In this document: positions 1 to 64,000 of the stretch, piece after piece
Position numbering within the stretch: the stretch's first letter is position 1
Layout of the letters: every line of letters begins with the position of its first letter
NCBI RefSeq assembly: GCF_902170785.1
Contig: NZ_CABHYG010000009.1
Span: 248,001-312,000 of the forward strand
Source: Yersinia proxima
Lineage (GTDB): Bacteria; Pseudomonadota; Gammaproteobacteria; Enterobacterales; Enterobacteriaceae
DNA: 64,000 nt
Direction: 5' to 3'
Notes under the pieces: generated by a model
What the model was told of the DNA's origin: nothing
The model's input: the letters and a program-made list of their open reading frames with translations, nothing else
Databases searched by the model: none
Position numbers and translations under genes: made by a program

Positions 1-28
1 TCGCCAGCAAAATAAGTGTCTTTTTCAT
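1..28 (-). CDS. cbiN: CbiN, cobalt ECF transporter accessory subunit (5' end only)
   Basis: Only the first nine codons are inside the window. They read MKKTLILLA, the start of the hydrophobic N-terminal segment expected of CbiN, the small membrane partner of CbiM in the CbiMNQO cobalt importer. The start codon (26-28) lies one base from the cbiM stop (30-32), so the two genes are tightly coupled. Identification rests on this short match and on gene order; cbiQ, cbiO and cbiP would be expected beyond the left edge. Confidence 0.75.
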
Positions 29-29
29 G

Positions 30-767
30 TTAATGAGTCCCTGCGTGAATTAACTGGCGTTTGGTTAATTGGTCGTAAATCATCACTGTCAGCAAGCCTT
101 CAGCGATGGCTATCGGGATCTGGGTAATGCAGAACACCCCCATAAACTTGATAATCGAACCGCTGACACCAAATTGCGGGTCAGGGAAAGCCAGACCAAG
201 CTGTACCGAGGTGACAAAGTAAGTGGTTAAATCTGCAAGCATGGCGCAAAGAAATACCCCGACGTCGCGACGCAATCCCGCTTTACAGGCCAACTTCCAC
301 ACCAGATAACCCACTACTGGCCCAATAACCGCCATTGACATGCCGTTAGCACCCAAGGTTGTCAGGCCGCCGTGCGCCAGTAATAATGCCTGGAACAACA
401 ACACAATGGCCCCCAACACCGCCACCACTACCGGCCCAAACAGAATAACTGCCAGCCCGACGCCGGTCGGATGTGAACAACTGCCGGTCACTGATGGGAT
501 TTTCAGTGCCGATAACACGAAAATAAAGGCACCGCACAGCGCTAACAGGACTTTTTGATTGCTGTCTTCAGCGACAATCTGTTTCAAACGAACCAGCCCC
601 ATAAACAAACACGGCAGGAACAGTATCCACCAGGCCAGCGCCCACATCGGCGGCAAAAAACCTTCCATAATGTGCATGGCAAAAACATCATTCGGGGCAA
701 TCGTTAGCAGAATTGCCATCGCAGCGCCGCTAAGCGAAAGTTTCTTTAACTGTCTTTCCATTTCCAT
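30..767 (-). CDS. cbiM: CbiM, cobalt-binding membrane subunit of the ECF cobalt importer
   Basis: Substrate-specific membrane component of the cobalt transporter, 245 aa and rich in hydrophobic segments. A cleavable leader ends at VFA just before MHIMEG (about residue 31), which exposes the Met-His terminus that family members use to bind the metal; a conserved GSCSHPTG motif follows. A longer reading from a TTG at 779 is possible. I chose the ATG at 765-767 because GGAG lies 6 nt upstream of it. It is the next-to-last gene of the minus-strand cbi operon visible here, and it feeds Co2+ to the chelatase CbiK. Confidence 0.95.
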
Positions 768-821
768 GAGTGACTCCAATAACGTTGAGCATCTAAGTGA
801 AAACTAGATAAGCATCTGTTT

Positions 822-1532
822 TTAAATAACTCGTTGCTGTTTATTGACTAAAATGGTCGAGAAATAGGGCAACGGCTGGTCAGCAGCCAGGGTATCCAAC
901 TGACGCCAACACACTTCGCCGGGTAATGAAGCCTCCGACATCAATAGCGCGTGCGGGAACAGGTTTAACCGGCCCAATAGCGCCTGAATTTGTGCAAAGC
1001 GGCCATACACTTTCATCAGCACTACGCAGTCGTGGTCTTGCAGCGCGCGCTCCAACTCGGCTTCTGGGGCGGTGCAAGACATAACCGCCAGCGATTGTTG
1101 CTCCATCGCCAAGGGCAATGCGGCACGAGAGGCAATAGCGGCAAAGGAAGTGACACCGGGGACAATTTCCAGCCAGTCTGGCCGACCAATACGTTCTAGC
1201 AAAAATACCCACGTGCTAAATAACATAGCGTCGCCGAGGGTGATAAAACCCACCTGACGGCCCTGCGCAACTTCCGCTTGCAGCTGTTGTGACACCTCAT
1301 CCCACACCGCCTGCTTTTCGCTGTCATCGGCGCTCATCGGGAAATGGCAGGTGCGGACTTCGGTGTTAGGTGATAAATATTCGCGCACAATTGACAGTGC
1401 CAGACTGTCACCGCCTTTACGCCCTGCCGGGGCATACAGCACATCCAGTTTGGCTATCAGCCGTGCCGCCCGCACGGTGATTAAATCGCTGGCTCCAGGG
1501 CCAACACCCAATGCATAAAGTCTGCCGCTCAT
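822..1532 (-). CDS. cbiL: CbiL, cobalt-factor II C20-methyltransferase
   Basis: SAM-dependent methyltransferase that methylates C-20 of cobalt-factor II, the step after cobalt insertion in the anaerobic pathway. The 236-aa protein opens with the tetrapyrrole methylase signature GVGPGASDLIT and later has the FITLGDAMLFSTW block. An upstream in-frame extension exists, but the ATG at 1530-1532 fits the family start (MSGRLYALGVGPG) and overlaps the cbiK stop as TAATG. Start and operon position agree with Salmonella cbiL. Confidence 0.95.
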   Translation of the reverse strand: MSGRLYALGVGPGASDLITVRAARLIAKLDVLYAPAGRKGGDSLALSIVREYLSPNTEVRTCHFPMSADDSEKQAVWDEVSQQLQAEVAQGRQVGFITLGDAMLFSTWVFLLERIGRPDWLEIVPGVTSFAAIASRAALPLAMEQQSLAVMSCTAPEAELERALQDHDCVVLMKVYGRFAQIQALLGRLNLFPHALLMSEASLPGEVCWRQLDTLAADQPLPYFSTILVNKQQRVI

Positions 1533-2326
1533 TACGCTGCCTCCTGCTGTTTTTGCTGCAAGGCACTCGCCAGATGCTGAACAAACATTTGGCGAATCAA
1601 CGGGTTCTCTCCCAATCCTTGCAGCCATGGTTGCGCACTGATACCCGCGGCTTCCAGTTGTGAGCGCCATGAATCCGGCTCTTCAGAAGCCATATCATTG
1701 ATGGCGTGATCACCGGCCACCAGCATCAATGGCATCAGATGCACTTTACGCACTCCCTGCTGCTGTAAACGACTAATGATGTGGTCGATTTCCGGATAAC
1801 TTTCCACCGCGCCAACCAAAGCAGGGAAGTTGAGTGAAGTCATTAAATGGTCAAGGCAGGCATAAGCAGAAAAGGCGAAGTGACTGGCCCCGTGGCCCAT
1901 AAAGACCACTCGCTCATCCGCCGCCAGCGGGGGCATTTGTGCTTGCAGTGCCGCCAGCAATTGCTGGTAATCTGCAAAACTGCTTAACAGTGGTGTACCC
2001 AATACCAAATGGTGGAAACAGTCGCTAAAACTGCGCACTTCATTAGCGATTTTTTCGTATTCATCACCATTAATCACATGCAGTGATTGGATAGCCACAT
2101 CTTGATAACCCTGTTCAGCCAGTTGTTTCAGTGCTTCTCGTGGGTTATTGATCAACAAGCCATCGCGTTTACGCAGCTTGCGAATAATCATTTCTGAGGT
2201 AAAGGCGCGGAACACATCGCGATCGCTGTAAGCCGCCGATAACTGTTGCTCACAAGCCTCAATATTCTTTTGGCGGGTGTGTTCATAACTGGTGCCGAAA
2301 CTGATCACCAACAGTGCTTTTTTCAT
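1532..2326 (-). CDS. cbiK: CbiK, anaerobic sirohydrochlorin cobaltochelatase
   Basis: Inserts Co2+ into sirohydrochlorin (factor II), the first committed step of early-cobalt cobalamin synthesis, without ATP. The 264-aa length is normal. Residues known to be the metal and catalytic ligands of Salmonella CbiK are all present at the same numbers: His145 (FMGHGASHF), Glu175 (VESYPEID) and His207 (VAGDHAIND). It overlaps cbiJ upstream by 4 nt (ATGA) and cbiL downstream by 1 nt. Confidence 0.97.
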   Translation of the reverse strand: MKKALLVISFGTSYEHTRQKNIEACEQQLSAAYSDRDVFRAFTSEMIIRKLRKRDGLLINNPREALKQLAEQGYQDVAIQSLHVINGDEYEKIANEVRSFSDCFHHLVLGTPLLSSFADYQQLLAALQAQMPPLAADERVVFMGHGASHFAFSAYACLDHLMTSLNFPALVGAVESYPEIDHIISRLQQQGVRKVHLMPLMLVAGDHAINDMASEEPDSWRSQLEAAGISAQPWLQGLGENPLIRQMFVQHLASALQQKQQEAA

Positions 2327-3150
2327 TTTATTGTCCTCGTTGTTCTTGCCAGTGGATCAGATTGCTGCCAGTGCATCAGATGTCGGGTAAATTCATCTAA
2401 TGAAGTCACTTGTTGCCCAAGACTGCCCAACACCACAGCGGCCGGGCGGCGCACCACAATGCAGGGAATATTCAGTGCCAGACAGGGAGCCACTTTCTCT
2501 TGATAGCCACCTTGTGCGCCAGACTCCTTGGTGATAACCACATCTGGCTGGCAAAACTCATACAGCGCGTGATTGAATTGCGCGCTGAATGGCCCACGCA
2601 GCGCGATAATATTGTCTACCCCCAACCCCAGAGCCTCACATTGGCTCAGCACTTCAGCCGTTGGCAGCACGCGCGCTAACAAGGTTTTACCGGTCAGCCG
2701 CTGTTGATACTCCGCCAACTGCTTGCTGCCGGTGGTCAAGAGCACTCGCGACCCTAAACCTTGCGCCACGGCGCACGCTGCCGCTGCACTGTCTACTTTG
2801 TAGAGCTGTGGATGATGAATAGCTTCAATTTCACTCGGACGCTGATAACGTGTCAGTGGCACGTTGGATTGCCCGCAAGCGGCGGCCACATTGTCACTGA
2901 GCAGGTCGGCGTAGGGGTGTGAAGCATCAACCACCCACTGCACCTGTCTGGTGATAAGAAAATCGGCCATTTGCGCTGCATCCATCCGCCCGACCAATAT
3001 CTCGCCGCCAATATCGCCCGCCAGTTGTTTGCCCGCATCGGTAGCGACCGACAGGCTGTAGCGCTCGCCAAACTCGTCCAGCAGTTGGCAAATCAGCCGG
3101 GCATCACTGGTGCCGCCAAAAATATGAATCGGCGGATGGTCGTGGGTCAT
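2323..3150 (-). CDS. cbiJ: CbiJ, cobalt-precorrin-6A reductase
   Basis: NADH-dependent reductase of the corrin macrocycle (cobalt-precorrin-6A to 6B). The N-terminal dinucleotide-binding turn FGGTSDARL is at residues 11-19. VVDASHPYA, the family block around the substrate site, follows, and VVITKESGAQGG lies near residue 210. At 275 aa it is slightly longer than usual, with a 3' tail (ARTTRTIK) that extends to overlap cbiK by 4 nt. Confidence 0.94.
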   Translation of the reverse strand: MTHDHPPIHIFGGTSDARLICQLLDEFGERYSLSVATDAGKQLAGDIGGEILVGRMDAAQMADFLITRQVQWVVDASHPYADLLSDNVAAACGQSNVPLTRYQRPSEIEAIHHPQLYKVDSAAAACAVAQGLGSRVLLTTGSKQLAEYQQRLTGKTLLARVLPTAEVLSQCEALGLGVDNIIALRGPFSAQFNHALYEFCQPDVVITKESGAQGGYQEKVAPCLALNIPCIVVRRPAAVVLGSLGQQVTSLDEFTRHLMHWQQSDPLARTTRTIK

Positions 3151-3163
3151 AATGAATAGCCCG

Positions 3164-3889
3164 TCATAATGAATAGCCTCGTGGCGTGATCATCAGTCCA
3201 TTGCGGCAATAAGTGGCCTGATTGCCAACAATCACCAAACTGGTCATATCCACCGGTTCAAAATCCATATCACCTATTGTGGTTAGCCATTTTTCCTGTT
3301 TTTTGCGCCCTGCCGCCTTCACCACCCCCACCGGCGTTGCGGCTTTCTTCCACGGCTGCATCAGCTCGAACGCCCGTGCTAAATGCCCTTCGCGGCCACG
3401 GCTGCGCGGGTTATAGAAGCAGATAACAAAATCGGCTTGTGCCGCTGCGATAATGCGTTTTTCAATCACTTCCCACGGCGTCATCAAATCACTCAGGCTA
3501 ATATGACAAAAATCATGCATCAGCGGCGCGCCGAGCAGTGAGGCCGCTGCGATACTGGCGGTAATACCGGCTACCAACCGGACTTCTAACGTCAACTGTT
3601 GCTGTGTCACCAGCTCCAACACCAAGCCCGCCATGCCGTAAATACCGGCATCGCCACTGCTGATAAGCGCCACGTTATGACCGGCCAGTGCCAGGTCAAT
3701 CGCCGCCTGACAGCGCTCAATCTCTTTACACATGCCAGTTTTGATCACCTGTTTATCCAGGGTCATGGATTTGACCAGATGGGTATAGGTTTTGTAGCCG
3801 ACAATAATTTCTGCTTCGCGAATAGCGGCGATAGCGTCCTGCGTCATCATTGATTCACTGCCTGGCCCAATGCCAATCACGGTTAACAT
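3164..3889 (-). CDS. cbiH: CbiH, cobalt-factor III C17-methyltransferase (ring contraction)
   Basis: Methylates C-17 and drives the ring contraction that gives cobalt-precorrin-4. The 241-aa tetrapyrrole methylase has GIGPGSESMM at residues 6-15, the GDAGIYGMA SAM-pocket block near residue 80, and the late block ICFYNPRSRGREGHL typical of CbiH/CobJ. Its start overlaps the cbiG stop by 1 nt. A 13-nt gap to cbiJ contains a short duplicated motif (CATAATGAATAGC). Confidence 0.95.
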   Translation of the reverse strand: MLTVIGIGPGSESMMTQDAIAAIREAEIIVGYKTYTHLVKSMTLDKQVIKTGMCKEIERCQAAIDLALAGHNVALISSGDAGIYGMAGLVLELVTQQQLTLEVRLVAGITASIAAASLLGAPLMHDFCHISLSDLMTPWEVIEKRIIAAAQADFVICFYNPRSRGREGHLARAFELMQPWKKAATPVGVVKAAGRKKQEKWLTTIGDMDFEPVDMTSLVIVGNQATYCRNGLMITPRGYSL

Positions 3890-4974
3890 TAATGCGATAC
3901 TCCCAGAGTGATGGTGACGCCCTGCTGACGCAGAGTATTGCCAACCAATTTACCGTCGCTCATCAGCCAGGCGACCGGTTGTGAAACGCTACCGACACCC
4001 ACCGTTTGGCGGACAAAATCAGAAGCAGGGAAACGTTGTTCATGGCGGCTCAGTTCGCCGACGCTGAACAGTTCGAACGGGACTCGCCAGCATTTAGCCA
4101 ATTGATGCAGCGCCGGTTCATCTTTTTTGATAGTGACGCTGCCAATCGCTCGTAATGCCATGATGTCAAAATGATTTTCTGCCATTTGCTGTTGCAGCAA
4201 TTCAACCAGCGTTTGCAGAGAGGTGGCACGGCGGCAACCAATTCCCGCCACTACCCGGCGCGGCACCAGCTTATAAACTGGCAACGTCGCCAGTTGATCA
4301 GCGGGCAGCGGCAGAGTGTCGCGCAACGTGATGCACACTAAGGCGTCTAATGGTGGGAGTTGCTCCAAACTAAGTTGATCCAAACAATCAACCGGCACGA
4401 ACCCCCGCGTGTCGCAGCGCTCACGTTCCGCCAACAGCGGCGTGTCCCACCACAGCCCGACTTTCTGGTTACTGACCAACATTTGATTGACCACTTTGAC
4501 CGCGTGGCGGAAATCTTGCATTTCAGCATCAAGCTGGGTTGCCAGTGTGTCCAGCGCCGCCATCTCGTTAACATCGGTGGCGGTGGTTATCACCGGGTCA
4601 GCCCCCAAAATGCCAGCAAGATAACGGGTTAGGGTATTCGCCCCTCCCACATGCCCCGACAGCAAACTGACGACGTGTTGCCCGCGCTCATCAATCACCA
4701 CCACCGCAGGGTCGGTCATTTTGTCGTTTACCAGCGGAGCGATAACCCGCACCGTTAGGCCAATCGCTCCGACCACCACCAGTGCTGAATACTGTTTAAA
4801 TGCTTCACGAAGAGTGTCGCCAAAACTGCCGTTAAAGGGCAAAAAACCCTCTTCCAGCAATTTGTCACTGGTAAAACAGGTCAGCGGCAAGTGGGTTTGC
4901 AAGCGTCGCGCCAGCCGTACACCACCGGGTGTCAGGCAAAATACCGCGATAGATTCAGGCTTGACGATATTCAT
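3889..4974 (-). CDS. cbiG: CbiG, cobalt-precorrin-5A hydrolase
   Basis: Opens the delta-lactone of cobalt-precorrin-5A and releases acetaldehyde in the anaerobic pathway. The domains in order are an N-terminal part ([14 protein letters not shown]), a central region with [15 protein letters not shown], and a C-terminal part with [11 protein letters not shown]. An upstream extension is open, but [12 protein letters not shown] at 4972-4974 matches the Salmonella start and gives 361 aa. With that start the gene overlaps the cbiF 3' end by 20 nt. Confidence 0.94.
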
Positions 4975-5791
4975 GGCTAAACCCCGCATCATAGAGTTTG
5001 GAATAGTGGTATTCATCACCGAGGAATGCCCCCACCAAAATCAGAGCAGTTTTATGAATGGCTGCCGCGCGAACCAACTCGGCGATATCCGCCAGTGTGC
5101 CGCGGACGGTGCGGCTTTCAGCCCAAGTCGCTTTGTATACCACTGCGACTGGCGTATCCGCGGGATAACCACCGGCGATTAAGCGATCAGCTACTCGGTC
5201 CATTTCCTGTACCGACAAGAAAATAGCCATGGAGGTTTGGTGGGCAGCAAAGGCTTCCAGTTGCTCCAGTGGCGGCATCGGAGTGCGCCCCTCGATACGG
5301 GTGATAATCAGACTCTGCGCCACTTCCGGTACGGTGTATTCCACTCCAAGTTGCGCAGCCGCCCCCAGGAAAGCACTGACACCGGGTACTGACACAAATC
5401 CGATGCCGTGTTCGCCCAAGACTTCGCCCTGTTCACGAATCGAGCCATACAAAGAGAGATCACCGGTTTGTAACCGCACCACCAGCTTGCCCGCCCGCAC
5501 ACCATCCACCATCAGTGTGATGATTTGTTCCAAATTTAATCCCGCGCTGTCGTGACATTCAGCCTCGGCGGAGCAATATTCCAACAGCTCAGTATTGATA
5601 AGTGATCCGGCATAGATAACCACCTGTGCCTGTTGCAGCAAGCGGTAGCCTTTTAGCGTGATCAGCTCTTTGTCACCCGGCCCGGCACCAACAAACCAGA
5701 CTTTTTGCGTATCCCATGTTGGTGTAACAGGACTGGGTGTAGCAGAGGTGGGTGTAACAGGTGCTGATACGGCATTAGGATGCTCAGACAT
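4955..5791 (-). CDS. cbiF: CbiF, cobalt-precorrin-4 C11-methyltransferase
   Basis: SAM-dependent methyltransferase acting at C-11. The catalytic body is standard ([49 protein letters not shown]). The N terminus is unusual: between MSEHP and [12 protein letters not shown] there is a Thr/Pro/Ser/Ala-rich stretch with VTPT-type repeats. It is coded by an imperfect repeat of about 15 bp (about 5719-5762) that I do not recall in Salmonella CbiF. The start at 5789-5791 overlaps the cbiT stop by 8 nt. The extension may be a disordered tail. Confidence 0.95.
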
Positions 5792-6353
5792 TGCTCGCCT
5801 CCTTGTGGCAGGAAATAAGATAAGTAGGATTATTCGGTTTAAAATAGTGCCCGCTACCCAGAGGGGTCAGAGTAGAAAGTTGCAGTTGCACACAATCCAA
5901 CTCACTAACAACGCAGGTCTGTAAATGGCTTAATGCCTCATTGAGGTTATTGAGCAAAATAAAGGTCAATACCAGGCGGCCACCGGGATGGAGCATCCTC
6001 AGCGACCAGTCGATAAGGTCAGTCAGATGACCGCCGCTGCCACCAATAAAAATGGCATCAGCTTTATCGGATAAAGGTAAAGGAGCGACTCCGGCAATAA
6101 TGTCTACCTTGCGACACCCTAGCCGCTGGCGGTTTTCATTAATTAACTCAAGTGCTACCGGATTCCGTTCAATCGCCGTCACCCGTAAATCAGGAAAACG
6201 CAAAGCCGCTTCCAATGCCACACTGCCAGTACCCGCCCCCACATCAATCAAGTGAGTCGCATCCGACAAACTCAGCCGTTCCAGTGCCAATACTCGCACC
6301 GCTTCTTTGGTCATTGGGACTTTTTGCCCACGCAGGAACAGCTCATCTTTCAT
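5784..6353 (-). CDS. cbiT: CbiT, cobalt-precorrin-6B C15-methyltransferase (decarboxylating)
   Basis: Class I Rossmann methyltransferase that methylates C-15 and decarboxylates the C-12 acetate side chain. The SAM motif [14 protein letters not shown] is at residues 38-51, then IERNPVAL and [11 protein letters not shown]. At 189 aa it is the stand-alone CbiT, not the fused CobL form; the CbiE half is the separate gene just upstream. It overlaps cbiE by 11 nt and cbiF by 8 nt. Confidence 0.95.
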
Positions 6354-6945
6354 TGAGGATCACCACCACATTCATGTCATAGCGGGCCGCCACTTGCTCT
6401 GCTGGCAGGCGATAAATTCGTTCGTTGGGTTGCGAGAGGTTTTCACCAATAATCAAGGTACGAGACAGACCACGTTGCTGTAGCGCATCAGCAATAGCTC
6501 TTGGGCCAATAATGCCGTCGGTCACCATCGCTACTTTGTCGTGCTGGAAGATCCAGTCAAAATCGGGTTCACGACCATGACTGCTGGTAAGAAAGAGGTC
6601 GTTCATATCCAGTGCAGCTTTGGCGCACAAATATTGAATCGCGCTAATGCCGGGAACGATATGCAACTCCTCAGCGCTGAAGTTCGCTGCCAGCAATTTG
6701 CCGATGCCATACAGCAAAGGATCTCCCGAGGCCAGCACCACAATGGCGCGATGCTTATTGCTATCCAGCCACTCCAATAGCCCTAATAGATCAGCATCCA
6801 ACAAGCGCGACTCTTTACTATCGCCGCTCAATGCGGCCAGATGGCGCTTACCGCCAACCAGTACTTCGGCGCGCTCGATAGCCCGCCGAGCTGCGGGTGT
6901 CAGATAATCAGTATCACCGGGGCCAATCCCCACCACTGTAATCAT
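6343..6945 (-). CDS. cbiE: CbiE, cobalt-precorrin-7 C5-methyltransferase
   Basis: Tetrapyrrole methylase of 200 aa that methylates C-5. It begins [19 protein letters not shown] and has the [17 protein letters not shown] block near residue 72 and [13 protein letters not shown] after it. It overlaps cbiD by 4 nt and cbiT by 11 nt, so CbiE and CbiT, fused in some other bacteria, are translationally coupled here. Confidence 0.95.
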
Positions 6946-8123
6946 CGTAACGCCTCCACAATCTCATCCAGTGGCCGGTTGCTACCCAGCACCTGATTAT
7001 CAAAAGAGAATAAAATGGCGTCGCACTGTGGTGGATTAACCGAGAAACGCATCATCTCAGCGATACGCTCGCAGATACGCTCTGCTATACGCGAATAGAC
7101 GCCCTGCCAACCCTGCTCAGCAATTAATTCCATGGCCGCTTCCGTGGTATCACACTGATTAACTTCAAGTAATAGCGCATGGGGCGCACCCATTAAGGCC
7201 AAATTAGCCACCAACGTCTCCATACGTCCATCAGCAATATGGCTGTGGGTATGGAAGATACCGGCGGCCACTTTGACCAATTTGCCCGGATGCCCAACTA
7301 ACAGAACGCGACGGAATCCCAAGCGCACGGTTTCTTGCAGCATATAGCCGACAAAATTACTCATGGTGACCACCCGTTGGCTATCCAGCCCCAGGTAGTC
7401 GCGAACAAAGCGCTCGCCGTGATTACCCGGCACCAAAATGACGCGATCAACACCTGCTGCCCGCTTCATTTCCAGCTCCAGCGCCAATGAGCGTTTCCAG
7501 CTCTCTTCTGACATTGGCGTCACAATACCGGTGGTGCCGATGATGGAAATCCCACCCAGGATCCCCAGCCGCCCGTTGTAGGTTTTCTTCGCTCGCTCCT
7601 CGCCTTCTGGTGCAAAGATTTCGACTTCTGCGCCACGCAATGGGCCGATGACTTCACGCACTGCGGCTTCGATGGTTTGGCGCGGAGTGCGGTTAATGGC
7701 GCTGCTGCCGACCGGCAACCCAATCCCTTTTCGGGTAACGGTTCCCACGCCTTCGCCGCCTCGCAAAGTAATGTCGGTCTGTTCGGTGAGGGTCACGCGG
7801 GCAAAAATCAGCATGCCGTGGGTAGCATCAACATCATCGCCGCCATCTTTGCGGATTGCGGCGGTGGCTTGCTGACCTTCAATCAACGGCTGCTCAACAT
7901 TCAGACATAAGGTGATGCCGGAAGGCGTCACAATAGAAATTTGATCAATCACTTGCTGACGCAACACCATCAGCGCCGCCACTTTGGCCGCCGCCGTGGC
8001 ACAGGAACCGGTGGTATAGCCTTTACGGTACTGCTTGCCGTTGTGCCAAATGCTGTCTAATTGCTGGTTTTGCAGCGCAATATCATCATTTATAGGGCTA
8101 TCACTGGCCAGACCGTCGCTCAT
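6942..8123 (-). CDS. cbiD: CbiD, cobalt-precorrin-5B C1-methyltransferase
   Basis: SAM-dependent C-1 methyltransferase of the anaerobic pathway, with a fold unlike the other Cbi methylases. The family signature [18 protein letters not shown] is at residues 32-49, followed by [17 protein letters not shown] and the late [19 protein letters not shown] block. The length of 393 aa is usual. It overlaps cbiC by 4 nt at its start and cbiE by 4 nt at its end. Confidence 0.96.
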
Positions 8124-8767
8124 AGCGCCCCCCGTAGTTGCGTCCTTTGTAACTGATAGAGGATGGCGTTGATAATGGCTGCCGCCACGTTACTGCCCCC
8201 TTTGCGCCCCAGCGCGGCAATGCACGGCAAACCACTTGCCACCAACGCATCTTTAGATTCCGCCGCACCAACAAACCCCACCGGCACGCCGATGACCGCC
8301 ACCGGGGACGCTTGCCGTTCTAGCAAACGGAATAACGCCGTCGGCGCATTGCCGAACACAAACAGTTTTTCGCCCGGCTCCGCCAACGCCACATCTACCG
8401 CGGCCATCGAGCGGGTAATTCCCTGAACCGGCGCACTCTCAACCACGCGCGGATCACTGATATAGCAGCGACACTCGCATCCCATCTGCTTTAACAGTGT
8501 TTTATTAATGCCCGACATCGCCATAGTGGTGTCGGTATACAGCGTGCATCCCCGACGTAAACCCTCAGCAATACGGGTCAGCACATCCGGTGAAAAATGC
8601 AGAATATCCAGCCAGTCAAAATCCGCTGTGGTGTGGATAACCCGCTTGACAACCGCTTCATGCAGCGCACTGGCAAACCGAGTCTCTGGCCGCTCAGCGG
8701 CGATAATATCGCCAATGATAACGAAGCTATTTTTCTCGATTTCCTGCGGGTTTTTTATATAGTTCAT
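8120..8767 (-). CDS. cbiC: CbiC, cobalt-precorrin-8 methylmutase
   Basis: Isomerase that moves the methyl group from C-11 to C-12 to form cobyrinate. The 215-aa protein has [10 protein letters not shown] (residues 42-51) with the conserved histidine used as catalytic acid, ISDPRVV, and the C-terminal block [20 protein letters not shown]. It sits 13 nt after cbiB and overlaps cbiD. Confidence 0.95.
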
Positions 8768-8780
8768 GGGGTTATCCTTG

Positions 8781-9737
8781 TTAAATACCGACCAACAGCA
8801 GATGGGTCAGAGCGAACAATAAAAGAGCCAATAGCGACGCCATCATCATTAAATGGATGCTGCGTGGAATATCACTCAGAGCGATTTCACGCCGCTCATC
8901 GCCAATCCACGGCTTCTCCACCCGCTCACCAAAGTAATCATTCGGGCCACCCAAGCGTATGCCCAACGCTCCCGCCACCGTGGCTTCCGACCAGGCGCAG
9001 TTCGGGCTGGAGTGTTGATAACGGTCGCGCCAGCCAATGCGCAACGCCTGACGGTAATCAGCCTGAATCAACCAGGCTGCGATACTGAGTAACAGCCAAC
9101 TGAGGCGTGCAGGAAGCCAATTGGCGACATCATCCATACGGGCAGAGACATAGCCAATTGCGCGATATTTCGGCGTTTTATATCCCACCATCGAATCAAG
9201 GGTGTTTACCGCTTTATAAGCCATTGCCAGCGGCGCGCCCCCCAGCATCAGGAAAAACAGCGGAGCAATCACGCCATCGACACTGTTCTCGGCCACGGTC
9301 TCGACCACCGCCCGGGTGATTTGTGGTTTCTCCAATTGCGAAGTATCACGCCCCACAATCCATGACAGCTTTTCGCGGCTTTGCGCGAGGGTTCCATGTT
9401 GCAGCGCATCAAAAACCGCTAATGCCGCATCACTCAAGCAGCGGCCGGCCAGTAAGGTGTAAATCATCCACACTTGTGCTAACCAGCCGAGCCACGGATT
9501 AATCGCTGTCATCAGCCATAAAAACCCCCAGCTGACGAGCCAGGTAATCCCCACCACCAGTAACCACAGCACCGCACCACCCCATTTGAGTGCCCGCTCG
9601 CTATGACACACGGCGCGAATGGCTCTCTGCAACAGCGTGATAAGATTACCCATCCAGCGCACCGGATGCGGCCAACGCGGCGGGTCGCCGAGCCAATGAT
9701 CCAGTAAGAAAGCAATAAACCACGCGCTCAGGGTCAT
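8781..9737 (-). CDS. cbiB: CbiB, adenosylcobinamide-phosphate synthase
   Basis: Integral membrane enzyme that attaches aminopropanol phosphate (made by CobD) to adenosylcobyric acid. The 318-aa protein opens LLDHWLGDPPRWPHPVRWMG, the family signature, and has several hydrophobic segments plus AENSVDGVIAPLFF near the middle. A longer reading to 9875 is a shadow of cbiA. The ATG at 9735-9737 overlaps the cbiA stop as ATGA. Its substrate comes from cobD and pduX at the other end of this locus. Confidence 0.95.
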   Translation of the reverse strand: MTLSAWFIAFLLDHWLGDPPRWPHPVRWMGNLITLLQRAIRAVCHSERALKWGGAVLWLLVVGITWLVSWGFLWLMTAINPWLGWLAQVWMIYTLLAGRCLSDAALAVFDALQHGTLAQSREKLSWIVGRDTSQLEKPQITRAVVETVAENSVDGVIAPLFFLMLGGAPLAMAYKAVNTLDSMVGYKTPKYRAIGYVSARMDDVANWLPARLSWLLLSIAAWLIQADYRQALRIGWRDRYQHSSPNCAWSEATVAGALGIRLGGPNDYFGERVEKPWIGDERREIALSDIPRSIHLMMMASLLALLLFALTHLLLVGI

Positions 9738-11137
9738 AGCACACTCCGGGCAGCAGCTAGCCAGCCATCCAATAATCCGGGGCGCTGCGCAAAATGAATA
9801 TGAAGGTAACTGGCCAGAGTACGTTGCACTTGATAACCACTCTGCCAGCGCTGAATAACTTCGCCATCGCGCCATTTACTGCTATCAAAAGCCGGTGTCA
9901 GTGAGCTGGTAAAATCGGAGTAATGGAACTCATGACCGCGCAGAATTTCGCCGGGCGCGGCTAATAATGTGTCACTGCGAGCCTGTGCCTGACAGTAACC
10001 AAAGCGAGTCAGACGTTTTCCCATCCGGCTTTCTCCGGCCAAAACTCCTACCATCTGATGGCGTTGCCCGCTTTCATCCGTCAGAGCGTCCCCCAAATAC
10101 ATCAAGCCGCCACATTCGGCATACATCGGGATTTGCTGGCGGTGGGCTTGCTGTAACGCCGCATGCATCGCGGTATTCTCTGCTAATGCGCGGCTGTGGA
10201 TCTCCGGATACCCTCCGCCCAGATAAATCATCTGACAAGCCGGCAGATGGCGATCATGTAGCGGGCTGAAGCGCTGGATACGCACGCCAGCTTGCTCCAG
10301 CAAGTCAAGGTTATCGGGGTAGTAAAAATTGAAAACTTCATCCGCGGCTAAGGCCAATGTCAAGCCGTCGGCCAATACCGGAGGCGGTAATACGGGCGGG
10401 GTTCCAACAGGAAGTTGGGTGCGTGAAGTTAGGGCCAGCAAGCGGTCCAAATCGATAAAGGCTTCGACCTGCTGGGCCAATTGTTGCCAGCGCGGTGAGT
10501 TATCAGGTTGTTTGGATAGTGCACCGCCACGCTCTTGTGCCGGGATCAGCCCCAAATGGCGTGATGGCAGGGTAACATCGTCCATGACCGGCAAACGGCC
10601 CAAAACCGGAATACCGCAATAACGTTCGATAGCATGGCGAATAAGTTGATAGTGATTTTCTGAGTTGACGCGGTTAACAATCACCCCGGCAATCGTCAAC
10701 TTGGGATCAAATTGGCTAAAGCCCAGCACGGTTGCGGCAACCGATGTCGAAACCGCTTTACCATCCACCAGCAAGATAACCGGGCAGCCTAATTGCTTGG
10801 CCATCGCTGCACTGCTGCAATAATCGGGGTCGGTGCCATAGCCGTCATACAACCCCATGACACCTTCAATCACCGCGACATCGGCATGACGCATATGCTG
10901 GTTATACAACCCATTAAGAGTGGCGGGCGGCAACATAAAAGCATCAAGATTCCGTGACGTCACACCACTGACGGCGGTGTGCCAGCCAGTATCCAGATAG
11001 TCCGGCCCGACTTTGAACGGCTGCACTGACAATCCGCGCGCCATCAGCGCCCGCAAAATACCCAGCGTGACGGTCGTTTTACCACAGCCGCTACCTGTTC
11101 CTGCGATGATAAATGCTTGTTTGCCTGAGCGTTGCAT
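9734..11137 (-). CDS. cbiA: CbiA, cobyrinate a,c-diamide synthase
   Basis: ATP- and glutamine-dependent amidation of the a and c carboxylates of cobyrinate. The N-terminal P-loop GTGSGCGKTTVTLG lies near residues 14-27 and the C-terminal glutaminase-like domain has MYAECGGLMYLG with the nucleophilic cysteine. I chose the ATG at 11135-11137 (467 aa). A TTG seven codons upstream is possible, but it would start inside the leader hairpin. This is the first gene of the cbi operon, and its start codon directly follows the riboswitch expression platform. Confidence 0.95.
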   Translation of the reverse strand: MQRSGKQAFIIAGTGSGCGKTTVTLGILRALMARGLSVQPFKVGPDYLDTGWHTAVSGVTSRNLDAFMLPPATLNGLYNQHMRHADVAVIEGVMGLYDGYGTDPDYCSSAAMAKQLGCPVILLVDGKAVSTSVAATVLGFSQFDPKLTIAGVIVNRVNSENHYQLIRHAIERYCGIPVLGRLPVMDDVTLPSRHLGLIPAQERGGALSKQPDNSPRWQQLAQQVEAFIDLDRLLALTSRTQLPVGTPPVLPPPVLADGLTLALAADEVFNFYYPDNLDLLEQAGVRIQRFSPLHDRHLPACQMIYLGGGYPEIHSRALAENTAMHAALQQAHRQQIPMYAECGGLMYLGDALTDESGQRHQMVGVLAGESRMGKRLTRFGYCQAQARSDTLLAAPGEILRGHEFHYSDFTSSLTPAFDSSKWRDGEVIQRWQSGYQVQRTLASYLHIHFAQRPGLLDGWLAAARSVL

Positions 11138-11165
11138 AAAAAAATCCCGCCATTTCAAGCGGGAT
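11138..11165 (-). terminator. Hairpin plus U-tract abutting the cbiA start codon
   Basis: On the minus strand ATCCCGC (11165-11159) pairs with GCGGGAT (11150-11144) across an 8-nt loop. The stem is followed by seven T residues (11144-11138, the first being the last base of the stem) and then directly by the cbiA ATG. The shape is that of an intrinsic terminator, but the 3' arm GCGGGA is also the only purine-rich sequence in ribosome-binding position, so the same hairpin could block initiation of translation. It is the obvious expression platform of the upstream riboswitch. Confidence 0.7.
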
Positions 11166-11261
11166 ATGCAGTGTCAAAAAGGTGCATCTGCGCAACGTCA
11201 CCGCTGCGCGCATCTGATGACAACCCGCTTCCCACCGAAGGAGTTGAAACTCTTTACTGAT

Positions 11262-11412
11262 TTGGCTGGTCTTCTGGCTTAGCGTCACTCTCCCCCGCTA
11301 CCTTCCCAATCCTATGGATCAGTGGTCTCAGCGGGTTCGTCAGCATCACAGCAGCGGGGGCTGCGGGGGATTTACACCCCCTTCCCAATCGTGTTATCCA
11401 CGACATACCTGT
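11262..11412 (-). promoter_or_regulatory. Cobalamin riboswitch in the cbi leader
   Basis: Read on the minus strand, the leader carries in order the blocks GATTGGGAAGGGGGTGTAAATCC, CGCAGCCCCCGCTGCTGT and, at 11280-11264, the B12 box AAGCCAGAAGACCAGCC. This order and wording match the adenosylcobalamin riboswitch family. It lies 125 nt upstream of cbiA. After the B12 box come a short stem (TGCGC/GCGCA near 11217-11194) and the terminator/RBS hairpin at 11138-11165. Coenzyme binding should lower cbi expression. The 5' boundary is approximate. Confidence 0.93.
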
Positions 11413-11792
11413 TTCAGTATTTAAGTACAGTAGATTCTGTTATTTAATTTCTTATTTCGTTATTTAATTTATCTCTTTATTTACACTGTTATAACAGAGC
11501 GCTTATTAATTAGCAGCCTGGTTGGCCTTCATGAAATTAATATACGCCTTTCTGTTCACAAAAAATGGTTAATTTCATTTTTTGCGAGGAATTTTTTTGT
11601 ATCTTTACAACAAATAATTGCTATGAAAAGAGAATGTAAGCACTTAAAAACAACAAGTTATATGATAAATTTCGTTTGAGTCAATAGCAAAAAATTGTCA
11701 TTATTTATTTTATATTTTTAATATCATGCTGGATATTAAAATAGACAAACTTGAATGAACAGCATGAGCAATTGATATTAGATCAATAACTG
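11413..11792. other. AT-rich intergenic region between pocR and the cbi riboswitch
   Basis: No credible coding sequence is seen. The stretch is very rich in A+T with runs of T and A. It must hold the cbi promoter (transcribed on the minus strand towards the riboswitch) and any PocR or global-regulator sites. I could not assign a convincing -35/-10 pair or operator by eye. Confidence 0.6.
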
Positions 11793-12695
11793 TCATTCCA
11801 TTTCGCTGCGTTCAGAAGAAAGTGAGCGAAATACCTGCGGTGTCACGTTGTAGGTCTGACGGAACACTTTGCAGAAATAGCTGGTCTGGGAAAAACCCAG
11901 ATTCTTGGCAATGCTCGCAATGCTCCAATCGCTGTGTTGTAACATCTCTCGGGCATTGGCCATCCGCTGCTGATTGACCCAGGCATTAAATCCGATGCCC
12001 TGATATTTTTTAAACAATTTACTGAAATAGTACGGGCTGAGATACACCTTGGCCGCCACTTCCTCCAGCCGTAGTTCTTCCGATAAATGCGTATCAATAT
12101 AACGCAGTGCTTTCTTCATTTTGCTGTCATGGGGGTGAACCGGTCGTATTCTGCCTGGTTCTTTGCTGCCCATATTGTCGTTGATTACTACAAAATTGAG
12201 ATGTTTTTTGAGGCAATTCTCAACAATCAACTTCAATAAATCTGCCGATGCAATCACCCGTGAAAAATCCATAACCGGCACATTGTGGAACTCATCCATC
12301 AGTGCCGGATTCTGCTGCCAGTGATTATCGACATTAAGTATATCAATCAGATAAACATCTGAGTGCAACCGCACCTGGCCGCATAACACAAAACCGACTA
12401 AATGGCCGGCAATGACCAACGGAATAGAGAAATCAGTTAACCCAGCGTGGCAGCGATAAATACAAGGCTCATTGGATTTTGAGGCTTCAAGGCCCCCGCA
12501 ACGATCACTCATTCGGCAACGGAGATGGTTCACCGGGTCCTGACGCATCAACTGACAAAATGGCGTAAAGTTAAAGAGATCAGAAATCTCTTCGCCGTGA
12601 ATATTCACCACAACGACTGCCAGCCCAGTTGCCTGAGCAAAATCCTGCGCGATTTTATTTATGAGCTCTGAGTTTAGAGAACTGGCAGAAATCAT
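11793..12695 (-). CDS. pocR: PocR, propanediol-responsive activator of pdu and cbi
   Basis: Transcription activator of 300 aa. Residues 1-165 form the PocR ligand-binding domain (ELINKIAQDFAQATGLAVVVV) with conserved cysteines at 47, 60, 66, 78 and 82. Residues about 195-295 are an AraC-type double helix-turn-helix (LRLEEVAAKVYLSPYYFSKL and SIASIAKNLGFSQTSYFCKV). In Salmonella this protein senses 1,2-propanediol and turns on both pdu and cbi. Its place between those operons, with pduF upstream on the same strand, is the same here. Confidence 0.96.
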   Translation of the reverse strand: MISASSLNSELINKIAQDFAQATGLAVVVVNIHGEEISDLFNFTPFCQLMRQDPVNHLRCRMSDRCGGLEASKSNEPCIYRCHAGLTDFSIPLVIAGHLVGFVLCGQVRLHSDVYLIDILNVDNHWQQNPALMDEFHNVPVMDFSRVIASADLLKLIVENCLKKHLNFVVINDNMGSKEPGRIRPVHPHDSKMKKALRYIDTHLSEELRLEEVAAKVYLSPYYFSKLFKKYQGIGFNAWVNQQRMANAREMLQHSDWSIASIAKNLGFSQTSYFCKVFRQTYNVTPQVFRSLSSERSEME

Positions 12696-12939
12696 GATAA
12701 AACCTCTCAGTTAATTTTAATTTATTGTTATTAAGTTTCGTTTGTTGCTATAAATCATCCCTGTAATAAACTACGTGTTACTAATTTGTTATATTTACAT
12801 TCCTATCAGCAAGTGGAAAACCTATTTCCCTGTGAAGGTTTAGACCCTGGCAAAATGAAGGAAAATAACAATTCACCTTACCAGAGTCATAATCAACAGG
12901 GGACTATAATCAGTCCATTAACCAGAATAGATCACGGAA

Positions 12940-12976
12940 TTTCCTCATCTCGTTTCATAGATTCAAGATGAGGAAA
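12940..12976. repeat. Perfect 11-bp inverted repeat between pduF and pocR
   Basis: TTTCCTCATCT (12940-12950) is exactly complementary to AGATGAGGAAA (12966-12976), with a 15-nt spacer, just 11 nt past the pduF stop. There is no run of T after the stem on either strand, so it is not a textbook terminator. It could be a transcript 3'-end stem that protects pduF mRNA, or an operator near pocR. Confidence 0.6.
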
Positions 12977-12987
12977 CTCACATTGAT

Positions 12988-13803
12988 TTATAAACTGGCT
13001 TTCTCATCCTCTAATTTGCAGGTATTGCAAGGTAGGTTTTTACCAATGAAGAAGCGATAAACCGCCGCACCGAGGCAAGCACCAATAATAGGGGCGACAA
13101 TCGGGATAATGAAATAAGGGATATCACGCCCACCCGTCATCGAGATTTTTCCCCAGCCAGCAAAGAAGGTAAATAATTTAGGGCCAAAATCACGCGCCGG
13201 GTTCATGGCAAAACCGGTTAATGGCCCAGTCGAAGCCCCTATCACCGCCACCAGAATACCAATCAATAGCGGCCCTAATGCACCACGCGGTACGCCATTA
13301 CCATCATCCGTCAACGCCATAATCAGCCCCATCAGAATGGAGGTAATAATGATTTCAACAAATGCAGCTTGCCATACACTGATAGCTGGTGAAGGGAACG
13401 TACTGAAAATACTGGCCAGTTGCAGACTTTCTAAACTACCACGTACCATTTGATGGGCAGTTTCAAAATCAGTAAATAAGTTGTGATACAACATATAAGA
13501 CAGCGCCGCACCACCAAAAGCACCGGCAATCTGTGCAATGCTATAGGGAATGACTTTGCGCGCGGGGAAACAGGCAAACAACCATAAAGCAATGGTAATC
13601 GCGGGATTGAGGTGAGCACCGGAAATACCCGCGGTCAGATAAACCGCCAGTGAAATCCCCAGCCCCCACACAATACAGATTTCCCACAAACCAAAACTGG
13701 CACCAGCCACTTTCATCGCCGCCAGGCAACTAATACCAAAAAACAAAAACAGCCCGGTGCCAAGAAATTCTGCCACACACTGAGCTTTGAGCGAGTCGTT
13801 CAT
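12988..13803 (-). CDS. pduF: PduF, 1,2-propanediol diffusion facilitator
   Basis: Inner-membrane channel of the MIP/GlpF family, 271 aa. The two NPA half-helix motifs are at residues 66-68 (GAHLNPAITIA) and 201-203 (FAMNPARDFGP); the Asp after the second motif marks the glycerol-facilitator rather than water-channel subgroup. Six hydrophobic segments are evident. The C-terminal tail has a small CNTC cysteine pair. It lies divergently from pduA across a 730-bp control region, and upstream of pocR on the same strand. Confidence 0.95.
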   Translation of the reverse strand: MNDSLKAQCVAEFLGTGLFLFFGISCLAAMKVAGASFGLWEICIVWGLGISLAVYLTAGISGAHLNPAITIALWLFACFPARKVIPYSIAQIAGAFGGAALSYMLYHNLFTDFETAHQMVRGSLESLQLASIFSTFPSPAISVWQAAFVEIIITSILMGLIMALTDDGNGVPRGALGPLLIGILVAVIGASTGPLTGFAMNPARDFGPKLFTFFAGWGKISMTGGRDIPYFIIPIVAPIIGACLGAAVYRFFIGKNLPCNTCKLEDEKASL

Positions 13804-13839
13804 AGGGTTACCCTGCTTGCGGTTAAATTAATACGTTAT

Positions 13840-13980
13840 ATACCCTAAATAATTCGAGTTGCAGGAAGGCGGCAATTGAGTAAATCCCCAGGAGCTTATT
13901 GATTTTAAGATCAATAGCAGTAAGTGACTGGGGTGAACGAAAGCAGCCAACGCATATGCAGCTCGAAGTATGACGGGTAT
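13840..13980. repeat. ERIC element, copy 1, with enlarged core
   Basis: Imperfect palindrome with ends ATACCC (13840-13845) and GGGTAT (13975-13980). Inside are the ERIC hallmark blocks: AATCCCCAGGAGCTTA, GTAAGTGACTGGGGTGAACG and GCAGCCAACGCATATGCAGC. The usual length is about 127 bp; this copy is about 141 bp because the tip carries an extra ATTGAT/ATCAAT stem. It lies just upstream of pduF, in the pduF-pduA control region. Confidence 0.9.
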
Positions 13981-14537
13981 GGTATTGCACGGCCCTTGAC
14001 CTGATCACTATAAAGAGACAGAAAATGAAAGTGTTGTCGTGATTAGCCATTAATTAAACAAAAAATAGAGTTCCTATAGCAAATTATTGCTATTACCTGG
14101 CCCAGAACCCCCTTAACACCCTGTAAATAAGCAACTTATTGTCTAATTAAATAATGTGACTTTCTTGTCATTTATTCTTTCCGTTATTGTTAGCAAGCTC
14201 GCAATTTCTATTTTAATGTGAGCCAGCTTCCATCTTTATATTCACGTGCGTGAGTAGCAAAGAAAATAGGGATTGTCACTGACTTAATTGTAATTATGAA
14301 TATGCAAAAACCAATTATTATCACCTATCCATTAATAAATAGACTTATAAAATAATCAGTTAAATGAACTCATGACAATAATTTGTTATTTCGTCACTAA
14401 CCATTCCCGCCAGTAAATTCAATACAGCCATTCTTTTTCATTGCTTGTTTGTATATTCAATCCCAGCACGAACCTGACAACGTTATTACTGAATATAACA
14501 ACATTATTTTTTGAACATGCTATTTGTCGAGGTACTT
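13981..14537. promoter_or_regulatory. Divergent pduF / pduA control region
   Basis: No gene is seen in this AT-rich stretch. It must contain the promoters of pduF (minus) and pduA-X (plus) and the PocR sites. Features visible by eye are the dyad TCACG-TG-CGTGA at 14242-14253 and the short dyad GTTAT-N8-ATAAC at 14482-14499, close upstream of pduA. Neither is proven to be an operator. No cobalamin riboswitch is seen here, unlike in front of cbiA. Confidence 0.55.
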
Positions 14538-14834
14538 ATGCAACAAGAAGCACTAGGAATGGTGGAAACCAAAGGGTTGGTTGCGGCCATCGAAGCTGCT
14601 GACACCATGGTGAAATCGGCCAATGTGACGTTGGTAGGCTACGAAAAAATTGGCTCAGGTCTGGTCACTGTCATCGTCCGTGGTGATGTGGGAGCGGTTA
14701 AGGCAGCCACTGATGCAGGCGCTATCGCGGCTGCCAACGTAGGTGAAGTGAAATCAACCCATGTGATCCCACGGCCACATACCGATGTTGAGGCCTTTCT
14801 TCCCAAGGGAAACTTACCAAAGGGAAATAGCTAA
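14538..14834 (+). CDS. pduA: PduA, major hexameric microcompartment shell protein
   Basis: Single-domain BMC-H shell protein, 98 aa, that forms hexamers tiling the facets of the propanediol microcompartment; the central pore admits propanediol. The core [21 protein letters not shown] through [14 protein letters not shown] is standard. I start at the ATG at 14538 with GAGG just upstream, not at the in-frame ATG at 14511. The C-terminal tail has a small duplication, [10 protein letters not shown], absent from its near-twin PduJ. The stop overlaps the pduB start by 1 nt. Confidence 0.96.
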
Positions 14835-15661
14835 TGAAAAGCAATGACCTGGTCGACCAAATCATGGCGCAGGTGATAGCAAAAGTCAGTGAACACGCTC
14901 CGGCGTCTTCTGCACAACCATCTTATAAACAACCATCCTATAAACAACGAGATACGGCTATGGCTGAGAAAACTTGCAGTTTAACGGAATTTGTTGGAAC
15001 CGCGATCGGTGACACGGTCGGACTGGTGATCGCCAACGTCGACAGCGCCCTGTTGGACGCAATGAAGCTGGAAAAACGCTATCGCTCCATTGGTATTTTG
15101 GGCGCTCGCACCGGTGCTGGCCCGCACATTATGGCCGCCGATGAAGCAGTAAAAGCCACCAATACCGAAGTGGTCAGCATTGAATTACCACGCGATACCA
15201 AAGGCGGTGCCGGTCATGGCTCACTGATTATCTTCGGTGGTGATGATGTTTCCGACGTGAAACGTGCCGTTGAAGTGGCGCTGAAAGAGTTAGACCGCAC
15301 ATTTGGTGATGTTTACGCCAATGAAGCGGGTCATATCGAATTGCAATACAGCGCGCGTGCCAGCCATGCACTGGAAAAAGCATTCGGCGCACCGCTGGGC
15401 CGTTCTTGCGGCGTGATTGTCGGCGCACCGGCTTCCATTGGTGTTCTGATGGCCGATACCGCAGTGAAATCCGCCAATGTTGATGTGGTGGCTTACAGCT
15501 CTCCCGCACAGGGCACCAGCTTTAGTAACGAAGTGATTCTGGTTATCTCCGGCGATTCTGGCGCAGTCCGTCAGGCAGTGATTTCTGCTCGTGAGATCGG
15601 CAAAACGGTATTAGCAACTTTAGGTGCTGAACCGAAAAACGACCGCCCTTCTTATATCTGA
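14834..15661 (+). CDS. pduB: PduB / PduB', trimeric tandem-BMC shell proteins
   Basis: Tandem-domain BMC-T shell protein, 275 aa. Salmonella makes a long PduB and a short PduB' from an internal start, and both features are seen here. A 42-residue amphipathic and linker segment ([18 protein letters not shown]) is followed by an internal ATG at 14960-14962 starting MAEKTCSLTEFVGTAIG. The linker contains the direct repeat PSYKQ-PSYKQ. Long PduB's N terminus is known to bind the enzyme core to the shell. Confidence 0.96.
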   Translation: MKSNDLVDQIMAQVIAKVSEHAPASSAQPSYKQPSYKQRDTAMAEKTCSLTEFVGTAIGDTVGLVIANVDSALLDAMKLEKRYRSIGILGARTGAGPHIMAADEAVKATNTEVVSIELPRDTKGGAGHGSLIIFGGDDVSDVKRAVEVALKELDRTFGDVYANEAGHIELQYSARASHALEKAFGAPLGRSCGVIVGAPASIGVLMADTAVKSANVDVVAYSSPAQGTSFSNEVILVISGDSGAVRQAVISAREIGKTVLATLGAEPKNDRPSYI

Positions 15662-15681
15662 CGCCACAGTGAGGCTGTTTC

Positions 15682-17346
15682 ATGAAATCGAAAAGATTTG
15701 AAGCGTTGGCGAAACGCCCGGTTAATCAGGACGGCTTTGTCAAAGAGTGGATCGAGGAAGGCTTTATTGCCATGGAAAGCCCTAACGATCCGAAACCTTC
15801 CATCAAGATTGTTAATGGTGTGGTGACTGAACTCGACGGTAAACCACAAAGCAGTTTCGACCTGATCGACCACTTTATCGCCCGCTACGGTATCAATCTG
15901 GCCCATGCGGAAGAAGTGATGAAGATGGATTCCATCAAGCTGGCCAATATGTTGTGTGATCCAAATGTGTCGCGCCGCACCATTGTTCCGCTGACGACCG
16001 CCATGACACCAGCCAAAATCGTCGAGGTGGTGTCGCACATGAACGTGGTGGAAATGATGATGTCGATGCAGAAAATGCGCGCTCGTCGGACACCATCACA
16101 ACAAGCTCACGTCACCAACGTGAAAGATAACCCGGTGCAAATTGCTGCCGATGCGGCGGAAGGCGCATTCCGTGGTTTCGATGAGCAAGAAACTACGGTG
16201 GCGGTGGCTCGTTATGCGCCATTCAACGCCATTGCACTGTTGGTCGGTTCGCAAGTTGGCCGCCCAGGGGTGCTGACTCAATGTTCTCTGGAAGAAGCCA
16301 CTGAACTGAAACTGGGGATGTTGGGCCACACCTGTTATGCCGAAACCATCTCGGTTTATGGTACTGAACCGGTGTTTACCGACGGTGATGACACTCCGTG
16401 GTCGAAAGGTTTTCTCGCTTCGTCTTATGCATCACGCGGTTTGAAAATGCGCTTCACCTCCGGTTCTGGCTCCGAAGTGCAAATGGGCTATGCCGAAGGC
16501 AAATCCATGCTGTATCTCGAAGCGCGCTGTATTTATATCACCAAAGCCGCCGGGGTTCAGGGGCTGCAAAACGGCTCCGTCAGTTGTGTCGGCGTGCCGT
16601 CTGCGGTGCCATCGGGCATTCGCGCCATTTTGGCCGAAAACCTGATTTGCTCAGCGCTGGATTTGGAATGTGCATCCAGTAACGACCAAACCTTTACCCA
16701 CTCGGATATGCGCCGTACCGCTCGCCTGCTGATGCAGTTCCTGCCGGGTACTGACTTTATCTCCTCTGGTTATTCCGCGGTGCCGAACTACGACAACATG
16801 TTCGCTGGCTCCAACGAAGATGCCGAAGACTTTGACGATTACAACGTTATGCAGCGCGATCTGAAAGTCGATGGCGGCTTGCGTCCGGTGTTGGAAGCCG
16901 ACGTCGTGGCAATTCGCAATAAAGCTGCGCGCGCTCTGCAAGCGGTATTCGCCGGGATGGGTTTACCGCCAATTACCGACGAAGAAGTGATTGCGGCGAC
17001 CTACGCCCACGGCTCGAAAGATATGCCGGAACGCAACATCGTTGAAGACATCAAGTTCGCTCAGGAAATTATCAGCAAAAACCGCACCGGTCTGGAAGTG
17101 GTGAAAGCCTTGGCGCAAGGCGGCTTTGAAGATGTGGCGCAGGACATGCTCAACATCCAGAAAGCCAAAATTGCCGGCGACTACCTGCATACCTCGGCGA
17201 TCATCAAAGGTGATAACCAGGTGCTGTCAGCGGTGAATGACGTCAATGACTACGCGGGGCCAGCTACCGGTTACCGGCTGGAAGGTGCACGTTGGGAAGA
17301 AATTAAAAATATTCCAAACGCGCTTGATCCGAATGAGCTTGGCTAA
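15682..17346 (+). CDS. pduC: PduC, B12-dependent propanediol dehydratase large subunit
   Basis: Catalytic alpha subunit of adenosylcobalamin-dependent diol dehydratase (1,2-propanediol to propionaldehyde), 554 aa, TIM barrel. Residues known in the Klebsiella enzyme to bind substrate, K+ or Ca2+ or to catalyse fall at the same numbers: Gln141, His143, Glu170, Glu221, Gln296, Asp335 and Ser362. It is followed at 12 nt by pduD. It resides in the microcompartment lumen. Confidence 0.98.
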   Translation: MKSKRFEALAKRPVNQDGFVKEWIEEGFIAMESPNDPKPSIKIVNGVVTELDGKPQSSFDLIDHFIARYGINLAHAEEVMKMDSIKLANMLCDPNVSRRTIVPLTTAMTPAKIVEVVSHMNVVEMMMSMQKMRARRTPSQQAHVTNVKDNPVQIAADAAEGAFRGFDEQETTVAVARYAPFNAIALLVGSQVGRPGVLTQCSLEEATELKLGMLGHTCYAETISVYGTEPVFTDGDDTPWSKGFLASSYASRGLKMRFTSGSGSEVQMGYAEGKSMLYLEARCIYITKAAGVQGLQNGSVSCVGVPSAVPSGIRAILAENLICSALDLECASSNDQTFTHSDMRRTARLLMQFLPGTDFISSGYSAVPNYDNMFAGSNEDAEDFDDYNVMQRDLKVDGGLRPVLEADVVAIRNKAARALQAVFAGMGLPPITDEEVIAATYAHGSKDMPERNIVEDIKFAQEIISKNRTGLEVVKALAQGGFEDVAQDMLNIQKAKIAGDYLHTSAIIKGDNQVLSAVNDVNDYAGPATGYRLEGARWEEIKNIPNALDPNELG

Positions 17347-17358
17347 GGGGTTCACGAG

Positions 17359-18030
17359 ATGGTGGATATTAACGAAAAACTGTTACGCCAAATTATTGAA
17401 GGCGTATTGCAGGAAATGCAAGGAGACAACAATACCGTCTCCTTTAAGCAAGACACCCAACCTGCGGCAACGGCTGCCGTGGCGTCAGGGGATTTTCTCA
17501 CTGAAGTGGGTGAAGCCCGCCCCGGTACCCATCAGGATGAAGTGATTATTGCTGTCGGCCCGGCATTTGGCTTGTCGCAAACAGCCAATATCGTTGGCAT
17601 TCCGCACAAGAATATTTTGCGCGAACTGATTGCTGGTATCGAAGAGGAAGGGATCAAAGCGCGGGTTATCCGCTGCTTTAAATCCTCCGATGTGGCTTTT
17701 GTTGCCGTCGAGGGCAACCGCCTGAGTGGCTCCGGGATCTCTATTGGCATCCAGTCAAAAGGTACCACGGTCATTCATCAGCAAGGTCTGCCGCCACTTT
17801 CTAACCTGGAGCTGTTCCCACAGGCCCCGCTGCTGACGCTGGAAACCTATCGTTTGATTGGTAAAAACGCCGCTCGCTACGCCAAACGGGAATCACCACA
17901 ACCGGTTCCGACCCTGAATGACCAAATGGCACGGCCAAAATATCAGGCCAAATCAGCGATTCTGCACATTAAAGAAACCAAATATGTGGTGACCGGCAAG
18001 AATCCTCAGGAACTCCGGGTGGCGCTTTAA
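17359..18030 (+). CDS. pduD: PduD, propanediol dehydratase medium subunit
   Basis: Beta subunit of diol dehydratase, 223 aa, which helps form the cobalamin-binding face. Residues 1-18 ([19 protein letters not shown]) form an amphipathic helix equivalent to the known encapsulation peptide of PduD, joined by a low-complexity linker to the globular part beginning at about residue 45. [16 protein letters not shown] is a typical core block. It lies 14 nt before pduE. Confidence 0.97.
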
Positions 18031-18044
18031 CAAAGGAAAACACA

Positions 18045-18569
18045 ATGAATTCCGAAGCTATTGAATCCATGGTTCGCGATGTGCTGAGCAAGATGAACAG
18101 CTTGCAAGGCCAAACGCCAACTACCGCTTGTGCTCCAGCGGCCAGCTCGCGCAGTGATGCCAAAGTCTCTGATTATCCATTGGCGAATAAACACCCTGAC
18201 TGGGTAAAAACCGCCACCAATAAAACACTGGATGATCTGACGCTGGCGAACGTTTTAAACGGCAGTGTGACTTCACAAGATTTACGTATTACCCCGGAAA
18301 TCCTGCGTATTCAGGCATCCATTGCCAAAGACGCGGGCCGCCCGCTGCTGGCAATGAACTTCGAACGCGCAGCTGAACTGACCGCCGTGCCAGATGACAA
18401 GGTACTGGATATCTATAACGCCTTGCGCCCATTCCGCTCGAGTAAAGAAGAGTTGAATGCCATTGCTGATGATCTGGAACAGACCTACAAAGCGACCATT
18501 TGTGCCGCCTTCGTGCGCGAAGCCGCCGTGTTGTATGTCCAGCGCAAAAAGCTCAAAGGCGACGATTAA
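18045..18569 (+). CDS. pduE: PduE, propanediol dehydratase small subunit
   Basis: Gamma subunit of diol dehydratase, 174 aa. The N-terminal MNSEAIESMVRDVLSKM is again an amphipathic, targeting-like helix, then a Thr/Ala linker, then the folded part with DYPLANKHPDWVKT and LRIQASIAKDAGRPLLAMNF. The next gene, pduG, starts 209 nt later instead of following closely, because a palindromic repeat lies between them. Confidence 0.97.
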   Translation: MNSEAIESMVRDVLSKMNSLQGQTPTTACAPAASSRSDAKVSDYPLANKHPDWVKTATNKTLDDLTLANVLNGSVTSQDLRITPEILRIQASIAKDAGRPLLAMNFERAAELTAVPDDKVLDIYNALRPFRSSKEELNAIADDLEQTYKATICAAFVREAAVLYVQRKKLKGDD

Positions 18570-18604
18570 TCAATTTCTCAGAGGGTTATCACAATGTGCC
18601 CATG

Positions 18605-18709
18605 GCAGAGAGAACAGGCAGATCGTAAAGACGCCGTAAACCCTTCCCTGGGGGCTCGAGCCGCGCCGTCCTGGCGCGGACGCTTTACTCTTCTGCCTAT
18701 CCTCTCTGC
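18605..18709. repeat. Yersinia-type long palindromic repeat, copy 1 (inside the pdu operon)
   Basis: Nested stems: GCAGAGAG (18605-18612) with CTCTCTGC (18702-18709); AGGCAGA (18616-18622) with TCTGCCT (18692-18698); GTAAAG (18625-18630) with CTTTAC (18683-18688); and an inner hairpin CCGCGCC / GGCGCGG (18661-18667 / 18673-18679). The same core with CCCTGGGGGCTCGAGCC occurs at 48515 and 57527. It resembles the palindromic miniature elements described in Yersinia (YPAL), but I cannot confirm the family name. Confidence 0.85.
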
Positions 18710-18778
18710 TCCAGATCGAGGCCTCGGGATATGTCAGCAGTATGGATTAATCAATGGTCAGCCATCTTAGGAACGGAT

Positions 18779-20605
18779 ATGCGGTATATAGCAGGCATTG
18801 ACATCGGCAACTCATCAACGGAAGTGGCATTGGCACAATGTGCGGCTGAGGGTCAGTTGCACTTTGTTACCAGTACCCTAACCGAAACCACGGGTATCAA
18901 AGGGACGCAACGCAACATTTTTGGCATCACTAAGGCGCTGAATATGTTGGTGGAAAAGGCTGGTATCGCACTCAGCGATATCAATCTTATCCGCATCAAC
19001 GAGGCGACCCCGGTCATTGGTGATGTGGCGATGGAAACCATAACTGAAACCATTATCACTGAATCCACCATGATCGGTCACAACCCTAAAACTCCCGGTG
19101 GACTGGGGTTAGGCGTTGGGCTGACCATCACGATTGATGAGTTGGTCACGCGAGACCCTAACCAGCCTTACATTCTGGTGGTGCCCTCTGCAGTTGATTT
19201 TGCCGATGTGGCGGCCGTGGTCAATGCTGCTAACGGCGCTGGATACCGCATTACCGCGATTATCCTGCAACGGGATGATGGTGTTCTGGTCAGCAACCGC
19301 CTCACACATCCCCTGCCCATCGTGGATGAGGTGCTGCATATCGACCGTATTCCAATGGGGATGTTGGCAGCGGTTGAAGTTGCCATGCCGGGTCAGGTGA
19401 TTGAAACCCTCTCTAACCCTTATGGCATTGCCACGGTGTTCGGATTGAGTGCGGAAGAAACCAAAAACATCGTTCCGGTGGCGCGGGCTTTGATTGGCAC
19501 ACGCTCCGCAGTGGTGGTGAAAACCCCGGAGGGCGATGTTAAAGCCCGCGCCATTCCGGCTGGGCATCTGGAGCTATTTGCTAACGGCCGCACTGTACGG
19601 GTGGATGTCGCAACCGGTGCTGAAGCCATCATGACCGCCGTCAACAGCTTCCGACATCTGGATAATGTCAGTGGTGAAGCGGGCACTAATATCGGCGGCA
19701 TGCTCGAACACGTCCGCCAAACTATGGCGGAACTGACCAACAAACCGACCAATGAGATCTTCATTCAGGATCTGCTGGCAGTTGACACTGCGGTACCGGT
19801 CAACGTCATTGGTGGCTTGGCGGGTGAATTCTCGCTCGAACAGGCGGTGGGTATTGCCTCTATGGTGAAATCTGACCGCTTACAAATGGCCCATATCGCC
19901 AGTGAAATCGAAAAGACGCTGAATATTGATGTACAGGTCGGGGGGGCGGAAGCCGAAGCGGCGATACTCGGCGCGCTAACCACACCAGGGACGCGACGGC
20001 CACTCGCCATCCTCGATTTAGGGGCAGGATCTACCGATGCCTCAATCATCAATGCGCAAGGTCAAATTGTTGCCACCCATCTGGCGGGTGCTGGCGATAT
20101 GGTCACGATGATAATCGCCTCTGAGCTGGATCTCCAAGACCGATATTTGGCCGAAGACATCAAAAAATATCCCTTGGCAAAAGTGGAAAGTCTGTTCCAC
20201 CTGCGCCACGAAGACGGCAGCGTTCAGTTCTTCCCACAACCGCTACCACCCGAAGTTTTTGCCCGATTAGTGGTGGTTAAACCGGAAGGGTTGGTGCCAC
20301 TACCGGGAGATTACGCACTGGAAAAAGTACGCAATATCCGCCGCAGCGCGAAAGAGCGGGTGTTTGTCACCAATGCGCTTCGCGCGCTACGTCAAGTCAG
20401 TCCGACCGGCAATATCCGCGATATCCCCTTCGTGGTGCTGGTTGGCGGCTCGTCGCTGGACTTCGAAATCCCGCAATTGGTCACCGACGCACTTTCTCAC
20501 TACAAGCTGGTGGCCGGTCGCGGCAATATCCGCGCCAGCGAAGGCCCGCGTAATGCGGTTGCCACCGGATTGATTCTGTCCTGGCAACGGGAGAATCACG
20601 CATGA
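18779..20605 (+). CDS. pduG: PduG, diol dehydratase-reactivating factor large subunit
   Basis: ATP-dependent chaperone-like subunit that releases inactivated cobalamin from PduCDE, 608 aa. It has the actin/Hsp70-type phosphate loops YIAGIDIGNSSTEVAL (residues 3-18) and LAILDLGAGSTDASI. The ATG at 18779 (MRYIAGIDIG) has AGGA 8 nt upstream and matches the family start; an in-frame ATG at 18731 would add 16 unrelated residues. It overlaps pduH by 4 nt. Confidence 0.97.
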   Translation: MRYIAGIDIGNSSTEVALAQCAAEGQLHFVTSTLTETTGIKGTQRNIFGITKALNMLVEKAGIALSDINLIRINEATPVIGDVAMETITETIITESTMIGHNPKTPGGLGLGVGLTITIDELVTRDPNQPYILVVPSAVDFADVAAVVNAANGAGYRITAIILQRDDGVLVSNRLTHPLPIVDEVLHIDRIPMGMLAAVEVAMPGQVIETLSNPYGIATVFGLSAEETKNIVPVARALIGTRSAVVVKTPEGDVKARAIPAGHLELFANGRTVRVDVATGAEAIMTAVNSFRHLDNVSGEAGTNIGGMLEHVRQTMAELTNKPTNEIFIQDLLAVDTAVPVNVIGGLAGEFSLEQAVGIASMVKSDRLQMAHIASEIEKTLNIDVQVGGAEAEAAILGALTTPGTRRPLAILDLGAGSTDASIINAQGQIVATHLAGAGDMVTMIIASELDLQDRYLAEDIKKYPLAKVESLFHLRHEDGSVQFFPQPLPPEVFARLVVVKPEGLVPLPGDYALEKVRNIRRSAKERVFVTNALRALRQVSPTGNIRDIPFVVLVGGSSLDFEIPQLVTDALSHYKLVAGRGNIRASEGPRNAVATGLILSWQRENHA

Positions 20606-20943
20606 ACTTTACCCAAGATGCACCCGCAATTGTTATCAGCCTCACCTCGCCAACACCCGAGGCGGTCTGGCACCAAGTGTTACTAGGGATTGAGGAAGAA
20701 GGCATTCCCTGGCAGTGGCAGCAAGACGATGACACGGATGCCATTCTCCGCGCCTGGCAGGCGGCGACCCGCTCACCACTATTGGTAGGGCTGGCGTGTT
20801 CTGCCGACGAAGTTATCGTGCATTTTCGTCATTTACCCCCCGCCAGCCCGCTGTTCCGGCAGCCACTGGCACAAGACGAAGACCCATTACGGCGGCTAGG
20901 CAACAACGCCGCCCGATTAGTCAAAGGCTTACCGTTTAAGTAA
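20602..20943 (+). CDS. pduH: PduH, diol dehydratase-reactivating factor small subunit
   Basis: Small partner of PduG, 113 aa, structurally related to the dehydratase beta subunit, which it displaces during coenzyme exchange. Recognisable blocks are [12 protein letters not shown] (residues 29-40), [18 protein letters not shown] and the C-terminal [16 protein letters not shown]. It overlaps pduG by ATGA. Confidence 0.94.
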
Positions 20944-20974
20944 TCACACTCAAATTAACAAGGAACTCATATCT

Positions 20975-21250
20975 ATGAACAACGCACTGGGATTAATCGA
21001 AACCAAAGGGCTGGTCGCTGCCATCGAAGCGGCTGATGCCATGGTCAAATCTGCCAACGTACAGCTCGTGGGATACGAAAAAATCGGTTCCGGCTTGGTG
21101 ACTGTCATGGTTCGCGGCGATGTCGGCGCAGTTAAAGCGGCGGTTGATGCCGGTTCTGCGGCGGCCAGCGCGGTGGGTGAAGTGAAATCTTGCCATGTGA
21201 TCCCACGCCCACACAGCGATGTAGAAGCCATTTTACCGACCTCTGCCTAA
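20975..21250 (+). CDS. pduJ: PduJ, hexameric microcompartment shell protein
   Basis: BMC-H protein of 91 aa, close paralogue of PduA (same [40 protein letters not shown] and [13 protein letters not shown] blocks). It is an abundant facet protein. AAGGAACT lies upstream of the ATG. The pduA and pduJ reading frames are similar enough at DNA level to be a possible site of gene conversion. Confidence 0.96.
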
Positions 21251-21271
21251 GGGTAAGAAGAGGAGCACCGC

Positions 21272-21874
21272 GTGAAAACGTCACTGGGTTTACTTGAAGT
21301 TAGCGGTCTGGCGCTGGCGATTGGTGCAGCGGATGTCATGGCAAAAGCGGCATCCGTCACCCTGATTGGAATAGAAAAAACCAACGGCTCCGGCTGGATG
21401 TTAATCCGTCTAACCGGTGATGTGGCTTCCGTTCAGGCGGCAATCAGTACCGGAGCCGCCTTTGCCCAACTGCATCAAGGGCTGGTCTCAAGTGCGGTGC
21501 TGGCCCGTCCGGCAGATCCCCTAATGGCGTATTGGCAAGCGCCACACATTGAGCCAGTCGCCACTGAAGCCACCACCTTAAGCGAACCTGCGCAACAGGT
21601 TGCCGCCGAAGAGGTTATGACGGAAAGCCCTACCATCGAGGAGTGCGATGAAGCTGAAGCCCCACGATCTGCCGATACCGCCACCGACGATGAACCAGAA
21701 ATTGCCTTGGGTGTGGCAATAATGGACTTGGATGTCGCAATAAAAAGTGCAGAAAGTGAGGCCCCGCCAGCTCCTCGTGTGAGCTGCAATCTCTGCCTCG
21801 ACCCGGCTTGCCGACGCCATAAAGGTGAGCCTCGCTTTCGCTGTATTCACTTGGGTAAACGAGGAAAAGTCTGA
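21272..21874 (+). CDS. pduK: PduK, shell protein with C-terminal metal-binding tail
   Basis: BMC-H domain (residues about 1-90, LGLLEVSGLALAIGAADVM) followed by an acidic, Ala/Glu-rich linker (about 90-165) and a C-terminal tail with CNLCLDPACRRHKG and a fourth Cys near FRC, a pattern fit for an iron-sulfur or zinc site. Total 200 aa. The start is GTG (21272-21274) with GAGGAG upstream. PduK is a minor shell component in Salmonella. The stop overlaps the pduL start by 1 nt. Confidence 0.94.
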   Translation: MKTSLGLLEVSGLALAIGAADVMAKAASVTLIGIEKTNGSGWMLIRLTGDVASVQAAISTGAAFAQLHQGLVSSAVLARPADPLMAYWQAPHIEPVATEATTLSEPAQQVAAEEVMTESPTIEECDEAEAPRSADTATDDEPEIALGVAIMDLDVAIKSAESEAPPAPRVSCNLCLDPACRRHKGEPRFRCIHLGKRGKV

Positions 21875-22521
21875 TGGAAAAAGCGTTACTGGAACCCGTT
21901 GTCAGTAAGATCCTCGACGAAATGCGTCTTCGTCCGATCCCGCTTGGGGTTTCCAATCGACACCTGCACCTTTCGGTGCAGGATTACCAACAATTGTTCC
22001 CCGATCAGCCGCTGATTGAGAAAAAAGCACTGCTCCAGCCAGGCCAGTTCGCCGCTGCTCAGACGGTGACCTTGGTCGGGCCGAAAGGCAGCTTGAAGAA
22101 TGTCCGTATTCTGGGGCCACTGCGCAGCTACAGTCAGGTTGAGATCTCTCGTACCGACGCCCGCACACTGGGTATCAATGCCCCTCTGCGGATGTCGGGC
22201 AATCTGGCTGACACGCCAGCTATCCGGCTGGTCAGCCCCTATGGCGAGTTGGAATTGCCACAGGGTGTGATTGTGGCATTGCGCCATATCCATATGTCGC
22301 CACTGGATGCCCTTATCTATCGGGTCAAACACGGCGATCGGGTGCAAGTGGCCATCCACGGCAGTGGCCGCCGGTTGATCATGGATGATGTTGCTATCCG
22401 CGTTTCACCCCAAATGAAACTGGAAATGCACATTGATACCGACGAGGCCAATGCCGCCGGAGCCGATGACCCGGCGGCTTTTGCGACGTTGCTACCCCTT
22501 ACACGGACAACGCAACCATGA
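21874..22521 (+). CDS. pduL: PduL, phosphate propanoyltransferase
   Basis: Converts propionyl-CoA and phosphate to propionyl phosphate, recycling CoA in the lumen; unrelated to Pta. The 215-aa protein has two zinc-binding histidine pairs at residues 30/32 (SNRHLHLS) and 138/140 (LRHIHMSP), and GPLRSYSQVEISRTDA in between. The N-terminal amphipathic MEKALLEPVVSKILDEM looks like an encapsulation peptide. It overlaps pduM by 4 nt. Confidence 0.96.
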   Translation: MEKALLEPVVSKILDEMRLRPIPLGVSNRHLHLSVQDYQQLFPDQPLIEKKALLQPGQFAAAQTVTLVGPKGSLKNVRILGPLRSYSQVEISRTDARTLGINAPLRMSGNLADTPAIRLVSPYGELELPQGVIVALRHIHMSPLDALIYRVKHGDRVQVAIHGSGRRLIMDDVAIRVSPQMKLEMHIDTDEANAAGADDPAAFATLLPLTRTTQP

Positions 22522-23015
22522 ATCTGACTCAGGCGCAAACCGAACAGCTGGTCAGCCAGATTGTCACGCGGTTGGCTGAGCGCGAACGCCGGGTTCACGC
22601 CCTGCTATTGCCTCAGCTACGCGCCGGGCTGGATACATCGGTATTCCTGCACCATGCCACGCTGCATTTAATGTTGCCGGATTTGGCGTTTATCCATCAA
22701 CTGGCGCAGTTCGATACCAACTGTCCTGCGGTGGTGGCCTTGAACGAGGCCTGGTCGTGGGGCATGAAAGTGCATATCAGCCTGCACCGTCAACTGTTAC
22801 CCGCCCTGCCCATGACGGCACTGCGCCCGTTGCCGCTAACTTTCAGTGACAACCAAGGTCTGGCGATACGGCTACATGCAAGCAAGGTATTGAGTTATCG
22901 CGATATTGCCACACTTGACCCCGGCTGGTTGCTGATTGCCAGCTCTACGTTGGTTACACCGCTGGCGCAGGAAACATTGTCAGCCCGTCACATTCAACTG
23001 TTAAGGCAGGAGTAA
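22518..23015 (+). CDS. pduM: PduM, microcompartment structural protein
   Basis: 165-aa protein at the PduM position between PduL and PduN. In Salmonella it is needed for properly formed compartments but has no known enzymatic role. The sequence is less conserved than its neighbours; FLHHATLHLMLPDLAFI and the C-terminal LDPGWLLIASSTLVTPLA are the clearest blocks. Assignment relies mostly on position and length. Confidence 0.88.
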   Translation: MNLTQAQTEQLVSQIVTRLAERERRVHALLLPQLRAGLDTSVFLHHATLHLMLPDLAFIHQLAQFDTNCPAVVALNEAWSWGMKVHISLHRQLLPALPMTALRPLPLTFSDNQGLAIRLHASKVLSYRDIATLDPGWLLIASSTLVTPLAQETLSARHIQLLRQE

Positions 23016-23018
23016 ATC

Positions 23019-23294
23019 ATGCAACTGGCCCGAGTGGTAGGTTCGGTGGTTTCAACACAAAAGTCGCCGACGCTGATCGGTAAGAAACTACTGTTGGTGC
23101 GCCGTGTCGCCGGTGATGGCTCGCTGCCTCCAGACAGCAACACGCCGGATGAAGTGGCGGTCGACTCTGTTGGCGCAGGTCAAGGTGAACTGGTGCTACT
23201 GTCCGGTGGTTCCAGTGCTCGGCGCGTTTTTGCCGAACCGAATGATGCCATCGACCTGGCGATTGTCGCCATCGTCGATGAATGCTCTTACTGA
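23019..23294 (+). CDS. pduN: PduN, pentameric vertex protein
   Basis: EutN/CcmL-family BMC-P protein, 91 aa, that caps the vertices of the polyhedral shell. It starts [27 protein letters not shown] and contains [20 protein letters not shown], the conserved turn of the family. It is 3 nt from pduM and 15 nt before pduO. Confidence 0.96.
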
Positions 23295-23309
23295 TTAAGC
23301 GGTGATTTT

Positions 23310-24326
23310 ATGAGCATCTATACCAAAACAGGTGATGCGGGCACTACCGCCCTGTTCACCGGTCAACGCGTCAAAAAAAGTCATCCTCGGGTGGAAACCT
23401 ACGGCACCTTGGATGAACTGAATGCGGCACTCAGCCTGTGTGCCCGCGTGACACAAGGTGAAGAAAACCTTCAGTTACTCGATGCCGTACAACATCAGCT
23501 GTTTTATTTCAGCGCCGAACTGGCCAGTGAGGGCAGCGAACCCCCACCCAGTGGGCGAAAAAGTATTAGTGAAACCGATATTCAAGCACTGGAACAGGCG
23601 GTGGACCGCTGCATGGCGCAACTGCCACCGGTGCACGGTTTTATCCTGCCCGGTAACACTGAAGCTGGGAGCCGCTTACATTTTGCCCGCACCCTGGCGC
23701 GGCGCTGCGAGCGGCGGTTAATCGAACTGGCCGAGCAAGTGCCGGTGCGTCCGGTGTTATTGCAGTATCTCAACCGGCTATCGGACTGCTTGTATGCCTT
23801 GGCCCGCGATGAAGACCAACGCCAGACATTGCAACAAACAGCACAAACCGTGCTGGCACGCTATTTAGCCGCAACCACGGAGAAACTCGTTGCGACCACT
23901 CAGCCCCCGAGCGCTGGACTGGGATTTTCTGATGTTCACCAACTGGTTAAGTTAGCTGTTGCAGCCGCCATGAAATTACAAATTGCCGTAGTTGTGGCAC
24001 TGGCCGACCGCCACGGCAACATGATTATGACCTACCGCATGCCCGATACCTTGCTGGTCAGCAGCGAGCTGGCACCGAAAAAAGCCTGGACCGCTGTCGC
24101 CTTGAAAACCGCTACCCACCAACTCAGTGCTGCCATTCAACCGGGGGCCGATCTGTTCCAACTAGAAGCCAGCACTGGCGGCAAAGTGGTGAGTTTTGGC
24201 GGGGGCTACCCACTGTGGCGTGACGGCCAATTGGTGGGAGGTTTAGGGATAAGCGGCGGTAGCGTCGAACAAGATATGCACATAGCAGAAGCGGCCATAT
24301 CGGCTTTACATCTGAGGAATGAATAA
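23310..24326 (+). CDS. pduO: PduO, ATP:cob(I)alamin adenosyltransferase
   Basis: Makes adenosylcobalamin for PduCDE. The N-terminal PduO-type domain (residues 1-190) has the ATP loop KTGDAGTTALFTGQRVKK, then RCERRLIELAEQ and LNRLSDCLYALAR. The C-terminal GlcG/HbpS-like domain (about 205-338, LVKLAVAAAMKLQIAVVVALADRHG) is the flavin/haem-binding family also fused to PduO in Salmonella. The stop overlaps the pduP start by 1 nt. Confidence 0.96.
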   Translation: MSIYTKTGDAGTTALFTGQRVKKSHPRVETYGTLDELNAALSLCARVTQGEENLQLLDAVQHQLFYFSAELASEGSEPPPSGRKSISETDIQALEQAVDRCMAQLPPVHGFILPGNTEAGSRLHFARTLARRCERRLIELAEQVPVRPVLLQYLNRLSDCLYALARDEDQRQTLQQTAQTVLARYLAATTEKLVATTQPPSAGLGFSDVHQLVKLAVAAAMKLQIAVVVALADRHGNMIMTYRMPDTLLVSSELAPKKAWTAVALKTATHQLSAAIQPGADLFQLEASTGGKVVSFGGGYPLWRDGQLVGGLGISGGSVEQDMHIAEAAISALHLRNE

Positions 24327-25714
24327 TGAATACCAATGACCTTGAATCGCTCATTCGCACTATCCTCACCGAGCAACTGACGCCGGTCACGGCCCCTGCC
24401 TCCAGCGCCATTTTTGCCAGCGTGGATGAAGCCATTAATGCTGCTCACAGCGCGTTTTTACGCTATCAGCAAAGCCCGATGAAAACTCGCAGCGCCATTA
24501 TCCGCGCTATCCGTGAGCAATTAAAGCCACAACTTGTCTCTCTGTCCGAGCGCGGTGCCAGTGAAACCGGCATGGGTAATAAAGAAGATAAACTCCTGAA
24601 AAACAAAGCTGCACTGGAAAACACACCGGGTATTGAAGACCTATCTACCACCGCACTGACCGGTGATGGCGGCATGGTGTTATTCGAGTATTCACCCTTC
24701 GGCGTTATTGGTTCAGTCGCCCCCAGTACTAACCCGACCGAAACCATTATTAATAACAGCATCAGTATGTTGGCAGCGGGTAATGCAGTCTATTTCAGCC
24801 CCCACCCCGGAGCTAAAGCCGTGTCACTGGATCTCATCGCCCAAATTGAAGCGATCATTTTCAACAGTTGCGGCATTCGCAATCTGGTGGTGACAGTAAA
24901 AGAACCGAGTTTCGAAGCCACCCAACAGATGATGGCACACGACAAAATTGCCTTGCTCGCTATTACTGGTGGCCCGGCCATTGTGGCAATGGGCATGAAA
25001 AGCGGCAAGAAAGTGATTGGTGCCGGTGCGGGTAACCCACCCTGTCTAGTGGATGAAACCGCTGAGTTAGTTAAAGCGGCGCAGGATATCGTGGCGGGCG
25101 CTTCATTTGACTACAACCTGCCGTGCATTGCAGAGAAAAGCCTGATCGTGGTGGAAAGTGTTGCCGACCGTTTATTGCAACAGATGCAGGCCTTCGATGC
25201 ATTACTGATAAGCAATCCGCAAGAGGTCGACAGCTTACGCAACACCTGCCTGACGCCGCAGGGTCATGCCAATAAAAATCTGGTGGGTAAAAGCCCCATT
25301 GAACTGCTGAAAGCCGCTGGCATCACCTGCCCGGCTAAAGCCCCGCGCCTGTTGTTGGTCGAAGTGGCGGGTGATGATCCACTGGTCACCACCGAACAAT
25401 TGATGCCGCTGTTACCGGTGGTGCGGGTAAAGGATTTTGATGCGGCCCTGGCATTGGCATTGCACGTCGAGGGCGGCCTGCATCATACCGCAACCATGCA
25501 CTCGCAAAATGTCTCGCGCTTGAATCTGGCTGCACGTTTGTTGCAAACCTCCATTTTTGTCAAAAATGGCCCGTCCTATGCCGGGATAGGTGTCGGCGGT
25601 GAAGGCTTTACCACCTTTACTATTGCCACCCCGACTGGTGAGGGTACGACCTCGGCGCGTACCTTTGCACGTCAACGCCGCTGTGTACTGACTAATGGTT
25701 TCTCTATTCGCTGA
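24326..25714 (+). CDS. pduP: PduP, CoA-acylating propionaldehyde dehydrogenase
   Basis: Oxidises propionaldehyde to propionyl-CoA with NAD+ in the lumen. The 462-aa aldehyde dehydrogenase carries the catalytic Cys at residue 267 (FDYNLPCIAEKS) and the nucleotide block GNPPCLVDETA. Residues 1-18 (MNTNDLESLIRTILTEQL) form the amphipathic encapsulation peptide for which PduP is the classic example. Confidence 0.97.
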   Translation: MNTNDLESLIRTILTEQLTPVTAPASSAIFASVDEAINAAHSAFLRYQQSPMKTRSAIIRAIREQLKPQLVSLSERGASETGMGNKEDKLLKNKAALENTPGIEDLSTTALTGDGGMVLFEYSPFGVIGSVAPSTNPTETIINNSISMLAAGNAVYFSPHPGAKAVSLDLIAQIEAIIFNSCGIRNLVVTVKEPSFEATQQMMAHDKIALLAITGGPAIVAMGMKSGKKVIGAGAGNPPCLVDETAELVKAAQDIVAGASFDYNLPCIAEKSLIVVESVADRLLQQMQAFDALLISNPQEVDSLRNTCLTPQGHANKNLVGKSPIELLKAAGITCPAKAPRLLLVEVAGDDPLVTTEQLMPLLPVVRVKDFDAALALALHVEGGLHHTATMHSQNVSRLNLAARLLQTSIFVKNGPSYAGIGVGGEGFTTFTIATPTGEGTTSARTFARQRRCVLTNGFSIR

Positions 25715-25724
25715 GCGAGGATGT

Positions 25725-26840
25725 ATGAAAACTTTTTTCCTGCAAACACGCATTTATAGCGGGGAAGGCAGCCTCAAGGTGCTGCAACGCTTTCATCAGC
25801 GCAAAATCTGGATAGTTTGCGATGGCTTTTTAGCCACCTCTCCGCTGCTGGATAAACTGAGACAAGCCTTGCCAACCGACAACCAGATTACCCTGTTCAG
25901 CGATATCACGCCGGATCCGAATATCGCCACCGTGGTGAAGGGGATTGAACAGATGCAAGCGCTGCGCCCCGACATAGTGATCGGTTTTGGCGGTGGTTCG
26001 GCACTGGATGCCGCCAAAGCCATTGTCTGGTTTAGCCGTAAACAAGGGCTGGAGATAGAAACCTGTATCGCCATCCCGACCACCAGCGGGACCGGCTCTG
26101 AGGTCACCAGCGCTTGTGTGATAAGTGATCCAGAGAAAAGCATTAAATACCCCATCTTTGACGATGAAATTTATCCTGATATCGCCATTTTGGATGCCGC
26201 ACTGGTGGCGAGCGTGCCCGCCGTCATTACCGCCAATACCGGATTGGATGTGTTGACCCATGCGCTGGAGGCCTATGTATCACCGCGCGCCAGTGATTTT
26301 ACCGATGCACTGGCAGAAAAAGCGGTGCAACTGGTATTTCGCCATCTGGCAACCGCCTGTCGTAAAGGTGACTGCCTGATAACCCGCGGCAAAATGCACA
26401 ATGCCTCGACGCTGGCCGGCATAGCATTCAGTCAGGCGGGTCTGGGGATCAATCATGCCATCGCCCACCAATTGGGGGGGCAATTCCACATTGCTCACGG
26501 CTTAGCGAATGCCCTGTTGCTGGTGCCGGTGATTCGCTTTAACGCCGCAGATGCGCGAGCGCGTAAGCGTTATGCAAGATTGGCGAAGCTGTGCCATTTC
26601 AGCCCGGCCAATGGCGATGATCGCAGTGCAGTCAATCAGCTGGTTCACCAAATTGAGCAGCTAAAACGCCAGTGCGGGCTACCTCAGCCGTTGGCGGCAA
26701 TGAAAGTTAATGAGCGCCAATTGCAGCAACATCTCCCCGACATGATTGCAGCAGCCCTTGCCGACATCACATTGCGCACCAACCCGCGACCAGCCAGCGA
26801 CCAGGATATCCGTGGGATTATCGAGGCGCTTTATGAGTGA
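25725..26840 (+). CDS. pduQ: PduQ, iron-dependent 1-propanol dehydrogenase
   Basis: Reduces propionaldehyde to 1-propanol and regenerates NAD+ for PduP. Class III (iron) alcohol dehydrogenase, 371 aa, with GFGGGSALDAAKA for NAD binding and metal-ligand histidines in HALEAYVSPRASD and HAIAHQLGGQFHIAHGLANA. I start at the ATG at 25725, preceded by GAGG; the in-frame upstream codon at 25695 lies inside pduP. The 3' end overlaps pduS by 8 nt. Confidence 0.96.
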   Translation: MKTFFLQTRIYSGEGSLKVLQRFHQRKIWIVCDGFLATSPLLDKLRQALPTDNQITLFSDITPDPNIATVVKGIEQMQALRPDIVIGFGGGSALDAAKAIVWFSRKQGLEIETCIAIPTTSGTGSEVTSACVISDPEKSIKYPIFDDEIYPDIAILDAALVASVPAVITANTGLDVLTHALEAYVSPRASDFTDALAEKAVQLVFRHLATACRKGDCLITRGKMHNASTLAGIAFSQAGLGINHAIAHQLGGQFHIAHGLANALLLVPVIRFNAADARARKRYARLAKLCHFSPANGDDRSAVNQLVHQIEQLKRQCGLPQPLAAMKVNERQLQQHLPDMIAAALADITLRTNPRPASDQDIRGIIEALYE

Positions 26841-28224
26841 TATGCAGATATCTGAGGCTAACGTGCTGCACTCGCCACCCGCTTATGGCGAACTGACACC
26901 CTGTGATGCAGAGACTATCCAACAGCGTGTGCGTAACGCTGGTGTGGTCGGAGCCGGTGGTGCCGGGTTCCCCACAGCGGTGAAGTTACAGGCACAGGCC
27001 GAGATTTTCCTGGTCAATGCCGCTGAGTGTGAACCGATGTTGAAAGTGGATCAGCAATTGATCCCACGTCAGGCGGCACGGCTGGTACGCGGCGTGCTGT
27101 ATGGCATGAAAGCCACCGGCGCATGCGAAGGCATCATTGCACTGAAAGCTAAATATGAGGAGGCCATCACAGCACTGACACCGCTGCTGCCACCACAGAT
27201 TCGGTTGCATATTTTACCCGATGTTTACCCCGCCGGAGATGAAGTGATCACCATCTGGCTGGCAACCGGCCGCCGGGTTCCACCTGCGGCGCTGCCCATC
27301 AGCATTGGGGTGGTGGTGAATAACGTGCAAACCCTGCTCAACGTGGCCCGCGCCGTTGAACAGCAGTGGCCGGTCACCCGCCGAACGCTCACCGTGAATG
27401 GTGCCGTAGCCCGGCCATTGACCTTGACGGTGCCACTGGGCACGTCACTGCGGGAAGTGTTGGCTTTGGCGGGTGGCGCGACCATTCATAACCCTGCTTA
27501 TATTAATGGTGGCCCGATGATGGGCCATGCCCTGCATGACCTTGATCAGCCCGTCACCAAAACCACTGGCGGCCTGCTGGTACTGCCTGCTGATCATTTG
27601 CTAATTACCCGCCGTGCCCGTAGTGATAAGGATGTGCTTGCCATCGCCCGCACCGTCTGCGAACAGTGCCGTATGTGTACCGAACTCTGCCCGCGCCACC
27701 TTATCGGCCATGAATTACCGCCGCACCTGTTGGTACGGGCGATTATCTACCAGCAAGTCGCCACGCCAGATATTTTACTCAGCGCCCTGACCTGCTCGGA
27801 ATGCAGTCTGTGTGAAAGCTATGCCTGCCCGGTGGATATCTCGCCGATGCGCATTAACCGCCTGCTGAAAACTCAGTTACGTGCGCAGGGTGCCCGCTAT
27901 CAAGGGGAGCTGCGCGAAGCTGACCCGATGGCGAAATACCGCATGGTGCCAACAACACGGCTGATCGCCCGCCTGGACTTAACCGACTGGTATCAGGCTG
28001 CACCCTTTAGTGAGGAGCCCTATCAGCCACAACAGGTGATATTGCCCTTGCGCCAGCATATCGGTGCTGCCGCAGAGGCCATCGTCGCAGTGGGTGATCG
28101 GGTAGAACAGGGCCAATTAATTGGGCAAATCCCGCATAACGCCTTGGGTGCACCACTGCACGCCAGTATCAGCGGCGTGGTTACCGCCATCGATGGCAGT
28201 GCCATCACCATAAATCGCGGCTGA
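26833..28224 (+). CDS. pduS: PduS, cobalamin reductase flavo-iron-sulfur protein
   Basis: Reduces cob(III)alamin towards cob(I)alamin for PduO. The 463-aa protein has the RnfC-like nucleotide/flavin region GVVGAGGAGFPTAVKL near residues 38-53 and two 4Fe-4S motifs with cysteines 276, 279, 282, 286 and 321, 324, 327, 332. ATG at 26833 (MSDMQIS) overlaps pduQ by 8 nt; a second ATG at 26842 is also possible. The longer reading from 26746 is inside pduQ and is not supported. Confidence 0.95.
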   Translation: MSDMQISEANVLHSPPAYGELTPCDAETIQQRVRNAGVVGAGGAGFPTAVKLQAQAEIFLVNAAECEPMLKVDQQLIPRQAARLVRGVLYGMKATGACEGIIALKAKYEEAITALTPLLPPQIRLHILPDVYPAGDEVITIWLATGRRVPPAALPISIGVVVNNVQTLLNVARAVEQQWPVTRRTLTVNGAVARPLTLTVPLGTSLREVLALAGGATIHNPAYINGGPMMGHALHDLDQPVTKTTGGLLVLPADHLLITRRARSDKDVLAIARTVCEQCRMCTELCPRHLIGHELPPHLLVRAIIYQQVATPDILLSALTCSECSLCESYACPVDISPMRINRLLKTQLRAQGARYQGELREADPMAKYRMVPTTRLIARLDLTDWYQAAPFSEEPYQPQQVILPLRQHIGAAAEAIVAVGDRVEQGQLIGQIPHNALGAPLHASISGVVTAIDGSAITINRG

Positions 28225-28249
28225 CGGTATTTTTTAAAGAGGAATCGGC

Positions 28250-28807
28250 ATGTCACAAGCCATTGGAATTGTTGAATTAAGCAGTATTGCCAAAGGGATG
28301 GAAGTCTGCGACCTGATGCTAAAAAGTGCCAACGTCGATCTGTTGGTCAGCAAAACCCTGTGCCCCGGCAAGTATTTGCTGATGGTGGGAGGTGAAATTG
28401 GGGCGGTGACTCAGTCGGTACAAAATGGTGAACGGCACAGTGGTCACTTATTGGTCGACAGCATCGTTTTGCCCAATATTCATCCGTCAGTATTGCCCGC
28501 CATCAGCGGCCTGAACCCGGTGGAAAACCGTCAGGCGGCTGGTGTGGTGGAGACCTGGAGTGTTGTCGCCTGCATTACCGCCGCCGACCGTGCAGTGAAA
28601 GCCGCCAATGTCACTCTGGTACGTATTCATATGGCTTTTGGTATCGGTGGCAAATGTTATCAGGTGCTTAGCGGTGACATTGCCGATGTGCAAACCGCCG
28701 TCGAGGTCGCCAGCCAATGTGCTGGTGAAAAGGGATTATTGATATACAGCTCAGTTATCCCACGGCCCCATGAGGCGCTGTGGCGTCAGTTAGTTCAGGA
28801 GGCATGA
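28250..28807 (+). CDS. pduT: PduT, trimeric shell protein with a pore iron-sulfur cluster
   Basis: Tandem-domain BMC-T protein, 185 aa. In the Salmonella protein Cys38 of each monomer ligates a 4Fe-4S cluster in the central pore; Cys38 ([10 protein letters not shown]) is conserved here at the same number. Two BMC domains are visible, beginning [12 protein letters not shown] and [13 protein letters not shown]. It probably passes electrons across the shell to PduS. The stop is interleaved with the pduU start. Confidence 0.96.
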
Positions 28808-29157
28808 TGGAAGCAAATAGCACCCCCGAGCGCGTGATCCAGGAATATGTTCCCGGTAAACAGATAACCCTGGCGCACCTGATAGCTAACCCTAACAAGG
28901 CGCTTTATAAAAAACTGGGGCTAAACGATGTCAGCAGCGCCATTGGCATTTTGACCATTACCCCCAGTGAAGCCTCGATTATTGCCAGTGATATCGCCAC
29001 CAAATCCGGCGCAGTCGAGATTGGTTTTATTGATCGATTTACCGGTGCCGTGGTGTTTACCGGCGATGTTTCCGCGGTGGAATACGCATTGAAACAGGTG
29101 ATTCACACCTTGGGCGACATGATGAAATTCACTGCCTGCCCGATGACCCGGACCTGA
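28807..29157 (+). CDS. pduU: PduU, circularly permuted shell protein
   Basis: Permuted BMC-H protein, 116 aa, whose N-terminal strands form a small barrel over the pore. Blocks [20 protein letters not shown] and [19 protein letters not shown] are typical. Two adjacent ATGs exist (28804 and 28807). I chose the second because AGGAGG (28797-28802) is only 1 nt from the first and because [14 protein letters not shown] matches the family start. Confidence 0.95.
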
Positions 29158-29161
29158 TGCC

Positions 29162-29596
29162 ATGCAACGCATCATGTTGATTGGCCCCAGTCAGTGCGGC
29201 AAAACCTCGCTGATTCAGCGCTTACGCGGCGAGGCACTGAATTACCAGAAAACCCAGTCCATTATCTGGCAGGACAATGCCATAGATACGCCGGGTGAAT
29301 ATCTGGAAAACCGCTGTTTATACAGTGCGTTATTAGCCAGTGCTTGTGAAGCCGATGTGGTGGGGTTGGTACAAAATGCCGATGCTACACAGAGCTGGTT
29401 TGCGCCAATGCTGGCGCAGGTTTTCAACAAACCGGTGATTGGCATCATCAGTAAAGCAGATACCGTCAGCCACACCGACCAACTGGGCTGGGCGGCGGAT
29501 TGCCTGACCCAAGCGGGCGCACAACATATTTTTATCACCTCGGCGCAAACCGGCGAGGGGCTAACTGACCTTATGACTTATTTGAATCCCTTATGA
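29162..29596 (+). CDS. pduV: PduV, small Ras-like GTPase of the microcompartment
   Basis: 144-aa P-loop protein with [14 protein letters not shown] (residues 8-21), a DTPGEY switch-like motif and ISKADTVSH in place of the usual NKxD. Salmonella PduV is linked to compartment movement or positioning and binds through its N terminus. The 3' end contains one unit of a 20-bp direct repeat (29570-29603), so the stop codon falls in the second unit. Confidence 0.92.
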
Positions 29597-29603
29597 CTTA
29601 TTT
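29570..29603. repeat. 20-bp-period tandem duplication at the pduV 3' end
   Basis: The 14-mer CTTATGACTTATTT occurs at 29570-29583 and again at 29590-29603. The pduV stop codon TGA (29594-29596) is in the second unit. A slippage duplication of the gene end is the simplest origin; it adds a few residues to PduV. Confidence 0.8.
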
Positions 29604-29605
29604 AA

Positions 29606-30862
<1,257 letters not shown>

Positions 30863-30870
30863 GAGGCAAT

Positions 30871-31653
30871 ATGAAAAGTGGAAAAGTTTGGCTAGTCGGT
30901 GCGGGGCCGGGGGATGCAGCACTGATTACAGTAAAAGGCTTGCATGCCATTCGTCGCGCTGAAGCGCTGGTCTATGACCGGTTAGTCTGCGCGGAATTAT
31001 TAGCTGAAGCACCAGACGGTTGTGAAATGATTAATGTGGGCAAAACACCCAACCATCATTTGGTGCCACAACCGCAAATCAATGAAATTCTGGTGGATTG
31101 TGCTCAACGCGGCTTGAATGTGGTGCGACTAAAAGGCGGCGACCCTTATGTCTTCGGCCGTGGCGGAGAAGAAGCCGAAGCACTGGCTCTGGCGGATATT
31201 CCGTTTGAAGTAGTGCCGGGAATAAGCTCCGCCATCGGTGGATTGGCCTATGCGGGTATCCCGGTGACCCATCGTGATTATGCCTCAGGTTTTCATGTGG
31301 TTACCGGCCATCTACGTCAGGGCAATGAGCCACAGGATTGGGCAACGCTGGCAAAACTGGAAGGTACATTGATTATCCTGATGGGCATGACGCAACTGGC
31401 CACCATTTGTCAGCAACTGATTGCTGGAGGCAAAGCGCCCACCACACCTGCGGCGGTGGTGATGTATGCCAGCCATCAGCAGCAGCAAGTGGCCAGTGGC
31501 ACTCTGACCACGTTAGCTGATCAAGCTGCGGCGCAAGGATTATCAGCCCCGGCACTGATTGTTGTTGGTGATGTGGTGCGCCTGCGCGACCTACTGGCAT
31601 TCACACCGGAAGTGTTGTCGCTAAACTCAATTCCTTCGCTTATGGTAATCTAA
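30871..31653 (+). CDS. cobA: CobA-type uroporphyrinogen-III C-methyltransferase
   Basis: Methylates uroporphyrinogen III at C-2 and C-7 to precorrin-2, the branch point to cobalamin, sirohaem and F430. The 260-aa protein has VGAGPGDAALITVKGL, VVRLKGGDPYVFGRGGEE and GTLIILMGM, the SUMT signatures, and no CysG-type N-terminal oxidase/chelatase domain. ATG at 30871 has GAGAGG upstream. Here the symbol means the methyltransferase, not Salmonella CobA (an adenosyltransferase). Its location adds dedicated precursor supply to the locus. Confidence 0.92.
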   Translation: MKSGKVWLVGAGPGDAALITVKGLHAIRRAEALVYDRLVCAELLAEAPDGCEMINVGKTPNHHLVPQPQINEILVDCAQRGLNVVRLKGGDPYVFGRGGEEAEALALADIPFEVVPGISSAIGGLAYAGIPVTHRDYASGFHVVTGHLRQGNEPQDWATLAKLEGTLIILMGMTQLATICQQLIAGGKAPTTPAAVVMYASHQQQQVASGTLTTLADQAAAQGLSAPALIVVGDVVRLRDLLAFTPEVLSLNSIPSLMVI

Positions 31654-31685
31654 ATGCACAACCTAAATAGGGGAATAACGCGGCA

Positions 31686-32759
31686 ATGAGCGAACATGGC
31701 GGGAATGTGCTGGAAATGGCACTGAAAATCGGGACAAACGCAGAGAACATTATTGATTTCAGTGCCAATATTAATCCGTTGGGAATGCCAGACTCCCTAA
31801 AAACCGCCATTGTTGAACAGTTAGCACGCGCGGAACACTACCCTGATGTTGAGTATCGCCAACTGCACAGTGCACTGGCCCACGCTCACCATTGTTTGCC
31901 AGAAAATATCATGGCAGGTAATGGTGCCACCGAACTGATTTATGCCGTAGTGCATTATCTGCAACCTCGCACTGCCCTGCTGCTGACACCGGGTTTTGCT
32001 GAATACCGTCGCGCCCTGCAACGGGTTGGTTGCCAGATTGATGATTATCAGATGAGTGAAGCTGATGGCTATCAGCCCGATGAGCGGCTGCTGGCGGTAT
32101 TAGAACAGCAGCGCCCTGACTGCCTGTTTCTGGCAACCCCCAATAACCCGACCGGATTAATGCCAGATGCTGACCTGCTGCAAGCTATTGTACGCTGCTG
32201 CCATCAATACCAAATTGCGTTAATTGTTGATGAAGCCTTTATTGATTTCCTCCCTGATGCGCCGGGACTTATCCCACAATTAGCTAATTTCCCGCACCTT
32301 TATGTATTGCGCTCACTGACCAAGTTTTTCGCTATTCCGGGGTTGCGGTTGGGATACTTGCTTAGCGGCAATTTGACGGGCATCGAGCGCATGAAACAGC
32401 AGCGCGAACCCTGGACCATCAATGCCTTCGCCGCACTGGCAGGTGAGATTATTCTCGATGACCAGCCTTATATTCAAGCCACTCATGAATGGTTGGCACA
32501 GCAGCAGCGCTGGCTATATCAGCAATTATGCGCCATTCCCGCATTACAGGTGTGGCAAGGTTGCGCCAACTATCTTTTCCTGCGCTGCTTAAGGCCAGAA
32601 ATAAAGCTACAACCGGCATTATTGCAGCACCATATTCTGATCCGCCATTGCGCCAATTACCCCGGACTGACTCGCGACCACTATCGTGTGGCCATCAAAA
32701 GTGCAACGGACAATCAACGACTGGTCACCGCGTTACAACAGGTTTTTAGCCATGGCTGA
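31686..32759 (+). CDS. cobD: CobD, L-threonine-O-3-phosphate decarboxylase
   Basis: PLP enzyme that makes (R)-1-amino-2-propanol O-2-phosphate, the linker of the nucleotide loop, from threonine phosphate. The 357-aa class I aminotransferase fold has DFSANINPLGMP near residue 24, TPNNPTGLMPDADLL, DEAFIDFLPD and the PLP lysine at 213 (RSLTKFFAIPGLRLGY). It resembles HisC, but DFSANINPLG and the link to pduX identify CobD. It overlaps pduX by 8 nt. Confidence 0.95.
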   Translation: MSEHGGNVLEMALKIGTNAENIIDFSANINPLGMPDSLKTAIVEQLARAEHYPDVEYRQLHSALAHAHHCLPENIMAGNGATELIYAVVHYLQPRTALLLTPGFAEYRRALQRVGCQIDDYQMSEADGYQPDERLLAVLEQQRPDCLFLATPNNPTGLMPDADLLQAIVRCCHQYQIALIVDEAFIDFLPDAPGLIPQLANFPHLYVLRSLTKFFAIPGLRLGYLLSGNLTGIERMKQQREPWTINAFAALAGEIILDDQPYIQATHEWLAQQQRWLYQQLCAIPALQVWQGCANYLFLRCLRPEIKLQPALLQHHILIRHCANYPGLTRDHYRVAIKSATDNQRLVTALQQVFSHG

Positions 32760-33612
32760 GGCCTGTTGCCCCGCCTCCTGTGGTGAATTGATTCAGGGCT
32801 GGATACTGGGTGGAGAGAAGCTCATTTCTTGCCCGATAAACTGGTTTAGCACGGTATCAGTGACCGACGGTGTGCCGGGCAGCCACGAACGGCCACGGAT
32901 GCGCCAAATGCTGAAGGCAGTATTGGCTCATTTTGACCAACCAGCAGAGATGGCCCGTGGCCTGCATATCAATTTTGATTCCACCATTCCAGTGGCAAAA
33001 GGGTTAGCCAGCAGCACCGCAGATATTGCCGCCACTGCTCTGGCAACCGCACGTCACTTGGGGGAAACACTGGATGAAGCTGCACTGGCTGCCTTGTGTG
33101 TTAGCCTTGAACCCACTGACAGTACCTTGTTTCAACGGCTGACCCTGTTTGATCATCAAACCGCCGCCACACAGATTGCTTATGATTGGCAACCCAGCGT
33201 GGATATTCTGCTGCTGGAAAGCCCACAATGCCTCAACACCGAGGATTATCATCGTCGACATCGCCAGGCAGCCCTACTGGCAAGCGCCCCGTCGTTAGAA
33301 CAAGCATGGCAACTGTTTACGCAGGCCGCTAAGCGCCATGATTGCGCCCTGCTAGGCCAGTCCACCACACTTAGCGCACAGGCCAGCCAACACCTACTGG
33401 TTAAACCCGACTTCTGCGCTCTGCTGGAATTAGTCGAAGAGCTGGATTTATATGGACTGAATGTGGCACATAGCGGCAGTGTGGTGGGGTTATTATTAGA
33501 CCGTCAACGCCATGATGTGGAACAGCTTTATTGGCAATTACAACAGCGCAATATCACGCAAAACTACCCGAACCAACACTTATTAACGATGGTGCCCGGC
33601 GGGGTGCGCTAG
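32752..33612 (+). CDS. pduX: PduX, L-threonine kinase
   Basis: GHMP-family kinase that makes L-threonine phosphate for CobD. The 286-aa protein has CPASCGELIQGWILGGEKL at the N terminus, the ATP loop PVAKGLASSTADIAA and LNVAHSGSVVGLLLD near the C terminus. The ATG at 32752 overlaps the cobD stop. An upstream in-frame start at 32686 is inside cobD. Overlap of pduX with cobD places two consecutive pathway steps together. Confidence 0.96.
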   Translation: MAEACCPASCGELIQGWILGGEKLISCPINWFSTVSVTDGVPGSHERPRMRQMLKAVLAHFDQPAEMARGLHINFDSTIPVAKGLASSTADIAATALATARHLGETLDEAALAALCVSLEPTDSTLFQRLTLFDHQTAATQIAYDWQPSVDILLLESPQCLNTEDYHRRHRQAALLASAPSLEQAWQLFTQAAKRHDCALLGQSTTLSAQASQHLLVKPDFCALLELVEELDLYGLNVAHSGSVVGLLLDRQRHDVEQLYWQLQQRNITQNYPNQHLLTMVPGGVR

Positions 33613-33750
33613 TTAAAGTCTGCTACCTTATGGTTATGGTTTTTCTCTGGGTGATTTTATTGTTTTCTGCTCGTGCGTTACCTAAGATGTGGAAATGTCT
33701 CGCCATTGAAAAAAAATCCAAACTCTTATATCTACAGGAGTATTGTTATT

Positions 33751-34308
33751 TTGAACCTGACCTATTCCCCATGTGAACTCAGTCATTCCCCTTTTGTCCA
33801 TTTAATTCCCCCTACACTGGCGCGGGTGGATGAACTTTACCTGGCCCTAACGGCCTGTGATAAAAATCATTTCCGATATTTACCCTGGGCACAGGATGAA
33901 ACCTCCCGGGAAATAGTTTATAGCAATATGCAAGAAGCCATTGATAATTATGTAAATGATAAAGAGGAATACCGCTTTTTAATTATCGATACTCACACTG
34001 ATTCACTTGTTGGTTGTGCGGGGCTTTTTATCCGCAACACCAAAATTCCTTTTTATGAGATTGGTTATTGGCTGGCTTCAGCGTCAATAGGCAAAGGTTT
34101 TGCCACTGAGGCTGTCAATCAATTGAAAACCTTCGCATTCACAACATTGCACGCTAAGCGTCTGGAAATCAGGATGTCTGGTAGTCATTCAAAAAGCAAA
34201 AATGTCGCTATACGCTGTGGCTTTCAGCTTGAAGCGCAGCTTTGCTGTGACAGAATTAATCCCGATGGTAGCCTCGATAACACTTGTATTTTTTCTATTG
34301 TGAATTGA
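33751..34308 (+). CDS. RimJ/RimL-type GNAT N-acetyltransferase
   Basis: Member of the GNAT superfamily, 185 aa from the TTG at 33751 (AGGAG lies 10 nt upstream); the open frame reaches further upstream without a better site. YEIGYWLASASIGKGFATEAV is the acetyl-CoA-binding region of RimL-like enzymes (IGYWL...GKGxxTEA), and FGAR-like NVAIRCGFQLEAQL follows. The substrate cannot be told from the sequence. It lies 138 bp after pduX and is probably not part of the propanediol system. Confidence 0.75.
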   Translation: MNLTYSPCELSHSPFVHLIPPTLARVDELYLALTACDKNHFRYLPWAQDETSREIVYSNMQEAIDNYVNDKEEYRFLIIDTHTDSLVGCAGLFIRNTKIPFYEIGYWLASASIGKGFATEAVNQLKTFAFTTLHAKRLEIRMSGSHSKSKNVAIRCGFQLEAQLCCDRINPDGSLDNTCIFSIVN

Positions 34309-34818
34309 GAAAAGAGTTCACTGGCGGGGAATACCATAAACTCACGCCAGATGAAAACTCATCAAACCAGAATGTCCATGTAAATAGCGCAGTTATTACC
34401 CTTCCGCCTACCATTTTTATGCAACTCTCTTTGTTCTCCCCCTCAGAATCATGACGCCAGTCACAAACAGGGAAAGCAGCTATTTTATCCATGTAAATAG
34501 CATTTATAGATATGGGGAAAATGGCTATCGAGGCAGTAGAGTCCACCTACAGGAAATGTAGTGCAGATGTAAAATCTGCTTCCTGATAAATCTTCATTTT
34601 TTTAAAAACATAAATAAAACTTAAGTCATAGCCAAGTTACTTCGAGATGCAGGTAGGCGGCAACCGTGCAAATCCCCAGGAGCTTAGATAACTAAGTAAC
34701 TGGGGTGAGCTAGGGCAGCCAACACCCCTGCATCTTGAAGGGCGACGGGTATACACAGAATATTGCGTCAACACCTAACTACGATAGCCTCAACCTACAT
34801 TAGCTCCGGGAGCCTTAG
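34309..34818. other. Intergenic region between the GNAT gene and the ABC transporter operon
   Basis: I see no convincing gene. A phrase CCATGTAAATAGC occurs twice (near 34376 and 34490), indicating a small local duplication, and an ERIC element fills 34628-34752. The promoter for the transporter operon should lie between the ERIC element and 34819, but I could not define it. Confidence 0.6.
34628..34752. repeat. ERIC element, copy 2
   Basis: 125-bp element with end sequences ATAGCC and GGGTAT and the internal ERIC blocks AATCCCCAGGAGCTTAG, CTAAGTAACTGGGGTGAGC and GGCAGCCAACACCCCTGCATC. It lies 66 nt upstream of the binding-protein gene at 34819, so it may be within or next to the 5' leader of the transporter operon. 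Confidence 0.92.
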
Positions 34819-35802
34819 ATGAAAAAACTGAGTGTAAAAACGTTATTGGCGGCCAGCCTGTTCAGCATGATGGTGTGCTCGGGCAGTGCCCTGGCGCAAG
34901 AAGTCGAAGTCGTCAATATTTCGAAAATCGCCGGAATGCCATGGTTCAACCGCATGGGCGAAGGGGTGGAACGCGCCGGTAAAGATCTCGGGATCAAAGC
35001 CTATCAAGTCGGCCCATCCAGTACTGATGCCCCACAACAAGTGAAAATCATTGAAGATTTAATCGCCAAGAAAGTCAGCGCCATCAGTATCGTCCCAAAC
35101 GATGCCGATGTGCTGGAACCGGTATTTAAGAAAGCGCGCGATGCTGGCATCGTGGTATTAACCAACGAATCTCCGGGGCAGCCTAGCGCGAACTGGGATA
35201 TCGAAATCATTGATAACGCCAAATTCGCTGCCGATAACGTGGAAGAAATGGCAAAAGCTATGGGTGGCAAAGGCGGCTATGTGATTTATGTGGGTAGCCT
35301 GACCGTGCCACAACATAACCTGTGGGCCGATTTGTTTGTTAAATACCAGAAAGAGCATTACCCGGAAATGTTTGAAGTGACCAGCCGTATGCCTGTCGCT
35401 GAGAGCATTGATGACTCACGCCGTACCACACTGGATTTGATGAAAGCGCATAGTGATTTGAAAGGTATTGTTGCTTTCGGTTCACAAGGCCCAATTGGTG
35501 CAGGCCGTGCAGTGAAAGAAAAACGGGCGAAAAACAATGTCCATGTGTTCGGTATGATGATCCCATCTCAGGCTGCATCGCTGGTTAAAAGTGGCGATAT
35601 CGCCATGGGCGTGACTTATGACCCAGGTTCTGCTGGTTATGCCATGACAGCGGTAGCTGATAAAGTGCTGAAAGGCGAGAAAATCGAAACAGGCATGGAG
35701 ATCCCAGGAGTAGGTAAAGCGGAAGTTGATCAAGCTAAACACTTGATTCAGTTCCACAATGTGTTGCGAGTTACCAAAGATAACGTGGATTCGCTGTATT
35801 GA
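34819..35802 (+). CDS. Periplasmic sugar-binding protein of an ABC importer (LsrB/RhaS-like)
   Basis: 327-aa secreted protein: signal peptide MKKLSVKTLLAASLFSMMV...GSALAQ, cleavage near residue 26. The mature part is a type I periplasmic binding fold (MPWFNRMGEGVERAGKDLG, IIEDLIAKKVSAISIVPND, VAFGSQGPIGAGRAV). The opening and the DADVLEPVFKKARDAGIVVLT block are closest to the autoinducer-2/rhamnose-binding group. The ligand is unknown. It starts an operon with an ATPase and two permeases. Confidence 0.85.
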   Translation: MKKLSVKTLLAASLFSMMVCSGSALAQEVEVVNISKIAGMPWFNRMGEGVERAGKDLGIKAYQVGPSSTDAPQQVKIIEDLIAKKVSAISIVPNDADVLEPVFKKARDAGIVVLTNESPGQPSANWDIEIIDNAKFAADNVEEMAKAMGGKGGYVIYVGSLTVPQHNLWADLFVKYQKEHYPEMFEVTSRMPVAESIDDSRRTTLDLMKAHSDLKGIVAFGSQGPIGAGRAVKEKRAKNNVHVFGMMIPSQAASLVKSGDIAMGVTYDPGSAGYAMTAVADKVLKGEKIETGMEIPGVGKAEVDQAKHLIQFHNVLRVTKDNVDSLY

Positions 35803-35882
35803 TTCACTGAGTTATTGCAGAGCCGGATGCCCTGTCCGGTTCTGATATTAATACCCGCTTGGATCAAGAGGATGTAGGATCT

Positions 35883-37364
35883 ATGCAGCCATTTATTACC
35901 CTGGAAAATATCAGTAAAACCTTTTATGGCGTCAAAGCGCTGGATAAGGTGGCTATGACCCTGTTACCCGGTGAGGTACATTGCCTTGCAGGGCAAAACG
36001 GTTGCGGCAAATCCACACTGATCAAGATTATCTCCGGTGTTTATCAACCCGACACCGACGCCACGATGACTATTGATGGCAAAACCTATTCAACCCTGAC
36101 TCCCATAGAATCTGTCCGGCTGGGGATTCAGGTGATTTATCAAGACTTATCATTATTCCCCAACTTGACCGTGGCTGAGAATATCGCCATGAACCATTAT
36201 CACCATCATCTGTGGGTGAACAAACGCCAGATGCGGGAAACCGCCGAGCGCGTTATCAAGAGCATTGATGCCCATCTTAATCTGGATGAATTGGTTGAAG
36301 ACCTCCCCATCGCCCAGAAACAGTTAGTCGCCATCTGCCGTGCACTGGCGCAGGATGCCCGGCTAATTGTGATGGATGAACCGACCGCATCTCTGACCCG
36401 GCAAGAGGTTAACGGCTTGCTGCGGGTGGTGCATGAACTGAAATCACGCAATATCTGCGTGGTATTTGTCAGCCACCGGTTGAGCGAAGTGCTGGAAATT
36501 TCAGACCGTATTACCGTGCTCAAAGATGGTCATTGGGTCGGAACTTACCCTGCCGCTGAAGTTGATAATGCACGGCTGGCCTGGCTGATGACCGGTATGA
36601 AGTTTGATTTTCAGGTGCTGCCACCCTATAGCGCGTCGCTTGCGCCAGTGCTGGCAGTGGAAGAACTTTCCCGTGGCAATGAATATCACGATATTTCACT
36701 AACATTGCATCCCGGTGAAATTGTCTCACTGGTCGGTTTATTGGGTTCTGGCCGCACAGAATTGTGCCTCAGTCTATTTGGTTTAACCGCACCGGAGTCA
36801 GGCACCATTCGTATCAATGATAAGCCGATGTATTTTACCAGTAACCGCGATGCTATTGCCGCTGGCGTGGGTTATGTCTCGGAAGACCGTATGAGTACCG
36901 GACTGATTATGGAGCAATCCATTCGCGACAATATTAGCGCCACCGTGTTACACCGGCTTAAAAATACTTTCCACCTGATGCGTACTGAGCGAGTCGATAC
37001 ATTGGTCGAAGACATGGTTAAGCATCTGTCTATCAAAATTGGTAATAGTGATTTACCGGTCAATACCTTATCTGGCGGTAATGCACAGCGTATTGCCATT
37101 GCCAAATGGCTGGCAACCGACCCACAAATATTGATTCTCGACTCACCAACTGTTGGGGTAGATATCGCCAATAAAGCCGGTATTTATAACATTATCAATG
37201 CACTGGCAGCACGGGGGATTGCGGTATTAATGGTTTGTGATGAGATTGATGAAGCCTACTTTAATAGCCACCGTATTTTAGTGATGCGGTCTGGGCGGCT
37301 GGTGCAGGAATTCTTGCCAGGTAACAGCAGCGAAGCAGCCATTGCGGAGGTAGTAAATGGCTAA
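35883..37364 (+). CDS. Sugar ABC importer ATPase (two ATP-binding domains)
   Basis: 493-aa RbsA/MglA/LsrA-type fused ATPase. First domain: Walker A GQNGCGKST, Walker B LIVMDEPTAS. Second domain: degenerate Walker A GLLGSGRTE, signature LSGGNAQRIAIAKWL and Walker B LILDSPTVGVD, in which Ser replaces the usual catalytic Glu, as often seen in the second half of this subfamily. I start at 35883 with AGGA upstream rather than at 35859. It overlaps the next permease by 8 nt. Confidence 0.9.
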   Translation: MQPFITLENISKTFYGVKALDKVAMTLLPGEVHCLAGQNGCGKSTLIKIISGVYQPDTDATMTIDGKTYSTLTPIESVRLGIQVIYQDLSLFPNLTVAENIAMNHYHHHLWVNKRQMRETAERVIKSIDAHLNLDELVEDLPIAQKQLVAICRALAQDARLIVMDEPTASLTRQEVNGLLRVVHELKSRNICVVFVSHRLSEVLEISDRITVLKDGHWVGTYPAAEVDNARLAWLMTGMKFDFQVLPPYSASLAPVLAVEELSRGNEYHDISLTLHPGEIVSLVGLLGSGRTELCLSLFGLTAPESGTIRINDKPMYFTSNRDAIAAGVGYVSEDRMSTGLIMEQSIRDNISATVLHRLKNTFHLMRTERVDTLVEDMVKHLSIKIGNSDLPVNTLSGGNAQRIAIAKWLATDPQILILDSPTVGVDIANKAGIYNIINALAARGIAVLMVCDEIDEAYFNSHRILVMRSGRLVQEFLPGNSSEAAIAEVVNG

Positions 37365-38379
37365 CCCCCATGCACTTAATAAACCTGATGTTGGTAAAAC
37401 AGGTCTATTTAATAAAGAACATCTGAAACGCCATGAAGTGATGTTGGCTTTCACCATATTGATTATTTCGACTTATCTTGCTTTCACCAGCCCAGATTTT
37501 CTGACGCTCGCCAATATTTATGACTTGATAAATAACTATGCCATGTTGACCATCTTGGCCTGTGGCTTATTTATCGTATTGATTTCTGGCGGTATTGATA
37601 TTTCATTCCCGGCGATGACCATTATCTCGCAATATGTCATGGTGACATTAATTGTGAAGTTTGGTGGCAACTTCCCGGTGGCTTTCGCACTAGCCGGTGG
37701 TATCGGCTTATTATTGGGGTTAATTAATGCGCTGTTGGTTAATCGCCTGCGTGTGCCGTCTATCATTATCACCATTTCTACGCTGAATATATTCTACGGA
37801 TTACTGCTGTATCTCAGTCGTGGTGTCTGGCTATATACCTATCCGGAATGGTTCGAACATGGGCCAATGCTGTTTTCTTTCACCGCCGCCGATGGCTATG
37901 ACTATGGTCTTTCGTTACCCATATTGACATTGCTGGCGACCATTATTGTCACGGCTCTGCTGATGACACGCACCAGTATTGGTCGGCAAATTTATGCCTT
38001 GGGCGGTAATCAGGAAGCAGCCTCCCGCATGGGGTTCAGCATCCTCAAGCTGCAACTGTTTGTTTATGGCTATATGGGCTTTCTATCCGGCATCGCCGGT
38101 GTGGTGCAGTCCTATACCGTCTTGACGGTAGCGCCCGACTCATTGCTCGGTTATGAACTCACCGTGCTGGCAGCCGTGGTGCTGGGTGGCACCAGTATTG
38201 TTGGCGGACGCGGCACCCTAACCGGCACTCTGCTGGGGGTGATTTTGCTGGCAATATTGCAAAATGGTTTGAATTTACTGGGTATTTCGTCGTACTGGCA
38301 TACCGTGGTTATCGGTCTGGTGATTGTCATCAGTATCAGTGTGACCGCCTGGGGCCAACGTCATAAGGTAGGGATATAA
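37357..38379 (+). CDS. Sugar ABC importer permease 1
   Basis: 340-aa RbsC/LsrC-type inner-membrane permease with about eight to ten hydrophobic segments. The typical EAA-like loop region is represented by GRQIYALGGNQEAASRMGFSI, followed by VLGGTSIVGGRGTLTGTLLG. It overlaps the ATPase gene and is followed at 2 nt by a second permease, so the pore is likely a heterodimer. Confidence 0.9.
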   Translation: MANPHALNKPDVGKTGLFNKEHLKRHEVMLAFTILIISTYLAFTSPDFLTLANIYDLINNYAMLTILACGLFIVLISGGIDISFPAMTIISQYVMVTLIVKFGGNFPVAFALAGGIGLLLGLINALLVNRLRVPSIIITISTLNIFYGLLLYLSRGVWLYTYPEWFEHGPMLFSFTAADGYDYGLSLPILTLLATIIVTALLMTRTSIGRQIYALGGNQEAASRMGFSILKLQLFVYGYMGFLSGIAGVVQSYTVLTVAPDSLLGYELTVLAAVVLGGTSIVGGRGTLTGTLLGVILLAILQNGLNLLGISSYWHTVVIGLVIVISISVTAWGQRHKVGI

Positions 38380-38381
38380 CC

Positions 38382-39365
38382 ATGTCGAAAACAACTCAAC
38401 GTGATCATACCGAGCGCTGGTTACTGGCTTTACTGGTGCTGGTTTCTATCGGGTTTAGCCTGTTTATTCCTTACGTGTTCTGGTCGACGGCTAACTTTCA
38501 ATCTATCGCTTCACAAATCCCGGTCGCCGGAGTATTAACACTGGCGATGGCGATTACCATGCTGACCGGCGGTATCAACCTGTCAATTATTGCTACTGCG
38601 AATGCTAGCGCACTGGTAATGGCCTGGGTGTGTACCCATCTGGAGCCCACATTCAGCTCAATGGTATTGATGTTGCTGGCGGGTGCTTCGGTCGCTTTGG
38701 TGGTGGGGCTTATCAATGGGGTGCTTATCTCGGTGGTGCGGGTCTCCCCTATTCTGGCGACACTGGGCATCATGACCTTGCTCAAAGGCGTAAATGTGCT
38801 TATCTCCAAAGGCTCGGCAATTTCTAATTTCCCTAACTATGTGCTGGCGTTGGATCGCAGCTATTTTCTTGGGGTTCCAGTGCCACTTTATCTGTTTGCT
38901 GCGGTAGCGTTGGTTATCTGGCTTATTTTGGCCAAAACTCCGCTTGGCCGGCAAATATACCTGTCCGGCTCGAATGAAAAAGCCACTTTCTTCTCCGGGA
39001 TTAATACTCGCCGCACGTTGATTTGGGTGTACGTGATCTCATCATTACTGTGCGCCGTTGCGGCCTTATTGATGATGTCCAAGCTCAACTCCGCTAAAGC
39101 CTCCTATGGCGAGTCACTGTTACTTATCACTATTCTGGCGACGGTGTTAGGCGGGGTTAATCCTGATGGCGGATTTGGTAAGATTTTCGGCATTGTGTTA
39201 GCGCTGTTCCTGCTACAAATGCTGGAGAGCGGGCTGAATATCATGGGTGTGAGTAGTTATATCACCATGGCTCTGTGGGGTTCATTACTATTGGCATTTA
39301 TCTTTGTCAAAGGTGCGAAGATCCCAGCGTTTCGTTTCTTACGGCAAAATAAACCGTCAAACTAA
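38382..39365 (+). CDS. Sugar ABC importer permease 2
   Basis: 327-aa permease of the same family (GRQIYLSGSNEKATFFSGINTRR, VLGGVNPDGGFGKIFG). With the preceding gene it mirrors the LsrC-LsrD pairing. It ends the operon just before a strong bidirectional terminator at 39385-39411. Confidence 0.9.
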   Translation: MSKTTQRDHTERWLLALLVLVSIGFSLFIPYVFWSTANFQSIASQIPVAGVLTLAMAITMLTGGINLSIIATANASALVMAWVCTHLEPTFSSMVLMLLAGASVALVVGLINGVLISVVRVSPILATLGIMTLLKGVNVLISKGSAISNFPNYVLALDRSYFLGVPVPLYLFAAVALVIWLILAKTPLGRQIYLSGSNEKATFFSGINTRRTLIWVYVISSLLCAVAALLMMSKLNSAKASYGESLLLITILATVLGGVNPDGGFGKIFGIVLALFLLQMLESGLNIMGVSSYITMALWGSLLLAFIFVKGAKIPAFRFLRQNKPSN

Positions 39366-39384
39366 ACACAATTTAGCCAAAAGA

Positions 39385-39411
39385 AAAGGCTGGCGATTCA
39401 TGCCAGCCTTT
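39385..39411. terminator. Bidirectional terminator between the ABC operon and tmaR
   Basis: AAAGGCTGGC (39385-39394) pairs perfectly with GCCAGCCTTT (39402-39411) over a 7-nt loop. The flanking T and A residues (TTTCT on plus, TTTTC on minus) can serve both the plus-strand transporter operon and the minus-strand tmaR. Confidence 0.85.
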
Positions 39412-39454
39412 CTATTAATAGCGCTAAAATAAGCTATTTCACGTTGCGCTAAAG

Positions 39455-39793
<339 letters not shown>

Positions 39794-39934
39794 TTACACA
39801 AATTCAATTGCTGGTGACCAGGCTACGTGAACCATACCGCTTTGTTATGCCTGATGACAAGATTCATTGCCTGGGCTTATCTTACCTGCTTTACCCGTCA
39901 GACAGAAATATCATCTGCCTTATAGCCCAACTGA

Positions 39935-40993
39935 TTACCTGCTTAGGGTCATATTAATCAGATCATCCAATTCCTCAAGCTGTTTGGTTAACTCCATACT
40001 CAGCCAAACATAGCCATAAATCGGCGTTTCTATCTGCTGCTCTTGCGTCACAGCCAACATCAAAGATTTCAGCTCGCTTGAGATTTCGCTCAACTCGGCG
40101 GCTACCTCCCGCTCACGGGCAGGAGATCCATCGCGCAGACTGTCACTTAATATATTCAGAGTGCGGATGGTCATCAACTGAGTACTGCGCAACCCTTTTG
40201 CATTGAGCATAATAAAATGGCTTTCTCGCGATGACCAATAAGCATCCACCAGCAATTCCAGTGTGCAAATCAGGTTGCGGCTCAGTGTCTGAATAGCCTC
40301 AAAAACGTCTTTATTAATATGAGATTCTTTACTGGCAGGTGCAATAAAAGTGCGCATTTTGACCGATTGATTGAGTGCGTTTTTTAATTTCGGCTCTAAC
40401 CGTGGACGCTCGATAACATTGGGCGATAAATAAGCCGCATAGATTTGGCTAATGGCCCGCAGATTATCACTCATCTGCATACGCCAATGGGTGAAAGCGC
40501 GTTGTGGATAGACACTGGTAAAGACCAATGCCAATAATGAACCAAAAATAACATCGCCGCTGCGCCACAGGGCCGTAGTCATATCTCCCGGTGCTGACCC
40601 GCACACCACCGCCAAGGTAATACCGATAAGCAAAGCCATATAGGGGCGTTTGCCTAACGTCAGGTAGCCGCACAGGAACATCACAACCCCACACCAGGCC
40701 AGCATAAGTGTTAAGGAATAAGACTCCAGATACAGAGCAATTAAGCCAGATATCGCACCAAAAACAGTACCGCCAATACGCTGCATGGCTCTGGACAGTA
40801 CATTACCCCAATAGGATATCGGCCCCATCACCACCACTAATGTAATCAATGGCCAGGTGCCTTCCGGGACAGCCAATAAGCGGATAATCAGGAACGTTAA
40901 GATAAACGCCAACGTAATACGAAAAGCGTGAGTGATGCGATAATGGGTGTAGATCAGGTTATCCAATGGCGATATTTTTTTATTCAGACGCAC
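39935..40993 (-). CDS. yeeA: YeeA, FUSC-family inner membrane protein
   Basis: 352-aa FUSC-type protein with N-terminal transmembrane segments (about residues 25-165; GTWPLITLVVVMGPISYWGNVL) and a soluble helical C-terminal part. It matches E. coli YeeA across its length, including LWRSGDVIFGSLLALVFT and the end ETPIYGYVWLSME. Physiological role unclear, related to aromatic acid efflux proteins. Its neighbours tmaR and sbcB are also near yeeA in E. coli. Confidence 0.92.
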   Translation of the reverse strand: MRLNKKISPLDNLIYTHYRITHAFRITLAFILTFLIIRLLAVPEGTWPLITLVVVMGPISYWGNVLSRAMQRIGGTVFGAISGLIALYLESYSLTLMLAWCGVVMFLCGYLTLGKRPYMALLIGITLAVVCGSAPGDMTTALWRSGDVIFGSLLALVFTSVYPQRAFTHWRMQMSDNLRAISQIYAAYLSPNVIERPRLEPKLKNALNQSVKMRTFIAPASKESHINKDVFEAIQTLSRNLICTLELLVDAYWSSRESHFIMLNAKGLRSTQLMTIRTLNILSDSLRDGSPAREREVAAELSEISSELKSLMLAVTQEQQIETPIYGYVWLSMELTKQLEELDDLINMTLSR

Positions 40994-41314
40994 ACATACC
41001 TACTTCCAATAAAATACCAAAATCTAAGTCTAGCTGAGTTATTCCCCCCTGACACCGGGTTAACCGTTACTAAACGTAGCAAGAACATCGCCACAGAATA
41101 AGCATTCCCCTCCCAATATCACCAAACTAAGTAAGGGTGAATGGTCGAGTATCCATAACCGATTGATTAGTTGATATTAATGACAAAATTAACGTTTTGA
41201 CGACCTGAAATGATATTCTTAGGGCTATGTCATGGGTCGCTACGGATGCGCCCTTTTGGGCAAGATAGGCCTGTTATACAGCATGACCATAAGAATTAAG
41301 GGCTAAACCGAATA
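40994..41314. other. Divergent intergenic region yeeA / sbcB
   Basis: No gene seen. It should hold divergent promoters. Only a weak hairpin GCCC-TTTT-GGGC (41250-41261) stands out upstream of sbcB. No repeat family of this window is present here. Confidence 0.5.
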
Positions 41315-42745
41315 ATGTCAGATAAAAACAAGTCACCAACATTCTACGTGCATGATTATGAAACCTTCGGCCAGCGCCCTGCATTAGACCGCCCGGCACA
41401 ATTTGCCGGGGTACGTACCGATTTGGATTTCAATATCATCGAAGAACCTCTGGTAGTTTACTGCGCCCCCGCAGATGACTACCTGCCGCAGCCGGAAGCC
41501 GTGATGATAACCGGCATCACCCCACAACATGCCTTAGCCAAAGGGGTGAATGAAGCCGAGTTTGCGCGCCAAATTCATCAGGCTTTTAATGTGCCCGGCA
41601 CCTGTATTCTTGGTTACAACAATATTCGTTTTGATGATGAAGTTAGCCGCAATATTTTCTACCGCAATTTCTATGATCCCTATGCCTATAGCTGGCAAGG
41701 GGGAAATTCTCGCTGGGATTTGCTCGATGTGATGCGCGCCTGCTACGCCCTGCGCCCTGAGGGTATTGTCTGGCCGGAAAACGAAGAGGGTTTACCCAGT
41801 TTCAAATTGGAGCATTTGACCAAAGCCAACGGCGTTGAACACTTGCATGCCCATGATGCGATGTCTGATGTGTATGCCACTATCGCCATGGCAAAGCGAG
41901 TAAAACAGGCACAACCGCGACTGTTTGATTACCTCTATCAGCACCGCAGTAAACACAAAATCAATGCATTGATTGATATTGCAGATATGACACCGCTGGT
42001 TCATGTATCTGGCATGTTTGGGGCAGCACGGGGGAACACCAGTTGGGTTGCGCCATTGGCATGGCATCCTGAGAACAAAAATGCGGTGATTATGTGCGAC
42101 CTGGCGGGTGATATGTCGCCCCTGCTAGAGTTGGATAGCGATACACTGCGTGAGCGGCTCTATACCCGCCGCGACAAACTCAGTGCCCAAGATGCCGCCG
42201 TGCCACTGAAACTGGTGCATATCAATAAATGCCCGGTACTCGCCCCCGCAAAAACCCTGCTACCGGAAAATGCCGACCGTTTAGGCATTGATCGCCAACG
42301 CTGCCTGCAAAATTTGCAATTATTACGGCAAAACCCGCAAGTCCGTGAAAAAGTGGTCGCCCTGTTTGCAGAGGCCGAGCCTTTTGCTGTTTCTGATGAT
42401 GTGGATGCTCAGCTGTATAACGGTTTTTTCAGTGATGCTGACCGCGCTACCATGAAAATCATTTTACAAACTGAACCGCAAAATCTGCCAGCACTCGATC
42501 TGACCTTCCAAGACCCACGGTTGGAAACATTGTTATTCCGTTTCCGCGCACGTAATTATCCAAATACATTGACTGACAGTGAGCAGCAGCGCTGGTTAGA
42601 GCATCGTCGCGAAGCGCTTAATCCAGAAAAAGTGCAAGACTATGTGCTGCAACTGGAGGCGTTATATAACCAGTATGAGGATGATAAAGAGAAGCTGGCA
42701 CTGCTGAAAGCCCTGTTTGACTATGCCAGAGATCTGGTGAGCTAA
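41315..42745 (+). CDS. sbcB: Exonuclease I (SbcB)
   Basis: Single-strand 3'-to-5' DNA exonuclease of recombination and mismatch repair, 476 aa. The DEDDh catalytic motif begins at Asp14 and Glu16 (FYVHDYETFG), with GYNNIRFDDEVSRNIFYRNF and the late HAHDAMSDVYAT block carrying the histidine and last aspartate. SH3-like and helical C-terminal domains follow. Length is normal for enterobacterial ExoI. Confidence 0.97.
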   Translation: MSDKNKSPTFYVHDYETFGQRPALDRPAQFAGVRTDLDFNIIEEPLVVYCAPADDYLPQPEAVMITGITPQHALAKGVNEAEFARQIHQAFNVPGTCILGYNNIRFDDEVSRNIFYRNFYDPYAYSWQGGNSRWDLLDVMRACYALRPEGIVWPENEEGLPSFKLEHLTKANGVEHLHAHDAMSDVYATIAMAKRVKQAQPRLFDYLYQHRSKHKINALIDIADMTPLVHVSGMFGAARGNTSWVAPLAWHPENKNAVIMCDLAGDMSPLLELDSDTLRERLYTRRDKLSAQDAAVPLKLVHINKCPVLAPAKTLLPENADRLGIDRQRCLQNLQLLRQNPQVREKVVALFAEAEPFAVSDDVDAQLYNGFFSDADRATMKIILQTEPQNLPALDLTFQDPRLETLLFRFRARNYPNTLTDSEQQRWLEHRREALNPEKVQDYVLQLEALYNQYEDDKEKLALLKALFDYARDLVS

Positions 42746-42773
42746 CCCCACCAGTAATAAATAGCCAATAAAA

Positions 42774-42798
42774 AACGGAGCCATTTTCAGGCTCCGTT
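42774..42798. terminator. Terminator between convergent sbcB and plaP
   Basis: AACGGAGCC (42774-42782) pairs with GGCTCCGTT (42790-42798), 7-nt loop. The A-rich left flank gives a T6 tract on the minus strand, so it is a good plaP terminator and a weaker one for sbcB. Confidence 0.85.
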
Positions 42799-42828
42799 CT
42801 AGTCAACTATCACTTAATAGCAACACAG

Positions 42829-44217
42829 TTACTGTGCCAGTTCACCATTAAACTGTGGCAGTGCCTGACGGAATGCACGGGTTTTCCAGACCATATAAAG
42901 CAGGCCAATGGCACCCCACACCAAGCCCAGCGTCATTGAGCTACTTTCCAGGTTCATCCACAGCACACCAACCGTTCCTGCGCCAATCATTGGCAGAACC
43001 AGGTAGCTGAAATGATCCCTGAACGACTTGTTACGGCGTTCACGGATATAGAACTGTGAAATCACCGACAGGTTAACGAAGGTAAAGGCCACCAGCGCGC
43101 CGAAGTTAATCAATGCCGTTGCTGTCACCAAGTCAAACGAGATAGCAGACAATGCTACGCCGCCAACCAGCAGTACGTTGATTGCCGGGGTACGCCATTT
43201 CGGATGCACGTAACCAAACACTTTCTCCGGGAATACTCCGTCGCGTCCCATCACATACAGTAGACGCGAAACACCGGCGTGTGCGGCCATACCTGATGCC
43301 AATACGGTGACACAGGAGAAGCACAGAATAACTGACTGGAAGAATTTACCCGCAACAAACAACATGATTTCCGGCTGCGACGCATCAGGATCTGTGAAGC
43401 GTGAAATGTCCGGGAAATAGAGTTGCAAGAAATAAGACACCACAATAAAGATCACGCCGCCAATCAATGCCGTCAGGAAAATCGCTTTCGGGATCACTTT
43501 GCCCGCATTCGGTGTTTCTTCAGACAGCGAACTGATGCCATCGAAGCCAAGGAATGAGAAGCAGAGTATCGTGGCCCCGGTTATCATCGGCACCAAATGG
43601 GCATTTTCAGAATAGAACGGACGTGGGCTCACCAATGTGCCCGCACCTTCCCCCTGATAAACACCATGAATCAGCAGCCCCATGAAGACCACCATGATTG
43701 CCACCTGAACCACAACAATAACCGAGTTCAGGTTGGCTACCACGTTGATGCCACGTAGGTTGAACAGCGTCATTAGGCTGACCAGCGCGCCAACAAAAAT
43801 CCACGATGGCACACCAGGGAAAATTGCTTCGAGATAAATTTTCGCCAACAGAATGTTAATCATCGGCATGAACAGATAGTCCAGCAATGATGACCAACCC
43901 ACCATAAAGCCAACATTTGGGCTAATGGATTTCTGAGCATAGGTATAAGCCGAACCCGCAGACGGGAAGCGCTTAACCAATTTGCCATAGCTGATGGCAG
44001 TGAACAGCACCGCTATCAACGCAATGGCGTAAGAAGTCGCGACGTGACCATCGGTCAAGCCGGAAACAATGCCAAAAGTATCGAAAATGGTCATTGGCTG
44101 TAAATAAGCCAGACCCATCATCACAACTTGCACCAACGTCAGTGTTTTTCTGAGTTGAACGCGGTTATTGGTGCCAGTTTGATTGGTGCCGACTGCAACG
44201 GTTGCATTATGCGTCAT
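42829..44217 (-). CDS. plaP: PlaP (YeeF), low-affinity putrescine importer
   Basis: APC-superfamily proton-coupled amine transporter, 462 aa and about 12 membrane segments. Close to E. coli PlaP throughout: [54 protein letters not shown] and [21 protein letters not shown]. The N-terminal 20 residues include a small repeat ([10 protein letters not shown]) not in E. coli. A short upstream ORF (44207-44422) overlaps its start. Confidence 0.94.
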
Positions 44218-44422
44218 GATTCAGCCTCCCCATACCTTTAACCCAATTTGCAAGTGTCGCTCGCAGGTCAGAGGTGACGGGGAAACTTCGTATCTGCCTG
44301 GGATACGTAAGTGGGGAAACGAGAGCGGTGAAACGGGTATGTATCATACCTGTTGCGCCATAATCGCTGCATGTGCAGCGCATACCGGTGGGCACCGGTG
44401 CCAGTGTGAATAATTGCCCCAT
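44207..44422 (-). CDS. Candidate leader ORF upstream of plaP (YoeI-like start)
   Basis: A 71-codon frame begins with GAGGAAAG-ATG and [11 protein letters not shown] and runs into the first 11 nt of plaP. E. coli has a short peptide gene, yoeI, in front of plaP, starting (as I recall it) MGQFF. The position, good ribosome site and first residues agree, but this frame is much longer than YoeI and its rest shows no family. The mRNA also has stems here (CACCGGTG, GCTGCA-TGCAGC). Expression is unproven. Confidence 0.35.
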
Positions 44423-44528
44423 CTTTCTTTCCTCATAACGGCGATTTTCGTATGTGAATAATCGCTCGCGGACCTGTTTATCTATCCGGATCGTTGTCCG
44501 GCCTCTTGATTTGTGAAAACACGAATGC

Positions 44529-44560
44529 AAAAAAATAACCGACGCGTTTAAACGTCGGTT
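44529..44560 (-). terminator. Terminator after hcxA
   Basis: On the minus strand AACCGACG (44560-44553) pairs with CGTCGGTT (44544-44537) over an 8-nt loop and is followed by ATTTTTTT (44536-44529). It ends the hcxA transcript before the plaP leader, or attenuates read-through. Confidence 0.85.
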
Positions 44561-44670
44561 ATTGCATGGCGCGTATTTTGCCCTAACTTGAGAGCAAAAA
44601 ACAAGATGTTAAACCGCTTGAAACAATATTCTTATGGCAGTTTGATCTAAACGGCTATTCCCACGTGTTA

Positions 44671-45762
44671 TCAGTGCTGAGCGGCAATTTCCACCCGCTC
44701 AATCGCTGCCCATATTTTGTCTGAATTCAGCTCAACAGGTAGATAATGAATTGACTCACTCGGCTTCAGAATTCGGCTAATCACCCGCTCAATGGCGTCG
44801 CGGTCATTAATATCAACATCCAGTGCCGCCAGATGTGTCGGCAAACCCAATTGGTTAAATGCCACAATCAGTGATTGCAAGGCTTCAGCCTGCTCCAATA
44901 AGGCAGTTTGAACCAATATCCCATAGGCAACTTTAGTGCCATGCAGGAAATGTTCAGTTTGTGGCAATAGTGTCAAACCGTTATGTACCGCATGCGCTGC
45001 CGCCACTCGGGTATAGCGTTCACCCAGCCCACCGACCATGCCACCACCGGCAATAATGGCATCGACCACATCCAGGAAATCTTGTGTCAACTCACCCTGT
45101 TTCACCGCTTGCAAAGCGGCTTCACTCTGTTTGAGCAACACATTGCGAATCTCCAAAGCAGCCTGTAACCCCAAACGAACTGTCAGAGATAGCGTTTCTG
45201 GTTGCGGGCTAAGAACCACCGCTTCGTACCATTTCGCCAGGGTATCGCCAATCCCAGCCAACAGATATTCCACTGGCGCTTGTAAAATAATGCGCGGCTC
45301 GACTAATACTAAGTGATTGGCATCTTTGAAAATTTCGAAATTCAGTGCTTGTCCGGCATCATTATACCAAACTGAAAGCGGTGTCCAGGCCGCACAGGTC
45401 GCGGCAATAGTGGGGATTGCCACCAATGGCAAGCCAAGTTTACGTGCCACCACTTTTGCCGTATCTAATACCGCCCCGCCCCCAATACCTATCACGACCT
45501 GGCGATCACTGCCCGCCGCACTCACCAAATCAGCCACAGTAGATTCACTGCAATGGGTCGAAAATGAAGCGCGCACCGCCTGAGGGCTGTTAAATTCTGC
45601 TGGCAGATAATCAATGGCCGCGGCTAAAGCGCGCTCTCCATAGATCCACAGCGCATTTTCCAGTGCCACCTGAGGATAAAACTCACTCAGTTTGCCGATA
45701 GCGCCTGGAAAAGAAAAATAGTTGGCAGGCCCCACCTGCACTCGGATTGCGTTCGTGCTCAT
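44671..45762 (-). CDS. hcxA: HcxA (YbdH)-type hydroxycarboxylate dehydrogenase
   Basis: 363-aa iron/zinc alcohol dehydrogenase family protein, very close to E. coli YbdH/HcxA (NADPH-dependent 2-oxobutyrate/2-oxoglutarate reductase): GPANYFSFPG, GIGGGAVLDTAKVVARKLG, IPTIAATCAAWTPLSVWYND and HAVHNGLTLLPQTEHFLHG with the metal histidines. It is divergent from a sugar-type ABC ATPase/permease pair. Confidence 0.88.
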   Translation of the reverse strand: MSTNAIRVQVGPANYFSFPGAIGKLSEFYPQVALENALWIYGERALAAAIDYLPAEFNSPQAVRASFSTHCSESTVADLVSAAGSDRQVVIGIGGGAVLDTAKVVARKLGLPLVAIPTIAATCAAWTPLSVWYNDAGQALNFEIFKDANHLVLVEPRIILQAPVEYLLAGIGDTLAKWYEAVVLSPQPETLSLTVRLGLQAALEIRNVLLKQSEAALQAVKQGELTQDFLDVVDAIIAGGGMVGGLGERYTRVAAAHAVHNGLTLLPQTEHFLHGTKVAYGILVQTALLEQAEALQSLIVAFNQLGLPTHLAALDVDINDRDAIERVISRILKPSESIHYLPVELNSDKIWAAIERVEIAAQH

Positions 45763-45981
45763 GCCCCTGTTCCTTTTAAATCATTATTTATTTTAAGTTG
45801 TGATGTCATCTGCGTTTTCCCATCTTAAGGGCATACTTATCATTGTTTAATAATTTTTTGATATACCTTAACTATTTTAGTTTGTTGCGAATAATAGAAA
45901 CTGTGTTAAAAAAGAATGATATCAGCAGCATTATTGACTGCCTGTTTCGTTACAATCTTTTATAGGGCAGTCATCGAAATT

Positions 45982-47493
45982 ATGTCTACCATCACTCCCG
46001 CCCGCCTTGAGATGCGAAATATCTCTATCTCGTTTTCTGGATTTAATGCCCTGCAACAAGTTGATTTTACACTAGAAGGTGGTTCAACTCATGCATTAGT
46101 CGGTGCTAATGGTGCGGGTAAATCGACCTTGATGGCGATCCTTTCCGGGGCTCACAATCACTATCGCGGTGAGATCTTCATTGATGGTCAGCAGGTAGAT
46201 ATTCACTCGCCCCGTCAGGCAAAACAGCATGGTATTCATGTAGTTCAGCAAGAAGTTGATGTTGCGCTGGTTCCAACTCTGTCGGTAGCAGAAAATATTA
46301 TGCTGGATACGCTGGCTGAACAGGGGCACCTGTTTAACTGGCCGCAACTGTACCGTCAGGCAGAAGCGCTACTCGGGCAACTCGATCTCAAATTGAATGT
46401 GCGCCAGCGCCTGGAATCCTGCACATTAGCCGAAAAGCAGCAGGTGCTGTTGGCCCGCGCCCTTTCCCATCAATGCCGTTTTCTGATTCTGGATGAGCCC
46501 ACCGCGCCACTGGATCAAGAAGAGAGTGCGCGTTTGTTTACAGTGGTTCGCCGCCTGCAATCCGAAGGAATAGCCATCGTTTTCATTTCGCACCGCATTC
46601 ATGAATTGCGGGAAGTTTGTGATCAATTGACCGTATTACGCGATGGCCGCAAGGTCAGCCATGATGCTATGGGTGACCTGAGTGGTGAACAAATTGTCGA
46701 AAAAATGCTCGGCCATACCTTGGATGATATTTACCCCCCTCGACGAACCGCTTTCAGTGACAAAACCTTATTGTCCGTTAAGGGGTTACATGACCAACAC
46801 AAGTTACGCGATATCTCCCTGACATTGAGTGAAGGGGAAATATTAGGGATTGCCGGGTTAGCTGGCGCGGGTAAAACCGAATTATGCAAAGCCTTGTTTG
46901 GCGCCACGCCGAGCCGTGTTGATCAGGGTGAATTACAGGGTAAACCGTGGAAACCACGTTCGCCAGACCGCTCCGTCGCGCAGGGGTTGGCTTTGGTGCC
47001 AGAAGAACGACGTAAAGAAGGCATTTTTATCCACGAAGGTATCCCGATGAACCTGAGTGTGGCCGCTGATGACAGTTTTTCCCGTTGGAGTATTTTTAGC
47101 CGTCGCCAGGAGTTGAGTTGGGCCAAAGAGCTGATTGCGCAACTGGGAGTCCGCACCTCATCGCCGCTACAAAAACTGGCTCGCTTATCTGGGGGGAATC
47201 AGCAAAAAGTGGCGATAGGCAAGTGGCTACGCGGGAATGCCCAAGTGCTGATTTTTGATGAGCCAACCAAAGGGGTGGATATCAAAGCCAAACAGGATCT
47301 ATTCCATCTGATTGATGGGTTAGCGCAGCAAGGAAAAGGGATTATTTATGCTTCCGGTGAATTCTCTGAATTAGTCGGTTTATGTGATCGTATCTGTGTG
47401 TTGTGGGATGGACGTATTGTGGCTGAACTGAATGCCGCCGATGTCGATGAAGAAACATTATTACTATTTTCAACCGGAGGAACCCCTCAGTGA
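45982..47493 (+). CDS. Sugar-type ABC ATPase (two ATP-binding domains), second system
   Basis: 503-aa RbsA-like fused ATPase. Domain 1: Walker A GANGAGKST, a degenerate signature (CTLAEKQQVLLARAL) and Walker B LILDEPTAPLD. Domain 2: GLAGAGKTE, signature LSGGNQQKVAIGKWL and Walker B LIFDEPTKGVD. I start at 45982 (MSTITPARLEM); the frame is open from 45916 but that stretch is hydrophobic and lacks a ribosome site. It overlaps the permease by 4 nt. Confidence 0.9.
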   Translation: MSTITPARLEMRNISISFSGFNALQQVDFTLEGGSTHALVGANGAGKSTLMAILSGAHNHYRGEIFIDGQQVDIHSPRQAKQHGIHVVQQEVDVALVPTLSVAENIMLDTLAEQGHLFNWPQLYRQAEALLGQLDLKLNVRQRLESCTLAEKQQVLLARALSHQCRFLILDEPTAPLDQEESARLFTVVRRLQSEGIAIVFISHRIHELREVCDQLTVLRDGRKVSHDAMGDLSGEQIVEKMLGHTLDDIYPPRRTAFSDKTLLSVKGLHDQHKLRDISLTLSEGEILGIAGLAGAGKTELCKALFGATPSRVDQGELQGKPWKPRSPDRSVAQGLALVPEERRKEGIFIHEGIPMNLSVAADDSFSRWSIFSRRQELSWAKELIAQLGVRTSSPLQKLARLSGGNQQKVAIGKWLRGNAQVLIFDEPTKGVDIKAKQDLFHLIDGLAQQGKGIIYASGEFSELVGLCDRICVLWDGRIVAELNAADVDEETLLLFSTGGTPQ

Positions 47494-48488
47494 GTAAAGA
47501 AATACCCCTGCCAGACGCTCAGCCGTGGCGTCACCAGTTGTTTGATTTTCTCTACAAATGGGGGATGTTACTCACCGTTGTGGCGCTAATCGCGTTATTT
47601 GGGCTAGCCTCAGACAATTTTCTTGATCCCAACAATATCATCAACATTTTACGATCCATTGCCATTGTGACGGTGATTGCCATCGGCGTGTCGATTTCCC
47701 TGTCGATTGGCGGCTTTGACCTATCGGTGGGTTCCACCGCGTCGCTGGCGAATGCCATCGTCGTATCACTGTTTGTCTGGTACGGGTTTGGCACTACCGG
47801 AGCCATCATCCTGACCTTGCTTATTTGTACTCTGGTGGGGCTGTTTAATGCCTTTCTGATTGTGGTGCTGAAAATCCCCGATATGCTGGCAACCCTGGCC
47901 AGCCTGTTTGTGATTCAGGGCGTAGCCATGACGTACAGCTATGGCGGCTCTATCACCCAGAATATGCTGCTACCCAACGGCGATATGGCGGAAGGCGTCA
48001 TTCCTGAGATGTTTTCAGCGCTGGGTCAAGTGCCGGTGATAGTGCTTATTATGTTGGCGGTAACGATTGTCGTGCAGTTGTATTTGTCGCTGACCAAACA
48101 TGGCCGTCGGATGTATGCCATCGGTGGGAATCCGGAAGCGGCACGTTTGGCAGGCATTCGAACCGTGCGTTACCGGGTGCTGGCTTATGTATTGTCATCT
48201 CTGCTGGCGGCACTGGGCGGAATTTTGCTGGCATCGAGGATTGGCTCGTCACAAGTCAATGCTGGCGGCGGCTATCTGATGGATGCCGTAGCTGCGGCCT
48301 ATATTGGTTTTTCACTCGCAGGTTCCGGCAAACCCAATGCCTTCGGCACCTTAATTGGCGCGATTATCCTTGGTGTGCTGCAAAACGGGCTGGTGATGCT
48401 GTCAGTGCCTTACTACGCGATGGATATCATCAAAGGATTGGTTCTGGCGATGGCGCTGGCGCTGACCTATATTCATCAGAAGCGGTGA
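47490..48488 (+). CDS. Sugar-type ABC permease, second system
   Basis: 332-aa RbsC-like permease: SIGGFDLSVGSTASLANAIV near the N-terminal third and GRRMYAIGGNPEAARLAGIRTVRYR before the last helices. Only one permease and one ATPase are present; no binding protein gene lies on either side within the window. A palindromic repeat starts about 25 nt downstream. Confidence 0.9.
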   Translation: MSKEIPLPDAQPWRHQLFDFLYKWGMLLTVVALIALFGLASDNFLDPNNIINILRSIAIVTVIAIGVSISLSIGGFDLSVGSTASLANAIVVSLFVWYGFGTTGAIILTLLICTLVGLFNAFLIVVLKIPDMLATLASLFVIQGVAMTYSYGGSITQNMLLPNGDMAEGVIPEMFSALGQVPVIVLIMLAVTIVVQLYLSLTKHGRRMYAIGGNPEAARLAGIRTVRYRVLAYVLSSLLAALGGILLASRIGSSQVNAGGGYLMDAVAAAYIGFSLAGSGKPNAFGTLIGAIILGVLQNGLVMLSVPYYAMDIIKGLVLAMALALTYIHQKR

Positions 48489-48514
48489 TATATAAATTAA
48501 CCTGATCGCAACCC

Positions 48515-48638
48515 AGCGGAGTGAACAGGTAGATCATAAAGACGCCACACTTCTTTTGTTAAAACAAGCCTTCCCTGGGGGCTCGAGCCGCGCCCTCCCT
48601 GGCGCGGACACTTTACTCTTCTACCTGCCCTCACCGCT
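48515..48638. repeat. Yersinia-type long palindromic repeat, copy 2
   Basis: Same core as at 18605: CAGGTAGA (48526-48533) pairs with TCTACCTG (48620-48627), outer AGCG/GTGA halves (48515-48524) with TCAC/CGCT (48631-48638), and the inner CCGCGCC / GGCGCGG hairpin (48588-48594 / 48601-48607). It carries an extra insert with TTGTT-AA-AACAA near 48557-48568. It lies 26 nt after the permease stop. Confidence 0.85.
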
Positions 48639-48700
48639 TCTGATCGAGTTCATGCTGATAGCCTGCGCTTTTTTAGAATATTCAAGGTGTAGCGAGCTAA

Positions 48701-48803
48701 GTCAGACTGAGTGCGTACAGCGCGCAGTACCCGGAGCGTACACGTAGTACGTGAGGAGTACGAGCACTGCACAATCTCAGTATGACAACGCGCAGTAGCC
48801 GAT
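48701..48803. repeat. Second dyad-rich repeat between the ABC permease and yeeZ
   Basis: GACTGAG (48705-48711) faces CTCAGT (48776-48781). Between them are GTACACGTAGTACGTGAGGAG and a CGCGCAGTA that recurs at 48789-48797. The terminal GCGCAGTAGCCG (48790-48801) also occurs 57674-57685, just before the gnd stop, so it is a shared tail downstream of palindrome copies 2 and 3. Confidence 0.55.
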
Positions 48804-48810
48804 AAGATAA

Positions 48811-49638
48811 TTAATTCAAAGGCATTCGATTTGGGTCTGGGTATTGGTACTCGAACCCCAACTCACTGCAAATCTTACTGCCATCAATCTCGCGTGGTGC
48901 TTCCTCTGTTTCTTCTGGTGCAAATTCAGGTGGTGTTAGTTGTAACGCACGTGCGCACTCAGGGTAAAAATCACGTTTACGCGGATGGGCTGGCGCGCAC
49001 AGGTTGTAAATATGGCCGCCTCTGGGCAGATTGAGCAGTAATTCGATGGCGGAGATGACATCTTCCTGATGCACCAAATTCACGCCCTGCGAACCACCTT
49101 TTACATTGGTTTTACCCGCAAGGAAACGGCCCGGATGGCGCTCCGCCCCCACCAGCCCCGCCAGACGTAAAATATCTACCGAGGTATTGGGTAATTTATG
49201 TAACCATAACTCAAGTTCCATCAGCGTTTTACCTGCCGTAGTCACCGGTTGCAGTGGCGAACTCTCTTTGATGCGGCCACTGGTTTCGCCATAAACCGAA
49301 GTAGAACTGGTAAAAATAATGCGCGGCACACCGAACGCTAACGCACTGTCGACCACCATCTGCACCGCTTGAAAATACTGTTCACCTCCATCAACTGTAC
49401 GGCTGGCTGGCAAAGTGATAACCAGTGCATCCACCGTCATTAACTGTTCTAAGTCATCCGGGTCGCAAATCAGCTCCGGCGTCAGTTGCAGTTGATAGCA
49501 ATTAATTCCGCTCATTCTGGCAGCTTCAACGCCATCAGGCGTGGTTTTACTTCCGACAACCTGCACGCCACGACGAATCAATGATTGTGCCAGTGGCATG
49601 CCCAGCCAGCCCAACCCAATAATGGCTACTTTTTTCAT
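48811..49638 (-). CDS. yeeZ: YeeZ, SDR-like NAD(P)-binding protein
   Basis: 275-aa extended short-chain dehydrogenase-like protein. Dinucleotide motif VAIIGLGWLGMPLAQSL at residues 4-20; TSSTSVYGETSGRIKE contains the Ser and Tyr of an SDR active site; the end ELGFEYQYPDPNRMPL matches E. coli YeeZ. Function is not established. Start at 49636-49638 (MKKVAI), with GAGGG upstream; in-frame ATGs further up are less likely. It is next to his in E. coli as well. Confidence 0.92.
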   Translation of the reverse strand: MKKVAIIGLGWLGMPLAQSLIRRGVQVVGSKTTPDGVEAARMSGINCYQLQLTPELICDPDDLEQLMTVDALVITLPASRTVDGGEQYFQAVQMVVDSALAFGVPRIIFTSSTSVYGETSGRIKESSPLQPVTTAGKTLMELELWLHKLPNTSVDILRLAGLVGAERHPGRFLAGKTNVKGGSQGVNLVHQEDVISAIELLLNLPRGGHIYNLCAPAHPRKRDFYPECARALQLTPPEFAPEETEEAPREIDGSKICSELGFEYQYPDPNRMPLN

Positions 49639-49916
49639 CTCAATGACCCTCGAGCGGTTCATACCAACGACAAACTCCATACTAATAACCTACGCCAACC
49701 AATGTCACCTAACAATTACTTGATATTATGCGCGTATTTTTATTTGTCGGCGTAATGACTATACGTAACAATTTCCTGCTTAAACTGACATAAAAATAAG
49801 AGATAACCGCTGAAAAGAAAACGATTACTGGCCGATAAACCGCAACTTACCACGGTGAAATAAAGCCATCAGGTGAAAAAAAGGTTGCGCGCTACCTGCA
49901 GGATGGTTTACGTTGA

Positions 49917-49946
49917 TTGACAGAAATTATGGCACGTCACAAATAT
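49917..49946 (+). promoter_or_regulatory. Possible his operon promoter
   Basis: TTGACA (49917-49922) and AAATAT (49941-49946) are 18 nt apart and would start transcription about 35-40 nt before hisL. The -35 is perfect, the -10 weak. No other good pair lies between yeeZ and hisL. Assigned by eye only. Confidence 0.4.
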
Positions 49947-49989
49947 GGCTATTCTGATTATGTCAGGAAGCCCAAACAGAGAAGCAACT

Positions 49990-50037
49990 ATGAATCGCGT
50001 TCAATTTAATCACCATCATCACCATCATCCTGACTAG
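49990..50037 (+). CDS. hisL: HisL, his operon leader peptide
   Basis: Fifteen-codon peptide [15 protein letters not shown] then TAG. Six consecutive His codons lie just upstream of the attenuator and make translation sense charged tRNA-His, as in E. coli and Salmonella (which have seven). It is too short for normal gene finding. Confidence 0.96.
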
Positions 50038-50108
50038 TCTTGCAGGCCGATGTGTGCTGGAAGACGGTTAACGAATCTTCCAGGTGGCGGTAGAACGCAA
50101 TAGAGAAA

Positions 50109-50141
50109 GCCCTCGGAAGATTATCTTCCGAGGGCTTTTTT
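50109..50141 (+). terminator. his attenuator terminator
   Basis: GCCCTCGGAAGA (50109-50120) pairs perfectly with TCTTCCGAGGGC (50124-50135), 3-nt loop, followed by T6. The upstream TCTTCCAGG/CTGGAAGA segments (50057-50083) form the alternative pairings expected of a his attenuator. Ribosome stalling in hisL should prevent this hairpin. Confidence 0.95.
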
Positions 50142-50156
50142 GTTGCTCACCATTTT

Positions 50157-50284
<128 letters not shown>

Positions 50285-50305
50285 AGTTAAATTAGAGGAT
50301 TTACC

Positions 50306-51205
50306 ATGCTAGATAAAACACGTTTACGCATTGCGATGCAGAAATCAGGTCGCCTCAGTGACGATTGCCATGAGCTGTTGTCTCGCTGCGGGATTAAAAT
50401 CAATTTACAACAACAACGCCTGATCGCCTTTGCTGAAAATATGCCAATCGATATCCTGCGTGTACGTGATGACGATATCCCAGGGCTGGTGATGGATGGA
50501 GTAGTTGATTTAGGGATCATTGGCGAAAATGTACTGGAAGAAGAGTTACTGAGCCGCCGTGCTCAAGGCGAAGACCCGCGTTACTTCACCTTACGCCGTC
50601 TGGATTTCGGTGGTTGCCGCTTGTCACTGGCTGCGTCGCTGGATACCGAATATACCGGTCCACAATGTTTACAAAATAAGCGTATTGCCACCTCTTACCC
50701 ACACATTTTAAAGCAATACCTTGATAAACAAGGTGTAACTTTTAAATCCTGTTTGCTGAACGGTTCAGTTGAAGTGGCACCACGTGCCGGTTTGGCCGAC
50801 GTCATCTGTGATCTGGTATCAACCGGTGCCACCCTGGAAGCTAACGGCCTGCGCGAAGTCGAAGTTATTTATCGCTCTAAAGCCTGCCTGATTCAGCGCG
50901 ATGGCGAAATGCCAGCCGCGAAGCAAGAGCTGATTGACCGCCTGATGACCCGAATTCAGGGGGTGATTCAAGCACGCGAATCCAAATACATCATGATGCA
51001 CGCGCCAAGTGAACGTCTGGACGAAATCATCACACTGCTGCCGGGTGCCGAGCGCCCCACCATTCTGCCATTAGCCGGTGATAAGAGTCGCGTAGCGATG
51101 CACATGGTGAGTAGCGAAACTCTGTTCTGGGAAACCATGGAAAAACTGAAGGCGCTGGGTGCCAGCTCTATTCTGGTATTACCGATTGAAAAGATGATGG
51201 AGTAA
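50306..51205 (+). CDS. hisG: HisG, ATP phosphoribosyltransferase
   Basis: First enzyme of histidine synthesis, long (self-regulated) form of 299 aa: catalytic N-terminal lobes ([38 protein letters not shown]) and the C-terminal ACT-like regulatory domain (from about residue 225) that binds histidine. TAGAGGA precedes the ATG. It is 3 nt from hisD. Confidence 0.98.
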
Positions 51206-51208
51206 GAA

Positions 51209-56803
<5,595 letters not shown>

Positions 56804-56810
<7 letters not shown>

Positions 56811-57418
56811 GTGAACAACAAATTAACCAACTGGATTGGGAAAAAGTCGACAATCTGATGCCAGCCATCGTTCAGCATGCCGTATCTGGCGAAGTTCTGA
56901 TGATGGGGTACATGAACAAAGAAGCGCTGGCAGTGACAGAAGAAACCGGCAAAGTCACTTTTTTCTCTCGCACTAAACAGCGTTTATGGACCAAAGGCGA
57001 AAGCTCTGGCCATTTCCTCAATGTCGTTAATATCTACCCAGACTGCGACAATGATACCCTGCTGATTCTGGTCAATCCTATCGGCCCAACTTGTCATTTA
57101 GGCAATAATAGTTGCTTTGCACCGGCTGCCAGCGACTGGAGCTTCTTGTATCAACTGGAACAGTTGTTAGCCTCACGTAAATCAGCAGATCCAGCCAGTT
57201 CCTACACCGCAAAACTGTATGCCAGCGGGACTAAACGTATCGCACAGAAAGTGGGCGAAGAAGGGGTAGAAACTGCCCTCGCCGCGACAGTGAATGACCG
57301 CGAAGAGCTAACAAATGAAGCATCAGATCTGATGTATCACTTGCTGGTGTTATTGCAGGATCAGGACTTGGATCTGAGTAAAGTGATAGGCCGCCTGCGC
57401 GAACGCCACGAGAAGTAA
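56804..57418 (+). CDS. hisI: HisIE, bifunctional PR-AMP cyclohydrolase / PR-ATP pyrophosphatase
   Basis: 204-aa fusion. N-terminal cyclohydrolase: [34 protein letters not shown] region and zinc-site cysteines in DCDNDTLLI and [13 protein letters not shown]-terminal pyrophosphatase (about 115-204): [20 protein letters not shown]. Last gene of the operon, followed by a terminator. The start is GTG (56804-56806). Confidence 0.97.
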
Positions 57419-57443
57419 TTGCCTGATTGCCTTTCTTATCAGC

Positions 57444-57480
57444 AAAAAAACGCCCTCGACTCAGCATCGGGGGCGTTTTT
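57444..57480 (+). terminator. his operon terminator
   Basis: AAAAAACGCCCTCGA (from 57445) pairs with TCGGGGGCGTTTTT (to 57480): stems ACGCCC/GGGCGT and CGA/TCG with one mismatch, then T5. Symmetric A and T flanks allow function on both strands. Confidence 0.85.
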
Positions 57481-57526
57481 ATTAAGGCAAATATCAAATA
57501 CTGAAGTTTTGGTTGCCCGCAGTAAG

Positions 57527-57631
57527 ACAGGAGAAACACTCAGATCGTAAAGACGCTATTAATCCATCCCTGGAGGCTCGAGCCGCGCCGTCCTGGCGCG
57601 GACGCTTTACTCTTCTGAGCATTCCACCTGT
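57527..57631. repeat. Yersinia-type long palindromic repeat, copy 3
   Basis: Between convergent his and gnd. Outer ACAGG (57527-57531) with CCTGT (57627-57631); CTCAGA (57539-57544) with TCTGAG (57614-57619); GTAAAG with CTTTAC; inner CCGCGCC / GGCGCGG (57583-57589 / 57595-57601). The arm at CTCAGA differs from copies 1 and 2 but is still self-complementary. Confidence 0.85.
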
Positions 57632-57694
57632 TTTAAGTCATCGAATCCTCTTTGCCAAAAAAATTAAGACAAAGCGCAGTAGCCGTTAAATGGA

Positions 57695-59104
57695 TTACTC
57701 CATCCACTCGGTATGGAACACACCTTCTTTATCAGTACGTTTGTAAGTATGCGCACCAAAATAATCGCGCTGCGCCTGAATCAAGTTGGCTGGCAGCACG
57801 GCTGAACGGTAGCTATCGTAGTAGTTAATCGCCGCAGAGAACGTCGGTGTTGGGATACCGTTTTGAACAGCGTAAGACACCACATCACGCAATGCTTGTT
57901 GGTATTCATCAGCGATTTGCTTGAAGTAAGGTGCTAACAGCAGGTTCGCAATATCAGCATTTTCGGCATAGGCATCAGTGATTTTTTGCAGGAACTGAGC
58001 GCGAATGATGCAACCAGCACGGAAAATCTTAGCAATTTCACCGTAATGCAGATCCCAGTTATTTTCTTCAGAAGCGGCTTTCAACTGAGAGAAACCTTGC
58101 GCATAGGACACGATTTTACCCAAATACAATGCACGACGGATTTTCTCGATAAACTCAGCTTTATCACCCACGAAAGGTTTCACTGTAGGGCCAGTCAGTA
58201 CTTTAGAAGCCGCAACGCGTTGATCTTTCAAAGAAGACAAGTAACGGGCAAACACAGACTCAGTGATCAGTGTTAATGGCTCACCTAAGTCCAGAGAACT
58301 TTGGCTAGTCCATTTACCGGTGCCTTTGTTCGCAGCTTCATCCAAAATAACGTCAACCAGATATTTACCGGCTTCGTCTTTTTTGGTGAAGATATCTTTA
58401 GTGATATCAATTAGGTAGCTATTCAGCTCGCCTTTATTCCACTCAGCAAAGGTGCTTGCCAGCTCTTCGTTGCTCAAGCCCAAAGACTGTTTCAACAGAG
58501 AGTACGCTTCTGCGATCAACTGCATGTCGCCGTATTCGATGCCGTTGTGAACCATTTTAACGTAATGGCCAGCACCATCTGCACCGATATAAGCAACACA
58601 AGCATCGCCATCATCAGCGCGGGCAGCAATTTTCTCAAGAATGGGAGCAACCAGCTCGTAGGCTTCTTTCTGCCCACCAGGCATGATGGATGGGCCTTTC
58701 AATGCCCCCTCTTCGCCACCGGAAACACCAGTACCGATAAAGTTGAAGCCTTGCGCAGAAAGTTCGCGGTTACGGCGAATGGTGTCTTTGTAATAAGTAT
58801 TACCACCATCAATCAGAATGTCACCTTTATCAAGGTGTGGCGTTAGTGAAGCGATGGTCTTATCAGTTGCTTCACCCGCTTTCACCATCAGCAGGATACG
58901 ACGCGGCTTTTCCAGTGAATCAACAAATTCTTCTACGGTATAGCTCGGCACCAGATTTTTACCTGGATTCTCGGCAACGACTTCGTCGGTTTTGTCTGAT
59001 GAACGGTTAAAAATAGAAACGGAATAACCACGGCTTTCGATGTTGAGCGCCAGGTTACGGCCCATCACCGCCATACCGACAACGCCAATCTGTTGTTTGG
59101 ACAT
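57695..59104 (-). CDS. gnd: 6-phosphogluconate dehydrogenase
   Basis: Oxidative pentose phosphate pathway enzyme, NADP+-dependent, 469 aa. [21 protein letters not shown] for coenzyme binding, [18 protein letters not shown] and [18 protein letters not shown] active-site regions, and the C-terminal [11 protein letters not shown] tail. In enterics gnd flanks surface polysaccharide clusters, as here. It is convergent with his. Confidence 0.98.
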
Positions 59105-59314
59105 TAAAAAACTCCTGTCTGAGAGATGACACCTGTTATCAGCCTTGAAGCCAACAGGTTTTTGCTGTGGGAAACATGTTAACTCAGGATTATGTCAGCT
59201 GGGTAGTGATTGGTGCGATAGATAGCACAACTGACCAGTTGCTGTTCGCACACGTTTGCTTTATCAGAGATAACAGCCAACCTGATTTATTTATCCTGCC
59301 GATTTATACAAAAA

Positions 59315-59339
59315 AAAAGCAACCACATGGATTGCTTTT
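59315..59339 (-). terminator. Terminator after galF
   Basis: On the minus strand AAAAGCAA (59339-59332) pairs with TTGCTTTT (59322-59315), loop of 9 nt, followed by further Ts (total T run of nine at 59319-59311). It ends the polysaccharide-side transcript before gnd. Confidence 0.85.
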
Positions 59340-59357
59340 CACTTACCTAACCGTTGG

Positions 59358-60251
59358 TTAGGCCATAAACTCTTTCAGCCAGGCTTTAAACTCTGCACCT
59401 TGCTGCGGATGGCGCAGACCATAAGCGACATATGCCTGCATATAACCGAGTTTCTCACCACAGTTATAGGATTGCCCGGTCAAGGCTACAGCATCCACTG
59501 GCGCTTTCTCTGTCAGCGCATCAATGGCGTCTGTCAATTGAATTCGCCCCCAGGCACCTGGCTTAGTTTGTTCCAACAGTGGCCAAATATCAGCAGACAG
59601 AACATAGCGTCCAACGGCAGACAGGTTTGACTGTAGGTCAACTGGGCTTTGTGGCTTCTCGACCATAGCTTTAATTCGGCTACTTTCGCCTGGTGCCAAA
59701 TCGGATTCTTCGCAAGAAATCACCGAGTAGTTAGATAACGCCTCTGGCTCAACCGAATGTACCAATACCTGACTGACGCCTGTTTCATCAAAGCGTTTAA
59801 CCAATTGAGCTAAATTATCCCGAGTCAGATCTGATTTGGCATCATCAATCAATACGTCCGGCAACAACACCGCGAATGGCTCATTTCCCACCAGGGGTTT
59901 GGCACATAGCACAGCATGACCCAATCCTTCAGCATGGCCCTGACGAATATGCATAATAGTCACACCAGGAGGACAGATAGATTGCACTTCATCCAATAGC
60001 TGGCGCTTAACTCGCGCCTCTAACATAGCTTCCAGCTCATAAGAAGTATCAAAATGGTTTTCTACCGCATTTTTTGAGGAATGGGTTATCAGAATGATTT
60101 CTTTGATCCCAGCAGCAACACATTCGTTTACCACATATTGGATTAATGGCTTATCGACAATAGGCAGCATTTCTTTGGGGATGGCTTTCGTCGCGGGTAG
60201 CATTCTCATGCCTAATCCTGCTACTGGAATGACTGCTTTCAATTTGGTCAT
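59358..60251 (-). CDS. galF: GalF, GalU-like putative UDP-glucose pyrophosphorylase subunit
   Basis: 297-aa paralogue of GalU. Diagnostic GalF differences: [14 protein letters not shown] (Met where GalU has Thr) and [14 protein letters not shown] (Trp-Gly-Arg where GalU has Gly-Asp-Glu). In E. coli GalF has little or no activity of its own and is thought to modulate GalU. It lies 65 nt downstream of galU on the same strand. Confidence 0.88.
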
Positions 60252-60316
60252 AATTAACCTACTGATTTTATAAAGCGAAATAAAAATCTATTCATATTCC
60301 GGTGATGACTGCGGAA

Positions 60317-61207
60317 TTAATTAATTTGCTGCTTCAGCCAGGCTGTAAACTTTTCACCTTCGGTGTTATGACGCACACCATAAGTCACAAAGGCTTTCAT
60401 ATAGCCTAATTTGTCGCCGCAATCATGAGATTTACCCGTCATATGGAAAGCCTCAACCGGCTCTTGCTCCATTAACATCGCGATAGCATCAGTCAGTTGA
60501 ATTTCATCACCAGCACCGCGCGGAGTTTTCTTCAGTAACGGCCAAATATCTTTAGACAAGACATAGCGACCCACTACGGCCAGATTAGACGGCGCATCAG
60601 CCACCGAAGGCTTCTCTACCACTGCAGTCATCAGAGTACTTTCACCCGGCGCTAAATCGACATGGCCGCAATCAGCAATACCGTACTTGGAAACATCCGC
60701 TTGTGGCACCGGTTCCACCATAATCTGGCTACGCCCGGTCTCCTCAAAGCGCTTAATCATGCTGGCAAGGTTCTCTTTCGACAAATCAGCCGTTGAATCA
60801 TCGAGTAACACATCTGGCAGCAACACAATAAAGGGATTATCCCCCACCATCGGTTGAGCACACAGCACCGCATGCCCTAGCCCTTTGGCATGACCTTGAC
60901 GCACTTGCATAATCGTGACATCTGGCGGGCAAATACTCTTAATCTCTTTTAATAACTGCCGTTTAACCCGAGACTCCAAGGCCGCTTCCAGTTCAAACGA
61001 TGTGTCGAAATGGTTTTCTATTGCGTTCTTCGAGGAGTGGCTCACCAGTACAATCTCTTTGACGCCAGCAGCAACACATTCATCAACGATATATTGAATT
61101 AGGGGCTTATCAACTACTGGCAGCATTTCTTTCGGGATTGCCTTAGTCGCTGGCAGCATACGCGTACCAAGCCCGGCAACAGGAATGACTGCTTTCAAAG
61201 ACTTCAT
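60317..61207 (-). CDS. galU: GalU, UTP-glucose-1-phosphate uridylyltransferase
   Basis: Makes UDP-glucose, 296 aa. Catalytic-type sequences are intact: [18 protein letters not shown] and [16 protein letters not shown], with the [15 protein letters not shown] substrate block. AGAGG precedes the ATG by 8 nt. In E. coli galU is far from gnd; here it is next to galF and the polysaccharide genes. Confidence 0.93.
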
Positions 61208-61452
61208 TGCTATGACCTCTTCAACTTTAGACAGTTAAATCTGGTTAGATTAATTCTGTGGATTAAGAAAAATAATCTTGATTTGTTCATTATTCATTTA
61301 TCTGCGCTGAAGTTTACATCAGAATGTTCTTGATTGCCTTATTAAAATATCTGCAAATATTTCATCCGGCGCCATAAATAAGAAATTGAATAAACATTAG
61401 ACTATTAATAACAATAAACTTTATAAAATAATATCAGCGCGAAAATTAACAA
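61208..61452. other. AT-rich gap between the GT4 gene and galU
   Basis: 245 bp with very high A+T content and no recognisable gene, terminator stem or repeat. Both neighbours are on the minus strand, so it should hold a galU promoter. Confidence 0.45.
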
Positions 61453-62568
61453 TTAGTTGTCAATAATTTCATTATATAAATCAATATAGCTTGAAACCAT
61501 TTTTTCAGAGGTGAAGTTTTCTAAATAACGATTTCTTGCATTGTGGCCAAATTCTTCTGACAGCTCAACATTATCCCATAACTTATCCATGGCAACTCTC
61601 AATGCTGCAGGATCCGATGGAGGAACAACTATTCCAGTATGTTGGTCAACATTTATAAATGTTGTGCCTGTCCCTATCTCACTCGAAATTAGAGGCTTAC
61701 CATACATCGCGCCTTCTAATAAAGTGATGCCAAAAGCCTCAGAACGTAAATGAGATGGAAAAACCACGGCAGAACAGAGGGTTAAAAGTGCGGCTTTATC
61801 TTCATCGGATACGGCACCAAGAAAATAGATGTTCTCAATTCTTAACTCTTCTACTTGTTTCTTCAGTTCTGTCTCAATAGGACCTGCCCCGACGATAACA
61901 ATTGGGTAAGTTGAGTTTTGCGCTGCTTCGATAAGAATATGCAGGCCTTTATAATAACGAAAGGCACCCACAAACAGGAAAAAACGCGAACCAAATTTAT
62001 TTTTCCATGATTCAAGGCGTTCTAATGTTGGTGTCGGATAAGATTTTTCATCAAGGCCGTAAGGAATAACACTCACTTTACTAGCGAATTTTTTTAAAGT
62101 TATGCTAGTAGTAACATAATTTGGAGACGCAGCAACAATCCGAGAAACACTACCAAGAAATAGATTCATTAACGGTGCATATATTTTTAAAATATTTTTT
62201 TGCTTAACAATATCTGAATGATAACTAACAACTGTAGGTTTATTAATACCAGATAGAAAGTGAACCATATCCATAAAAGGAAATGGGAAATGGTAATGGA
62301 TGATATCAGCTTGATTAGCCAGTTTTTTAAAATCTTTAAGCGCTTGAAATGAAAATGGCGTCGACGCTGCTTCAAAATTAACTGGTGAGCAGTATACCGT
62401 ATGTGATCCTATTTTTTTATTTATAATACTGCCACGTTTACTTAAAGAAAGTACTGTCGAGTCAATACCACGACTTTTCCCACCTTCACATAATTGAAAA
62501 ATAACTTGCTCAACACCGCCGAAAGAATCTGGATAATATGTTTTATAAAAATGCAATACTTTTATCAT
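61453..62568 (-). CDS. GT4-family glycosyltransferase (WbpZ-like)
   Basis: 371-aa GT-B glycosyltransferase. LHFYKTYYPDSFGGVEQVIFQL at the N terminus, FLFVGAFRYYKGLHILIEAA as the donor domain entry, and the EX7E motif in EAFGITLLEG. The opening recalls rhamnosyl/mannosyl transferases of ABC-dependent homopolymer O-antigens such as P. aeruginosa WbpZ (from memory). Codons are AT-rich compared with the rest of the window. It is 4 nt downstream of the next GT gene. Confidence 0.8.
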   Translation of the reverse strand: MIKVLHFYKTYYPDSFGGVEQVIFQLCEGGKSRGIDSTVLSLSKRGSIINKKIGSHTVYCSPVNFEAASTPFSFQALKDFKKLANQADIIHYHFPFPFMDMVHFLSGINKPTVVSYHSDIVKQKNILKIYAPLMNLFLGSVSRIVAASPNYVTTSITLKKFASKVSVIPYGLDEKSYPTPTLERLESWKNKFGSRFFLFVGAFRYYKGLHILIEAAQNSTYPIVIVGAGPIETELKKQVEELRIENIYFLGAVSDEDKAALLTLCSAVVFPSHLRSEAFGITLLEGAMYGKPLISSEIGTGTTFINVDQHTGIVVPPSDPAALRVAMDKLWDNVELSEEFGHNARNRYLENFTSEKMVSSYIDLYNEIIDN

Positions 62569-62572
62569 TATA

Positions 62573-63709
62573 TTATAATACCTGCTTATAGGCTTTAATT
62601 GTTTCGTGAGCGCATCGTTTCCAAGTGAAAGTATTAGCCCTGATGAGGCCTGCTGTTATTGCGATATTTCGCCAATCCTCATCTTCCAGGCTTTTAATGA
62701 TAGCAGTAGTTAATCCTTCGACATCCAAAGCATCACACATCAAACCCGACTCACCTAAAACCTCAGGTAATGAAGCAGCATTTGAGCAAACAACAGGAAC
62801 ACCTGACGCCATAGCCTCAAGAACCGGCAAGCCAAACCCCTCATACAGTGAAGGAAATAAAAACGTCCTGGCACCAGAGAAAAGCAAAGGAAGATCATCT
62901 GAACTTAAATAACCAAGGTATAATAGCCAACCTTGTTGAGCCGCTTTTTCAAAACGACGATGCAAGGACTCACTATTCCAGCCAGAAAAACCACAGATAA
63001 CCAACGGAAATCGAGTTCGAAGTTCTAAAGGTATTCTCTCATAAGCATCAAGCAAGGTTGAAATATTCTTTCTAGGTTCAATAGTACCGGTAAATAATGT
63101 GTACTGCCCAGCCACCAGTCCCAATCGCGCCATTAAATTTTGTAGATATATATATTCGCGCGGATAAAATTCATCACTGCTAGCTAACGGGGCTGACACT
63201 ATTTTCTCAATAGGATAATTAAAATAATCAGCAAGTTCAGTGCGAGTAAACTCAGAATCGGTAATTAAGACTTTCGCCCTTTTTAAGGTGAGTAATAACT
63301 CTTTTCGCATGTACTGCACACGATTTACCGGATGACACTGGGGCCATTTAAATATCGAGAGATCATGGAAAGTTGCAACAGTATTATCGACTCGTGGGGG
63401 TATAAAAAAATTGGGGCTATGGTAAACACAGCTCTGGTAAGGTCTTAATGCAAGACTTTTTAGCCAAGATCCTGAAAGACGATACAACTCATTCACAATC
63501 ACACTGTTTTTAAGCGCGTTTTTTAACCCTGAAGCAGCATTCGGTTTAGCTTGAACAGTAGGCAAATCACGAGATATCTTTCTACCCTGCAAAAACAAGA
63601 GTTCTGAAATATCATCATTGCTTTGCAACTGTCGTGCTAACTCATATGTATAGCGACCAATACCCGTCAGTGGGTATTTAATAGCGTCAGTAGAAAAAAC
63701 CACTCTCAT
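62573..63709 (-). CDS. GT4-family glycosyltransferase (WbpY-like)
   Basis: 378-aa GT-B enzyme. FSTDAIKYPLTGIGRYTYEL at the N terminus, LFTGTIEPRKNISTLLDAYE as donor-domain entry, and PSLYEGFGLPVLEAMASGVPVV with the EX7E motif. Related to mannosyl/rhamnosyl transferases. The start overlaps the stop of the upstream reductase gene by 1 nt (TAATG). Confidence 0.82.
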   Translation of the reverse strand: MRVVFSTDAIKYPLTGIGRYTYELARQLQSNDDISELLFLQGRKISRDLPTVQAKPNAASGLKNALKNSVIVNELYRLSGSWLKSLALRPYQSCVYHSPNFFIPPRVDNTVATFHDLSIFKWPQCHPVNRVQYMRKELLLTLKRAKVLITDSEFTRTELADYFNYPIEKIVSAPLASSDEFYPREYIYLQNLMARLGLVAGQYTLFTGTIEPRKNISTLLDAYERIPLELRTRFPLVICGFSGWNSESLHRRFEKAAQQGWLLYLGYLSSDDLPLLFSGARTFLFPSLYEGFGLPVLEAMASGVPVVCSNAASLPEVLGESGLMCDALDVEGLTTAIIKSLEDEDWRNIAITAGLIRANTFTWKRCAHETIKAYKQVL

Positions 63710-64000
63710 TATTTATTTTCCAGCATCCAGCGTAGTGTTTGTTCTAATGGAGGTGTATTCCAGCCATTAACAATACTTTGTAATTTTCTCGAGTCACCAC
63801 ATAACGTTTTTACTTCATTCGCACGAACAAAGGCTGGATTAACATGAATAGATAGCCTATGTGAAGTTATTTCTTCACATAGGCTAATTACTTCACGTAA
63901 TGAATAGGTTCTACCAGAACAGACGTTAACAATTTCACCAATGGGTTTGGTTATTAGTAAGCCTAAATATGCTTTTACTAATGCTCTAACATCCGTAAAA
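63709..64000 (-). CDS. NAD-dependent sugar reductase, C-terminal part (Rmd-like)
   Basis: The frame is open from the right edge for 96 codons to TAA at 63709-63711: FTDVRALVKAYLGLL, VNVCSGRTYSLREVI, VNPAFVRANEVKTLCGDSRKL and PPLEQTLRWMLE near the end. This is the C-terminal substrate-binding part of an extended SDR of the GDP-4-keto-6-deoxy-mannose reductase/dehydratase type. The N terminus is outside the window, so exact substrate is uncertain. Confidence 0.75.
   Translation of the reverse strand, partial: FTDVRALVKAYLGLLITKPIGEIVNVCSGRTYSLREVISLCEEITSHRLSIHVNPAFVRANEVKTLCGDSRKLQSIVNGWNTPPLEQTLRWMLENK

Follow-up and report, generated by a model that had tools for sequence, protein, structure and literature searches.

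YPAL repeats, also described as RU-2, and their folding are already in print (De Gregorio 2006; Delihas 2007). The excerpts of these accounts agree with the elements studied here in the length of about 167 bp, the Yersinia host, folding, variable-length target duplications and dyad-symmetric targets. In the same excerpts no transposase is assigned, no reason is given for the conserved fold, and there is no mention of a strand bias, of two ANGGA loops, of relatives across the class or of IS1182 ends; the literature search returned no paper naming both YPAL and IS1182. The present analysis goes beyond these excerpts in a minus-strand fold, a whole terminator hairpin as the duplicated target, IS1182-family ends and an interior belonging to a class-wide family.

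The IS1182-family insertion sequences, including IS1272, share terminal repeats and hairpin targets with YPAL, according to excerpts of PMC5678879. There, IS1272 is reported to replace the stem-loop, whereas YPAL duplicates its hairpin; the cruciform model has a branch duplicating the whole stem-loop (PMC5678879). Unlike these insertion sequences, YPAL carries no transposase gene.

The regulator CsrA has the consensus RUACARGGAUGU with an ANGGAN hexaloop, and its SELEX ligands mostly have four pairs or fewer, as given in the relevant part of PMC7652899. The CsrA/RsmA decoys CsrB, CsrC and RsmZ likewise expose GGA in hairpin loops at more than one site per RNA; YPAL differs in having two sites per element, in being mobile multicopy DNA and in its CsrA binding being putative. 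According to excerpts of PMC8144298, the tRNA-linked repeats RrA/RrB/RrF of E. coli bind CsrA in vitro; like YPAL, they are repeat RNAs beside terminators with two GGA loops. They are fixed 3' of rRNA operons, whereas YPAL is mobile, and the likeness noted here is one of features.

Three YPAL copies in Yersinia proxima

The analysed window is a stretch of 64,000 nucleotides of Y. proxima. Three copies, with the cores and arms described in a first-pass annotation, were confirmed at the places it had named (Table 1), and all are matched by a 167-column nhmmer model built from 15 copies of the same genome. The common core proved correct in general, except that copy 2 has ATAAAG, not GTAAAG, opposite CTTTAC. 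The elements are larger than annotated, as seen in the full extent of copy 1, and the "outer arms" are internal. The assignment to YPAL agrees with the length of about 167 bp, the Yersinia host and the copy tables, on which it rests rather than on published consensus letters. BLAST with copy 1 as query returned 33 pieces from the own genome.

Table 1. Coordinates of the YPAL copies and their parts (positions in the window)
Feature	Position	Strand	Remark
Copy 1, whole element	18575..18744	-	strand with two GGA loops; nhmmer extent 18581-18744
Copy 1, left target-site duplication GATTAATCAAT	18564..18574	.	includes pduE stop codon; empty site in G016
Copy 1, right target-site duplication GATTAATCAAT	18745..18755	.
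Copy 1, structured core and inner arms	18619..18695	-	model R1, 89.4 bits
Copy 1, first loop CAGGACG	18665..18672	-	minus-strand letters
Copy 1, second loop CAGGGAAG	18642..18649	-	minus-strand letters
Copy 2	48515..48665	-	nhmmer extent; flanking genes convergent
Copy 2, structured core	48530..48623	-	model R1, 54.8 bits
Copy 3	57529..57634	-	nhmmer extent, ends diverged; hisIE on one side, convergent gnd on the other
Copy 3, structured core	57541..57617	-	model R1, 84.6 bits

Copy 1 has pduE-like and pduG-like genes as neighbours and is flanked by 11-bp direct repeats; a relative's genome has the empty site. For copies 2 and 3, whose ends have diverged, no target-site duplication was recognised. 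One hairpin of copy 2 is longer by about 16 nt, and copy 3 is placed 3' of the hisIE terminator. Each window copy folds better than all of 200 dinucleotide shuffles on both strands, with z-scores (plus/minus) of -5.36/-7.47 for copy 1, -3.24/-4.12 for copy 2 and -3.46/-4.67 for copy 3. The arm pairing extends further on the minus strand (18 consecutive pairs in copy 1, 12 in copy 3); the plus-strand stems are interrupted.

All three copies match the Rfam family Ysr224 (RF02770), which represents about two thirds of the element, with 79.1 bits for copy 1 (18581-18686, plus strand), 55.8 for copy 3 and 34.1 for copy 2; only copy 1 exceeds the gathering cut-off of 70. Rfam models Ysr224 as a plus-strand sRNA, in contrast to the minus-strand YPAL fold described here. 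Genome counts of this "sRNA" mostly tally copies of a mobile repeat.

Ends, targets and genomic context

The candidate transposase matches NF033551 with 505 bits and is a DDE enzyme (Pfam DDE_Tnp_1_6). Transposases of PF13751 occur in three of 25 genomes of the genus, with matching ends in G007 only; the own genome yielded no PF13751 transposase. The right end of YPAL agrees with that of the insertion sequence in 19/20 letters, the left in 14/20, and an IS-type end (13/16 or better) adjoins 191 of 209 YPAL copies, against 0/28 control windows. In copy 1, TCAGA lies three letters inward of the target repeat. The target of the IS1182 element is a whole hairpin at 8 of the 12 loci with both ends. 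YPAL duplications reach at least 11 bp in 109 of 200 copies and are self-complementary in 89 of these 109 (control windows: 15/109). The ends of YPAL match those of an IS1182-family insertion sequence, both elements duplicate a terminator hairpin in full when they insert, and from the shared ends and the shared target duplication we infer mobilisation by this family. YPAL mobility would in this way be tied to a named transposase family.

The idea that the variable arms are host terminator stems split by insertion was rejected: host stems flank the 167 bp, whereas the arms are part of it. The internal position of the arms also disposes of gene conversion with host DNA at the flanks, raised earlier as a possible source of the arm differences.

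Copies lie close to terminators or 3' of genes. The median distance to the stop of an inward-pointing left gene is 44 bp (142/157 within 100 bp), and to that of an inward-pointing right gene 49.5 bp (107/132 within 100 bp). Among tandem neighbours, genes antisense to the folded strand outnumber those in sense (52:27 in Yersinia, 14:4 in the class, 4:3 in the distant order), so read-through would often make the other strand.

Arm variation, covariation and relatives

From 294 hits, 251 unique copies were obtained, and 209 near-full ones were used, 42 whose gap columns exceeded 12 being dropped. Nearly all arm changes leave a G-U on the minus strand (480 cells versus 11). On the tree, Watson-Crick arm pairs gave rise to minus-wobble 53 times and to plus-wobble 11 times, divided into 24:0 on internal branches and 29:11 at tips; the other stems stand at 48:38. 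The bias is independent of orientation (105:4 in plus sense, 64:0 in minus sense). At columns 40/117, the pair by which copies 1 and 2 are told apart, the 209 copies comprise 100 C-G, 87 C-A, 17 T-A and 4 C-C, with one gap and no T-G. C-A, a mismatch on the plus strand and a G-U on the minus, is the commonest state among 21 own-genome rows. The ratio of transitions to transversions is 321:16 in the right arm and 448:623 in unpaired columns. Within Yersinia it is chiefly wobble and base class that hold the arm, and the pattern suggests that strand-specific wobble tolerance could reveal which strand of a palindrome folds.

Copies sharing a site differ in 62 of 682 arm letters; among 60 changed pairs, 46 are exchanges between Watson-Crick and minus-wobble and four involve plus-wobble. 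Their use as a clean post-insertion test was set aside, since copies at one site may have inserted independently: where both flanks agree, 22 pairs have opposite orientations and 58 the same.

Covariation was assessed with our own phylogeny-aware null and uncorrected P values; the tree-based null was used because two subfamilies dominated the mutual information ranking, headed by 63/72 and 62/73. The outer-arm covariation expected from the first-pass annotation is seen in part: 40/117 (P=0.05), 33/124 (0.02), 38/119 (0.03) and 41/116 (0.003) give uncorrected values, and the other five arm pairs give no signal under this null. In the inner hairpin, pairs 62/73, 63/72 and 64/71 reach P=0.0007 (same null, uncorrected), with concerted multi-letter switches between CC/GG, TA/TA and AT/AT. 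Two-sided covariation is strong in this small hairpin and weak at arm pair 40/117. Three copies, from which compensated arm changes had been claimed, cannot prove compensation. The annotation was right in suggesting the YPAL family and in holding that the arms are kept paired, a pairing that probably resides in a single-stranded nucleic acid, for which RNA had been named; structure and mobility, opposed to each other at that stage, are no alternatives, and YPAL is both a mobile palindrome and structured.

Relatives were found with the minus-strand covariance model R1 in 78 of 369 gammaproteobacterial genomes, where E-values are rough, copy numbers are lower bounds because no more than 33 or 12 candidates per genome were scored, and searches over more than 40 genomes used stricter filters. 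The arms of relatives in other genera are unrelated in sequence, yet complementary. For alignment A1 the distant sequences had to carry a twin TCC-T pattern, which 3 of 47 hits failed; the rest formed 38 distinct stretches, of which 28, with 6 Yersinia rows, made up the 34 sequences of the order. In A1 93.0% of cells are paired, with 131 two-sided cells versus 35 after shuffling and at most 29 after sliding. The class alignment (31 sequences, fitted to the model) has 96.6% of cells paired and a score of 0.740 versus 0.177. In these comparisons the minus-strand fold is shown by the way the sequences have evolved. The middle hairpin GGCTCGAGCC, which competes with a longer GC hairpin, was omitted from the model structure.

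Beyond Yersinia the minus-wobble bias is seen again in three sets, counted on pairs beyond the model only (minus:plus 26:5 in the class, 39:10 in two genomes, 16:2 in the distant order), and is absent in a fourth, 19 YPAL-like copies of other genera, with 7:6 in the aligned part and 23:24 on the extension, where a bulge misregisters about one of each per copy. An earlier view that arms in distant genomes are locus-specific was withdrawn, ten copies of one genome (G498) having related arms. A plasmid search with one distant element as query gave no match, and weak matches occur in 5 of 5,426 E. coli genomes.

Twin GGA loops and the role of the fold

The most invariant parts of the R1 relatives include two minus-strand hexaloops, C-ANGGAN-G. 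Because 93 of the 209 copies were retrieved by an exact core pattern that fixes loop 2 (at least 113 stretches among the matches listed), the other 116 were counted apart, and 104 of them carry TCCNT (minus ANGGA) twice. Two CANGGANG are present in 29/31 class rows and 31/34 order rows. Copies 1 and 3 have each lost a letter from one loop, which is left as the five-letter AGGAC. A CsrA gene is present in all 17 tested gammaproteobacterial genomes carrying YPAL or R1 matches. The element family possesses the hexaloop characteristic of CsrA-binding RNA, and its minus-strand RNA may bind CsrA. One YPAL hairpin stem is a 7-bp GC stem, in contrast to the four pairs or fewer of most SELEX ligands, and CsrA offers no explanation for the further invariant core letters GAGC and TTNACNGCG. 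TwoAYGGAY is the name of an Rfam motif; its covariance model gave no match at E 0.1 in 20 distant loci.

The following reading is put forward tentatively, with doubt slightly outweighing belief: the window stretches are YPAL, IS1182-type miniature elements containing a structured module, the minus-strand RNA of which may bind CsrA. An IS1182-family transposase would recognise the ends, and the element would insert at the base of an intrinsic-terminator hairpin, which would be duplicated whole. The interior is a single-stranded minus-strand fold with a long outer stem and a conserved middle stem, besides two small hairpins. Both hairpins present C-ANGGAN-G hexaloops, and RNA transcribed from the minus strand would be bound by CsrA/RsmA, either acting as a decoy or marking the mRNA that carries it. 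The role of outer-arm pairing would be to position the two loops, the arm letters being free. Publication of Ysr224 on the plus strand counts against the proposal, as does the tolerance of G-T in single-stranded DNA. So do the 19 YPAL-like copies lacking the bias, the mostly antisense neighbours, the 7-bp GC stem, the invariant core letters that CsrA does not explain, the loop letter lost in copies 1 and 3 and the scarcity of PF13751 transposases in the genus.

In a rather unlikely alternative, the folded object is minus-strand single-stranded DNA serving mobility or a DNA-binding protein, with the wobbles as G-T. It accounts for the orientation-independent bias, its strictness on internal branches and the antisense tendency of neighbours. 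The candidate transposase is, however, a DDE enzyme, a type for which one would not expect the interior to fold as a single strand; in addition, the module is found where no IS1182-type ends lie nearby (at 13/16, 0/31 class and 0/17 distant order loci). It is unlikely, too, that YPAL acts only in cis, being read in the 3' untranslated region after insertion at a terminator and slowing mRNA decay by its hairpin. Reviews, in the passages concerned, attribute this view to De Gregorio 2006 and cite an influence on RNA stability, and the copies do lie close 3' of stop codons. Such a role predicts wobble bias on the sense strand, whereas in Yersinia it stays on the minus strand in both orientations; it is absolute on internal branches and weaker on tips, as if selection acted on spreading lineages, and the two conserved ANGGA loops are left without reason.

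We consider it improbable that the repeats are ordinary YPAL with nothing beyond published knowledge. The excerpted accounts already cover RNA folding, the target duplications and the dyad symmetry of the targets, and for the family in Y. pestis an RNAz P=1.00 is given (PMC2267715), but the strand bias, twin loops, class-wide relatives and IS1182 ends go beyond them. Very improbable is an origin without selection, by quasipalindrome template switching or gene conversion copying arm onto arm. The concerted switches of the inner hairpin, the differing variants at shared sites and the one outside set lacking strand bias agree with it; it predicts perfect pairs without strand preference, whereas one-strand wobble dominates in Yersinia and three further sets, and the same-site variants may be independent insertions.

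The preferred reading, a minus-strand RNA that may bind CsrA, would tie the YPAL fold to a named protein motif in its best conserved loops. Mobile repeats would then feed directly into a global regulator, the effect growing in proportion to the number of copies, a number that varies among species. A wider reading may hold, although it probably does not: a Gammaproteobacteria-wide mobile family whose twin-hairpin RNA binds CsrA/RsmA as a dispersed, expandable decoy, its Yersinia module acquired by a terminator-landing, terminator-copying IS1182-type element. Many copies per genome would then form an expandable sink for the regulator, the arms drifting with pairing kept.

Over the elements, the Rfam scan of the 20 distant loci gave nothing but Ysr224 below the cut-off, in most of the loci, and one chance-level mir-266 match (L438). 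Outside the elements it recorded 6S, t44 and, in L451, a short CsrC-like fragment.

YPAL copies in the window and their sites

The three stretches picked out in the first-pass annotation were found with core and arms as described, and its guess at the family was borne out: all three belong to YPAL, a mobile repeat known from Yersinia and about 167 bp long (PMC2847712, PMC2229807, PMC2759123, PMC2267715). Copy 1 matched 33 pieces of its own genome (BLAST), and 23 of the 25 genus genomes hold YPAL matches. Copies were gathered through searches, pattern matching and retrieval of stretches; an nhmmer model built from 15 own-genome copies gave 294 hits among the collected stretches (251 unique, 209 near full length). 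The Rfam family Ysr224 proved to be a stretch of the repeat, both in copy 1 and in the other YPAL copies scanned. Ysr224 is listed among the most prevalent bacterial sRNAs (PMC9029176); as it is part of YPAL, tallies of it across genomes are for the most part tallies of the repeat.

Features of the window, with strand where assigned
Feature	Position	Strand	Remark
Cobalamin riboswitch	11247-11427	-	above Rfam cut-off
V_AS5 match	13838-13977		sub-threshold (Rfam)
pduE-like gene	18045-18569		left neighbour of copy 1
Direct repeat GATTAATCAAT	18564-18574 and 18745-18755		flanks copy 1
YPAL copy 1	18575-18744		fold read on minus strand
Ysr224	18581-18686	+	within copy 1
pduG-like gene	likely start 18779		right neighbour of copy 1
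V_AS5 match	34626-34748		sub-threshold (Rfam)
STnc240 RNA	44527-44591	-	above Rfam cut-off
YPAL copy 2	48515-48665		fold read on minus strand
Other repeat	48685-48800		GGCGTAGCGAGC...GAGCACTGC...CGCAGTAGCC
Histidine operon leader	50013-50143	+	above Rfam cut-off
V_AS5 match	50157-50277		sub-threshold (Rfam)
YPAL copy 3	57529-57634		fold read on minus strand

Among the 18 genus genomes with the copy-1 locus, its own included, the site is occupied in G000, G004 and G001 and empty in G016. The pduE locus of G024 (L133) keeps both target repeats with only five letters between them, and looks like what a deletion or excision of copy 1 would leave behind. Over 25 rows compared, copy 3 recurs in G004 and G013, with its left half only in G014 and G015; over the 25 rows for its own site, four of them without the neighbouring gene end, copy 2 recurs in G023 and is partial in G002. 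The arms at the copy-2 site read AGGTAGA/TCTACCT in the own genome versus GGGCAGA/TCTGCC in G023, a two-sided change if both copies descend from one insertion. The other repeat of the table occupies the same intergenic gaps at the copy-2 and copy-3 sites in many of the Yersinia genomes compared. The three V_AS5 matches may be ERIC-type repeats.

Strand and reach of the folded module

The compensated arms had been read as the sign of a kept structure. That structure is confirmed and, in Yersinia, is a fold of the minus strand; two-sided change is weak in the Yersinia arm. The YPAL consensus folds at -63.2 kcal/mol on the plus and -71.6 on the minus strand. The arm (columns 33-41 with 116-124) has 480 cells with a minus-strand wobble (A-C on plus) versus 11 with a plus-strand wobble; of the remaining cells 1346 are Watson-Crick, 34 of another kind and 10 gapped. 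The non-arm pairs sum to 74 versus 90. Each wobble type lies one transition from Watson-Crick, hence a 1:1 ratio is expected under neutrality. Gene orientation does not govern the bias, which is 105:4 for copies with plus as the sense strand, 64:0 for those with minus as sense and 220:6 between convergent genes. Pair changes were counted on a FastTree tree made without the arm columns. Watson-Crick pairs of the arm changed 53 times to minus-wobble and 11 times to plus-wobble (binomial P=1e-7), those of other stems 48 and 38 times; on internal branches the minus:plus ratio is 24:0 for the arm and 8:3 for the rest, on tip branches 29:11 and 40:35. At pair 40/117, which separates copies 1 and 2, C-G went to C-A in 5 events and directly to T-A once, C-A went to T-A 6, to C-G 10 and to C-C 4 times, and T-A went to C-A once.

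Covariation was tested on 24 pairs against a simulated phylogenetic null (P values uncorrected). The lowest value, 0.0007, was reached by hairpin pairs 62/73, 63/72 and 64/71 and by stem pair 48/108, the last two on very few changes; it was followed by 28/129 and 41/116 (about 0.003) and by 33/124, 30/127, 38/119 and 14/154 (0.02 to 0.03). Pair 40/117, the one noted at first pass, gave P=0.05, and all others of the 24 showed no significant covariation. The outer-arm covariation that the first-pass annotation called for is seen at 41/116, 33/124 and 38/119 and, at P=0.05, at 40/117, and at none of the other five arm pairs. These values indicate that the Yersinia arm is held chiefly via wobble and base class, weakly by two-sided change.

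When the search was widened from Yersinia to its order, the Ysr224 model matched 32 of 394 genomes, four above the family cut-off. YPAL-like arms of another genus differ in letters and still pair; at more distant loci the core alone is common, and the arms are complementary with unrelated letters. The order-wide alignment (34 sequences, minus strand) has 93.0% of cells paired, versus 73.3 in shuffles and at most 47.4 in slid versions, and two-sided change in 18 of 22 pairs, with 131 two-sided cells versus 35.4 and at most 29, respectively. R1, a covariance model of the module's minus strand, matches all three window copies on that strand. In the class it matches 78 of 369 genomes (69 of 272 genera), in the phylum 32 of 398, 31 inside the class and one, the weak match in G824, outside. 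In 31 class-wide matches 96.6% of cells are paired and the score is 0.740 versus 0.177, figures calling for caution as the sequences were aligned to the model; the model strand gives the more stable fold in 23 of 30 class loci. Minus:plus wobble, counted here solely on pairs beyond the modelled stretch, is 26:5 in the class, 39:10 in G663 and G498, and 16:2 at distant order loci. The 19 YPAL-like copies of other genera showed no strand bias, with 7:6 over the aligned portion in 18 of them, and 23:24 with arms extended by script; in the latter count a bulge misaligns the innermost pairs, which contributes roughly one wobble of either type per copy. The compensated arms of the window exemplify a rule that holds across the class.

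Target hairpins and IS1182-type ends

Junctions were examined in 200 copies with both ends within 6 columns of the model ends. A direct repeat was present in 115, whereas mismatched partners gave 1.15 on average and never more than 5. In 109 copies the repeat was 11 bp or longer (median 18); self-complementarity starting at the ends was seen in 89 of these 109 repeats versus 15 of 109 control windows. In the best-scoring duplications listed the repeat is an entire hairpin. The same sites were used repeatedly and in both orientations (58 copy pairs alike, 22 opposite). At L271 (G007), one terminator hairpin separates and flanks two tandem copies (hairpin-YPAL-hairpin-YPAL-hairpin).

A PF13751 transposase was found in 3 of 25 genus genomes; the search of the own genome for this domain gave none. 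Locus L348 encodes an intact IS1182-family transposase (NF033551, 505 bits; Pfam also). The right end of YPAL matches the terminal repeats of this element, TCAGACTGCTGAC(A/G)AA, and the element likewise lies between duplicate terminator hairpins; no such ends were seen at L349 and L350, the remaining two loci. Both ends were seen at 12 of 16 IS loci examined, 8 of the 12 with the same whole hairpin on either side. IS-type ends (at least 13 of 16 letters, within 220 nt) accompany 191 of 209 YPAL copies versus 0 of 28 control windows, and 10 of the 19 YPAL-like copies of other genera. Sequence evidence gives good support to a YPAL-IS1182 link; the literature search found no paper holding both. 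IS1272 targets hairpins, and in its cruciform model one branch duplicates the stem-loop (PMC5678879). No IS-type end was found at 17 distant order and 31 class loci, which indicates that the folded module has a broader distribution than the IS1182-type element.

Twin GGA loops and possible CsrA binding

On the minus strand, both small hairpins carry a hexaloop ANGGAN closed by C-G. Among the 116 copies not fetched by a core pattern, TCCNT (plus reading) is kept in loop 1 in 110, in loop 2 in 107 and in both in 104. Over all 209 copies, pattern-fetched ones included, conservation is 97.6 to 99.5% at the loop letters A, G, G and A, and 61% and 52% at the N positions between them; class-wide, C, A, G, G, A and G are invariant or 97% in both loops. 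The two GGA are 24 columns apart in YPAL. PMC7652899 gives RUACARGGAUGU as the CsrA SELEX consensus, ANGGAN as the hexaloop recognised by RsmE, and 10 to 63 nt as the span of CsrA dual-site binding. E. coli repeat RNAs that adjoin terminators and have two GGA loops are reported to bind CsrA in vitro (PMC8144298), and are cited here as a parallel to YPAL. A CsrA gene was found in 17 of 17 tested gamma genomes with matches, and not in G824 outside the class.

CsrA binding is the likeliest candidate use of the fold. Against it count the known sRNA, which is on the opposite strand; a 7-bp GC stem beneath one loop; the core letters GAGC and TTNACNGCG, which adjoin the second GGA hairpin, are (nearly) invariant across the class (L435-L463) and are not accounted for by CsrA; and the orientation of the folded strand, antisense:sense to tandem neighbours 52:27 in Yersinia (class 14:4, distant order set 4:3). 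A broader literature search, not specific to this pair, named no YPAL-CsrA link.

In G945 (L504:220-1584), six twin-GGA cores form a tandem array of 227-bp units. The unit also carries a GTAGGAGCGGCTTCAGCCGCGA stretch, which resembles a GTAG-tagged REP.
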